From positions 1 through 45,852 of the forward strand of contig NZ_JAENGP010000006.1 of assembly GCF_016595155.1 (NCBI RefSeq): 45,852 nucleotides of DNA, read 5' to 3'. How positions within the stretch are numbered: position 1 is the stretch's first letter; every line of letters begins with the position of its first letter. The DNA is from Advenella mandrilli (GTDB lineage Bacteria > Pseudomonadota > Gammaproteobacteria > Burkholderiales > Burkholderiaceae_B). This document shows positions 1 through 45,852 of the stretch, in pieces. Under the pieces are notes generated by a model. It saw only the letters and a list, made by a program, of their open reading frames with translations. It was not told where the DNA came from and did no database searches. Position numbers and translations under genes: made by a program.

Positions 1-434
1 GAGAGGTACAGCTTTTGGCTGTTTTTGATTTTGAATTCAGTCACATCAGTTACCCATTTTTGATTCGGTTTATCGGCATCGAACTTGCGCTGGAGCACAT
101 TCGGTGCAATCTCTCCGGTGATTCCTTTATAAGATTGATATCTCTTGATGCGCACCAACGACGTCAAACCGAGCTCCTGCATCAGGCGCTGCACGGTTTT
201 ATGGTTGATCAACACCTTCTTCCTGGCGTTACGTAACGCTTGCGTGATACGCCGATAGCCATAGCGGCCCTTGTGCCACCTATAAAGACAACGAATCTTC
301 CTTTTAGTGGCCGCGTATTTGTCCCCTACCGTCTGCGCCTTGAGATGGTAGTAGAGCGTACTGCGCGACAGGCCTGTTATCTGTAATAGCAGGTGTAGCG
401 AATGATCTGGCCTTAACCCCTGGACTACTTGCGC
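1..434 (-). CDS. IS3-family transposase OrfB (partial, runs off the left edge)
   Basis: OrfB is the catalytic DDE transposase half of the IS3 family and is normally made as an OrfAB fusion by -1 frameshifting. Translated from the minus strand in the -1 frame relative to orfA, the segment reads through GLSRSTLYYHLK, then HKGRYGYRRITQAL, then NQKWVTDVTEF. These match the start of OrfB and the first catalytic aspartate (in TDVTEF) of the rve domain. The reading frame is open to the window edge; the second Asp and the Glu lie outside. No good independent start was seen, and the slippery AAAAAG run at 439-434 is the likely entry point. Confidence 0.8.
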
Positions 435-949
435 TTTTTCTGCAGCGCTGCAGCCTGTTTCGCTTCGATTAAGGCCCCTAATTTTTTTAAGTAGGCATTC
501 TCCGCACGCAAGTAGGCCAGCTCGTCCAGCAGCTCTTGCTGCGTACGTGTTTCGTCAGGCGCAGGCGCCTTGGGGAGATGTTTTTTGGGCATTTGCATTT
601 GAATTTCACCTTTATGCGGGGGCCTCAAAGCCCCAGGTTCGCTCGTATTATACGCGCGACGCCACTTCCCTATAGTCCCTATGCTGCGGATATCATATAG
701 TGCTGCGGCTTGCCGGTCGGATAACCCCTCCCGCTCGATGTGTTGCAGCACCTGTTGCTTGAACTCGGCACTGTATGTGGCGCGCTTGTCCTCCAGGCCG
801 GACACGCCATGATGCTGGTAGCTCGCTACCCAATAGCGCAATTGAGAAATATCCACCCTGTAGGTATCGGCTATTAACCGATAACCACTATTTCCGGACA
901 GATACTCCTTTACTAATTTGACTTTGAACTGCACATCATATTTTGCCAT
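425..949 (-). CDS. IS3-family transposase OrfA (helix-turn-helix protein)
   Basis: OrfA binds the element's ends and regulates transposition. The 174-residue product starts MAKYDVQFKVKLVKEYL and has two helix-turn-helix-like segments (around GYRLIADTYRVDISQLRYW and SDRQAAALYDIRSIGTIGKW). A C-terminal leucine-rich coiled coil (ELLDELAYLRAENAYLKKLGALI) is typical of the IS150 subgroup, where it mediates OrfA/OrfAB multimerisation. I chose the ATG at 949; an in-frame TTG at 982 would begin inside the terminal repeat and is less likely. The frame ends KKRK-stop directly after an A5G run at 439-434, where ribosomes could slip -1 into orfB. The gene looks intact. Confidence 0.88.
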   Translation of the reverse strand: MAKYDVQFKVKLVKEYLSGNSGYRLIADTYRVDISQLRYWVASYQHHGVSGLEDKRATYSAEFKQQVLQHIEREGLSDRQAAALYDIRSIGTIGKWRRAYNTSEPGALRPPHKGEIQMQMPKKHLPKAPAPDETRTQQELLDELAYLRAENAYLKKLGALIEAKQAAALQKKRK

Positions 950-1054
950 TGAAAAACCCCAATAAGTTGAAGAGGTGTCCAACTTTTTGGGGTCAGTTCA
1001 GAGCGTGGGAACGAGTAAGAGAACGAGTATTCGTCAGTCGTGCGACGGAGGCGC

Positions 1055-1429
1055 TTAGCGGCCTGCCGCCTTGGCACTAATGCCACCGGCCACGCCCATA
1101 TTTTCTTTGGGTATATCAATGGCCATCACCCGCACATCGTCAAGAGAAATACCCAGGCTGTCGCTGGTTGCCTTGCTTAGAGCGGCAATCAGGGCTGCCT
1201 TCAGGGCTTCGGTGCGGCCTTCAATTAAATGAACATGAACGGTGGCAAACGCCTGACCTTCCTGGCCGGAAATCATCACTTCAAAAGGCTGGAACTCCTG
1301 AATGGTAACGCGGATGCTGGCAACCGAAGCGCCAATGCTTTCCTGCACCGCTGTAGTGGCGTTTTTCAACAACGCCTGTTTTTGTTCCGTGCTGTGACCG
1401 CTTAGAATTTGTGCGTGAATAAATGGCAT
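1055..1429 (-). CDS. tautomerase-superfamily protein, fused 4-OT-like tandem (124 aa)
   Basis: The protein belongs to the tautomerase superfamily, whose members use the N-terminal proline as general base after removal of Met. It starts MPFIHAQILSGHS, leaving Pro as the first residue. At 124 aa it is about twice the length of 4-oxalocrotonate tautomerase. A second beta-alpha-beta half starts near ATVHVHLIEGRTEALK and ends PKENMGVAGG, a tail resembling that of 4-OT proteins. It is therefore a fused dimer of the kind seen in MSAD/CaaD-like and uncharacterised tautomerases; the substrate cannot be deduced. The start at 1429 has an AAAGGAAA ribosome site; 20 further in-frame upstream codons have no support. 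It lies downstream of bamC, separated by a terminator, and beside an IS end. Confidence 0.82.
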   Translation of the reverse strand: MPFIHAQILSGHSTEQKQALLKNATTAVQESIGASVASIRVTIQEFQPFEVMISGQEGQAFATVHVHLIEGRTEALKAALIAALSKATSDSLGISLDDVRVMAIDIPKENMGVAGGISAKAAGR

Positions 1430-1450
1430 GATTTTCCTTTGGTATTGGGC

Positions 1451-1479
1451 AAAAAATTCCCCTTGGCAGGCAAGGGGAA
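1451..1479 (-). terminator. intrinsic terminator after bamC
   Basis: On the minus strand a perfect 9-bp stem (TTCCCCTTG / CAAGGGGAA, loop CCTGC) is followed directly by TTTTTT at 1456-1451. It lies 27 bp past the bamC stop and about 20 bp before the tautomerase start. Tautomerase expression should therefore depend on read-through or on a promoter within the hairpin region. Confidence 0.85.
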
Positions 1480-1505
1480 GGTATATCAAACTAATTGAAA
1501 ACAGA

Positions 1506-2642
1506 TTAATTCATTTTTTGGGCAATCACGGTTAAGATACGGCGCGCCGTCGTGCTGGAATCGGGGTTGCCGTTATAGTCACGTACCGTTACCAAAGACT
1601 GGGCACCTTGCCCGTTGACTTCGATGGTGTAGGGTAGGGGTGTTAGATTGCCCTTATCACCCCACAAACGGGTAATGAAATTGGCTTCCTGACGTTTTTC
1701 ACCGGTGTCGGTATCCAGGTAACGGATAACATAAGTACCGGCCGAGGCGTTTGAGTTCTCTATTTTGAAGCCTGAAGCAGATAGCGCATTACCTACCCGG
1801 CGCCATGCCAGGTCTTGTGATTCGTTTACTGACAGGGCTGTGGAGCCTTCAACAAAATTGGCTATTTTGGGCTGGCTAATAGCGGGTGCAGCGGCCGCAG
1901 ATTGCTTGATTTGCTGCTCGGCCCTGGTTTTGTCTGCACCCAGGTAAACCATTAAGCGGGACATCATGGCGGCATTCAGGCCGGGGTCTTCGTTGGCCGG
2001 CAACCATTTGAACTCGGTGCCATCGCGGTCCATTTGGGTTTCTACCATGCGTTCATGGCTAATGTAAACCTCTGTTTTGCCATTAACGCGCTCAAGACGG
2101 GTATGAAAACGTTCACGTTCGCCACTGTCCGAGACCATGTCTACAATGGAACCCAGTGCGCGACGCAGGAAGTTTCCTGGAATCTTGGCACGGTTTTCAG
2201 CCCAGTCGGTTTCAATAATGCCGGCCTTGGGGTTGTCACGGTTAATGGTGAAGCCTTCGTCTGTCCAGAAAGCAACCAGTTTGGGATAGACGATGTTGGG
2301 GTCTTGACTGATTTCCAGCCAGCGCAGGTCTCCGCTGCGGCGCACTTCAATGCCATCAATGGTTGGCAGCACGTTGACACCCTGGGCATTGGCGGCATTG
2401 GCGGCGGCCACAGACTGGTTATAGGTGCTTGCCGAAGCAGCACCGCCTGGTGCGGTGTATTGGGGCTTGATGTCGGCACTGGACAGGTCGGGTGGAATGC
2501 TTAACGGGTCACCGCGAACGGTGCTTTTGTAATCAACCTGTTCTCCATCTCCCATAAGTTCAGAAACGGCGTTGCATCCGGCAAGCAGGGTTGCAGCTGC
2601 AATTAAACCCGATGCTGTAAGATGGCGTGCATTGATGCGCAT
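1506..2642 (-). CDS. bamC: outer membrane protein assembly lipoprotein BamC
   Basis: BamC (NlpB) is a lipoprotein of the BAM complex that inserts beta-barrel proteins into the outer membrane. The 378-aa product begins with a lipoprotein signal ending in the lipobox LAGC, with the acylated cysteine at residue 23. A low-complexity stretch (VDYKSTVRGDPLSIPPDLS) follows, matching the extended BamC N-terminus that packs on BamD in E. coli. Two helix-grip domains follow (around residues 95-220 and 260-375), ending in RRILTVIAQKMN. It starts 18 bp after dapA with an AAGGATC ribosome site, so dapA-bamC is an operon, as in E. coli. The product is co-directional with its neighbours and no damage is visible. 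Confidence 0.93.
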   Translation of the reverse strand: MRINARHLTASGLIAAATLLAGCNAVSELMGDGEQVDYKSTVRGDPLSIPPDLSSADIKPQYTAPGGAASASTYNQSVAAANAANAQGVNVLPTIDGIEVRRSGDLRWLEISQDPNIVYPKLVAFWTDEGFTINRDNPKAGIIETDWAENRAKIPGNFLRRALGSIVDMVSDSGERERFHTRLERVNGKTEVYISHERMVETQMDRDGTEFKWLPANEDPGLNAAMMSRLMVYLGADKTRAEQQIKQSAAAAPAISQPKIANFVEGSTALSVNESQDLAWRRVGNALSASGFKIENSNASAGTYVIRYLDTDTGEKRQEANFITRLWGDKGNLTPLPYTIEVNGQGAQSLVTVRDYNGNPDSSTTARRILTVIAQKMN

Positions 2643-2660
2643 AAATCTTGATCCTTGATA

Positions 2661-3563
2661 TTAAATAAGGCCCAGGTTTTGAAGGGCCTGGGTAACCGGA
2701 GTCTTGTTTTGTTCACTGAGTCCGCACAGGGGCAGGCGATAGCCCAGTTGTGACAAACCAAGCTGGGCAACCGCCCATTTGACAGGAATAGGGTTGGCTT
2801 CAATGAAAAGCACTTTGTTCAATTGCGTCAGTTTAGCATTCAGTTCCCGTGTTGTGGGTACATCGCCCATGCGGGCGGCAACGCATAATTCGTGCATGAG
2901 TTTTGGCGTGACATTGGCGGTTACCGAAATATTGCCGTTGGCACCCAGCAAAATAAGGGCGGCAGCGGTTGGGTCGTCGCCACTGAAAACCTGAAAATGA
3001 TCGGGTTTATTAGCCAGTAGCAGGCCGCCACGGGCGATGTCGCCGGTAGCGTCTTTGATACCAATAATGTTTTGTACATTGGCCAGGCGCAAAATGGTTT
3101 CATCGCTTAAGTTGGCAACGGTGCGCCCGGGTACGTTGTACAAAATAATGGGCAAATCGCCTTCTTGCGCAATCGCGCTAAAGTGCAGGAAAAGCCCTTC
3201 TTGTGAGGGTTTGTTGTAGTAGGGCACCACTGAAAGACCGGCTTGTGCACCTACTTTTTTGGCCTGTTTAGTCAGGTAAATGGCTTCATCGGTTGCGTTG
3301 GCACCCACGCCGGCAATAATGGGAATACGGCCGGCGGCATGGGCTACGGCAACGCGGATAAGCTCGGTGTGCTCATCAAAATCTACCGTTGGCGACTCGC
3401 CCGAGGTGCCCACTACAACCAGCCCGTCAGAGCCTTCCTGTACATGCCAGTCGATTAGCTTCTTGTAGGCTTCATAGTCAATCTTGCCATTGGGCAACAT
3501 AGGGGTAATTAGTGCAGGAATACTGCCTGTAAAAATAGGATATGAAGAACTGTCGACTGCCAT
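2661..3563 (-). CDS. dapA: 4-hydroxy-tetrahydrodipicolinate synthase
   Basis: DapA condenses pyruvate with aspartate-4-semialdehyde, the first committed step of lysine and diaminopimelate synthesis in the cytoplasm. The 300-aa TIM-barrel protein shows the substrate-loop motif GTSGESPT (residues 52-59), the catalytic tyrosine in YNVPGRT (Tyr142) and the Schiff-base lysine in IGIKDATGD (Lys170). Family members usually begin at FTGSIxAxxTPM; here ten extra residues precede it, which is common in Burkholderiales, and AGGA upstream of the ATG supports this start. It is followed 18 bp later by bamC and preceded by a yciO-like gene on the same strand, with a terminator between them. Confidence 0.96.
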
Positions 3564-3664
3564 AATTAAAAAGTCCTGAACAGGGATAAATACAAACCAC
3601 TAAGCATAACGCTTTTTTGCGGATAGTTTAAGAGAATTAAAGGAGATAGATGGGAATATTGTTG

Positions 3665-3706
3665 AAAAAAAACACAAAAAAAGGTTTTGCCGGCATTTTT
3701 GCCGGC
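3665..3706 (-). terminator. intrinsic terminator after the yciO-like gene
   Basis: Reading on the minus strand, GCCGGCA (3706-3700) pairs with TGCCGGC (3695-3689) over a short AAAA loop. An AAAACC spacer and a long T-rich run (3682-3665) follow. It lies 12 bp beyond the stop codon of the 207-aa gene and separates it from dapA. Confidence 0.8.
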
Positions 3707-3717
3707 TTTCTCATGCT

Positions 3718-4341
3718 TTATAGCCCCAGACTGGCGGGGTTGCCCGCACCCATTCGTACCACTTCTGGCGTGCCGGAAGACAAGTCTATCACGGTGGTGG
3801 GGGTGCCGGGGCAGCTGCCGCTGTCAATCACACCGGCCAGCTCGTGGCTGTAATGAGCCATGATTTCTTCCGGGTCATTCAGCGGATCGGTTTCGTCCTT
3901 GGGAATTAATGTGGTGGAAAGCAGGGGTGAGCCAACCGCCTCGATCAGGGCCAGGGTAATGGGGTGATCGGGAACGCGGATGCCAATGGTTTTGCGAGAA
4001 GGGTGGGATACCCGGCGCGGTACGTCTTTGCTAGCTTCCAGGATAAACGTCCAGGGCCCTGGCGTTGCAGCCTTCAACAGACGGTATTGTTGGTTGTCGA
4101 CCCGGGCAAAATGACCGATTTCTGCCAGGTCACGGCAAAGCAGGGTAAGGTGATGGCGTTCGTCAAGGCCGCGGATGCGCCGTAAATGTGCCGCCGCATC
4201 CTTGTCGTCAAGGCGGGCCATAATGGCATAGCTGGAATCGGTGGGAACCGCGATAAGCCCACCGTCGTTAATCATTTGTGCTGCCTGTTTCAGTAAGCGA
4301 GTTTGTGGATTTTGTGGATGAACATCAAATAAAATTGCCAT
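3718..4341 (-). CDS. YciO/YrdC (Sua5-TsaC) family protein
   Basis: The 207-aa protein is a YrdC-domain member. This fold includes L-threonylcarbamoyladenylate synthase TsaC, which starts t6A tRNA modification. Visible motifs are the N-terminal GGLIAVPTDSSYAI nucleotide/threonine-binding strand, then RIRGLDERHHLTLLCRDL where TsaC has the KxR-x-P-x-x-PL motif, and PGPWTFILEAS. The RGLDxRHxxTLLCRDL form and the length of about 206 residues match E. coli YciO rather than TsaC/Sua5, so its role in t6A synthesis is uncertain. The start lies downstream of three 22-bp tandem repeats (4383-4448). It reads towards dapA but is separated from it by a terminator. Confidence 0.85.
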   Translation of the reverse strand: MAILFDVHPQNPQTRLLKQAAQMINDGGLIAVPTDSSYAIMARLDDKDAAAHLRRIRGLDERHHLTLLCRDLAEIGHFARVDNQQYRLLKAATPGPWTFILEASKDVPRRVSHPSRKTIGIRVPDHPITLALIEAVGSPLLSTTLIPKDETDPLNDPEEIMAHYSHELAGVIDSGSCPGTPTTVIDLSSGTPEVVRMGAGNPASLGL

Positions 4342-4382
4342 ATTAGACCCTCTTGGTTGGAATTTTTGGTGATAAATTTTTT

Positions 4383-4448
4383 GCTAATAAATTTATGGGT
4401 TGTTGCTAATAAATTTATGGGTTGTTGGTAATAAATTTATGGGTTGTT
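4383..4448. repeat. three tandem copies of a 22-bp repeat
   Basis: Units 4383-4404, 4405-4426 and 4427-4448 each read (G/G)(C/C/G)TAATAAATTTATGGGTTGTT. They are identical except for one C-to-G change at the second base of unit three. A partial unit (GATAAATTTTTT) precedes at about 4371. The array lies in the spacer between the start of the yciO-like gene (minus) and tRNA-Arg (plus). The 22-bp period is two helical turns, so bound proteins would stack on one face, but slippage expansion is an equally simple explanation. Confidence 0.9.
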
Positions 4449-4503
4449 GTCGCTAAATTAGTGCAAATATTATTAACTCGGGTTAGAATAGCGGGCTTGT
4501 GTA

Positions 4504-4580
4504 GTCTCCGTAGCTCAACTGGATAGAGCACCCGCCTTCTAAGCGGGGGGTTGTGAGTTCGATTCTCGCCGGAGGCACCA
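4504..4580 (+). tRNA. tRNA-Arg (anticodon UCU)
   Basis: A full cloverleaf can be folded. The acceptor stem GTCTCCG pairs with CGGAGGC (one U-G pair). The D arm is GCTC...GAGC. The anticodon stem CCCGC/GCGGG encloses the loop CTTCTAA with anticodon TCT. The T arm is GTGAG-TTCGATT-CTCGC, followed by discriminator A and a genomically encoded CCA. It decodes AGA/AGG arginine codons. It is a single tRNA with no neighbouring tRNA genes, and a terminator-like hairpin lies about 100 bp downstream. Confidence 0.97.
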
Positions 4581-4683
4581 TTCAAATATTACACCACACC
4601 GCCTTATAAAAAAAGGTTAGACGCTGGACACCCCCGAAAGGGATGCCCAATGCAACGAAAATTGCCCTGAAAAAAAATATCTC

Positions 4684-4719
4684 AACCGCCTATCAAATTG
4701 GGCGGTTTTTTTATTTTTT
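4684..4719 (+). terminator. intrinsic terminator downstream of tRNA-Arg
   Basis: AACCGCC (4684-4690) pairs with GGCGGTT (4701-4707) over a 10-nt loop and runs into TTTTTTATTTTTT. It is the first good terminator after the tRNA gene on the plus strand, and it insulates the following secreted-protein gene. Confidence 0.8.
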
Positions 4720-4883
4720 CCTGGGAAATGGCCTATCTCCTTGGTACGCTCTTTTTACTGCGACAGAAAAGTTCATAGACTTTTCATGTTTAATTAATAG
4801 CGCCTAATTTTTTCTTTAATATACCAGTCATAAAGCTTGGCTATTCTTCCCGTACCTTATTCAAACCTCAAAGGAATAGTATT

Positions 4884-6239
4884 GTGAAGAAGTCGTTTCG
4901 TTTATCTATCTTAAGCCTGGTATTAAGCGCCATTTCTTTTTCTGCTCATGCGCAGCAAGAAATGCCGGCGGTACTGGAAGGTCATGCCGTTTTACCAGCC
5001 AACAGCGTGATCCAGGCACCAGACAATGCACCCCAAGACCTGAAAGTGGCCGGAAAATATACCACCCGTGCCCGTGTAGAGGAACTGGGCAGTCTCATGG
5101 GTAAATCCAATGGCCGTGATACCGGCCATAAGGTGCCTTTTAAGGGCCAACCTTTGCAGGGCCATTCAGGTATCCAGGTTATGGACGATGGCAGTGTCTG
5201 GATTGTGACCGATAACGGTTTTGGCAATAAAGCCAACTCGCCCGATTCCATGCTGTACGCCAATCACTACAACATCGACTGGAAAACCGGTGAATTCAAG
5301 CACCTTGAAACCGTCTTCCTGAGCGATCCGAATAAAAAAGTGCCTTTCCGTATTATTCATGAGGATACCAAAGAGCGTTACCTGACCGGTTCCGACTTTG
5401 ACCTGGAAAGCATGCAAATTATTGGCGACAACCTCTGGTTTGGCGAAGAGTTTGGTCCTTTCCTGATTAAGGCAGATAAAAACGGTCACGTGGTGGCGGT
5501 TTTTGAAACCGAAGTAAATGGCAAGAAAATCCAGTCTCCTGACAACTATCTGGTTGCTACCCCCGGTGCGCCCGGTGAAACCTATAAAACCGTTAACCTG
5601 AAGCGATCCAAGGGTTACGAAGGCATGGCGGCCTCGGTGGATGGCAAATTCCTGTATCCGCTACTGGAAGGGCCGGTTTGGGACGAAAACACCAAAGATT
5701 GGGAAAAGTCGGGCGATAAAACCGCTTTGCGCGTGCTGGAATTTGATGTGGGGGCTGAAAAGTGGACGGGCCGTTCCTGGTTTTACCCCCTGGAAGCCAG
5801 TCACCACGCCATTGGTGACTTCAATATGATTGATGCCACCACCGCCCTGATTATTGAGCGTGACAACGGCGAAGGCACACCCGATAAAGCGTGTAAAGAC
5901 GGTGAAGACCCCACCCAATGCTTTGCCGATTTGCCCAAGTTCAAGCGAGTCTACAAAGTGGAGTTCAGCCCTGAAACCGCTGGCAAGGATGCCCGTAAAA
6001 TTGCCTACATTGATTTGCTGAACATTCAGGATCCCAACAAACTGGCTCGTAAACCATTAAGCAATGGTGTCTTGCAATTCCCGTTTTTTACTATTGAAAA
6101 CGTGGATGTGATTGATGGTGAGCGCATTGTGGTGGGTAATGATAATAACTATCCGTTCTCTTCAAGCCGCGAGCCCAACCAGCAGGATGATAATGAGCTG
6201 ATTCTGCTTAATGTAAAAGAACTGCTGCAAGCCAAATAA
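4884..6239 (+). CDS. secreted phytase-like (esterase-like activity of phytase) domain protein
   Basis: The 451-aa protein has a Sec signal peptide (MKKSFRLSILSLVLSAISFSAHA, cleaved before QQEMP). It is followed by one long domain resembling the 'esterase-like activity of phytase' family, a beta-propeller-like fold found in secreted bacterial proteins. Recognisable stretches are GHSGIQVMDDGSVWIVTDNGFG, GSDFDLESMQ, WFGEEFGPFL, SKGYEGMAAS and the C-terminal ENVDVIDGERIVVGNDNNYP. The substrate is not known; phosphate-ester hydrolysis in the periplasm is the family-based guess. Translation begins at a GTG preceded by AAGGA nine bases upstream. The gene stands alone, with its own terminator at 6319. 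An 11-bp spaced TTCAT direct repeat upstream (4772, 4783) weakly resembles a Pho box. Confidence 0.78.
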   Translation: MKKSFRLSILSLVLSAISFSAHAQQEMPAVLEGHAVLPANSVIQAPDNAPQDLKVAGKYTTRARVEELGSLMGKSNGRDTGHKVPFKGQPLQGHSGIQVMDDGSVWIVTDNGFGNKANSPDSMLYANHYNIDWKTGEFKHLETVFLSDPNKKVPFRIIHEDTKERYLTGSDFDLESMQIIGDNLWFGEEFGPFLIKADKNGHVVAVFETEVNGKKIQSPDNYLVATPGAPGETYKTVNLKRSKGYEGMAASVDGKFLYPLLEGPVWDENTKDWEKSGDKTALRVLEFDVGAEKWTGRSWFYPLEASHHAIGDFNMIDATTALIIERDNGEGTPDKACKDGEDPTQCFADLPKFKRVYKVEFSPETAGKDARKIAYIDLLNIQDPNKLARKPLSNGVLQFPFFTIENVDVIDGERIVVGNDNNYPFSSSREPNQQDDNELILLNVKELLQAK

Positions 6240-6318
6240 GCGGTAGCAGGGTGATAGGCGGGTAGGGCGTAATAAAGCTATTAATGAATAATAAATGCCC
6301 GTGCTTGCCAGTATAACG

Positions 6319-6340
6319 GCCAGGTGAAAACCTGGCTGTT
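6319..6340 (+). terminator. terminator of the phytase-like gene
   Basis: GCCAGGT (6319-6325), loop GAAA, then ACCTGGC (6330-6336) and TGTTTT. The perfect 7-bp stem with a GNRA-type loop lies 80 bp after the stop codon. Confidence 0.75.
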
Positions 6341-6665
6341 TTCATGGTTTGATACCTTATATTTTCATGTTTTTTTTGCCTGTTTTCATAGGTAAAACAT
6401 GGCTTTTTCTTCCTATACTCTATATCATTTTGGTAACATTCCTTAAAAAACGCTTAATTTTTTATATTTAAAGCTTTAATGCTTTATTAATCAATTGCTT
6501 ACATTGTTTTTTTGCTTTTCGTTAATTTTTAAAGGCGCCCGAAACTGACTTAATCCCGGCTTGTATCGCAATTTTTCATCATTATTTAAAAATTTGTATC
6601 TAAAAAAACACAGGATAAATCATTAAAACGCTTTTAAAAACCAACACAGATCAAGGAGTTTTCAA
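6341..6665. other. AT-rich intergenic stretch upstream of nirK control region
   Basis: This stretch is strongly AT-rich with several T and A runs. I see no open frame with a plausible start and ribosome site, no tRNA and no strong hairpin. It probably only separates the phytase-like gene from the nirK promoter; an upstream activator or nucleoid-protein site is possible but nothing specific is recognisable. Confidence 0.6.
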
Positions 6666-6688
6666 AAGATACATCTTAAATATATCTT
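6666..6688. promoter_or_regulatory. putative NsrR (nitric oxide sensor) binding site upstream of nirK
   Basis: Two 11-bp half sites, AAGATACATCT and AAATATATCTT, flank a single central T and are inverted repeats with 9 of 11 positions matching. This 11-1-11 layout and sequence fit the known NsrR consensus (AAGATGCATTT and its complement). NsrR is an iron-sulphur repressor released by nitric oxide, and it controls nirK/aniA in Neisseria. The centre lies about 72 bp before the transcription start inferred from the -10 box at 6737. No nsrR gene is in the window. Confidence 0.65.
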
Positions 6689-6701
6689 TTAGATTGGTTG
6701 T

Positions 6702-6715
6702 TTGATTTAAATCAG
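6702..6715. promoter_or_regulatory. FNR/DNR-type box of the nirK promoter
   Basis: TTGAT-TTAA-ATCAG matches the FNR-family consensus TTGAT-N4-ATCAA at nine of ten defined positions. Its centre (6708.5) lies about 41 bp upstream of the transcription start predicted from the -10 box TAGAAT at 6737-6742. This is the standard class II position for activation by FNR or DNR under oxygen limitation or nitric oxide. Confidence 0.75.
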
Positions 6716-6736
6716 AAGTTGATCAGAATTAACCCG

Positions 6737-6742
6737 TAGAAT
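6737..6742 (+). promoter_or_regulatory. predicted -10 element of nirK
   Basis: TAGAAT differs from TATAAT at one base. There is no good -35 hexamer, but the FNR-type box occupies the place of the -35 region, as expected for an activator-dependent promoter. The implied leader to the ATG at 6829 is about 80 nt. Confidence 0.55.
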
Positions 6743-6828
6743 TTCCATTAACGGATGTCCCGAATATGAATAACGGGAAATTATTCCTCAGGGCAATGCC
6801 GGGAAATTTTTTTATCCAGGAGAAGTAA

Positions 6829-8322
6829 ATGAAAGTGAATAAATTAGTTGCAGCGGTCTCTATGGCATTAAGTTTGGGTATGGTGTCTGGTGTTGCCCTG
6901 GCACAAAATGCCACGGTTGTTAAAGTGGCTCTAGAGGAACCCGCTTCCGAGGCCATCAAAAAATTGCCCATCGAGCAGGCCGTGCGTGTTGCGCCCCCAA
7001 TGGTGCCGCCACCCATTACCCGCAAGCATCCGGCCCGCGTGGTGGTAGAAATGGAAACCGTTGAAAAAGTCATGAAAATGGCCGATGGCGTAGACTATAT
7101 GTACTGGACATTCGACAGCACCGTACCAGGCACCTTCCTGCGTGTGCGCGAAGGTGACACGGTTGAATTTCACCTGTCCAACCACCCCAGCTCAAAAATG
7201 CCACACAATATTGACTTGCACGCGGTTACCGGCCCTGGCGGCGGTGCGGCCTCTTCATTAACCGCGCCTGGGCATACCTCTGTATTCAGTTTTAAAACGC
7301 TTAACCCCGGCCTGTATGTTTACCACTGTGCCACCTCGCCGGTGGGCATGCATATTGCCAACGGCATGTATGGCTTGATTCTGGTAGAGCCCAAAGATGG
7401 CCTGCCTGAAGTTGATCGCGAATACTATGTCATGCAAGGTGACTTCTATACCAAGGGTGGCTATGGTGAACCCGGTCTGCAGCCTTTTGACATGAAAAAA
7501 GCCATTGACGAACACGCCGATTATGTGGTCTTCAACGGTTCCGTAGGTGCCCTGGCGGGTGAAAACGCCCTGAAAGCGGAAGTAGGTGAAAACGTTCGCC
7601 TGTTCGTGGGTAACGGTGGTCCCAACCTGGTGTCTTCCTTTCACGTGATTGGTGAAATCTTCGACAAAGTCTATGTTGAAGGTGGCAAACTGGTGAATGA
7701 ACATATCCAGACCACCTTGGTTCCGGCCGGTGGCGCCACCATGGTTGAATTCAAGGTAGACGTGCCCGGTGACCTGGTCATGGTTGATCACTCCATCTTC
7801 CGTGCCTTTAACAAAGGTGCGCTGGGTAATATCAAAGTAACCGGCCCTGAAAACAAGGAAATTTATTCTGGCAAACAAATGGACGCGGTCTACCTGCCAG
7901 AAGGTTCCGCCATCCAGTCGGTTGATACCGGCGCGGCGCCTGCAGCGGTCGTTGCCCAGAACCTGGAAGAGAAAATCAAGTTTGGCCAGCGCGTTTATGA
8001 GGCCAACTGCCAGGCATGTCACCAGGCGGGCGGTACCGGTATTGCCGGCGCATTTCCTCCGCTGGCCGCATCCGATTACCTGAATGCTGACCACAAACGT
8101 GCTGCCAATGCCATTGTGCATGGTTTGTCCGGTGAGATTACCGTTAACGGCACCAAGTGGAACAGCGTGATGCCTGCCATGTTAATGAGCGATAATGACG
8201 TTGCCAACGTCATTACCTATGTATTAAACAGTTGGGACAACAAAGGTGGTGAAATTTCACCTGAAGACGTGGCAGCGCAACGCAAGGCAGAACCTGCGCA
8301 GGCAGTACCCGGCGCGCACTAA
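6829..8322 (+). CDS. nirK: copper nitrite reductase with C-terminal cytochrome c domain (NirK/AniA type)
   Basis: NirK reduces nitrite to nitric oxide in the periplasm. A Sec signal (ending GVALA, residue 25) is followed by two cupredoxin domains. Type 1 copper ligands are His126, Cys167, His175 and Met180. Type 2 copper ligands are His131, His166 and His321, and the catalytic pair is Asp129 and His272. The spacing (Cys-8-His, [15 protein letters not shown]) is that of the AniA class. From about residue 380 a class I cytochrome c domain is fused, with heme motif CQACH (394-398) and a likely axial Met449. This makes a three-domain enzyme like that of Ralstonia pickettii, in which the heme passes electrons to the type 1 copper. 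The ATG has an AGGAGAAG ribosome site. It is followed by a nirV-like gene. Confidence 0.96.
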
Positions 8323-8431
8323 GCATTGCCGCAAGGCGTGCAAAGCCGGCGTGGGGGTAAGGCAGTATTGATAAGCGTCCTGTATATATTATGAACGTTA
8401 TTATATATATGCCTTATTCCCTAATCCGTAC

Positions 8432-8476
8432 ACACTGCCTGCGGTGCCCGTGCACCCAAGGCAGTGTTTTGTATTT
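8432..8476 (+). terminator. terminator between nirK and the nirV-like gene
   Basis: A perfect 9-bp stem ACACTGCCT (8432-8440) / AGGCAGTGT (8459-8467) encloses an inner GGTGC/GCACC helix and is followed by TTTTGTATTTTT. It lies only about 20 bp before the ATG of the nirV-like gene. It should end most nirK transcripts and leave the second gene to read-through or to a promoter in the AT-rich 8370-8420 stretch. Confidence 0.8.
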
Positions 8477-8494
8477 TTACCTAAAGAGTAAACG

Positions 8495-9379
8495 ATGACA
8501 ACAGCCTATTGCCAGCAGGCTTCTCAACATGCAAATGCCACACATGGCAAAAGAAACCGTGCCTGTAAACCGGTTTTGGCCGGTATTGCCGCCGTCCTGT
8601 CTGCCTTTGCCATGCAGGTGCAGGCAGTTGACATGGCCAGCTTGCCACAGGGTGAATACCGTCCCTTATATTCCAGCCAGGCCAGCCCACTGGAATGGGT
8701 CAGGGCATTTCGTATAGATACCACACCGGTTACCAACCTGGAATTTGCCAACTTCATTAAGCAGCACCCGCAATGGTCGCCCAATAACATCCAGAAAATG
8801 TTTGCCGAAGAGGGCTATCTTAAACACTGGTTAAAAGAAAATGACCAGTGGCTGCCTAAAACCATTGATGCGCAAAGCCCGGTTACCAATGTGTCCTGGT
8901 TTGCGGCCCAGGCCTACTGCAAGGCCCAAGGCAAGCGCCTGCCTACCATTGCTGAATGGGAATACACGGCCCGCGCTTCCGAAACCAAGGTGGATGCCAC
9001 CAAAGACAACGACTTTACCCAAAAAATCCTAAGCTGGTATGCCAAACCCGCCACGGCTAGTCTACCTGCCATTAAACAGGGCCAGCCCAATTACTGGGGC
9101 ATTTACGATATGCACGGTCTTATTTGGGAATGGACCCAAGACTTCAACGCCACCGTCTCTAGCAAGCTGCAAAAATCCAATCTTGAAGAGGTTGAAGTGG
9201 ATGGACGTACCCTAAGCCTGGACTTGGGTGCATTTTGTGGTGCCGGCGCCGAAGGCGTGGCAGACCCCAGCGACTACGCCGCCTTCATGCGCTATGGTTT
9301 CAGGTCTAGCCTGAAAGCCCCCTTTACACTAGACACATTAGGCTTCAGATGTGCCATGGACGGGGCCGCAACCCCTTAG
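8495..9379 (+). CDS. nirV: NirV-like SUMF1/FGE-fold protein
   Basis: The 294-aa protein has an exported N-terminus (hydrophobic 26-40, likely cleavage after QVQA, residue 44) after an unusually long 25-residue n-region. A SUMF1 (formylglycine-generating-enzyme-like) domain follows, with FRIDTTPVTNLEFANFI, SPVTNVSWFAAQAYCKAQGKRLPTIAEWEY, IYDMHGLIWEWTQD and the terminal LGFRCAMD. Genes of this fold next to nirK are called nirV in Rhodobacter and others; their role is unproven. The two copper-binding cysteines of true FGE (the SYCYRYRC segment) are replaced here by residues in AAFMRYGFRSS. Formylglycine synthesis is therefore unlikely, and a structural or copper-site assembly role for NirK is a guess. 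Own terminator at 9426. Confidence 0.85.
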   Translation: MTTAYCQQASQHANATHGKRNRACKPVLAGIAAVLSAFAMQVQAVDMASLPQGEYRPLYSSQASPLEWVRAFRIDTTPVTNLEFANFIKQHPQWSPNNIQKMFAEEGYLKHWLKENDQWLPKTIDAQSPVTNVSWFAAQAYCKAQGKRLPTIAEWEYTARASETKVDATKDNDFTQKILSWYAKPATASLPAIKQGQPNYWGIYDMHGLIWEWTQDFNATVSSKLQKSNLEEVEVDGRTLSLDLGAFCGAGAEGVADPSDYAAFMRYGFRSSLKAPFTLDTLGFRCAMDGAATP

Positions 9380-9425
9380 ATAAACAAGGGCAATTAACCA
9401 TTTGCAGCTTGTTGATCACATTAAT

Positions 9426-9448
9426 CGCCCGCATTGCCGGGCGTTTTT
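9426..9448 (+). terminator. terminator of the nirV-like gene
   Basis: CGCCCG (9426-9431) and CGGGCG (9438-9443) form a GC-rich stem over CATTGC, followed by TTTTT. It lies about 45 bp after the stop codon. Confidence 0.8.
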
Positions 9449-9858
9449 GTATTAAAACAACAAATGTGTTATATTTTAACAACACGGAAAATGCAGGCTT
9501 ATTGATGTAGTTGCGTTGTAAACAACATATCGCGCATTAATAATTGCAGTGCTGACCAATCGGCAGTACAGTAAAGATTCATGCGGTTTTAGACGTATGT
9601 CTTAAAGTGTTTCGTTGGGTGAGCTTAACAGTTTCGAAGGGAAAATGGCTTGCTTGATAATCGGTCTGTTGCATCGGCTTTGTTGCTCTGTACCAACATA
9701 AAAACCACAAAAAACGGTTTTTATGAAGAAGTTGGTAGCCAGAAAGTCAAAAATTTGGTGCAATAACTACAACTTCCCTTCGCGGAGTTTTATAGAGCGG
9801 TAGAACATAATGTCTTGATCGCTGCTCTGATCACTCAAAATCTACGGAGATTTAACAA
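9449..9858 (+). other. long intergenic/leader region upstream of the porin
   Basis: This 410-bp stretch has no credible open frame. It holds AT-rich sequence near 9455-9480 that could carry a promoter, a strong hairpin at 9691-9737 (listed separately) and an ACGGAG ribosome site just before the porin ATG. A long structured leader or a small RNA encoded here would fit the usual post-transcriptional control of porins, but no start site can be fixed by eye. Confidence 0.5.
9691..9737 (+). promoter_or_regulatory. large stem-loop in the porin leader
   Basis: TACCAAC plus ATAAAAACC (9691-9706) pairs with GGTTTTTAT (9716-9724) and GTTGGTA (9731-9737). That is 16 base pairs interrupted only by a one-sided GAAGAA bulge, with an A-rich 9-nt loop. 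No T-run follows, so it is not an ordinary terminator. It lies 122 bp before the porin start and could be a leader structure, an mRNA stabiliser or part of a small RNA. Confidence 0.6.
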
Positions 9859-11226
9859 ATGAAAAAGACTTTGCTAACTGCAGCTCTAGTTGCTGGCTTT
9901 GCTAGCGTAGCTCACGCAGAATCATCAGTAACACTGTACGGTGTGGTTGACGGTGGCGTTGGTTACACAAGCGTTAAAACAAATTACGATGTATCTGAAT
10001 ACTATAATGGTGTATATCAGGGTTCTATTTCAGCAACCGGTAAAGATCGTGGCTTCGGTGTTAAATCCGGTGTTCAGTCAGGCAACCGTTGGGGCCTGAA
10101 GGGTACAGAAGATCTGGGTAATGGTACCAGCGCAATCTTCCAACTGGAAAGTGGTTTCAACCTGGGTAATGGTCGTCACCTGCAAGGTGATCGTTTGTTC
10201 GGTCGTAAAGCCATTCTGGGTCTGACTGGCGAAAGCTGGGGTACAGTAACCCTGGGTCGTCAATACAACGTTGGTGATGACTTCCTGGCTCCTATTGATC
10301 CATTCGGTACAGGCTTCGGTCAAGCTGCTGTAACTAACACTGCTGGCGTAAGCTGGTCAGGTCGTTACGATTCATCTGTTAAATATCTGTCTCCAAACTT
10401 TAGCGGCTTCCAAGTTGGTTTGGCTTGGGCAGGTACTAACAATAAATCTGACTACGATGTAACTGTTTCTACTCCAGGTGGTTGGGCATCAGAATCTATC
10501 CGTACAAAAGAGAACGATAATCTGTTCAACTTAGGTGTTGCCTATAATAACGGTCCAATCCAAGCTGCTTTGGTATGGGATCATCAGAATCAGAAAGATC
10601 GTTTCTCTCTTTCTCAGTCTGATTCAAGTGGTTTCTCTAACTCAGTATCTGGTACAAGTAAATCTACCGTTGATGCATGGAACCTGGGCTTCGCCTATGA
10701 TTTCGATGTTGTCAAACTACACTTGGGTATCGGTCAACAGCGTGATGGCCTAATCCGTGATTCAGATGGTAGTTCAGGCTTGTTGGGCTCATTGGCAGGT
10801 ACTGATGCGGCTGCTTCTGCTACCTTGCCAAATCTGATTGGAACAGCTGGTAGCTTTTTGGGTGATTTCTACGGTGAAGGTTACAAACAAACTCACTGGA
10901 TGGTTGGTTTGTCAGCACCAGTTAGCGAAGCCGGTAAAGTGCTGTTCTCTTACCAAGGTGCACATGGTAAAAACAGTGACTCAGGTCTTAATGGGTTTGG
11001 TGGAGCATACTCTTGGAATGCAAAATCACGCACTAACATCTTCAGCTTAGGCTATACACACAACCTGTCTAAGCGTACTAACCTGTATGCACTGGCTTCT
11101 TATGGTACATACAAAGTAACTGGCAACGGTTCAGTTGTTTACAGTGCAAATGATATCGATTCTGCTAATGGACGTATCAAAACCAAAGCAACACAAATCA
11201 ACGTTGGTTTGCGTCACCGCTTCTAA
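9859..11226 (+). CDS. Gram-negative general porin (beta-proteobacterial type)
   Basis: This trimeric beta-barrel porin allows passive uptake of small solutes across the outer membrane. It starts with a classical 20-aa signal peptide (ending SVAHA) followed by ESSVTLYGVVDGGVGY, the first strand of the Burkholderiales porin family. The conserved RWGLKGTEDLGNGTSAIFQLE and GRKAILGLTGESWGTVTLGRQYN stretches follow. It ends in INVGLRHRF with the C-terminal Phe used by the BAM machinery. At 455 aa it is longer than the usual 350-390 aa; the extra length seems to lie in loops rich in Ser, Asn and Gly. Codon choice (many GGT, GCT, CGT) suggests high expression. It is monocistronic, with a long structured leader and a strong terminator. 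Confidence 0.95.
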   Translation: MKKTLLTAALVAGFASVAHAESSVTLYGVVDGGVGYTSVKTNYDVSEYYNGVYQGSISATGKDRGFGVKSGVQSGNRWGLKGTEDLGNGTSAIFQLESGFNLGNGRHLQGDRLFGRKAILGLTGESWGTVTLGRQYNVGDDFLAPIDPFGTGFGQAAVTNTAGVSWSGRYDSSVKYLSPNFSGFQVGLAWAGTNNKSDYDVTVSTPGGWASESIRTKENDNLFNLGVAYNNGPIQAALVWDHQNQKDRFSLSQSDSSGFSNSVSGTSKSTVDAWNLGFAYDFDVVKLHLGIGQQRDGLIRDSDGSSGLLGSLAGTDAAASATLPNLIGTAGSFLGDFYGEGYKQTHWMVGLSAPVSEAGKVLFSYQGAHGKNSDSGLNGFGGAYSWNAKSRTNIFSLGYTHNLSKRTNLYALASYGTYKVTGNGSVVYSANDIDSANGRIKTKATQINVGLRHRF

Positions 11227-11232
11227 TCAATC

Positions 11233-11249
11233 ACATGGTTTAACCATGT
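11233..11249. repeat. perfect 17-bp inverted repeat after the porin stop
   Basis: ACATGGTT-T-AACCATGT is perfectly symmetric and starts 6 bp after the porin stop codon. It may fold in the mRNA tail upstream of the terminator or bind a dimeric protein. Function unknown. Confidence 0.6.
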
Positions 11250-11267
11250 AATTGAATAAAGTAAAAA

Positions 11268-11296
11268 AACCACCTGTAAAAACAGGTGGTTTTTTT
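11268..11296 (+). terminator. porin terminator
   Basis: AACCACCTG (11268-11276) pairs with CAGGTGGTT (11283-11291) and ends in a T-run to 11296. An A-run precedes the stem, so it could also act on the minus strand. Strong, GC-stemmed and 40 bp past the stop codon. Confidence 0.9.
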
Positions 11297-11778
11297 ATAG
11301 CTGCTCGGTTTTTAAAGGTTTTTTGTTTGGGTTTTAAATTGGCATTTGATTTTCCAGGTGTGTCATGTTGGGTTCTTGATTGGCGGCGTGCAATCACTCT
11401 GCGGCTTTGCTCTGTCACAGGCGTATGCATAACTTTCTAGAACAGGTAAAAGGTGTGGAAAGTGCAGCCTCCTGCAGCGACTTCGGCCCGCAGGGGCGTC
11501 GGAGCAAAGGAGGCTGCACTTTCCGCGCCGCTCTAAAGAAGAACGAATCCAATCCTAAAATCGAATAAATTCCATAACTGAACGCATTGCCAAATAGAAT
11601 GAATTTGTAAAACACCTTCCTGTAACCCGATCAAACCAATATCATGGTAGAAAAATACTGGCTCAAAACGCATTGAATAGCTTGCTGCATAAAGAACATA
11701 CCCGCTTGAGCGAAATAAACAAGCATGTTCTACTACTGACAGGCATTCACCCAACGGCATGAAACAGGAATTTTTACA
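11297..11778. other. intergenic region between porin and porin remnant
   Basis: No credible gene is visible. The main content is the hairpin element at 11457-11524 (listed separately). The rest is ordinary mixed-composition DNA up to the start of the truncated porin. Confidence 0.6.
11457..11524 (-). repeat. hairpin element A: conserved core with 16-bp inverted arms
   Basis: Arms GGAAAGTGCAGCCTCC (11457-11472) and its exact complement (11509-11524) enclose a 36-nt core. Read on the minus strand, the core contains TTGCTCCGACGCCCCTGCGG followed by GCCGAAGTCGC. This aligns with the cores of elements B (39567) and C (45771). The arms are unrelated to those of B and C. With G-U pairs the RNA stem of the plus strand extends five further pairs (GGUGU/GCGCC). 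No T-run follows on the plus strand. Confidence 0.85.
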
Positions 11779-12159
11779 ATGGCTTCTACCTCAGCAACCC
11801 CTAAGAATGCCCTGCACCTGGCAGGCATATTACTCATCACCTTAACCTTACCAGCCACCACCCACGCCACGAGCCTCCAGCTCTATGGCACCCTGGATGG
11901 CGGTTTTTACTCCCATTCCAGCAAAACCCAAGGCCATTTCATCCATCCTGGCACCAGCCAATCAACCCCCTTTTCCATCCGTTCCCAAAACAGTGGGATT
12001 GGCAGTGGCCTGAAAGACGAAAGCAAAATAGGTCTACGCGGATCGCATAATATAGGTGGTGGCAACCGGATATTTTTTGAGCTGGAAGAAGAAATTGATA
12101 TTGCCACCGGACATCGTAGCCGTGATAGGGGTACCCGGGTAATAGGCATTGGTGGATAG
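11779..12159 (+). pseudogene. truncated porin gene (N-terminal 126 residues only)
   Basis: The frame encodes a signal-peptide-like start (hydrophobic HLAGILLITLTLPATTHA). It then gives TSLQLYGTLDGGFYSHSSK and SKIGLRGSHNIGGGNRIFFELEEEID, which match the first strands of the adjacent full porin (SSVTLYGVVDGGVGYTS and NRWGLKGTEDLGNGTSAIFQLE). It stops soon after RDRGTRVIGIGG, near where the full porin has LFGRKAILGL. Roughly 230-330 residues of barrel, including the C-terminal Phe, are missing and do not reappear downstream. A 126-residue piece cannot form a barrel, so I call it a decayed porin. Divergence from the intact porin argues against a recent duplication. Confidence 0.8.
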
Positions 12160-12180
12160 TAGAAAAATATTCAATTAATA

Positions 12181-12208
12181 AAAACTACTTGCCCTGTCAA
12201 GTGGTTTT
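12181..12208 (+). terminator. hairpin after the truncated porin, possible old terminator
   Basis: AAAACTACTTG (12181-12191) pairs with CAAGTGGTTTT (12198-12208) with one G-U pair over a CCCTGT loop, ending in TTTT. It may be the surviving terminator of the lost porin and would also shield the nuo operon. Confidence 0.5.
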
Positions 12209-12291
12209 GCAATTAACATTAATAAAAATAAAAAAACATGAAATATGTCGTTTTCCCTAAGTGATTGGGTATCAACCTGCCGATGAAATGA

Positions 12292-12297
12292 TACAAT
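12292..12297 (+). promoter_or_regulatory. possible -10 element of the nuo operon
   Basis: TACAAT in the context TGATACAAT lies 52 bp before the nuoA ATG. The -35 region is weak (TATCAA at 17 bp). It is the best promoter candidate between the upstream hairpin and nuoA, but is unproven. Confidence 0.35.
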
Positions 12298-12348
12298 CAG
12301 AAGGTTTAAGAAATTTAATCAAGTTTTCAATTTAGGTGGCTGCGTAAC

Positions 12349-12708
12349 ATGAATTTAGCTGAATATTTTCCAGTATTACTGTTTATTCTCGTTGCGGGTG
12401 GTTTGGGTGCATTTCTGTTGCTAGCGGGGCGTTTTCTGGGTCCCAACCGGCCAGACCCTGAAAAAAACTCACCCTACGAGTGCGGATTTGAGGCCTTCGA
12501 AGATGCGCGCATGAAATTTGACGTGCGCTACTATCTCGTTGCCATCCTGTTTATTCTGTTCGATCTTGAAATCGCCTATCTTTTCCCATGGGCTATTGCC
12601 AACGGGCATGTTGGTCTGGTTGGTTTCTGGACCGTCATTGTGTTCCTGGCAGTCCTTACTGCCGGTTTTGTTTACGAATGGAAAAAGGGTGCACTTGACT
12701 GGGATTAA
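12349..12708 (+). CDS. nuoA: NADH-quinone oxidoreductase subunit A
   Basis: NuoA (ND3) is a small membrane subunit of respiratory complex I, sitting at the joint between the arms. The 119-aa protein has three membrane helices (about 7-29, 62-83 and 88-110). It carries the conserved loop [22 protein letters not shown], whose cysteine marks the active/deactive switch region in mitochondrial ND3. The second helix begins with [14 protein letters not shown]. It is the first gene of the nuo operon, preceded by an AGGTGG ribosome site, and nuoB follows 21 bp later. Confidence 0.97.
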
Positions 12709-12729
12709 TCCAAGCGGTGTCTAAAAACT

Positions 12730-13215
12730 ATGTCTGATCAAAATGTATTAAATAAACAGGGCTTTCTGGTTACCAGTGCCGATGCCGTCATCAACTGGGC
12801 CAAAACCGGCTCCATGTGGCCCGCCACCTTCGGTCTGGCCTGCTGCGCGGTTGAAATGATGCACGCCGGTGCCGCCCGATATGACCTTGACCAATTCGGT
12901 ATCATCTTCCGCCCCAGTCCCCGTCAATCCGACGTCATGATCGTGGCCGGTACCCTTTGCAATAAAATGGCTGCTCCCCTGCGTAAAGTTTACGACCAAA
13001 TGGCCGAACCCCGCTGGGTCGTTTCCATGGGTTCCTGTGCCAACGGTGGTGGCTACTACCACTACTCCTACTCAGTCGTTCGGGGCTGCGATCGCATCGT
13101 GCCGGTTGATATCTACGTTCCGGGCTGTCCGCCAACAGCAGAAGCCCTCATCTACGGCATGTTGCAGTTGCAGAATAAAATCCGCCATACCAACACCATT
13201 GCGCGTGAAGCGTAA
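12730..13215 (+). CDS. nuoB: NADH-quinone oxidoreductase subunit B
   Basis: NuoB (PSST) carries cluster N2, the last iron-sulphur centre before quinone. The ligands are visible as the tandem Cys38-Cys39 in [13 protein letters not shown], Cys103 in [10 protein letters not shown] and Cys133 in [12 protein letters not shown]. The quinone-site stretch [18 protein letters not shown]-like (here KMAAP) is conserved. The protein is 161 aa, normal for beta-proteobacteria. It is soluble, in the peripheral arm, and lies between nuoA and nuoC in the canonical order. Confidence 0.97.
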
Positions 13216-13247
13216 GATGTTGGCAAGCTAAGGTTCACGAAAATCCT

Positions 13248-13856
13248 ATGTCTCGTTTACAAACTTTAAAACAAAATGTGCTTGCCCATCTGGGCGATCA
13301 GCTCAACCTGATCGAAGCCTATGGTGAGCTCACCCTGGAAATCCCGGCCAACAAATGGCAGGAAACCTGTACGCGTCTGCGCGACACGCCTGAACTGGGT
13401 TTTGAAACCGCCATCGACCTGGCAGGTGTAGACTACTCTACCTGGGGTGCACCGGCCGTTAACGCCGCCGAAAAATTCCCAGCGCGCTTTGCGGTTGCCG
13501 TTCAATTGCTGTCATTACGCAATAATTGGCGTCTGCGCATTCGTGCCTGGGCGCCCAATGATGAATTTCCCATGGTGGCCTCGCTCATTAACGTATGGCC
13601 AACCCTTAACTGGTTCGAGCGCGAAGCCTTCGATCTGTACGGTATTGTGTTCGACGGTCACCCCGACCTGCGTCGTATTCTTACCGACTACGGTTTCATC
13701 GGACACCCGTTCCGCAAAGACTTCCCCATTTCCGGTCACGTTGAAATGCGCTACGACGAAGAAGCCAAACGCGTCATTTACCAGCCAGTTACCATAGACC
13801 CGCGTGAAATCACGCCAAGGGTAATTCGTGAAGAAGGTTACGGAGCAGGACGTTAA
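13248..13856 (+). CDS. nuoC: NADH-quinone oxidoreductase subunit C
   Basis: NuoC (30-kDa subunit) is a structural protein of the complex I peripheral arm that packs against NuoD. The 202-aa product carries the family signature from [20 protein letters not shown] through [17 protein letters not shown]. NuoC and NuoD are separate genes here, two bases apart, whereas E. coli has them fused. No cofactor ligands are expected. Confidence 0.97.
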
Positions 13857-13858
13857 AC

Positions 13859-15115
13859 ATGTCAGAAATTAAAAACTATACCCTTAACTTCGGCCCCCAG
13901 CACCCGGCAGCCCACGGTGTGCTCCGTCTTATTCTTGAAATGAACGGCGAAGTCATCCAGCGGGCTGACCCGCATATTGGCCTGTTGCACCGTGCAACAG
14001 AAAAACTGGCCGAACACAAAACCTATTTGCAGGCCCTGCCATACATGGACCGGCTCGATTACGTCTCCATGATGTGCAACGAGCACGCCTATGTCATGGC
14101 CATCGAAAAACTGCTAGGCCTGGAAGTTCCCCTGCGGGCACAGTATATCCGCGTCATGTTCGACGAAATCACCCGTCTTCTGAATCACCTCATGAGTGTG
14201 GGTACCCACGCCCTTGACGTGGGCGCCATGGCGGTCATGCTGTATGCTTTCCGTGAACGCGAAGACCTGATGGACTGCTACGAAGCCGTCTCGGGTGCCC
14301 GTATGCACGCGGCCTATTATCGTCCCGGTGGCGTATATCGTGACCTGCCCGATACCATGCCCAAAAACAACATGGACACCAAATACCGCAGCAAGCGCGA
14401 CATAGACCGCATGAACGAAGACCGCGAAGGCTCGTTGCTGGACTTCATCGAGGCGTTCACCAAGCGCTTCCCAGGCTGTGTTGACGAGTACGAAACACTG
14501 CTTACCGACAACCGCATCTGGAAACAGCGTCTGGTGGGTATTGGTGTGGTAGACCCTGAACGCGCCAAGGCCCTGGGCTTTACCGGCCCCATGCTGCGTG
14601 GTTCAGGGGTTGAGTGGGACTTGCGTAAAAAAGAACCTTACGAAGTTTATGATCGCCTGGATTTTGATATCCCGGTTGGCGTCAATGGCGATTGTTACGA
14701 CCGTTATCTGGTACGTGTGGCCGAAATGCGTGAAAGTAACCGCATTATTGCCCAGTGCGTGCACTGGTTGCGTAACAACCCCGGCCCGGTCATTACCAGT
14801 AACCACAAAATCGCGCCACCCAAACGCGAAAGCATGAAGACCAACATGGAAGAGCTGATTCACCACTTCAAGCTGTTCTCTGAAGGCTTCCCGGTGCCGG
14901 CCGGTGAGGTTTACTCTGCGGTAGAGCACCCCAAAGGTGAGTTTGGTATTTATATGGTGTCCGATGGCGCCAACAAGCCTTATCGCCTTAAAATCCGTGC
15001 GCCCGGCTTTGTCCACTTGCAATCCCTAGATGAAATGTCTCGTGGTCACATGCTGGCTGATGCCGTAACCATTATCGGTACACAAGATATCGTGTTCGGT
15101 GAAATTGATCGCTAA
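13859..15115 (+). CDS. nuoD: NADH-quinone oxidoreductase subunit D
   Basis: NuoD (49-kDa subunit) forms the quinone-binding cavity with NuoB and is related to the large subunit of [NiFe] hydrogenases, although it has lost the nickel-binding cysteines. The 418-aa protein shows [21 protein letters not shown] near the N-terminus, [12 protein letters not shown], and the conserved C-terminus [20 protein letters not shown] followed by [10 protein letters not shown]. The start is two bases after the nuoC stop, implying translational coupling. Confidence 0.97.
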
Positions 15116-15141
15116 TACTGGCGAATAACTGGATAGTAAAA

Positions 15142-15633
15142 ATGTTGCTTTCTGAACAGGCTTATACAAAGATTGATAAAGAGCTGGCAAAGTATCCCGC
15201 CGATCAGCGTTCGTCTGCCATCATGTCTTCCCTTCGTATTGCACAAGAAGAGAACGGTTGGCTGTCAAGCGATCTGATCGCCGAAATAGCCGGCTATATC
15301 GGGGTAGAACCCATTGCAGTCCAAGAGGTTGCCACCTTTTACGACATGTTTGATATGAAACCCGTTGGCAAATTCAAAATTACGGTATGCACCAATTTGC
15401 CCTGTGCCCTGCGTGATGGTGTGAAAACCGCCGAATATATCAAAGAAAAACTGGGCATTGGTTTTGGTGAAACTACTTCTGATGGCGCCTTTACCCTGAA
15501 AGAGGGCGAGTGCATGGGCGCCTGTGGCGATTCACCTATTTTGCTAGTCAATAATCACCATATGTGTGTGCGCATGTCACAGGAAAAAATTGATGAAATG
15601 CTGGCTGATATGCTCAAGGAGGCACAGGCATGA
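15142..15633 (+). CDS. nuoE: NADH-quinone oxidoreductase subunit E
   Basis: NuoE (24-kDa subunit) belongs to the NADH-dehydrogenase module and binds the [2Fe-2S] cluster N1a. The thioredoxin-like fold provides Cys83 and Cys88 (CTNLPC) and Cys124 and Cys128 (CMGAC). Length is 163 aa. Its stop codon overlaps the nuoF start (ATGA at 15630), so the two partners of the flavin module are translationally coupled. Confidence 0.97.
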
Positions 15634-16988
15634 GTTTCCTTGATAAATACTCCCACGGTTTAATTGCCAATCCGGGTAATGACCTGTCCAACAGCATGGC
15701 GCTGCATGGCCGTCATATCAAGCCACAAATTCTTGATGGCATTAATGGCGAGAACTGGCACCTGGACGATTACGTCAAGCGCGGTGGCTACGAAGCCCTG
15801 CGTAAAATCCTTACAACGGGACTGTCCCAGGAAGACGTGATTGCCGAAATCAAGGCCTCCGGCCTGCGTGGCCGTGGTGGTGCGGGTTTCCCAACCGGCC
15901 TTAAATGGAGCTTCATGCCCCGCACGTTCCCGGGCCAGAAATATCTGGTCTGCAACTCCGACGAAGGCGAGCCGGGTACCTTTAAAGACCGCGATATTCT
16001 GCGCTTCAATCCGCATTCGGTTATTGAAGGCATGGCCATTGGTGCCTATGCCATGGGTATTTCTGTTGGATACAACTATATCCACGGTGAGGTTTTTGAA
16101 ATTTACAAGCGTTTCGAAGAAGCGCTTGAAGAAGCGCGCAAGGCCGGCTTCCTGGGTGATAACATCCTGGGTTCCAGCTTTAGCTTCCAGCTGCATGCGC
16201 ATCATGGCTATGGTGCCTATATTTGTGGTGAAGAAACCGCCTTGCTCGAATCCCTTGAAGGCAAGAAAGGCCAACCGCGATTCAAACCGCCATTTCCGGC
16301 CAGTTTTGGCCTGTATGGCAAGCCAAGTACTATTAACAATACCGAAACCTTTGCGGCTGTCCCCTGGATTATCCGTAACGGCGGGCAGCAATACCTTGAG
16401 GTGGGCAAGCCCAATAATGGTGGTACCAAGCTGTTTTCCATCACCGGTGATGTAGAGCGTCCCGGTACCTATGAAATTCCGCTAGGCACACCCTTTGCCA
16501 CCCTGCTTGAACTGGCCGGCGGCATGCGTAACGGGCGTAAGCTAAAAGCGGTTATTCCCGGTGGTTCCAGTGCGCCCGTACTGCCCGCCGACATCATGAT
16601 GGATACCACCATGGACTATGACTCTATCGCCAAGGCCGGCTCTATGCTGGGTTCTGGCGCGGTTACCGTCATGGATGAATCCCGTTGCATGGTTAAATCA
16701 TTGCTGCGCCTGTCTTACTTCTATTTTGAAGAAAGCTGCGGCCAGTGTACGCCATGCCGTGAGGGTACCGGCTGGTTGTACCGTATTGTCAATCGCATCG
16801 AAAACGGTCAGGGTCGTCCTGAAGACCTGGATATGCTTGACTCGGTTGCCAGCAATATCATGGGACGCACAATTTGTGCATTGGGCGACGCGGCAGCCAT
16901 GCCCGTACGCGGTTTCTTAAAGCATTATCGCGATGAGTTCGCGCACCACATCGAGCATAAGCAATGTGTGGTTCCTCACTATTTGTAG
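15630..16988 (+). CDS. nuoF: NADH-quinone oxidoreductase subunit F
   Basis: NuoF (51-kDa subunit) oxidises NADH through FMN and passes electrons to cluster N3. The 452-aa protein has the glycine-rich NADH/FMN motif [10 protein letters not shown] (81-90), the flavin stretch [13 protein letters not shown], the SLBB region near 270-310 and the N3 ligands Cys370, Cys373, Cys376 (CGQCTPC) and Cys416 (TICALGD). It overlaps nuoE by four bases and is followed nine bases later by nuoG. Confidence 0.97.
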
Positions 16989-16997
16989 GTCAAAGCA

Positions 16998-19307
16998 ATG
17001 GTTGAACTTACCATAGACGGCAAACCCGTATCAGTGCCTGAAGGCAGCATGGTTATGCATGCCGCCCAGGAACTGGGGGTCTACGTGCCGCATTTCTGTT
17101 ATCACAAAAAACTTTCTATTGCTGCCAGCTGCCGTATGTGTCTGGTTGAGGTAGAAAAAGCCCCTAAAGCCTTGCCTGCATGCGCAACACCGGTTACGCA
17201 GGGCATGATTGTTCATACCTGTTCTGCCAAGGCGGTTGCTGCACAAAAGGCAGTCATGGAGTTCCTGCTTATTAATCACCCCCTTGATTGCCCCATTTGC
17301 GATCAGGGCGGAGAGTGTCAGTTGCAGGACTTGTCCGTGGGTTATGGAGAATCCGCATCCCGCTACAAAGAAGAAAAACGGGTGGTTTTCCATAAAGACG
17401 TGGGTCCGTTAATTTCAGCCGAAGAAATGACTCGCTGCATTCATTGCACGCGATGCATCCGTTTCGGTCAGGAAGTAGGCGGCATTATGGAGCTAGGCAT
17501 GGTTGGCCGCGGCGAACACGCCGAAATTACCACTTTTGTGGGTCATTCCATTGATTCCGAACTGTCTGGCAACATGATTGATGTATGCCCGGTGGGTGCG
17601 TTAACGTCAAAACCTTTCCGCTACACGGCCCGTACCTGGGAACTGGCCCGTCGCCGTTCAGTCAGCCCGCACGACAGCGTGGGCAGCAATCTGGTCGTGC
17701 AGGTCAAGGGTGAGCAGGTCATGCGTGTGGTTCCCTTCGAAAACGAAGACGTTAACGAATGCTGGATTACCGATAAAGACCGCTGGTCGTATGAAGGCCT
17801 GAACAGCGAAGACCGTTTGCAAACCCCCATGATCAAAGGGGACGACAACGTATGGCGCGAGGCTTCCTGGAATGACGCCTTAACCGCTGCCGCACAAGCA
17901 CTGGGCCGCATTAACGAGACCCAGGGTATTGGTCAGATTGGTGCCTTGGCCACCGAATATTCAACCGTTGAAGAATTGGCGTTGTTAGGGCGCCTGGTAC
18001 GCGGTTTGGGTTCCGAGCATATTGATTTTCGCCTGCGCCAGAACGATGCCGGTTTTGAAGCGGCATTAAACGGTGTGCCATGGCTGGGTATGCCCATTAC
18101 AGAACTCAATAACCTTGATCGTGTATTGGTTGTTGGGTCAACCCTGCGCAAAGATCATCCTTTGTTTGCACAGCGCCTGCGTCAGGCTGCTAAACATGGC
18201 ACACAAATTGTCCTTATAGACAGTTTTGGCGATAATCCACTGTTCCCGGTTGCCGCCCGTATCACGGTTGCACCCAGCCAGCTGGCGGCAACGCTGGCCC
18301 AGGTTGGCCGTGCACTGGTGGCCCAAAAAGAGGGCACCCAGGCCGATGGTACCGATCCTGTTCAGAAAGCAGCGGCAATTCTGGCCAGTGGCAGCAATAG
18401 TGCTGTATTACTGGGTAATACGGCGGTTTCTGCCCCCGATGCGTCCAATATTGCCGCCTATGCACAAGCGGTGGCCAATGGTATTAACGGCAAACTGGGC
18501 TTTTTAACTGCAGGTGCCAATACGGTGGGCGGTTATCTGGCGGGGGCCGTGGCTAAAGAAAATGGCATGAACCTGCCCAAGATGTTGCAAAACCCATTAA
18601 AGGCATTTATTGTCTTGCACGCAGAACCCAAACTGGACTGCGATAATGGCGTTCAGGCCCAGGAAATGCTGACCAATGCGTTTTCAATTGCATTAACCCC
18701 GTTCAAATCAGCGGCCCAGGACTGGGCTCGCATCATGTTGCCGGTGGCGCCGTTCACTGAAACCTCCGGTACCTTTGTCAATGCCGAAGGCCGTGCCCAA
18801 AGCTTCAAGGGTGTGGTGGCCGGAAAAGGCCAAAGCCGTCCGGGCTGGAAAGTCCTGCGTGTGCTGGGCAATATCCTGAAACTGTCAGACTTCGAAGACG
18901 AAACATCCGAAACTATTCGCGATGCCGTGTTGCAAAATGGTTACGTTGCGCGTCTGGGCAACAAGGTCGTGACAGATCCCCAAGTGCCTGCCGTGGCACC
19001 TGTTGGTCTTGAACGGGTGGCTGATGTGCCTGTTTACCGCACCGACGCCATGGTTCGCCGTGCCGAGTCCTTGCAACTGTCTCCGGCCAGTGTTATCCCC
19101 CGCGTGCGCATGAATGCGCAAACCATGACCTCACTGGAACTGGCTAACGGTATTCAGGTAAAAGTGAAATCCGCTAGCGGTGAAGTTATCCTTGAGCTTG
19201 AGCAGGACGACACGTTGGCCAACAATACCGTGCGTATTTCCCACGCATTCGAACAAACTGCAGCATTGGGTAGTGCCTTTGCTCAACTCACTGTGGAGCG
19301 CGTCTAA
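16998..19307 (+). CDS. nuoG: NADH-quinone oxidoreductase subunit G
   Basis: NuoG (75-kDa subunit) continues the electron wire of complex I. The 769-aa protein starts with a ferredoxin domain whose [2Fe-2S] N1b ligands are Cys34, Cys45, Cys48 and Cys62. N5 has the His-Cys3 set His94, Cys98, Cys101 and Cys107. N4 has Cys147, Cys150, Cys153 and Cys197. A molybdopterin-oxidoreductase-like domain follows from about residue 220 but has no cofactor role. The extra N7 cysteines found in E. coli NuoG are absent (the segment reads [14 protein letters not shown]). The gene shares one base with nuoH (TAATG). Confidence 0.97.
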
Positions 19308-20401
19308 TGGATATCTGGTCTTGGTTCACTGATGGTGTTGCCGCATTTGACGCCTGGGGCGCCGATCTGATTGGTGCAACACCGTGGTTGGTCATCTGGT
19401 CAATCATTAAAATCCTGGTTATCGCCTTGCCAATCATTATTTGTGTGGCTTTCCTTACTTTGTGGGAACGTCGCATGATTGGTTACATGCATATTCGTCG
19501 TGGCCCCAACCGGGTGGGTCCTGGCGGTATTTTGCAGCCTTTTGCAGACGTATTCAAACTACTCACGAAAGAGGTGATTGTTCCTGAAAAAGCCAATAAG
19601 GTGCTTTATATTCTGGCACCCATCATGACTTTGCTGCCAGCGTTGGCCGCATGGGCCGTGATTCCATTTGGTCCGGAAACCGTGCTGGCAAACGTTAATG
19701 CCGGTTTGCTGTATGTCATGGCCATTACCTCGCTGGGTGTTTATGGCGTGATTATCGCAGGCTGGGCATCCAACTCCAAATATCCGTTTCTGGGTGCCAT
19801 GCGTGCTTCGGCGCAAATGATTTCCTATGAACTGGGTATGGGTGTTGTACTGGTTACCGTCTTGCTGGTGTCTGGTACGTTAAATATGAACGGTATTGTT
19901 CAGGGCCAATTAACGGGCTGGTTTGCCGATCGTGGCCTTAACTTTCTGTCATGGAACTGGTTGCCCCTGTTGCCCCTGTTCGTGGTGTATGTCATTTCAA
20001 TTGTTGCTGAAACCTGCCGTCACCCATTCGACGTGGTCGAAGGGGAGTCTGAAATTGTGGCCGGGCATATGGTTGAGTATTCAGGTATGGGCTTTGCCAT
20101 GTTCTTCCTGGCTGAATACGCCAACATGATCCTGTTGTCGGCCATGGCTTCCATCATGTTCCTGGGCGGCTGGTCATCACCGCTGGATTTTGCGCCATTT
20201 AACTGGATTCCGGGTTGGTTGTGGCTGGGCCTTAAAACATTCTTTGTCGTGTCCTTCTTTATTTGGTTCCGGGCTTCATTTCCCCGCTATCGTTACGACC
20301 AGATCATGCGTCTGGGGTGGAAAGTATTTCTTCCGTTAACGGGTGTGTGGTTGCTGATTGTTGCCATTTGGATGCAGACACCGTTCAATATTTGGAAATA
20401 G
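19307..20401 (+). CDS. nuoH: NADH-quinone oxidoreductase subunit H
   Basis: NuoH (ND1) is the membrane subunit that anchors the peripheral arm and helps form the quinone channel. The 364-aa protein has about eight to nine membrane helices. Conserved loops include [20 protein letters not shown] and [28 protein letters not shown], rich in the acidic residues thought to couple quinone reduction to proton pumping. It ends [10 protein letters not shown]. Order and spacing are canonical. Confidence 0.97.
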
Positions 20402-20415
20402 GCTAGAAGAAAATT

Positions 20416-20904
20416 ATGAGTGCTATTAAAGATTTCTTCGGCAGTTTCATGCTGACCGAGATGTTAAAGGGAATGGCCCTGACCGGCAGGTATTTCTTCA
20501 AGCGCAAGATTACGCTGCGTTATCCTCATGAAAAAACGCCCATGTCTCCGCGTTTTCGGGGGTTGCATGCCTTGCGTCGCTATCCCAACGGCGAAGAGCG
20601 TTGCATTGCCTGTAAGCTTTGCGAAGCAGTGTGCCCCGCCATGGCCATTACCATTGAATCCGAAGAGCGTGACGATGGAACCCGTCGCACCACGCGCTAC
20701 GATATTGACTTAACCAAATGTATCTTTTGCGGCTTTTGTGAAGAGAGCTGCCCGGTGGATTCAATCGTGGAAACCCACATCCACGAATACCACGGTGAAA
20801 AACGGGGCGACCTGTATTTCACCAAAGATATGTTGCTTGCAGTAGGTGATAAATATGAATCCGAGATCGCTGCACGTCGTGCAACCGATGCGCCATACAG
20901 ATAA
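20416..20904 (+). CDS. nuoI: NADH-quinone oxidoreductase subunit I
   Basis: NuoI (TYKY) is an eight-iron ferredoxin subunit carrying clusters N6a and N6b between NuoG and NuoB. The 162-aa sequence has two full motifs: Cys63, 66, 69 and 73 ([12 protein letters not shown]) and Cys102, 105, 108 and 112 ([12 protein letters not shown]). The N-terminal amphipathic stretch [15 protein letters not shown] rests on the membrane. Confidence 0.97.
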
Positions 20905-20922
20905 TCGGCAGGTGAGCAAACT

Positions 20923-21549
20923 ATGACTTTTACGACTGTTTTGTTCTATATTCTGGCTACTGTTCTTGTAGTGGCCGGTGCCCGGGTGATTACCGCGCGC
21001 AGTCCGATAACGGCTGTGTTGCACTTGATCCTGTCATTTGTAACCGCATCATTGCTGTGGATTCTGATCGGTGCCGAGTTCCTGGGCCTGGTGCTGATCG
21101 TGATCTATGTAGGCGCGGTGATGGTCATGTTCCTGTTTGTGGTCATGATGATCGACGTGGTTCCCGAGTCCTTGCGGGCCGGTTTCCGTACCTATATGCC
21201 GTTGGGCCTGGTGGTTGGCGGCATCATGGTGCTGGAAATTGCTTTTGTACTGGGTACGGTGTACTACGGTTCAGGAGCGCCGGTTCCGCTTCCCGATTCC
21301 TACGACAATACACTTGAGCTGGGCATTGCCATGTACAGCGAATATTCGTATGCCATTCAGGTGGGTGCGCTGGTTCTGCTGGTGGGCATGATTTCAGCCA
21401 TTGCACTGACCCTGCGTGAACGTAGCAACCGCAAATACGTGAATGTCAATGATCAGCTGCATGTAAATGCCGCCGACCGTATAAGGCTTGTCAGCATGAA
21501 ATCTGAAAAAGAAGAAGCTGCGCCAGTAAAAGAAGGGGATTCAGAATGA
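20923..21549 (+). CDS. nuoJ: NADH-quinone oxidoreductase subunit J
   Basis: NuoJ (ND6) is a five-helix membrane subunit of complex I. The 208-aa protein has the conserved third helix [23 protein letters not shown], which contains the pi-bulge region important for coupling. The tail after residue 170 is charged and cytoplasmic, and longer than the core fold needs. It overlaps nuoK by four bases (ATGA). Confidence 0.96.
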
Positions 21550-21872
21550 CGCTAACTTTGGCACATTATCTGATTTTAGGGGCCATCATGTTTGCCCTGG
21601 GTGTATTTGGTGTTTTTCTGAATCGCCGCAATCTTATTAGTCTGTTGATGTCCATCGAACTTATGCTGTTGTCGGTGAATATCAATTTCGTGGCATTTTC
21701 CATGTGGAATCCTGGTGCCAACGGCTTGCCCGAAACCTCAGGACAGATCTTCGTGTTCTTTATCCTGACGGTTGCCGCTGCCGAGGCCGCAATTGGTTTG
21801 GCTATCCTGGTCCTGTTGTTCCGCAGAATCAATTCCATTAATGTTGACGACATTGGTCGTCTGAAAGGGTAA
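21546..21872 (+). CDS. nuoK: NADH-quinone oxidoreductase subunit K
   Basis: NuoK (ND4L) has three membrane helices and contributes buried glutamates to the proton path. The 108-aa product shows the expected acidic residues within helices ([16 protein letters not shown] and [19 protein letters not shown]). Overlap with nuoJ suggests coupled translation. Confidence 0.97.
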
Positions 21873-21885
21873 GGGGAATTTCAGC

Positions 21886-23895
21886 ATGACACCAACATTC
21901 TCTAGTGCCTTTTTACTCCTGATCGCATTGGGCCCGCTTGCCGGCGCCATTATTACCGGTCTGTTTGGCACAGGATTCCTCGGGCGCTCGGTCAGTCGCA
22001 AAGGCTCGCACAGCTTAACGATTTTGCTGGTTGCCATTTCTTTCTTTGGCTCGCTTTATGTTCTGTATGAAGTGGCCATGAATGGTGCCTATTATGACCA
22101 AGCTATTTATACCTGGAGCCTGGTTGGCACAAAGGTATTTGAAATTGGCTTCTTAATAGATCCTTTAACCGCCCTCATGATGGTGGTGGTTACCTCGGTT
22201 TCATTAATGGTTCATATTTACACCATTGGTTATATGGTTGATGATCCGGGCTATCAGCGCTTCTTTTCCTACATCTCATTGTTTACGTTCTCAATGTTGA
22301 TGCTGGTGATGGCTAATAACATGCTACAGCTGTTCTTTGGTTGGGAAGCAGTGGGTCTGGTTTCTTACCTGCTTATTGGTTTCTGGTTTACTCGCGATAC
22401 CGCTGTTTTCGCCAACATGAAAGCGTTCATCATGAACCGTGTGGGTGACTTCGGTTTTGTGTTGGGTATCGGCCTGTTGTTTGCCTATACCGGCTCTATG
22501 AACTACGCCGAGATTTTTGCCCAGGCCGATTCCCTGGATACCCTGATTTTTCCGGGTACCGACTGGAAGCTGATCACGGTTGCATGTATCTGTCTGTTCA
22601 TTGGTGCAATGGGTAAATCCGCCCAGGTGCCTTTGCACTCATGGCTCCCCGATTCCATGGAAGGTCCTACCCCCATTTCCGCATTGATTCACGCGGCGAC
22701 CATGGTGACCGCCGGTATCTTTATGGTTGCCCGGTTCTCTCCCTTGTTTGAACTGTCCTCAACCGCCTTGTCATTCATTATTGTGATTGGCAGTATCGGT
22801 GCACTGTTCCTGGGTATCCTGGGTATTATTCAAACCGATATCAAGCGCGTGGTGGCTTATTCAACCCTGTCTCAGCTGGGTTACATGACGGTGGCATTGG
22901 GTGCGTCAGCCTATCCGGTTGCTATTTTCCACTTAATGACACACGCCTTCTTCAAAGCCCTGTTGTTCCTGGGTGCGGGTTCAGTCATTATCGGCATGCA
23001 TCATGACCAGGATATCCGTAACATGGGTGGCCTGCGTAAATACATGCCCATTACCTGGATTACTTTCCTGCTTGGTACGCTATCACTGGTCGGTACACCG
23101 TTCTTCTCGGGTTTCTATTCCAAAGAGCACGTGATTGAAGCCGCTGGTCTGGCCAATATCTGGGGTGCCAATTTTGCTTACTGGTCTACGCTAATCGGTG
23201 TTTTTGTCACGTCGCTGTATTCATTCCGTCTTTATTTCCTGGTTTTCCACGGAAAAGAGCGTTTCAATACCAAGCCTACACATGGCAAGAAACACGATGA
23301 CCATGGTCATCACGGTGGCGTGCCGCACGAGTCGCCCTGGGTGGTTACCTTGCCCCTGATCCTGCTGGCGGTTCCCTCTGTGGTCATTGGTGCGTGGGCA
23401 ATTGATCCCTTGCTATTCAATGGCTTCTTTGGCAATTCAATTGTGGTATTGGCCGAACACCCTGCGATGGCAGAACTGGCCAGCACTTATCATGGCTGGG
23501 TTGCTTATGGCCTGCACGCTTTCCAAACGGCGCCATTCTGGCTAATGATTGCCGGTCTGGTCACCGCATGGTACTGCTATATCGTTAATCCCAAGCTTCC
23601 TGCCAAACTGTATCAGGCGTTTTCCGGTATCAACCGTATTCTGGAAAACAAATACTATGCAGACTGGTTTAATGAAAACGTGGTTTCCCGTGCTGTTCGT
23701 GGGCTGGGTGGCGTTTTCTGGAAAGTTGGTGATAAAGGTATTATTGATGGCGCAATTATTGGTGGAAGTACAAGGCTGGTAGGCTGGATTGCCGCCGTCA
23801 GCCGCTACTTGCAGTCCGGTTATATCTATCACTACGCGTTTGCGATGATTGCTGGCGTGATTGCATTAATTACTTTATTTGTGCTGGTAAACTAA
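21886..23895 (+). CDS. nuoL: NADH-quinone oxidoreductase subunit L
   Basis: NuoL (ND5) is the distal antiporter-like proton-pumping subunit. The 669-aa protein has many membrane helices. Key regions are NNMLQLFFGWEAVGLVSYLL with the conserved helix-5 glutamate, the GAMGKSAQVPLHSWLPDSME loop with the helix-7 lysine, and a long C-terminal extension that forms the lateral helix. A histidine-rich cytoplasmic loop (THGKKHDDHGHHGG, near residue 468) is typical of beta-proteobacterial homologues and might bind metal. Confidence 0.97.
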   Translation: MTPTFSSAFLLLIALGPLAGAIITGLFGTGFLGRSVSRKGSHSLTILLVAISFFGSLYVLYEVAMNGAYYDQAIYTWSLVGTKVFEIGFLIDPLTALMMVVVTSVSLMVHIYTIGYMVDDPGYQRFFSYISLFTFSMLMLVMANNMLQLFFGWEAVGLVSYLLIGFWFTRDTAVFANMKAFIMNRVGDFGFVLGIGLLFAYTGSMNYAEIFAQADSLDTLIFPGTDWKLITVACICLFIGAMGKSAQVPLHSWLPDSMEGPTPISALIHAATMVTAGIFMVARFSPLFELSSTALSFIIVIGSIGALFLGILGIIQTDIKRVVAYSTLSQLGYMTVALGASAYPVAIFHLMTHAFFKALLFLGAGSVIIGMHHDQDIRNMGGLRKYMPITWITFLLGTLSLVGTPFFSGFYSKEHVIEAAGLANIWGANFAYWSTLIGVFVTSLYSFRLYFLVFHGKERFNTKPTHGKKHDDHGHHGGVPHESPWVVTLPLILLAVPSVVIGAWAIDPLLFNGFFGNSIVVLAEHPAMAELASTYHGWVAYGLHAFQTAPFWLMIAGLVTAWYCYIVNPKLPAKLYQAFSGINRILENKYYADWFNENVVSRAVRGLGGVFWKVGDKGIIDGAIIGGSTRLVGWIAAVSRYLQSGYIYHYAFAMIAGVIALITLFVLVN

Positions 23896-23896
23896 G

Positions 23897-25387
23897 ATGG
23901 GCGAAATGACTACTACTATTCCTTGGCTTTCCTTGTCGATATTCGTGCCAATTGTTGCGGGTATACTGGTGTTGATATTCGGTCGAGATGACCGGGCCGA
24001 CTATACTCGCAAGATGGCTCTGGTTGGCGCTATCGTCAGTTTTCTGGTGACCCTGCCCATTTACTTCGGGTTTGACTCCTCAACGGCCAATATGCAGTTC
24101 GTTGAGAACGTTTCCTGGATTGCGGCATTCAATTCTGCCTATCATTTAGGGGTTGATGGCATTTCCATCTGGTTTGTGCTGTTAACCGCCTTCATCACCA
24201 TCATTGTGGTGCTGGCCGGCTGGGAAGTGATAACCACCCGTATTGCCCAATACATGGCTGCTTTCCTGATTCTTTCAGGCCTGATGGTGGGTGTGTTTGT
24301 GGCGCTTGACGGCCTGCTGTTCTACGTGTTCTTCGAGGCAACCCTGATCCCGATGTATATTATTATCGGTGTCTGGGGTGGTCCCAACCGCGTTTATGCC
24401 GCGTTCAAGTTCTTCCTGTATACCTTGCTGGGTTCACTGCTTACGCTTATTGCCTTTATCTATCTGTATACCGTTACCGGTACCTTTGATATTGCCACCT
24501 GGCAGGCAGCCCAACTGGGTTATACACCACAGTTACTGATCTTTATTGCCTTGTTTGCCGCCTTTGCCGTGAAGGTGCCAATGTGGCCGGTGCATACCTG
24601 GTTGCCTGATGCCCACGTTGAAGCCCCTACCGGTGGTTCTATCGTGCTGGCAGCGATCATGCTAAAACTGGGTGCTTACGGTTTCCTGCGTTTTTCACTG
24701 CCGATTGCCCCCGATGCCTCACAAAGCCTGTCTGGTATCATGATTGCCCTGTCCCTGATTGCGGTTATCTATATTGGCCTGGTAGCGATTGTCCAGGATG
24801 ACATGAAAAAACTGGTGGCTTATTCATCGGTTGCTCACATGGGTTTTGTCACCCTGGGCTTTTTCATGTTCAATATCACCGGTCTTGAAGGCGCGGTGAT
24901 GCAGATGATTTCCCACGGTTTTGTTTCAGGCGCCATGTTTTTGTGTATCGGGCTGCTGTATGAGCGCGTGCATAGCCGCCAGATTTCCGATTACGGTGGT
25001 GTGGTCAATGTGATGCCCAAATTCGTCACCTTCTTCGTGCTGTTTTCCATGGCGAATGCCGGTTTGCCTGCCACCAGCGGTTTTATTGGCGAATTCCTGG
25101 TTATTCTGGGTGCCGTTGAATACAACTTCTGGATTGGTCTGTTAACCGCAACCGCCCTGTTATGGGGTGCATCGTACTCTCTCTGGATGGTCAAACGTGT
25201 GGCTTATGGCGAAATCAAACATGACCATGTCCGTGAAATGAAAGACATCAATTGCCGCGAATTCCTGATTCTGGGCTTGCTGGCTATTTTTGTGCTGTAC
25301 ATGGGTATTCATCCGAAGCCCTTCACCGATGTGATGCACGTTTCTCTCCAACAATTGTTGGAGCATGTTGCAATTTCTAAACTGTAA
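23897..25387 (+). CDS. nuoM: NADH-quinone oxidoreductase subunit M
   Basis: NuoM (ND4) is the second antiporter-like subunit. The 496-aa protein has about 14 helices with GLLFYVFFEATLIPMYIIIG (helix-5 glutamate), FAVKVPMWPVHTWLPDAHVE (lysine and broken-helix loop) and DMKKLVAYSSVAHMGFV. The first ATG is one base after the nuoL stop; an alternative ATG three codons in (23906) is equally possible. Confidence 0.97.
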   Translation: MGEMTTTIPWLSLSIFVPIVAGILVLIFGRDDRADYTRKMALVGAIVSFLVTLPIYFGFDSSTANMQFVENVSWIAAFNSAYHLGVDGISIWFVLLTAFITIIVVLAGWEVITTRIAQYMAAFLILSGLMVGVFVALDGLLFYVFFEATLIPMYIIIGVWGGPNRVYAAFKFFLYTLLGSLLTLIAFIYLYTVTGTFDIATWQAAQLGYTPQLLIFIALFAAFAVKVPMWPVHTWLPDAHVEAPTGGSIVLAAIMLKLGAYGFLRFSLPIAPDASQSLSGIMIALSLIAVIYIGLVAIVQDDMKKLVAYSSVAHMGFVTLGFFMFNITGLEGAVMQMISHGFVSGAMFLCIGLLYERVHSRQISDYGGVVNVMPKFVTFFVLFSMANAGLPATSGFIGEFLVILGAVEYNFWIGLLTATALLWGASYSLWMVKRVAYGEIKHDHVREMKDINCREFLILGLLAIFVLYMGIHPKPFTDVMHVSLQQLLEHVAISKL

Positions 25388-25396
25388 GTCTGGACA

Positions 25397-26881
25397 ATGA
25401 TGGAAAATCAATTTAATTTTGCACTCGCTTTGCCGGAAATTACGTTAAGTATTCTGGCAACGTTGATCCTGCTGGTGGATGTGTTTATTCCTTCCAAAAA
25501 CAGGTCACTTACCTATATGCTCTCGCTGGGCGCACTGGTCATTGTCACTTTGGTGTCGATGTATCAGTGGAATGCCGGTGTGGCTGGCCATACTTTTTAT
25601 GGTAATTACGTTACCGATCCGCTTGCTCACCTCATGAAAGTAGCCTCATACCTGGCGGTCATGGCAACCCTGATTTACAGCCGCCAGTATGTGATTGATC
25701 GTGGCATGGTCAAGGGCGGAGAGCTTTATTCTCTAACCCTGTTTGCGCTGGTTGGCCAAATGGTCATGATTTCCGCTTCCAGCATGCTTACCATTTATCT
25801 GGGTCTGGAGCTCATGTCACTGGCCCTGTATGCACTGGTTGCGGTTCGTCGCGATTCGCTGGTGGCGGTTGAATCTGCCATGAAATACTTCGTGCTGGGT
25901 TCCCTGGCATCCGGTTTCATGCTGTATGGTATTTCCATGGTTTACGGTGCAACCGGTCATATTGACCTGGCCGGTGTTGCCGGGGCGATCAAGGCCGGCA
26001 ATGTCAGCTATATGGCCATGACACTGGGTATGGTGTTTGTGGTGTGCGGTCTGGCGTTCAAACTGGGTGCCGTGCCTTTCCACATGTGGCTTCCCGACGT
26101 TTACATGGGTGCGCCTACCGCGATTACCTTAACCATTGGTGCAGCGCCCAAGCTGGCAGCATTGGCCATTACACTTCGCTTCCTGATAGAAGGCCTGCAT
26201 GGTTTGGCTGACAGCTGGCAGCAAATGTTGATGATTCTGGCCGTTCTGTCGCTGGCAATCGGTAACCTGACCGCCATTATGCAAACCAACTTCAAGCGCA
26301 TGCTGGCTTATTCAACCATTTCACACGTTGGTTTTGTTCTGCTGGGCTTGCTGTCGGGTGTGAATGCGGATGGTTCACTGGCTATTGGTGCATACGGTTC
26401 AGCCCTGTTTTACATGATTACTTATGTATTAACCACGCTGGCCAGTTTTGGTATTATCTTGCTGCTTAGCCGTCAGGGCTTCGAATGCGAAGAAATCAGT
26501 GACCTGAAAGGCCTTAACCGCCGCAGTCCCCTGATGGCGTTTGGGGTACTTATCCTGATGTTCTCTTTGGCAGGTATACCGCCGCTGGTGGGCTTTTATG
26601 CAAAACTGGTTGTCTTGCAGGCTGCCATTGCCGCCGGCCATATGTATCTGGCTATCGTTGCTGTGCTGTTTTCATTAATTGGTGCCTATTATTACCTGCG
26701 CGTTGTCAAGGTCATGTACTTTGACGAACCGGCAGCCGATGCACCGGTTATTGGCAATCAGCTGACTTTCCGTAGTGGCGTCATGTCTGTAAACGGTCTG
26801 GTTATTATTCTGTTGGGTATTTTGCCAGGCGGTTTAATGACATTATGTGTACAGGTTATTGACGCATCACTGAAATTTTAG
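25397..26881 (+). CDS. nuoN: NADH-quinone oxidoreductase subunit N
   Basis: NuoN (ND2) is the third antiporter-like proton-pumping subunit. The 494-aa protein shows [40 protein letters not shown] and [20 protein letters not shown]. Bacterial ND2 keeps 14 helices, consistent with this length. There are two in-frame ATGs at 25397 and 25400; the first was used. The DUF2818 gene follows 12 bp downstream. Confidence 0.97.
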
Positions 26882-26893
26882 GGTTTTATAAGT

Positions 26894-27397
26894 ATGTTTC
26901 CTGCCTCTTCCATCTGGTTGCTGATTATTCTGGCTTTTGCCACAGCATTGCTTCCGTTCCTAACCGAAAGGGCGTTTGCATTTGTTCCCTGGAAGCAGCA
27001 GGGTGAACCTGATCGAAACGGCCTGTTTTATTTTCTGCGGGCTTTGTTAAGTTATCTGGTGGTTGGGGCAGGTTGTTATTTGCTGTCCCGGCCCGCAGTA
27101 GATAGCCTTATGCAGGTGATCGCCGTGGTATTGATTGTGGCGGGTGTTTACTTTCCCGGCCAGGTCATGGCCAAAAGCCTTAAGGTAAAAACCTTTTTTA
27201 ACCGCCTTATTGAAGTGACTGTGTTTTTCTTTGTGGTGGCTGCGGTGGGTTTTGCACTTGAGGCTTACTATACCAACCCGATTGCCCAAGGTTGGGAGTT
27301 TTGGGCGATTTTCGCTTGCCTGTATATTGTGCTGGCCTATCCGGGGTTTGTATACCGGCATTTATTGCGGCATCCTAAAAAACATGAACATGCCTAG
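26894..27397 (+). CDS. DUF2818-family membrane protein with apparent internal duplication (167 aa)
   Basis: A DUF2818 gene at the end of the nuo operon is usual in beta-proteobacteria; its function is unknown, with complex I assembly or stability as an inference from context. The ends match the family: N-terminal WLLIILAFATALLPFLTERAF and C-terminal GWEFWAIFACLYIVLAYPGFVYRHLLRH. The family is normally about 100 aa with three helices. This protein is 167 aa with five predicted helices. Residues 47-94 (FLRALLSYLVVGAGCYLL then IAVVLIVAGVYFPGQV) resemble residues 101-157 (FNRLIEVTVFFFVVAAVGFAL then WAIFACLYIVLAYPGFV), suggesting a repeat of the second and third helices. Last gene before the operon terminator. 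Confidence 0.8.
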   Translation: MFPASSIWLLIILAFATALLPFLTERAFAFVPWKQQGEPDRNGLFYFLRALLSYLVVGAGCYLLSRPAVDSLMQVIAVVLIVAGVYFPGQVMAKSLKVKTFFNRLIEVTVFFFVVAAVGFALEAYYTNPIAQGWEFWAIFACLYIVLAYPGFVYRHLLRHPKKHEHA

Positions 27398-27420
27398 TTG
27401 TTTTTAGATAAGAAAACAAA

Positions 27421-27452
27421 AAGCCGGTTATTGAAAAATAACCGGCTTTTTT
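27421..27452 (+). terminator. terminator of the nuo operon
   Basis: AAGCCGGTTATT (27421-27432) pairs perfectly with AATAACCGGCTT (27437-27448) over GAAA and continues into TTTTTT. It is strong, and lies 23 bp past the last stop codon. Confidence 0.93.
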
Positions 27453-27743
27453 ATTTCGTTTTTATATAAATAGTATTTGTTTGACGCATGTCAATCATCG
27501 TGTTCATTAGTGTGGCAATTTTGAATTGAGAGAGGCTATTGATTATTCTGTTCGAATAGCGCTTGTGATACTATAAGCTTTAATAAATATTTACTATGAT
27601 TAATGAAAATAATTTAATGTGTTTAAATATTATTTACATTAATTTACATTTGTTTTTCGGTGTTATCGTAGTATCGGTTTCATTCAATAAAATCAATTAA
27701 TGCATTAAACATGACAGTTTAATGTTTGTAAAGGGAACAAGCC
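27449..27743 (+). promoter_or_regulatory. tor operon control region
   Basis: This AT-rich stretch has no open frame. It holds the FNR-type box at 27481 and TATAAG at 27572 as a weak -10 candidate with a poor -35. Two short related words, TGTTCATTAG (27501-27510) and TGTTCGAATA (27549-27558), loosely recall the TorR decamers of E. coli; the similarity is too weak to call. If TATAAG is used, the leader is about 160 nt. Confidence 0.45.
27481..27494. promoter_or_regulatory. FNR/DNR-type box upstream of the tor operon
   Basis: TTGAC-GCAT-GTCAA is a perfectly symmetric FNR-family site, with C/G in place of the T/A at the inner positions as often seen for ANR/DNR-type regulators. It lies 250 bp before torE and about 96 bp upstream of the start inferred from TATAAG at 27572, compatible with a class I activator position. 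It would make TMAO respiration oxygen-responsive. Confidence 0.6.
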
Positions 27744-27911
27744 ATGGCAAAAAATTATCAACCACCAACAGAGATTGGTGCTAAAGGCGAGTGGAAGCGG
27801 TTTTTCATGTTGGGATTTGTAGGCCTGCCCATTGCTATTTTATTGGCAGTCTGTGCTTACGGTTTCATCATCTGGTTTATGCAAATTCTTTTCTGGGGTC
27901 CTCCAAACTAA
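27744..27911 (+). CDS. torE: TorE/NapE-like small membrane protein (55 aa)
   Basis: The small frame encodes MAKNYQPPTEIGAKGEWKRF, then a single membrane helix (FMLGFVGLPIAILLAVCAYGFIIWF) and a short tail ending WGPPN. Length, single helix, the GEWKRF segment before the helix and the position ahead of torC match the TorE/NapE family, found in tor and nap operons with no firmly assigned function. The ATG is preceded by AAGGGAA. It opens the torECAD cluster, and torC follows after a 130-bp gap. Confidence 0.85.
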   Translation: MAKNYQPPTEIGAKGEWKRFFMLGFVGLPIAILLAVCAYGFIIWFMQILFWGPPN

Positions 27912-28041
27912 CGCTTATCAACCCGGTTTTCACGTTGAATGTCTTGTTTTTGCATCTGTTGCGTTTTTACGGCAATGGTTTGCGTAAAGGTTAGCGTTCA
28001 GGGACGTGATATTGTTCTGAATTTTAAAAAACGGTGAGCCC

Positions 28042-29277
28042 ATGCGCTTTATAATAAATTTTATCAAATGGACCTACGATATCTTTACACGTCCTGCCGC
28101 CAAAATCGGTTTGGGTGTATTGGTTGCTGGTGGTTTTGTTGCCGGGGCTCTGTTCTGGCATATGTTTAATCTCGGCATGGATAAAACCAACGAGGAACAA
28201 TTCTGTTTGTCCTGTCATACGATGGAAGACAACCTGTTGCCAGAACTGCAAAAAACAGTGCACTGGCAAAACCGCTCGGGTGTGCGCGCCCGTTGCCCGG
28301 ACTGCCATGTACCTCATGAGTTTACCGACAAGGTAGCCCGTAAAATGCAGGCTTCACGCGAGGTGCTGGCGCACATCACGGGAACCATCGGTACTCGCGA
28401 AAAATTCAAAGAGCACCGTATCGTACTGGCGCAACGTGAATGGGCACGCTTTAAAGCGAACAACTCTAAAGAGTGCCGCAACTGCCACGATTACAACAGT
28501 ATGGATTTCAGCAAAATGCGCGTGACTTCTCAAATGATCATGCGTAGCGCTGCCGAGCGTGATGCCAGCTGTGTTGACTGTCACCGTGGTATTGCCCACT
28601 CGCTGCCTGACTTGCAAGGATCACGTAACCCTGCCTTTGATACGCTCATGTCCGAGGCGCGTAGTGTTTCTGTTGAGTCTGGCGTGACTTATTACAGCGC
28701 AGCACCGCAAGATCTTTTTGCTGATGAAGGCCTGACTCAAAAATTGGGTAGCCTTGAAGTGGCAACGCCGGTTCGTATTGTAGAGGTCAAGGGTGATGTC
28801 CAGAAAATAGAACTGGATTTGTGGCGTAAAAACAAAGGTTTCGGTCGTGTCCTGAACAGTGAGTTTGGTTTGAACATTACCAGCGCCATTCTTGAAAAAA
28901 CAGTTTCCCAGGATCCCGCTCTTATTGAAGTGCTGGAAGCCAAGGTTGATGACCTGACCGGTCTTGAATGGCAAAAAGTGGCGGTCCAGGGGTGGGTTAG
29001 CACGGGTGCCGTGCTGAATAGTCCTGAAACCATCTGGAATATCGCGCGTACCAGCTATCAAAACAGCTGCAGTGTGTGCCATCGTCAACCGGTTGAGTCG
29101 GGCCACGATACTAACCAATGGCCTGGATTGTTTGCCGGGATGGTTGGCTTTACCAACATGGATGCAGATACATCGAAATTGGTCTTGAAATATTTACAAA
29201 TGCACTCTTCTGATTTTGCCACTGGCTCACAAGCTCCAGGCTCCCCAGAAAGTACTGTGCAATCGGCTAGGCCATAA
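28042..29277 (+). CDS. torC: pentaheme c-type cytochrome TorC
   Basis: TorC takes electrons from menaquinol or ubiquinol and feeds TorA in the periplasm. The 411-aa protein has an uncleaved N-terminal membrane anchor (about 21-41) and a NapC/NirT-type tetraheme domain with motifs CLSCH (55-59), CPDCH (85-89), CRNCH (145-149) and CVDCH (177-181). A C-terminal monoheme domain has CSVCH (343-347). Five hemes and this layout are diagnostic of TorC rather than NapC. Heme attachment would need the ccm genes found downstream. The ATG follows a GGTGAG-type ribosome site. Confidence 0.96.
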   Translation: MRFIINFIKWTYDIFTRPAAKIGLGVLVAGGFVAGALFWHMFNLGMDKTNEEQFCLSCHTMEDNLLPELQKTVHWQNRSGVRARCPDCHVPHEFTDKVARKMQASREVLAHITGTIGTREKFKEHRIVLAQREWARFKANNSKECRNCHDYNSMDFSKMRVTSQMIMRSAAERDASCVDCHRGIAHSLPDLQGSRNPAFDTLMSEARSVSVESGVTYYSAAPQDLFADEGLTQKLGSLEVATPVRIVEVKGDVQKIELDLWRKNKGFGRVLNSEFGLNITSAILEKTVSQDPALIEVLEAKVDDLTGLEWQKVAVQGWVSTGAVLNSPETIWNIARTSYQNSCSVCHRQPVESGHDTNQWPGLFAGMVGFTNMDADTSKLVLKYLQMHSSDFATGSQAPGSPESTVQSARP

Positions 29278-29292
29278 GGAAAAGAGGCTATT

Positions 29293-31818
29293 ATGAATAA
29301 CGTTAGCAGAAGAGGCTTTCTGACCGGAATGGTTGGTTTAGGTGCAACCGCCGTGTTGCCGTCCGCTTTAATCAATACCTTAATGGTTACACCCGCCAAG
29401 GCAAATACGGCGGCGGCACAAGATTTTAAAGGTTGGAAAATGTCAGGCGCTCACTGGGGGGCTTTCCGCGCCCGGGTCGAGGCCGACCGCGTGATGGAAA
29501 TCCGTCCTTTCGAGTTTGACAAACACCCCAGTGATATTTTAAAAGGCACGATGGGGGTTATTTACAGCCCGTCTCGCGTGCGTTATCCAATGGTTCGTCT
29601 TGACTGGTTCAAGAACCGTCATCGCAGTAATACCGCCGAGCGTGGTGATAACCGCTTCGTGCGCGTTTCCTGGGATGAGGCACTGGACCTGGTTTATGAT
29701 GAGCTGGAGCGCATTCAAAATACTTACGGACCATGGGCTTTACATACGGCCAACGTAGGCTGGCGCTCGGTAGGGCAGATGCATAGCTGTGGCAACCATA
29801 TGTTGCGTGCCGTGGGTATGCATGGCCGTAGTGTGGGTACCGCAGGTGACTATTCTACTGGCGCAGGGCAAATGATTTTGCCCTATATCCTGGGTTCTAC
29901 CGAAGTATATTCACAAGGAACTTCATGGGATATTATTCTTAAGGAAAGTAACGTCATTGTGCTGTGGGCCACTGACTTGAACAAGAACTTGCAGGTAGGC
30001 TGGAATACCGAAACCCATGAGGCTTATGCCTACCTGGAGCAGCTCAAGGACAAAGTCGCCAATAAAGAGATTCAGGTTATTTCTATTGACCCCGTCAAGA
30101 GTAAAACCCAAAATTATCTGGATTGCGACCATCAGTACGTGAATCCCATGACCGATGTTGCCCTGATGCTGGCACTGGCTCATACCCTGTGGAAAGAAGA
30201 TTTATACGATAAGAAGTTTCTGGATCTTTACACCCTTGGGTTTGATGATTTTCTGCCTTACCTGAAAGGCGAAAACGAAGATATGGTAGAAAAAACACCC
30301 GAATGGGCTGCGCCTATTTGTGGTGTGAGTGCTGACCGTATTCGTGAGTTGGCCCGCCTGTTTGCCAAAAACCGTACGCAGATTATCTTTGGTTGGGCCA
30401 TTCAGCGCCAGCAGCACGGTGAGCAACCGTACTGGATGGGCGCGATTTTAGCGGCTATGCTGGGTCAAATTGGCTTGCCGGGTGGCGGGGTCAGTTACTC
30501 TCACCACTATAGCTCGGTGGGTGTTTCCAGCTCGGGGGCTTCCATGCCTGGTGCTTTCCCGCTTAACCTGGATACCGGTCGTACCCCCAAGCACGATAAT
30601 ACGAACTATGATGGTTACAGCTCGGTGATTCCGGTGGCGCGTGCCGTTGATGCCTTGCTGGAACCCGGGAAAGAGATTGATTTCAACGGTCACAAGGTAA
30701 AACTGCCGCCGTACAAAATGGGCATCTTTACCGGTAGCAATCAGTGGCATCGTCACCAGGATCGCAATCGCATGAAGCTTGCCTACCGTAATATTGAAAC
30801 GGTCGTTGCGGTAGATTACAACTGGACGGCGACCTGCCGTTTTGCCGATATTGTATTGCCGGCATGTACCCCGTTTGAACGTAACGATATTGATGCCTAC
30901 GGTTCTTATAGTAACCGTGGCGTTATTGCCATGCACAAGCTGGTAGACCCGCTGTATCACTCCCGTTCAGACTTTGATATTTGGCGTGAGTTCTGCAAAC
31001 GCTTCAAGCGTGATATTGAATACTCGCGCGGCATGACGGAAATGCAATGGGTTGAACAGCTTTATAATGACTGCCGCATTGATAATGCTAAAAAAGATTT
31101 CCCCATGCCCACCTTTGAAGAATTCTGGGACATTGGTTATGTCCTGTTTCCCGAAGGCAAGCCATGGGTTCGACACGCAGACTTTCGTGAAGATCCCGAG
31201 GTGAATGCCCTGGGTACGCCATCGGGCTTTATCGAGATTTTCAGCCGCAAGATTGCACGCTACGGATACGATGATTGCAAGGGGCATCCAATCTGGATGG
31301 AAAAAGCCGAACGCTCTCATGGTGGCCCCAACTCTGATAAATACCCCTTGTGGCTGCAGTCCTGTCACCCCAATGAACGGCTTCATTCGCAAACCTGCGA
31401 ATCCGAGGAAAGGCGTGCCGAATATACAGTACAAGGCCGTGAGCCTGTTTATATCGGCCCTGTAGATGCGGAACGTCGTGGTATTAAACACGGTGATCTG
31501 GTGCGTGTATACAATGACCGTGGGCAGCTGCTGGCCGGTGCCGTGGTGTCGGATAACTACCCCGAAGGGATTATCAGGATTGAAGAGGGCGCGTGGTATG
31601 GTCCGGTTGGCCCTGAAATTGGCTCGCTGGATACTTACGGTGACCCCAACACCCTGACACTGGATGTGGGTACTTCCAAGCTTGCCCAAGGGCCAAGTGC
31701 AAATACCTGCCTGGTGGAAATAGAGAAGTTTGAGGGTGTGGCACCTCCGGTAACGTCGTTTGGCGGACCCAATGAAGTCTTGCCCGATGGTTCTCCGGCA
31801 CCTAAAGACCGCGCTTAG
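29293..31818 (+). CDS. torA: trimethylamine-N-oxide reductase, molybdenum enzyme TorA
   Basis: TorA reduces TMAO to trimethylamine in the periplasm, using a bis-molybdopterin guanine dinucleotide cofactor. The 841-aa precursor has a twin-arginine signal (SRRGFLTG, cleavage near residue 38 after PAKA). The molybdenum-coordinating serine is Ser188 in GDYSTGAGQ, the same precursor position as expected from E. coli TorA. Other family marks are [32 protein letters not shown] and [12 protein letters not shown]. No iron-sulphur motif is present, as expected for the DMSO/TMAO reductase branch. It starts 15 bp after torC and is followed by a terminator and torD. Confidence 0.96.
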
Positions 31819-31824
31819 TCACCC

Positions 31825-31860
31825 ACAAGTGCGAGCAGGTAAGCGCTCGCACTTGTTGTT
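31825..31860 (+). terminator. hairpin terminator between torA and torD
   Basis: ACAAGTGCGAGC (31825-31836) and GCTCGCACTTGT (31845-31856) form a perfect 12-bp stem followed by a weak T-rich tail (TGTTT). It lies six bases after the torA stop. With so weak a tail it may act mainly as an mRNA 3' stabiliser or a partial terminator that lowers torD and ccm expression relative to torA. Confidence 0.65.
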
Positions 31861-31895
31861 TGGCAGATCAATTTTACTCAGGATAAAAACCTTTT

Positions 31896-32582
31896 ATGGT
31901 AGATGTTGTAGATAGCTGGACTTCTGTTAGCCAGAGTCGCGCCTTGTTGTATCGCTGGTTTTCCAATCTTTTGTCGTTAGAGTTAACGCAAGAGCAGGTG
32001 CAGTTGTACCAAAGCGGGCAACTTGATGGCTTGTACGAAAGTCTTGGGCAAACTGGCCTGGAAGCCGAAGTGAAACGTGTGCGTCAGGCTGTTGCGGCCT
32101 GGCCGGCTTTTGCCCACTTGCGTATCGAACTGGCGGCGGATTTTGCGCAGCAGTTTTTGCTTGATGCCAAATCAGCCGCGATTCCTTATGCTTCTGCTTA
32201 CCAGGACGAAAAACAAATGTATGGCTCTGTCGAGCGGTTAATGCGTGATGTTTTGCGTGAAAATTGCCTGGAAATTCCGCGTGAATTTAATGAGCCTGCC
32301 GATCACCTGGCCGTGATTCTGGCCACCATGGCGCAGTGGATCGAGCGTGAGCAATCGCATGACAGCGCTTGTGCACAATGGCGTAAAACCGTGCAGGACC
32401 AGTATGATTTCGTGCAGAAAATGCTGTTGGTCTGGTTGCCCGAGTTTGCCCGGCGCAGTCAGCTAATTCCCACCAGCAGTGATTTTTATCCGGCCATCAC
32501 ACAGCTCTTGCTGGCCTTTGTAACCGTAGATGCCGATTACCTGTTGTCTTGCCTGCAAGACGACGGTGAGCAGGCTGATTAA
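31896..32582 (+). CDS. torD: TorD-family molybdoenzyme chaperone
   Basis: TorD is the cytoplasmic chaperone that binds the TorA signal peptide and apoenzyme until the molybdenum cofactor is loaded. The 228-aa all-helical protein shows the family pattern RALLYRWFSNLLSLEL near the N-terminus, SAYQDEKQMYGS and the hallmark EFNEPADHLAVILATMA. Position directly after torA supports TorA as its partner. A distant AGGATA site precedes the ATG. ccmA starts 43 bp later. Confidence 0.93.
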   Translation: MVDVVDSWTSVSQSRALLYRWFSNLLSLELTQEQVQLYQSGQLDGLYESLGQTGLEAEVKRVRQAVAAWPAFAHLRIELAADFAQQFLLDAKSAAIPYASAYQDEKQMYGSVERLMRDVLRENCLEIPREFNEPADHLAVILATMAQWIEREQSHDSACAQWRKTVQDQYDFVQKMLLVWLPEFARRSQLIPTSSDFYPAITQLLLAFVTVDADYLLSCLQDDGEQAD

Positions 32583-32625
32583 CGCTTTTTCATCCTTTCA
32601 TTGTGGGTCGTGGTCATAAAGTTGT

Positions 32626-33270
32626 ATGAGTCCTGCTGCCTTATCGGTTGATAATTTCTCTCTTATGCGAGGCCAGTTGCTGCTTTGCCATCAATGGCAG
32701 ATGCGTTTACAGGCGGGGCAGTGTGTTCATTTGGCTGGCGCTAATGGATGTGGCAAGACCAGTTTTTTTCAGGCGGTCACAGGACTGTTGCAACCCGAGC
32801 AGGGTGACGTGTATTGGCACGGCCAGGCATTGGCCAAGGCAGGTAATGCGGTGCGTCGGCAATGGCATTATTGCACCCATGACAATGCCCTGAAAGAGGC
32901 GCTAAGCGTGACTGAAAATGCCTTGCTTGCTGCCCGTCTTTGTAGGGTAAGCGTTACCGATAATTTCCTTGAAGAAGCCCTGCAGGAAATGCAGCTGGTT
33001 TTTTTGGCGGACACCCCGGTGTTGCAGTTGTCACAGGGGCAAAAACGGCGTGCTTCCTTATTGAGACTCAAGCTTGTTCCGCGCCCTGTGTGGTTGCTTG
33101 ATGAACCCTTTAACGCTCTGGATGAAGCCGGACGCCACCAACTGGCGCACTGGATGAACCGGCATTGTGAAAAAGGCGGCAGTGTCTTGTTCACCAGTCA
33201 TTTTGCCTGGCCAGGCCATTTGAAGGTAAACCATCAGGTGGTTTTTGGCAAACCTGGGGGGGAAGCGTGA
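32626..33270 (+). CDS. ccmA: cytochrome c biogenesis ATP-binding export protein CcmA
   Basis: CcmA is the ATPase of the CcmABCD complex that releases heme-loaded CcmE. The 214-aa ABC protein has Walker A GANGCGKT (38-45), the signature LSQGQKRR, and Walker B VWLLDEPFNALD with the catalytic Glu. It opens the ccmABCDEFGHI cluster, and its stop overlaps ccmB by four bases. Its ribosome site is poor, so translation may depend on upstream torD. Confidence 0.95.
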   Translation: MSPAALSVDNFSLMRGQLLLCHQWQMRLQAGQCVHLAGANGCGKTSFFQAVTGLLQPEQGDVYWHGQALAKAGNAVRRQWHYCTHDNALKEALSVTENALLAARLCRVSVTDNFLEEALQEMQLVFLADTPVLQLSQGQKRRASLLRLKLVPRPVWLLDEPFNALDEAGRHQLAHWMNRHCEKGGSVLFTSHFAWPGHLKVNHQVVFGKPGGEA

Positions 33271-33932
33271 CCATGCCCGTTTTTTTCAGTCTGATACAAC
33301 GGGATATTCGCCAGGCCTGGCGCAACCGCCTGGATGTGAGTATCGGCCTGGTGTTTTTCGTGGTGGTGGCGGCCTTGTTCCCTTTGGCCATCAAGCCCAG
33401 CCCCGAGCTGCTTGAGCAGATTGGGGTCGCCGTGATTATGGTATGCGGCTTGTTGGCCAATTTGCTCACGCTTAACCGCCTGTTCGAGGAAGACTGGGCG
33501 GACGGGAGCCTGCTGCAATTATTGTTGTTACCAATTCCCAATGCCTTGATGGTATTGGCTAAAATGATCGCGTATTACCTGACTATCGGTATTCCCCTAA
33601 GCCTTGTTTCCTTGCTGCTGCATACGCAATATCAGCTGGCACCTGGTTTGATGTGGCCTATTTTTGCTGCCATTGTCTTAATGATGGGTATTTTATCGGC
33701 ATTGGGGGCGCTAAGTAGTGCGTTAACGCTGGGTTTACGTCAGGCAGGGCTGCTGATGTCTTTACTGCATTTACCTTTGTGTGCGCCCGTTTTGATTTTT
33801 GCCAGTCGCGCCGTTTACAGTAGCGCTGAAAACGGTTTTGCCGAATGGTGGTTGCTGGGTGCTTTATTGTTGGGAACCTGGTTTTTTATTCCGGTTGCGG
33901 CGGCAGCGGCATTACGTCTGGCGGTTGAGTAA
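33267..33932 (+). CDS. ccmB: heme exporter membrane protein CcmB
   Basis: CcmB is the membrane partner of CcmA. The 221-aa protein has six predicted helices, the conserved start of an RDIRQAWRNRLDVSIGLVFF segment, FEEDWADGSLLQLLLLPIP and the C-terminal WFFIPVAAAAALRLAVE. It overlaps ccmA by four bases, and ccmC begins immediately after its stop. Confidence 0.95.
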   Translation: MTMPVFFSLIQRDIRQAWRNRLDVSIGLVFFVVVAALFPLAIKPSPELLEQIGVAVIMVCGLLANLLTLNRLFEEDWADGSLLQLLLLPIPNALMVLAKMIAYYLTIGIPLSLVSLLLHTQYQLAPGLMWPIFAAIVLMMGILSALGALSSALTLGLRQAGLLMSLLHLPLCAPVLIFASRAVYSSAENGFAEWWLLGALLLGTWFFIPVAAAAALRLAVE

Positions 33933-34757
33933 ATGATGAAGAAAAATATGAATCGCCAAAGGTCCTTACCCTCTCTTTCCGCGTCTTCAGATTCTGCCAC
34001 AGCAAAGGGAAATTGGCGCCAGTTTGCCAGTCCGGTCATGTTTGATCGCCTGGTGGGAAAACTGTTTTGGCCCCTGATGCTGGCAGCCATGTTATGTGCG
34101 TTGGCAGGCCTGGCGCTGGGCTTGTTGATACTGCCACCTGATGCGGTACAGGGCAACAGTTATCGTATTTTGTTTTTGCATGTGCCCAGTAGCTGGATGG
34201 CCATGATTGTGTATTTGGCCATGGCTTTCTGGGCGATTGTATATTGGATTTTACGCACTAAAATGGCAGCAGTAATGATGCAGGCGCTGGCGCCAACCGG
34301 CGCCCTGATGGCCATGCTTTCATTATTGACAGGCGCTTTGTGGGGACGTCCCACCTGGGGCACGTATTGGGTCTGGGATGCGCGTTTAACCAGCATGCTC
34401 TTGCTGTTTTTTCTGTATCTGGGTTTTATTGCACTAACACGCAGCATTACACAGCAAAAGCGGGCAGACCAGGCCGGCGCCATTATGGCGGTTGTAGGAG
34501 CGATTAACGTGCCGGTTATTTATTTTTCCGTGATGTGGTGGAATACCCTGCATCAGGGCGCATCCATCTCCTTCAAATCGGGTGTGAGCATGCATAACAG
34601 CATGTTTTGGGCCTTATTGCTAATGGTGGCAGCCAGCTGGCTGTATTGCATTGCCGTGGCACTGGCACGGGCACGGGTCATTGTGTTGCAGCGCGAGGCC
34701 GGCAATCGCTGGGCCCGGCAACGTTATGCCAGTACCGTGGCGCAACAGCAAGAGTAG
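33933..34757 (+). CDS. ccmC: heme exporter protein CcmC
   Basis: CcmC loads heme onto CcmE and belongs to the heme-handling protein family with a periplasmic tryptophan-rich motif. The 274-aa protein shows LFLHVPSSWMAMIVYLAMAF, the WWD-type motif WGTYWVWDARLTSMLLLFFLY and HQGASISF. An N-terminal cytoplasmic extension of about 45 residues is longer than in E. coli; ATG codons at 33933 and 33936 compete as starts. Confidence 0.95.
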   Translation: MMKKNMNRQRSLPSLSASSDSATAKGNWRQFASPVMFDRLVGKLFWPLMLAAMLCALAGLALGLLILPPDAVQGNSYRILFLHVPSSWMAMIVYLAMAFWAIVYWILRTKMAAVMMQALAPTGALMAMLSLLTGALWGRPTWGTYWVWDARLTSMLLLFFLYLGFIALTRSITQQKRADQAGAIMAVVGAINVPVIYFSVMWWNTLHQGASISFKSGVSMHNSMFWALLLMVAASWLYCIAVALARARVIVLQREAGNRWARQRYASTVAQQQE

Positions 34758-34769
34758 GCGGAATAAAGT

Positions 34770-34991
34770 ATGTATTGGGAAAGCTGGACAGATTTCATAC
34801 AAATGGGCAGACATGGTTTTTATGTCTGGTCTTGTGTGCTGGCAAGCGTATGTTTGATTGGTTTTGAGTTACTGGTTTTGGCCAGGGAACGGCGCCAGGC
34901 GCTGAAGAAACTGCAACAATTGGATCGGCAACAGGATGCCACAGGCACTGTTGTGCATAAAACAGGAGTACAACAACATGAGTCCACGTAA
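34770..34991 (+). CDS. ccmD: heme exporter protein CcmD
   Basis: CcmD is the small membrane subunit that stabilises CcmC-CcmE. The 73-aa protein has a single helix (GFYVWSCVLASVCLIGFELLVL) preceded by the conserved MGRHGFYVW start, and a charged cytoplasmic tail (ARERRQALKKLQQLDRQ). Its 3' end overlaps the ccmE start at 34978 in another frame. Confidence 0.9.
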   Translation: MYWESWTDFIQMGRHGFYVWSCVLASVCLIGFELLVLARERRQALKKLQQLDRQQDATGTVVHKTGVQQHEST

Positions 34992-35427
34992 AAAACGCTT
35001 GCTATGGGTAGTGGCTGCAGTGGCGGTATTGGGCATTATTTCCATTTTTGTCGTGCAAGCCTTACGTCAGAACATGGTGTTTTTCTACACCCCAACAGAA
35101 GTGCAGCAGGGTAAAGTTGGCAGCCAGGAGTATTTCAGGATTGGTGGCATGGTAACAGCAGGCAGTTTGCAGCGGCAAACAGACGGGATTACGGTTGCTT
35201 TTGCCATTGACGATGGTGCCACCCGGATTCCAGTGCACTACAAGGGTATTTTGCCCGATTTGTTTAAAGAGGGGCAGGGTGCCGTTGCACAGGGCTATTG
35301 GAATGGCCAGGTTTTTACGGCCAAAGAGGTGCTGGCCAAGCATGATGAAAACTATATGCCACCCGAGGCGCAAATGGCGATTGATCAGCAGCATCAAACC
35401 GCTAAAACTTTAAAATTGGAGCAGTAA
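34978..35427 (+). CDS. ccmE: heme chaperone CcmE
   Basis: CcmE carries heme covalently in the periplasm between CcmC and the CcmFH lyase. The 149-aa protein starts SPRKKRLLWVVAAVAVLGI (membrane anchor). It has the OB-fold FFYTPTEV...FRIGGMV and the heme-binding motif KHDENYMPPE with the attachment histidine His122 and Tyr126. I chose the ATG at 34978; an upstream in-frame start at 34936 would add 14 residues not seen in the family and overlap ccmD further. Confidence 0.95.
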   Translation: MSPRKKRLLWVVAAVAVLGIISIFVVQALRQNMVFFYTPTEVQQGKVGSQEYFRIGGMVTAGSLQRQTDGITVAFAIDDGATRIPVHYKGILPDLFKEGQGAVAQGYWNGQVFTAKEVLAKHDENYMPPEAQMAIDQQHQTAKTLKLEQ

Positions 35428-35431
35428 GCGT

Positions 35432-37450
35432 ATGTGGGTAGAATTGGGGCATTTCTCACTTATTTTAGCGGCAACCATTGCCTTGTTCAGTGGTTCACTG
35501 GGAATTTGGGCTGGCGCTACACACCGTAATGTCCTGCTGCCTTCGGTAAGAATGAGCGCACAACTAATGGCCGCTTTATTGGTCGTCAGCTTTGTTTTAT
35601 TAAGCTATGCATTTGTACAAGACGATTTTTCGGTACGCTATGTGGTGCAACAGTCCAATAGCCAATTACCGGTTTTTTATAAGGTGGCGGCTGTCTGGGG
35701 CGGACATGAAGGTTCCTTGCTGTTATGGGTGCTCATGTTGGGCTTATGGACTTGGGCGGTTAGCGTAGGGTCAAAAGCCTTGCCTTCCAATATCCAGAAT
35801 TTGGTATTGGGTGTGTTGGCCTTGTTGATTTTTGGCTTCGCACTGTTTATTTTACTTACTTCCAACCCTTTCGTGCGACAGTTGCCGCCCATGGCTGATG
35901 GCACTGACCTGAATCCTTTGTTGCAAGATATTGGCCTGATTTTCCATCCACCATTTTTATATCTTGGCTATGTGGGTTTTGCGGTGGCCTTTGCTTTTGC
36001 CATTGCGGCCCTTATTAGTGGCCAGCTTGATGCGGCCTGGGCAAAATTCAGCCGCCCCTGGACCCTTCTTGCCTGGGTCTTTTTAACCATTGGCATTTTT
36101 TTGGGTAGTGCCTGGGCTTATTATGAGCTGGGTTGGGGCGGATGGTGGTTCTGGGACCCGGTTGAAAATGCTTCGTTCATGCCCTGGCTGGCGGGAACGG
36201 CCCTGATCCATTCGCTGGCGGTTGCCGAAAAACGCAATATTTTCAAGCAATGGACGATACTGCTGGCGATTGCCACGTTTTCCCTGTCGCTGTTGGGCAC
36301 ATTCCTGGTCCGTTCGGGCGTGCTGACATCGGTTCACGCATTTTCCACCGATCCATCGCGCGGTACGTTTATTTTGATTTATCTGATGGTGGTTGTAGGT
36401 GGGGCATTGGCCCTGTATAGCTGGCGCGTACCTTTATTAAGCAGTCGTGCAAAATTCAGTCTGTTTTCAAAAGAAACCGCTTTATTGCTGAATAATATTT
36501 TCCTGGTTGTCTCTTGCGCCACCATTTTGTTGGGTACTCTGTTTCCCTTGTTGATGGATGCCATTGGCGGGGGCAAGATCTCGGTTGGGCCACCGTATTT
36601 CAACCAGGTCTTGGTGCCTATCTGGTTGCCCATGATGGCGCTAATGGCTATTTCCGTTCATTGGCACTGGAAACAGAATCAATGGCAAAAAATACGTCGG
36701 GCCACTATAGGTATTGTGGTCGCTGGCATGGTGTTGGGTTTGCCCATGCCCCTGTTTTTTGGTGAGTGGCGCTGGGGCGTGGCGTTGGCCTTGTGTATTT
36801 GCTGGGCGGTAGTGGCTTCCAGTATGTGGGCGGTTCATCATCGGGTCCGGCTTACCCAGGCTGGCAACGCCTATTTGCCCACTTTGTTTAAGCAGCCCAG
36901 GGCGTTTATTGGCATGCATATTGCGCATATCGGTGTGGCCGTGTTTGCGATTGGTGCCACCGTGGTCTCGGCCTATGAGTGGGAGCGTGATGTGATGATT
37001 GATCCGCAGCAAACTGTACAGGTGGAAGATTACGAAGTGCGTTTTCGCAGTTTGCAAGGTCATCGCGGACAAAATTACGAAGCCCTGATTGGTCATTTTG
37101 TATTAAGTGCCAACGGTAAGCCGATTGGCGTGTTGAAACCTGAAAAGCGTCAGTATTTCTCGGGGGGGGAGCCCATGACCGAGGCCGCGATTAACCGTGG
37201 CCTGTTCAGGGATGTCTACATTTCTCTGGGTGAAATGCATGGCGATAATCCGGAAACCAGCCCCTGGCTGATTCGCGTGTACTGGAAGCCGTTAATGAAC
37301 TGGGTGTGGGCAGGCTGCCTGTTAATGGCTTTGGGTGGCTGGGTGAGTTTGCGTGACCGGCGTTATCGTGTCAGGAAAACCCAGGCCAGTTCAACGATGC
37401 CGCCAGTAAGCACCATAGTGAATCCGGACAGCAAGCAGGTGAAAGTATGA
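35432..37450 (+). CDS. ccmF: cytochrome c heme lyase subunit CcmF
   Basis: CcmF is the large membrane subunit of the lyase that joins heme to apocytochromes. The 672-aa protein has about 15 helices. It carries the tryptophan-rich WWD motif GWGGWWFWDPVENASFMPWL, the flanking heme-iron histidine regions (WGGHEGSLLLW and GTALIHSLAV) and LGTFLVRSGVLTSVHAF. It overlaps ccmG by four bases. Confidence 0.97.
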   Translation: MWVELGHFSLILAATIALFSGSLGIWAGATHRNVLLPSVRMSAQLMAALLVVSFVLLSYAFVQDDFSVRYVVQQSNSQLPVFYKVAAVWGGHEGSLLLWVLMLGLWTWAVSVGSKALPSNIQNLVLGVLALLIFGFALFILLTSNPFVRQLPPMADGTDLNPLLQDIGLIFHPPFLYLGYVGFAVAFAFAIAALISGQLDAAWAKFSRPWTLLAWVFLTIGIFLGSAWAYYELGWGGWWFWDPVENASFMPWLAGTALIHSLAVAEKRNIFKQWTILLAIATFSLSLLGTFLVRSGVLTSVHAFSTDPSRGTFILIYLMVVVGGALALYSWRVPLLSSRAKFSLFSKETALLLNNIFLVVSCATILLGTLFPLLMDAIGGGKISVGPPYFNQVLVPIWLPMMALMAISVHWHWKQNQWQKIRRATIGIVVAGMVLGLPMPLFFGEWRWGVALALCICWAVVASSMWAVHHRVRLTQAGNAYLPTLFKQPRAFIGMHIAHIGVAVFAIGATVVSAYEWERDVMIDPQQTVQVEDYEVRFRSLQGHRGQNYEALIGHFVLSANGKPIGVLKPEKRQYFSGGEPMTEAAINRGLFRDVYISLGEMHGDNPETSPWLIRVYWKPLMNWVWAGCLLMALGGWVSLRDRRYRVRKTQASSTMPPVSTIVNPDSKQVKV

Positions 37451-37977
37451 AACGTTGGTTGCCATTAATTTTGTTTGCCGGTTTGCTGGTGCTGTTAGGG
37501 GTTGGCTTGGGCATGAACCCACGGGATTTGCCTTCGGCTTTGGTGGGGAAACCCGTCCCCCAGTTTGCCTTGCCTGATTTGATGCATACCCAAAAGCAGG
37601 TGACCGGGCAGGATTTTAAAAACAGGGTTTGGGTCTTGAATGTCTGGGCCTCCTGGTGTGTCAGTTGCCAGGCAGAACACGATTTGCTGCTTAAGTGGCA
37701 ACGCCCCGAAGGGGTGGATCTGGTGGGCCTGAATTACAAGGATGACTCACGCGCTGCCCGTGCCTGGCTGGTGGATATGGGAGGGAATCCCTATGACCGT
37801 ATTGCTGTTGACATGAAGGGACTGGTGGGCATTGATCTGGGCGTGTATGGTGTGCCCGAGACGTTTATTATCAATCGGCAAGGAGAAATTGTTGAGCGCT
37901 TTACCGGTGCCTTAACTGAAGAAGCCCTTGAGAAGAAGCTCAAACCCATGCTTGCCAAGGCGCTGGAAACACCATGA
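37447..37977 (+). CDS. ccmG: thiol:disulfide interchange protein CcmG (DsbE)
   Basis: CcmG is a membrane-anchored periplasmic thioredoxin that reduces apocytochrome cysteines before heme ligation. The 176-aa protein has one N-terminal helix and the active site WASWCVSC (Cys71, Cys74), with the family's GVPETFIINRQGEI cis-proline region. It overlaps ccmF and ccmH by four bases each. Confidence 0.96.
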   Translation: MKRWLPLILFAGLLVLLGVGLGMNPRDLPSALVGKPVPQFALPDLMHTQKQVTGQDFKNRVWVLNVWASWCVSCQAEHDLLLKWQRPEGVDLVGLNYKDDSRAARAWLVDMGGNPYDRIAVDMKGLVGIDLGVYGVPETFIINRQGEIVERFTGALTEEALEKKLKPMLAKALETP

Positions 37978-38498
37978 GAAATTTCTTTATACATTTTTTT
38001 AGACCGCTGCAAGGTTTGGCCCTGGCTTTACTGGGGGCTACCCTGCTGCTTGCCGGGCAAGGTTTGTTTTTTTCAGGTACGGGCTGGGCGCAAATTGAAA
38101 CACGACTGAGTGTGGCCGAAGAAGAACGGCTACGCGAAATAGCGAAAGAATTGCGTTGCCTGGTTTGTCAGAATGAGTCGATTGCCGACTCACAGGCCGG
38201 TTTGGCACAAGATTTGCGCAAGGAAATCCGGGGGCAAATTACCATCCATAAAACAGATGAGCAAATTATTGATTATCTGGTTCTGCGTTATGGTGAGTTT
38301 GTTCACTATCGGCCCGTATTCAGCCCAAAAACCTATTTGTTATGGCTGGGTCCGTTTGCCTTATTGGTGTTTCTGCTGTTTTCCCTGTGGCGTCATATTC
38401 GTCGTCAGGCTCAGCAGGCGACAGCGACAGTCCTTGATGAACAGGATATTGCCAAAGATATACAACGTTGGGAAAAAGATTTCGGGAATAAAAAATGA
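37974..38498 (+). CDS. ccmH: cytochrome c biogenesis protein CcmH (CcmL)
   Basis: CcmH works with CcmG to keep CXXCH motifs reduced and presents apocytochrome to CcmF. The 174-aa protein has a signal/anchor, the redox motif RCLVCQNESIADSQAGLAQD (Cys62, Cys65) and a C-terminal membrane helix (YLLWLGPFALLVFLLFSLW). Here CcmH and CcmI are separate genes, unlike E. coli where they are fused. Confidence 0.95.
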   Translation: MRNFFIHFFRPLQGLALALLGATLLLAGQGLFFSGTGWAQIETRLSVAEEERLREIAKELRCLVCQNESIADSQAGLAQDLRKEIRGQITIHKTDEQIIDYLVLRYGEFVHYRPVFSPKTYLLWLGPFALLVFLLFSLWRHIRRQAQQATATVLDEQDIAKDIQRWEKDFGNKK

Positions 38499-39436
38499 CA
38501 GAATTAATTTTACTGGGACTATTCATTAGTGCCATTGTGGTTGCCTTGTTGTTTTGGGTAATGCAAAAAAGCAAATATGAAAAATTGCAAAAACGGGCTC
38601 TTGAGCAACGCTACATGGTGCATGAGCAAACCTTGCAGGAGCTCCAGCAAGAGTTGGCCGCTGGCAATATGAGCGAGGACAATTACCGGCAGGCGCAGCT
38701 TGAAGCGCAAGTCCAGCTGGTTGAAGATATGCGACGCCTGGAAGCCCAGCCACAGGCACCTGCTGGCAGCTCGGCAAAGTACATGCCGTGGGCGATTGTG
38801 GCCGTGCCACTGGTGGCCGCAGCCGGTTATTACTATTTGGGTAACCTGGCCGCACTTAATCCGGCCGCTACTTTTGGCATGAATGGTAATGTAGAACAGT
38901 TTTTGGGGGCGGTTGAGCAACTGGAGAAAAAAGCCGCCGCGAACCCCGAAGACTTGACGCAGCAGTTGATGCTGGCACGCAGTTATCGTGCGATGGGGCG
39001 GCATGGCGATTCTGTCGCTGCTTATGGTCGTGCCTGGGAAGTGATCAAGGATAATCCAACCGAATTATCGCTGTTTGCCGGTGTGTTGGCCTTGTATCGG
39101 GGCAGCTTTGAAGGCAAGCCCGATGAGTTGCTTAAACAGGCTTTGGCGATTGATGCTGAAGACCATGATGCTTTGCTGCTTTTGGGCGGTTCTTATTACG
39201 AGAAGGGTGATTACCGTAAGGCGATTGAAACCTGGGAAAAGCTGCTGGCGCTGTTACCGGCAGGTAGCGAGGAAAGAAGTGATTTAGTGCGCCAGATTGA
39301 AGATACCAAAGCCGTGGAAGCCGATCCGACTAAAGCGGTAGATGGCGACCTGGCTGACGAAATGGACGATTTACCGCATCCGCCTATTCGTTCTGTTGAG
39401 GATATTCCTGAACATAAGTTTATGAAAAGTAATTAA
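38495..39436 (+). CDS. ccmI: cytochrome c biogenesis protein CcmI (CycH), TPR apocytochrome chaperone
   Basis: CcmI holds apocytochrome C-termini for heme ligation. The 313-aa protein has two membrane helices (about 5-23 and 93-110) with a leucine-zipper-like cytoplasmic loop between them. A periplasmic TPR region follows, with repeats around PEDLTQQLMLARSYRAMGRH and EDHDALLLLGGSYYEKGDYR. It overlaps ccmH by four bases and is the last gene of the cluster; a 40-bp tandem repeat and hairpin element B follow. Confidence 0.93.
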   Translation: MTELILLGLFISAIVVALLFWVMQKSKYEKLQKRALEQRYMVHEQTLQELQQELAAGNMSEDNYRQAQLEAQVQLVEDMRRLEAQPQAPAGSSAKYMPWAIVAVPLVAAAGYYYLGNLAALNPAATFGMNGNVEQFLGAVEQLEKKAAANPEDLTQQLMLARSYRAMGRHGDSVAAYGRAWEVIKDNPTELSLFAGVLALYRGSFEGKPDELLKQALAIDAEDHDALLLLGGSYYEKGDYRKAIETWEKLLALLPAGSEERSDLVRQIEDTKAVEADPTKAVDGDLADEMDDLPHPPIRSVEDIPEHKFMKSN

Positions 39437-39490
39437 GTGCGGCTTCTATCTTTGAATAGGCAGTATGCTCTATCATCATGGGATTAGGGT

Positions 39491-39570
39491 GAGGCCAAAA
39501 TGAGGATTGCGGCTTTGTGATGAAACGGGGTATGCCGTGATTGGGATTTCGGCTTCGTTATAAAGCGGGG
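39491..39570. repeat. degenerate 40-bp tandem duplication
   Basis: Units 39491-39530 and 39531-39570 match best in their last 26 bases, GATTGCGGCTTTGTGATGAA+ACGGGG against GATTTCGGCTTCGTTATAAA+GCGGGG (21 of 26 identical). The second unit runs straight into the left arm of hairpin element B. Its origin is unknown. Confidence 0.65.
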
Positions 39571-39642
39571 AATAATCACCCGCTTGTGTTGCTCCAACCG
39601 CCCTGCGGGCAGAATCGCACCCCCAGCGGGTGATTATTCCCC
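39567..39642 (+). repeat. hairpin element B: conserved core with 17-bp inverted arms
   Basis: Arms GGGGAATAATCACCCGC (39567-39583) and the exact complement (39626-39642) enclose a 42-nt core with TGCTCCAACCGCCCTGC then GGGCAGAATCGCA. The core is almost identical to that of element C and related to A. It sits between the convergent ends of ccmI and serB. TTTT follows on the plus strand, so it might also terminate ccm transcripts. Confidence 0.88.
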
Positions 39643-39650
39643 TTTTGCAA

Positions 39651-40496
39651 TTAAGAAAACCAGTTCAACACTGCATCCAGCCCAGAGTAATTAATACTGT
39701 AAGCCGCCTGTTCCTGCACCACCGGCTTGGCCCGGTAGGCCACCGAATAAGCCGCATGCCCCATCATAATCAAGTCATTGGCGCCATCACCCATGGCAAT
39801 ACATTGTTCTGGTGTGGCATTTTCTTTTTGAGCCAATGCCTGCAGATAGTTTGCCTTGGCCTGGCCATCTACAATATCTCCCAACACGCGGCCGGTTAAC
39901 ACACCGTTTTCAATTTCCAGTGTATTGGCATGCGTTTCATCAAGCCCCAGACGTTCTTGCAAACGTTGCGTGAAAAACGTAAAACCACCAGAAACCAGCA
40001 ATACTTTCAAGCCCGCTGCTTGCGCACCCTGGACCAGTTTTTCTGCCCCGGGATTCAGGCGCAGGCGTTCTTCATACACCTTTTCAAGCGCACTGGCTGG
40101 CACGCCTTCCAGCAAAGCCACCCGACGGCGCAGGCTTTCTGAAAAATCCTTGATTTCCCCCCGCATGGCGGCTTCGGTAATGGCTGACACTTGTTGCTTG
40201 CGGCCGGCCATATCGGCAATTTCATCAATACATTCAATATTGATTAAGGTGGAATCCATGTCCATGGCCAGCACTTTCATGTCGGCAAGGGGTTTGTAAT
40301 CATTGATGAAGGCCGTATCAACCCGGTTGGCGGCAGCCCATTGCACGATTTCTTCCCGGCAGGCAGGATCTACGTCTATCAGGCGGGCGGCACAGCTGTT
40401 GATGTGATGAATACCGTTGGCACTTGAAATGGCAGCGGCATGTTCAATAAGGGTGCCCAGAATGCTTGAAGTTTGCAAGATAAGGTGTGTGGTCAT
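39651..40496 (-). CDS. serB: phosphoserine phosphatase
   Basis: SerB removes phosphate from phosphoserine, the last step of serine synthesis. The 281-aa HAD-family protein has the nucleophile motif MDMDSTLI (Asp79, general acid Asp81), LLVSGGFTFF (second motif serine), the motif-III lysine region and GDGANDLIMM. The N-terminal segment of about 70 residues is a short regulatory-like domain common in beta-proteobacteria. It follows mfd on the same strand after 57 bp and ends convergently with the ccm cluster. Confidence 0.95.
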   Translation of the reverse strand: MTTHLILQTSSILGTLIEHAAAISSANGIHHINSCAARLIDVDPACREEIVQWAAANRVDTAFINDYKPLADMKVLAMDMDSTLINIECIDEIADMAGRKQQVSAITEAAMRGEIKDFSESLRRRVALLEGVPASALEKVYEERLRLNPGAEKLVQGAQAAGLKVLLVSGGFTFFTQRLQERLGLDETHANTLEIENGVLTGRVLGDIVDGQAKANYLQALAQKENATPEQCIAMGDGANDLIMMGHAAYSVAYRAKPVVQEQAAYSINYSGLDAVLNWFS

Positions 40497-40553
40497 GGCT
40501 TGTTTTAAAATAAATTGGTTTATGCTTGAATAATTTTAAGTGTAAGTAAACAG

Positions 40554-43500
40554 TCAGGATAAGGATTTCAGCAGCTGGCGTACCGCATTCACGCGCTGCT
40601 TGATATCGGGCATTTTAGCCAGTTCCATACGCAGTTTGTCGGCACCGCTAAAGCGGATGTGTTTTTGTTTTTGTATCAGCTCTATCATGCGTAGCGGGTC
40701 TATATTGGCTTTAGGGCCAAAGTTTAGCATGGCCTGCTCATCACTAATATCAAGGCGGGTAATGCCTAGCGGCTCGGCAAGAATCCGTAACCGGTGGGTG
40801 GTCATCAGCATGATGGCCGGTTCGGGCAGTTTGCCAAAGCGGTCAATCAGTTCTTCCTGTATGGTGAGTAGCTCGTCTTCGTTTTTGGCGTGTGCCAGGC
40901 GCTTGTAAATGGACAGGCGGGCATGTACATCACCGCAATAATCAGAAGGCAGCAGGGCAGAGGTATGCAGCTTGACATCACAGACTGGGGCAAAGGGGGA
41001 ATCCAGATCAGGCTCTTCGCCGGCTTTCAGGGCGCGTACCGCCTCGTTAAGCATATCGGTATACATGGAAAAGCCAATCTCATGAATATTACCCGATTGC
41101 GATTCACCCAGCACTTCACCGGTGCCCCGAATTTCAAGGTCGTGCATGGCCAGGAAAAAGCCCGAACCCAGTTCTTCCATGGACTGGATCGCTTCAAGGC
41201 GTTTTTTGGCATTGTTGGTAATCGCATCCTCGCCCGGCGTTAACAGGTAGGCATAGGCCTGATGGTGTGAGCGGCCAACCCGGCCACGCAACTGGTGCAG
41301 CTGGGCCAGACCCAGGCGGTCGGCACGATGGATAATAATTGTGTTGGCACTGGGCACGTCAATCCCGGTTTCAATAATGGTGGTGCACAGCAGTACATTG
41401 AAGCGCTGCTGGTAGAAGCCTTTCATGACTTCTTCCAGTTCGCGCTCGGGCATTTGGCCATGGGCCACGGCAATGCGGGCTTCGGGTACCAGCTCTTGCA
41501 GGCGCGCCTTGCGGTTGTTGATGGTTTCCACTTCATTATGCAGGAAGTAAACCTGCCCACCACGCTTGAGTTCGCGCAGAATGGCTTCGCGGATGGTGCT
41601 GCCGTCTTCTCGGCGCACAAAGGTTTTGATGGCCAGCCGTTTTTGCGGTGCGGTGGCAATCACTGAAAAGTCGCGAATGCCTTCCAGCGATAGGCCCAGA
41701 GTACGGGGAATGGGGGTGGCGGTTAGGGTAAGAATATCAACCTCGGCCCGCAGTGCCTTCAGGGCTTCTTTCTGGCGTACGCCAAAGCGGTGCTCTTCAT
41801 CAATAATCACCAGGCCCAGTTCCTTGAACTGGACGTCTTTGGACAGTATTTTGTGGGTACCAATGACGATGTCCACCGTACCTTTGGTAATGCCTTCGAT
41901 GGTGGCGGACACTTCTTTGCCAGACCTGAAGCGGGATAGCTCGGCCACGTTAACAGGCCAGTCGGCAAAACGGTCGGCAAAGGTTTGGGCGTGTTGTTCG
42001 GCCAGCAGGGTGGTTGGGCACAGCAGGGCCACCTGTTTGCCATTGGCTACGCTCAGAAAAGCCGCACGCAGGGCCACTTCGGTTTTGCCAAAGCCCACAT
42101 CACCGCATACCAGCCGGTCCATGGGTTTGCCCGAGGTCATGTCATTAAGAACGGCTTCAATGGCATCTGCCTGGTCGGCGGTTTCTTCAAAACCAAAGCC
42201 TTCCACAAAGCTTTGGTAGTCGCTAAAGGGCAGCTTGAAAGAATAACCCTGGCGTGCGGCCCGCAGGGCATACAGGTTAAGCAGTTCAGCCGCCGCATCG
42301 CGAATTTGTTTGGCTGCTTTTTTACGGGCCTTGTCCCATTGGCCCGAGCCCAGCTGGTGCAGGGGAGCCTGCTCGGGGTCGGCACCGCTATAGCGGGCAA
42401 TCACATGCAATTGTGAAACCGGCACGTACAGGGTGCTTTTGTTGGCGTATTCCAGGTGCAGCAGTTCTACATTGCCTTCGCCCAAGTCCATATTGACCAG
42501 GCCATGATAGCGGCCAATGCCGTACTGGACATGGACCACCGGGTCACCTTCGCGCAGCTCGGACAAGTCCCGCACCATGGCGTCAACATCGCTGCTGCGT
42601 TCTTGTTGTCGGCGCCGACGCTGGGTGTAGGTGGCCGTGCCGGGGTACAGGTCATTTTCAGTGAGCAGGGCAAAATTAAGGTGCTTAACCAGAAAGCCGG
42701 TATTGATGGGGGCCACCACCAGGCCGAAACCGGACTCGGATTTAATAAATTCGTGGACGGTTTCCTGGCTTGTGTCGGGAGCCAGCTTGTGTTCTTGCAG
42801 CATTTGCAGCAGGGTTTCACGGCGGCCGGCCGAATCGGCGCAGAGTAAAATTTTATGCTGCCCATTGGCTACCATTTCCTGCAGTTTGGCAAAGGGGTGC
42901 TCGGCACGGCGGGCAACAGCGACATTGGGTGCGGCGGTGATTTCTTCTGAAGCCTGCTTGCTGTCCAGGTTAAGGCGGGCAAAACTTTTGAATTGTTGGT
43001 AAATCTGGTCACGCGACAGGAATAGCTGTTCGGGCGGCAGTACCGGCCGTTCGCGGTCTGACTTGATGAAGTTATAACGGCTGCTGGTGTCGCTGTGAAA
43101 ACGCGCAATGGTGTCTTCCAGGTCACCCAGGGTTACCGTGATGGTTTCAGGCTTCAAGTAATTGAAGAGGGTGGCGGTTTCATCAAAGAAAAGCGGCAGG
43201 TAGTATTCTATGCCCGCAAAGGCAATGCCGTTACCTACGTCTTTATAGGGCAGGCAGCGGGACGGGTCGCCTTCAAATATTTCACGAAAACGTGAGCGGA
43301 AGCGGGTGCGTGCGGCTTCATCCATGGGAAATTCACGGCCGGGCAACAGCTGGACTTCATTCACCGGGTACAGGCTGCGCTGGGTATCAATGTCAAAACT
43401 GCGGATGGAGTCTATTTCGTCGTCGAAGAGGTCTATCCGGTAAGGCAGCACTGAGCCCATGGGGAACAGGTCAATAAGGCTGCCTCGGATGCAGAACTCA

Positions 43501-44012
43501 CCGGCAGCCGTAACCTGGGTGACATGGCTGTAGTTGGCCAGCATGAGCTGCTCACGCAGGGCAGATTCATTAACGCGATCGCCTTTTTTGAAAGAAAAGG
43601 AATAAGCAGCCAGAAATGAAGGTGGGGGCAGCCGGTACAGTGCCGTGGTAACGGGTACGGTAAGGATGTCCACGTCTTCAAGCATGAGAGCATGCAGGGT
43701 TTTCAGGCGCTCTGAAATAAGGTCCTGGTGCGGCGAAAAACCGTCATAGGGCAGGGTTTCCCAGTCGGGTAGCTGGCGTGCCTTTACCTGCGGGTCGAAA
43801 CGTCTGGTTTCTTCGGCCAGCCGTTGCGCCTGTAACGGGTCGGCACATAGCACGACAATGGTTTTTTGGGCGGCCCGGGCCAGTTCAGCCAATAGCCAGG
43901 CGTCTCCGGAGCCGGCCGGGCACGGATGGTTGAATCGTTGGCCGGGCTTCAGGCTGGAAAGCAGTTTGGATGTTGAAGGTAAAGACACAGCAGTCGGAAA
44001 GTGGGGATGCAA
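40554..44012 (-). CDS. mfd: transcription-repair coupling factor
   Basis: Mfd recognises RNA polymerase stalled at DNA damage, displaces it and recruits UvrA. The 1152-aa protein has the UvrB-like N-terminal region (about 20-300) and the RNA-polymerase-interacting CarD-like domain with VVHVQYGIGRYHGLVNMDLG (about 490-550). The SF2 translocase follows with Walker A GDVGFGKT (637-644), the DEEH box (738-741) and RGRVGRSHHQAYAYLL. The C-terminal autoinhibitory domain completes it. Length agrees with E. coli Mfd (1148). The ribosome site is weak. It is divergent from ispD. Confidence 0.97.
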   Translation of the reverse strand: MHPHFPTAVSLPSTSKLLSSLKPGQRFNHPCPAGSGDAWLLAELARAAQKTIVVLCADPLQAQRLAEETRRFDPQVKARQLPDWETLPYDGFSPHQDLISERLKTLHALMLEDVDILTVPVTTALYRLPPPSFLAAYSFSFKKGDRVNESALREQLMLANYSHVTQVTAAGEFCIRGSLIDLFPMGSVLPYRIDLFDDEIDSIRSFDIDTQRSLYPVNEVQLLPGREFPMDEAARTRFRSRFREIFEGDPSRCLPYKDVGNGIAFAGIEYYLPLFFDETATLFNYLKPETITVTLGDLEDTIARFHSDTSSRYNFIKSDRERPVLPPEQLFLSRDQIYQQFKSFARLNLDSKQASEEITAAPNVAVARRAEHPFAKLQEMVANGQHKILLCADSAGRRETLLQMLQEHKLAPDTSQETVHEFIKSESGFGLVVAPINTGFLVKHLNFALLTENDLYPGTATYTQRRRRQQERSSDVDAMVRDLSELREGDPVVHVQYGIGRYHGLVNMDLGEGNVELLHLEYANKSTLYVPVSQLHVIARYSGADPEQAPLHQLGSGQWDKARKKAAKQIRDAAAELLNLYALRAARQGYSFKLPFSDYQSFVEGFGFEETADQADAIEAVLNDMTSGKPMDRLVCGDVGFGKTEVALRAAFLSVANGKQVALLCPTTLLAEQHAQTFADRFADWPVNVAELSRFRSGKEVSATIEGITKGTVDIVIGTHKILSKDVQFKELGLVIIDEEHRFGVRQKEALKALRAEVDILTLTATPIPRTLGLSLEGIRDFSVIATAPQKRLAIKTFVRREDGSTIREAILRELKRGGQVYFLHNEVETINNRKARLQELVPEARIAVAHGQMPERELEEVMKGFYQQRFNVLLCTTIIETGIDVPSANTIIIHRADRLGLAQLHQLRGRVGRSHHQAYAYLLTPGEDAITNNAKKRLEAIQSMEELGSGFFLAMHDLEIRGTGEVLGESQSGNIHEIGFSMYTDMLNEAVRALKAGEEPDLDSPFAPVCDVKLHTSALLPSDYCGDVHARLSIYKRLAHAKNEDELLTIQEELIDRFGKLPEPAIMLMTTHRLRILAEPLGITRLDISDEQAMLNFGPKANIDPLRMIELIQKQKHIRFSGADKLRMELAKMPDIKQRVNAVRQLLKSLS

Positions 44013-44295
44013 AGAGTTTATTTTAACAGCGATGTTGTGTGCTTTTAAGGTGAATGTTGTTCTCTGGGTTTTTAACCATTAGTGACTTTTCCTGGCTGGA
44101 ATGTCGGTTTGGTTTTATCTTCATAATGCTTTTATTACGCAAGCAGTATAAAGCCTGTTTGAGTAAATTCCGTTGCATTCCCCACCTGAGCCTTAATGGT
44201 TAGGTGGCGGTAGTTCATGGCGTTGTGATGACGTGGTCCTGTGTATGCAATAATGCTGTTTTGGTGTATTGATGGAATTTTTCCATATAAAAGCG
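44013..44295. other. divergent intergenic region between mfd and ispD
   Basis: No gene is visible. It must hold the promoters for mfd (leftward) and ispD (rightward), but no strong -35/-10 pair stands out. A small hairpin (CCACCT/AGGTGG, about 44182-44207) is the only structure noticed. Confidence 0.5.
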
Positions 44296-44994
44296 ATGGA
44301 TGAAAAAATAATTGCCCTGATTCCTGCCGGGGGTATTGGTGCGCGTGCACTGGGTGGCGGACATTCGGGCCCCAAGCAGTATCGCGTGATTAACGGCGTG
44401 CCCATGCTGGTGCATACGGTTAAGGCTTTGTTAAGCCATGCCGGTATTAGCCAGGTGCATATTGGTGTGGCACCTGGCGATGCTTATATCACTGATTGCG
44501 TCATGCCAGAGCCTGCACGGCTTAGCATCCATCGCAGCGGCGGTGCCAGCCGGGCCGATACGGTACTTAATACCTTGCTGGCCAGCCAGGCGGCTGATCA
44601 TGACTGGGTACTGGTGCATGATGCGGCCCGTCCGGGGTTGCGGGCCGACTCCCTGGCAGCGTTGGTTCAAACCTGTCTGTTGCATGACCGTGGGGGTATT
44701 TTGGCGACACCCGTTCCCGATACGGTTAAAAGGGCGGTGGTGGATAGTGGTTTGGATGTGATTGAAAGCACGGTGCCACGTGATGGCCTATGGCTGGCGC
44801 AAACACCGCAGATGTTCAGGGTTGGCCTGTTGCGTGATGCACTGCTAATGGCCAAAGCGCAGGGTTTTGAAGTGACTGATGAGGCCTCTGCCATGGAGTT
44901 TGCCGGGTACGCGCCGTTGCTGGTCAAGGGTAGCCTAGAGAATATGAAGGTGACCTGGCCCGGTGATTTTGACATGATGGCGCACTGGCTATAA
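44296..44994 (+). CDS. ispD: 2-C-methyl-D-erythritol 4-phosphate cytidylyltransferase
   Basis: IspD joins MEP to CTP in the non-mevalonate isoprenoid pathway. The nucleotidyltransferase fold shows IIALIPAGGIGARALGGG followed by SGPKQY (the CTP-binding loop), VLVHDAARPGLRADSL, ATPVPDTVKRA and WLAQTPQMFR. The start at 44296 (232 aa) fits the family N-terminus; an ATG at 44272 would add eight residues. Neither has a strong ribosome site. The loop between GIGAR and PKQY is a few residues longer and Gly-richer than usual. ispF follows after about 195 bp. Confidence 0.94.
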   Translation: MDEKIIALIPAGGIGARALGGGHSGPKQYRVINGVPMLVHTVKALLSHAGISQVHIGVAPGDAYITDCVMPEPARLSIHRSGGASRADTVLNTLLASQAADHDWVLVHDAARPGLRADSLAALVQTCLLHDRGGILATPVPDTVKRAVVDSGLDVIESTVPRDGLWLAQTPQMFRVGLLRDALLMAKAQGFEVTDEASAMEFAGYAPLLVKGSLENMKVTWPGDFDMMAHWL

Positions 44995-45188
44995 TGCAGG
45001 CCGGGCGAGCAGTTGTATTGAAGGTGCCGCCTGGCTGAAAGAGTCTGGGTTAGCTTGGTATGGCTGGGTCTGGCGAAGTGGCCTGGTGTACCCGGTATTT
45101 TGACAGGCTCTGATAGCCAGAGGAAGATGGCAAAGCCGTTAAATCAGTGTGAAAATAAAGTAAATAGATTAATTGAACAGGAAAAGAA

Positions 45189-45674
45189 ATGACAGTACCT
45201 TTCAGAGTGGGTCAGGGGTTTGATGTGCATGCACTGGTTGAAGGCCGGCCCTTGATTTTAGGCGGTGTAACCATACCGCATACGCACGGGCTTAAGGGGC
45301 ATTCTGATGCCGATGCCCTGTTGCACGCGATTACCGATGCTTTGTTGGGGGCAGCGGGCCTGGGCGATATTGGCCGGCACTTTCCCGATACCGATCCTGC
45401 TTATAAGGGGGCGGACAGCCGTGTGCTGCTAAGGGCGTCCTATGCCAAAGTGCAAGAGGCCGGCTGGCAGGCGGTAAACGTGGATGCCACGATTCATGCT
45501 CAGGCACCTAAAATCATGCCGCATGCACCGGCCATGGTGGCTAATATCGCGAGTGATTTGGGCTTGCCCGAAGATTGCGTGAATGTGAAAGGCAAAACCA
45601 ACGAGCATTTGGGGTATTTGGGTAGAAAAGAAGGGATTGCCGCGACGGTGGTGGTGTTGCTGGCTAAGGGGTGA
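45189..45674 (+). CDS. ispF: 2-C-methyl-D-erythritol 2,4-cyclodiphosphate synthase
   Basis: IspF cyclises CDP-ME-2-phosphate to MEcPP in the isoprenoid pathway and acts as a homotrimer with zinc. The 161-aa protein has zinc ligands Asp12, His14 (GFDVHAL) and His46 ([12 protein letters not shown]), the [12 protein letters not shown] and [11 protein letters not shown] active-site regions and the C-terminal [20 protein letters not shown]. An AGGAAAAG ribosome site precedes the ATG. It pairs functionally with ispD upstream. Confidence 0.97.
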
Positions 45675-45770
45675 TGGGAAGGGAATGTTTGATGGCTAGG
45701 GGGCCAGGGGGCTATTAGGCAAGCGGTAATTATCATCAGCAATGAATCATAGGCAGTGAATGATAAGCAG

Positions 45771-45846
45771 CAGCGGTGCGGTGTTTCCTGCCCTGCTCCA
45801 ACCGCCCTTTGGGCAGAATCGCAGATCAGGAAACACCGCACCGCTG
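45771..45846 (+). repeat. hairpin element C: conserved core with 20-bp inverted arms
   Basis: Arms CAGCGGTGCGGTGTTTCCTG (45771-45790) and the exact complement (45827-45846) enclose a 36-nt core with TGCTCCAACCGCCCTTT then GGGCAGAATCGCA. The core matches element B at all but two of about 30 positions. The arms share nothing with A or B. No T-run follows within the window. It lies about 100 bp after ispF. Confidence 0.88.
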
Positions 45847-45852
45847 GGATAC

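Follow-up and report, generated by a model that had tools for sequence, protein, structure and literature searches.

Introduction

The closest described systems are REP elements and REPINs, short extragenic palindromes that, in the available parts of their accounts, form GTAG and CGTC superfamilies and lie mostly 3´ of genes, between unidirectional or convergent genes; they occur in subfamilies, some have bulged stems, and published families range from thousands of copies down to 20–100 or fewer (PMC3733652; PMC8266576). The hairpin elements of Advenella analysed here are likewise extragenic imperfect palindromes in multiple copies. They differ from REPs in that the family has 9–18 copies per genome, in that the arms are long and free in sequence, and in that the flanks of 47 copies, inspected by eye, are without a constant GTAG or CGTC tag, GTGG or GTAG occurring in a minority only.

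Other repeats share single features with these elements. Integron attC sites have conserved outer sites and a variable centre, whereas the Advenella elements have a conserved centre and a variable outside and are not attC sites. The RU-1 repeats of enterobacteria are the ERIC elements. They are 127 bp long and MITE-like in the accessible portion of their description (PMC2759123) and, set beside them by description only, the Advenella elements are intergenic MITE-like repeats of similar size. No target duplication, a trait of MITEs, was found for the Advenella elements at two empty sites, the junctions of which are too diverged to show one either way. The repetitive hairpin-forming elements of sponge mitochondria are also dispersed intergenic hairpins; their stems are conserved and their loops vary, as far as the available text of the source goes (PMC2800124), and in Advenella the reverse is observed. 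Finally, template switching is reported to homogenise the arms of inverted repeats and to invert their spacer, and both outcomes have a likeness in the present family; the cases in the accessible part of that study are isolated yeast gene sequences with few spacer bases changed (PMC8604942), whereas the Advenella elements form a dispersed family with a conserved spacer of 30–36 nt.

Results

Three hairpin elements in the window

The window is the whole stretch of 45,852 nucleotides that was analysed, contig C34 of the 3.28 Mb genome G000; G002, G008 and G004 are the other carrier genomes. Re-reading of the window located all three hairpins reported in the first-pass annotation, copies A, B and C (Table 1). 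Their common core was also recovered: with up to 3 mismatches allowed, the pattern TGCTCCRACNNCCCTNNGGGC matches exactly these three places in the window, with 0 mismatches each, and in 100 shuffles it has a mean of 0.24 matches and a maximum of 2, never 3. None of the three copies overlaps a reading frame taken as a gene, in agreement with the intergenic placement first proposed. Arm lengths had been given as 16, 17 and 20 bp; the last holds for copy C, whereas the perfect arms of copies A and B measure 17 bp and 18 bp. Similarly, the shared core of about 30 nt describes B and C, which have 30-nt type-2 cores, but not A, whose core, on the minus strand, is of type 1 and measures 36 nt. The core of A directly abuts its arms, and unpaired linkers of 5 nt and 3 nt separate core and arms in B and C, respectively. 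The arms of the three copies were thought to be unrelated, which is correct within the window but not for the whole family, in which the same arms recur at other loci and in other genomes. Near copy A, a 126-aa frame (window 11779–12159) matches the start of the Porin_4 profile only and lies behind a full porin (9859–11226); it is probably a porin remnant.

Table 1. Coordinates of the window elements, half elements and facing pairs.
Feature	Position	Strand	Remark
Copy A, 3´ arm GGAGGCTGCACTTTCC	11457..11472	-	17 bp with the innermost T-A pair 11473/11508
Copy A, type-1a core TTTGCTCCGACGCCCCTGCGGGCCGAAGTCGCTGCA	11473..11508	-	identical core in 5/47 copies
Copy A, 5´ arm GGAAAGTGCAGCCTCC	11509..11524	-	arm subfamily of 8 members
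Fourth element, probable half remnant (one arm + TTTGCTC)	11385..11412	+	whole element here in G002 (G002:C23:16163)
Copy B, 5´ arm, 18 bp	39567..39584	+	same arms at G004:C52:1207
Copy B, type-2 core TGCTCCAACCGCCCTGCGGGCAGAATCGCA	39590..39619	+	
Copy B, 3´ arm, 18 bp, then TTTT	39625..39642	+	
Copy C, 5´ arm, 20 bp	45771..45790	+	
Copy C, type-2 core	45794..45823	+	apex TTT in place of TGC
Copy C, 3´ arm, 20 bp	45827..45846	+	6 bases short of contig end
Half element ending in or near hairpin tip	G008:C6:32515-32588 (L130)		
Half element ending in or near hairpin tip	G004:C39:383-446 (L128)		
Half element ending in or near hairpin tip	G004:C96:706-746 (L129)		
Facing pair	G002:C23:16163 + 16286		
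Facing pair	G002:C35:13242 + 13473		
Facing pair	G008:C11:448775 + 449012		
Facing pair	G004:C143:4812 + 4960		

A dispersed family in four Advenella genomes

The first-pass annotation anticipated copies beyond these three, and 49 were found in 4 of 10 Advenella genomes with two covariance models that leave the arms free (48 with model R1 and one more with R2): 12 in G000, 10 in G002, 9 in G008 and 18 in G004. These counts may be low, as 150 first-look candidates per genome were scored. The same two models found no copies in the other six Advenella genomes. An R2 match at G000:C35:5-81 (E 0.54) and two R2 matches on the opposite strand of copies already counted were left out. An R1 match in G077 (E 0.003) was rejected because it looks like a chance match in coding sequence.

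Exact patterns alone detected 5 copies in G000 and 15 copies in 4 of 61 genomes; among named records, pattern matches are present in those of Advenella faeciporci KCTC 23732, A. alkanexedens LAM0050 and the MAG AS09scLD_384. With stricter filters, 6 of 200 genomes of the bacterial family have a match, namely the same four carriers, one chance match and a genome of genus g62 (86% complete), whose two copies agree in core subtype but differ in their arms. Across 399 genomes of the order, the strict type-1a pattern, which is blind to types 1b and 2, matched G000 itself and no other. Viral contigs gave 0 matches to the type-1 pattern, and no plasmid was found with window copy B as query and no phage with a type-1b copy.

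The view that the elements belong to no named family is consistent with these searches: no described repeat matched, and Rfam 15 has no match at the element's place in the window at gathering scores. Five other element loci, searched at E up to 1, gave no match to a known RNA family and one unrelated weak match. Core-string and subject searches of the published, mostly openly accessible, literature yielded no account recognised as this hairpin family. The Advenella hairpins are a dispersed repeat family and not chance. They constitute a small family of REP-like extragenic palindromes with a reversed layout, in which the loop is constant and the paired stem is free.

Anatomy of the core

Each element is about 80–110 bp long. 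Between the complementary arms lies a core of 30–36 nt that bears a small hairpin with a C-GNA-G tip. Three core subtypes are distinguished, 1a (GCCCCTNCGGGC), 1b (GCCGCTNCGCGC) and the shorter type 2 (GCCCTNCGGGC), and one type-2 copy, copy C of the window, carries GCCCTTTGGGC instead of GCCCTNCGGGC. The copies that could be anchored number 47 of 49 (39 type 1 and 8 type 2), one being cut by a contig end and one having a deletion. In the type-1 core, 33 of 36 positions keep a single base in 35 or more of the 39 copies, and 31 of 36 are at least 90% conserved; the variable positions are the apical base and a covarying pair, 37-43, which is G-C or C-G. The C-GNA-G tip is read on the complementary strand of the core, where it forms d(GCGNAGC) in type 1b. 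The sequence d(GCGAAGC) forms a DNA hairpin of unusual stability. With RNA and DNA parameters alike, the complementary strand is predicted to be the more stable one for each of the 6 cores tried. Outside the arms, many 1b copies have a common CCGGTTTCTTCTGT upstream and a T-rich GCAAGTTTG downstream.

Pairing and change of the arms

Complementarity of the arms, originally seen in the window copies, extends to the family: 751 of 809 positions are Watson-Crick in the best local arm-to-arm alignments of 42 distinct copies. Both members of the pair have changed in 19 of 30 arm pairs among 8 type-1 sequences and in 17 of 27 among 5 type-2 sequences, in each case among sequences that share ancestry. 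Paired cells amount to 93.8% for type 1 and 92.6% for type 2, compared with 67.4% and 72.5% in shuffled controls and no more than 47.8% in slid ones; for type 2, one of five measures is weaker, further pair types being matched by 33 of 500 shuffles. With shared ancestry collapsed, the mismatches in 44 in-register copies comprise 11 G-T, 15 A-C and 14 others. A seeming wobble bias to the opposite strand (36 A-C vs 10 G-T) was dropped, as the collapsed counts give p 0.56.

By their arms, the 47 alignable copies group into 14 subfamilies, of which the largest has 17 members; this indicates that arms normally travel with the core. Across type-1 subfamilies the arms are 35% identical (25% when shuffled). 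The type-1 cores of different arm subfamilies differ at a mean of 1.13 of 33 positions, with 195 of 569 pairs identical, while the mean is 1.19 of 33 within arm subfamilies and 1.5 between orthologues (14 pairs); furthermore, five exact core variants are each found with 2–4 arm subfamilies. Cores are thus equally alike across different arms and across orthologues, suggesting that arms may be renewed. The search for arm palindromes without a core, conducted with one arm per type-1 group in 0.88 Mb of partly redundant DNA, gave none, and 16-mers from these arms, with up to 2 mismatches allowed, matched at single, scattered places only.

Summed over orthologous loci, changed positions are 20 of 420 in the core, 41 of 423 in the arms and 220 of 1661 in the flanks, from 12 comparisons over 9 loci in which g2 enters three times and g5 twice, and for 5 of 24 flank ends the alignment spans less than 10 bases. 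The impression of hypervariable arms gained from locus g8 therefore does not hold generally: at orthologous loci the rate of arm change does not exceed that of the flanks. It follows that a further step is required to put different arms on identical cores: gradual change at orthologous rates would leave more core differences, so that either core mutations were purged over time or arms were replaced on occasion. At g8, where window copy B is compared with G002, 11 of 22 arm pairs are the same, 10 are changed on both sides and one on one side; all 10 two-sided changes lead from one Watson-Crick pair to another when a 2-base insert in one arm is allowed for. Throughout the 12 comparisons, with g8 counted gapped, there are 28 one-sided and 20 two-sided arm changes. 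Fifteen of these 20 are Watson-Crick to Watson-Crick, 10 of the 15 coming from g8 alone.

Core orientation at orthologous loci

At 4 of 9 orthologous loci the core is reversed with respect to matching flanks, as judged by both flanks at g1, g3 and g5 and by one flank at g9. The orientation is the same at g2, g6, g7, g8 and the G002:C35 / G008:C11:449012 pair. Locus g10, with a single matching flank, was excluded. The gene gaps of g3, g4 and g8 in G004 hold elements with other arms; these copies may be separate insertions and were excluded as well. Read from orthologous sequences, the family keeps a record of past loop inversion.

Empty sites, half copies and transposases

Two elements have empty orthologous sites: G000:C32:145014 is absent from G004, G002 and G008, and G004:C42:12069 is absent from G000, G002 and G008. 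In these six empty alleles the best arm match has 7–8 mismatches in 18, as in shuffles, which speaks against the early suggestion that arms are made from local DNA on arrival. Because some alleles have diverged or hold other repeats, the absence of the arms is firm and the exact junction is not, and a target site duplication could not be read at either site. The arms involved in both moves belong to subfamilies present elsewhere and therefore came with the core. A stretch of about 10 bases in one arm at g3 is similar to the flank in G004, which is too short to decide where the arm came from.

In the search for an autonomous partner with matching ends, an outer-end pattern with 3 mismatches, applied to the four genomes, was not above its reversed-pattern control among the matches listed, and none of four extra matching places that were inspected holds an element. 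Half copies number four, of which three end in or near the hairpin tip and one, in the window, ends after TTTGCTC; two of the four come from a fragmentary MAG. Such half copies would fit breakage at the hairpin.

The first-pass annotation had proposed a search for a Y1 transposase. As a difference from GTAG REPs, a search for a RAYT (Y1) transposase with PF01797 at E 0.001 gave no match in G000 and none in G002, while G008 has one match and G004 three at this threshold. Judged by motif, these G008 and G004 proteins are presumably IS200/IS605 TnpA.

Facing element pairs lie about 45–160 bp apart, the arms differing within each pair (Table 1). Two elements of the same subfamily, at G000:C38:14025 and 15394 (L005), flank a 331-aa reading frame, which we take to resemble RhuM/Fic-like proteins.

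Gene context

For the 41 of 49 copies with both neighbours resolved by a simple home-made gene caller, the neighbours are convergent in 26 cases, tandem in 15 and divergent in 0, orthologous and hence non-independent copies included. As background, the 76 gaps 80 bp or longer that were sampled from 240 kb of G000 are 13 convergent, 24 divergent and 39 tandem. In tandem contexts, 8 copies are sense and 7 antisense, with no sense-strand preference. Of 44 distinct copies, 24 have a T-run behind the 3´ arm and 3 have one on the other strand; T-runs do not keep to the sense strand of the gene, as they would in a Rho-independent terminator. In the two cases inspected, at G004:C42 and window copy A, a gene next to the element carries a terminator-like hairpin of its own. 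Another repeated hairpin, GTTCCCACGCTCCTGCGTGGGAATGCATAC with variants (L052, L139-L141), occupies similar 3´ spaces and often adjoins the elements, for example at G000:C37:86850-87200; with up to 5 mismatches allowed, it matches 4 times in 240 kb of G000.

Discussion

The description as a REP-like family with a fixed core and paired variable arms is supported. On balance, these REP-like extragenic palindromes, 3´ intergenic and found in one Advenella clade, are probably non-autonomous mobile DNA whose arms and loop are subject to template switching. The core would be a recognition module for some factor acting on the folded strand, and the arms would need only to pair. During replication, template switching in the extruded hairpin would copy one arm onto the other and so keep the two complementary, and the same switching, running through the loop, would invert the core. 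One process could thus cover complementarity, the absent wobble excess and the flips; it would not account for core constancy or the spread of copies. Several points weigh against this reading: over the 12 comparisons one-sided arm changes are more numerous than two-sided ones, arms at orthologous loci do not outpace flanks, so that different arms on identical cores call for a further step, and neither a transposase nor an autonomous partner nor a target duplication was identified in the genomes and at the sites searched. Selection on pairing would also yield compensated changes.

A tentative alternative is that the core is the real unit and at times passes into a new pair of complementary arms, by moving into the loop of another hairpin, by fold-back synthesis or by a template switch within the core from one copy to another; a single core would in this way spread through different stems. 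Type-1 cores as alike across arm subfamilies as within them or between orthologues, arms of different subfamilies on exact core variants, the different arms of the two g62 copies around a common core and the other-armed G004 elements in the g3, g4 and g8 gene gaps are all consistent with such renewal, as is g8 itself, where, between orthologous flanks, half of the arm pairs have changed and a single one of these changes is uncompensated. However, both empty-site moves carry arms of existing subfamilies, no core-less arm palindrome was seen in the DNA searched, and long-term purging of core mutations would yield the same pattern. The bolder form of this proposal is a shade more doubtful still: the mobile unit would be the core, of about 36 nt, which would take up new self-complementary arms time and again, the loop being heritable and the stem supplied or rewritten by strand switching.

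Selection on transcripts could also keep the stem paired if the elements were structured RNAs or two-way terminators at mRNA 3´ ends, which we regard as unlikely. Their location 3´ of genes, the T-run after the 3´ arm and a very stable predicted fold fit this idea, which the first-pass annotation had entertained. It is weakened by a core that flips against the same flanks and by mismatch counts with no G-U-type excess on either strand; in addition, T-runs are rare on the other strand, yet sense and antisense copies are almost equally frequent in tandem contexts, the inspected neighbour genes have terminator-like hairpins of their own, and Rfam gave no match. Assignment to the GTAG or CGTC REPs proper, moved by a REP-associated Y1 transposase, is less probable again: the imperfect extragenic palindrome, the mid-stem bulge, the 3´ location and a core near REP size would suit it, but the foot of the stem has no constant tag and PF01797 is absent from two carriers. 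That the family is a product of chance or assembly has negligible probability and was set aside. One of the four carriers is a fragmentary MAG that holds half of the half copies, but shuffles never reach three matches, and whole copies stand at orthologous places in separate assemblies of two named strains.

If arms are indeed renewed, pairing would be inherited and stem sequence would not, and the family would be a kind of mobile DNA for which no description was found in the literature searched. Conservation of the core across two genera also points to a putative factor that reads a folded strand. The elements offer a natural test case for self-copying and self-inverting DNA palindromes, a small, well-defined natural series of bacterial palindromes whose arm correction and loop inversion may be read from orthologous loci and could be tested in culture.
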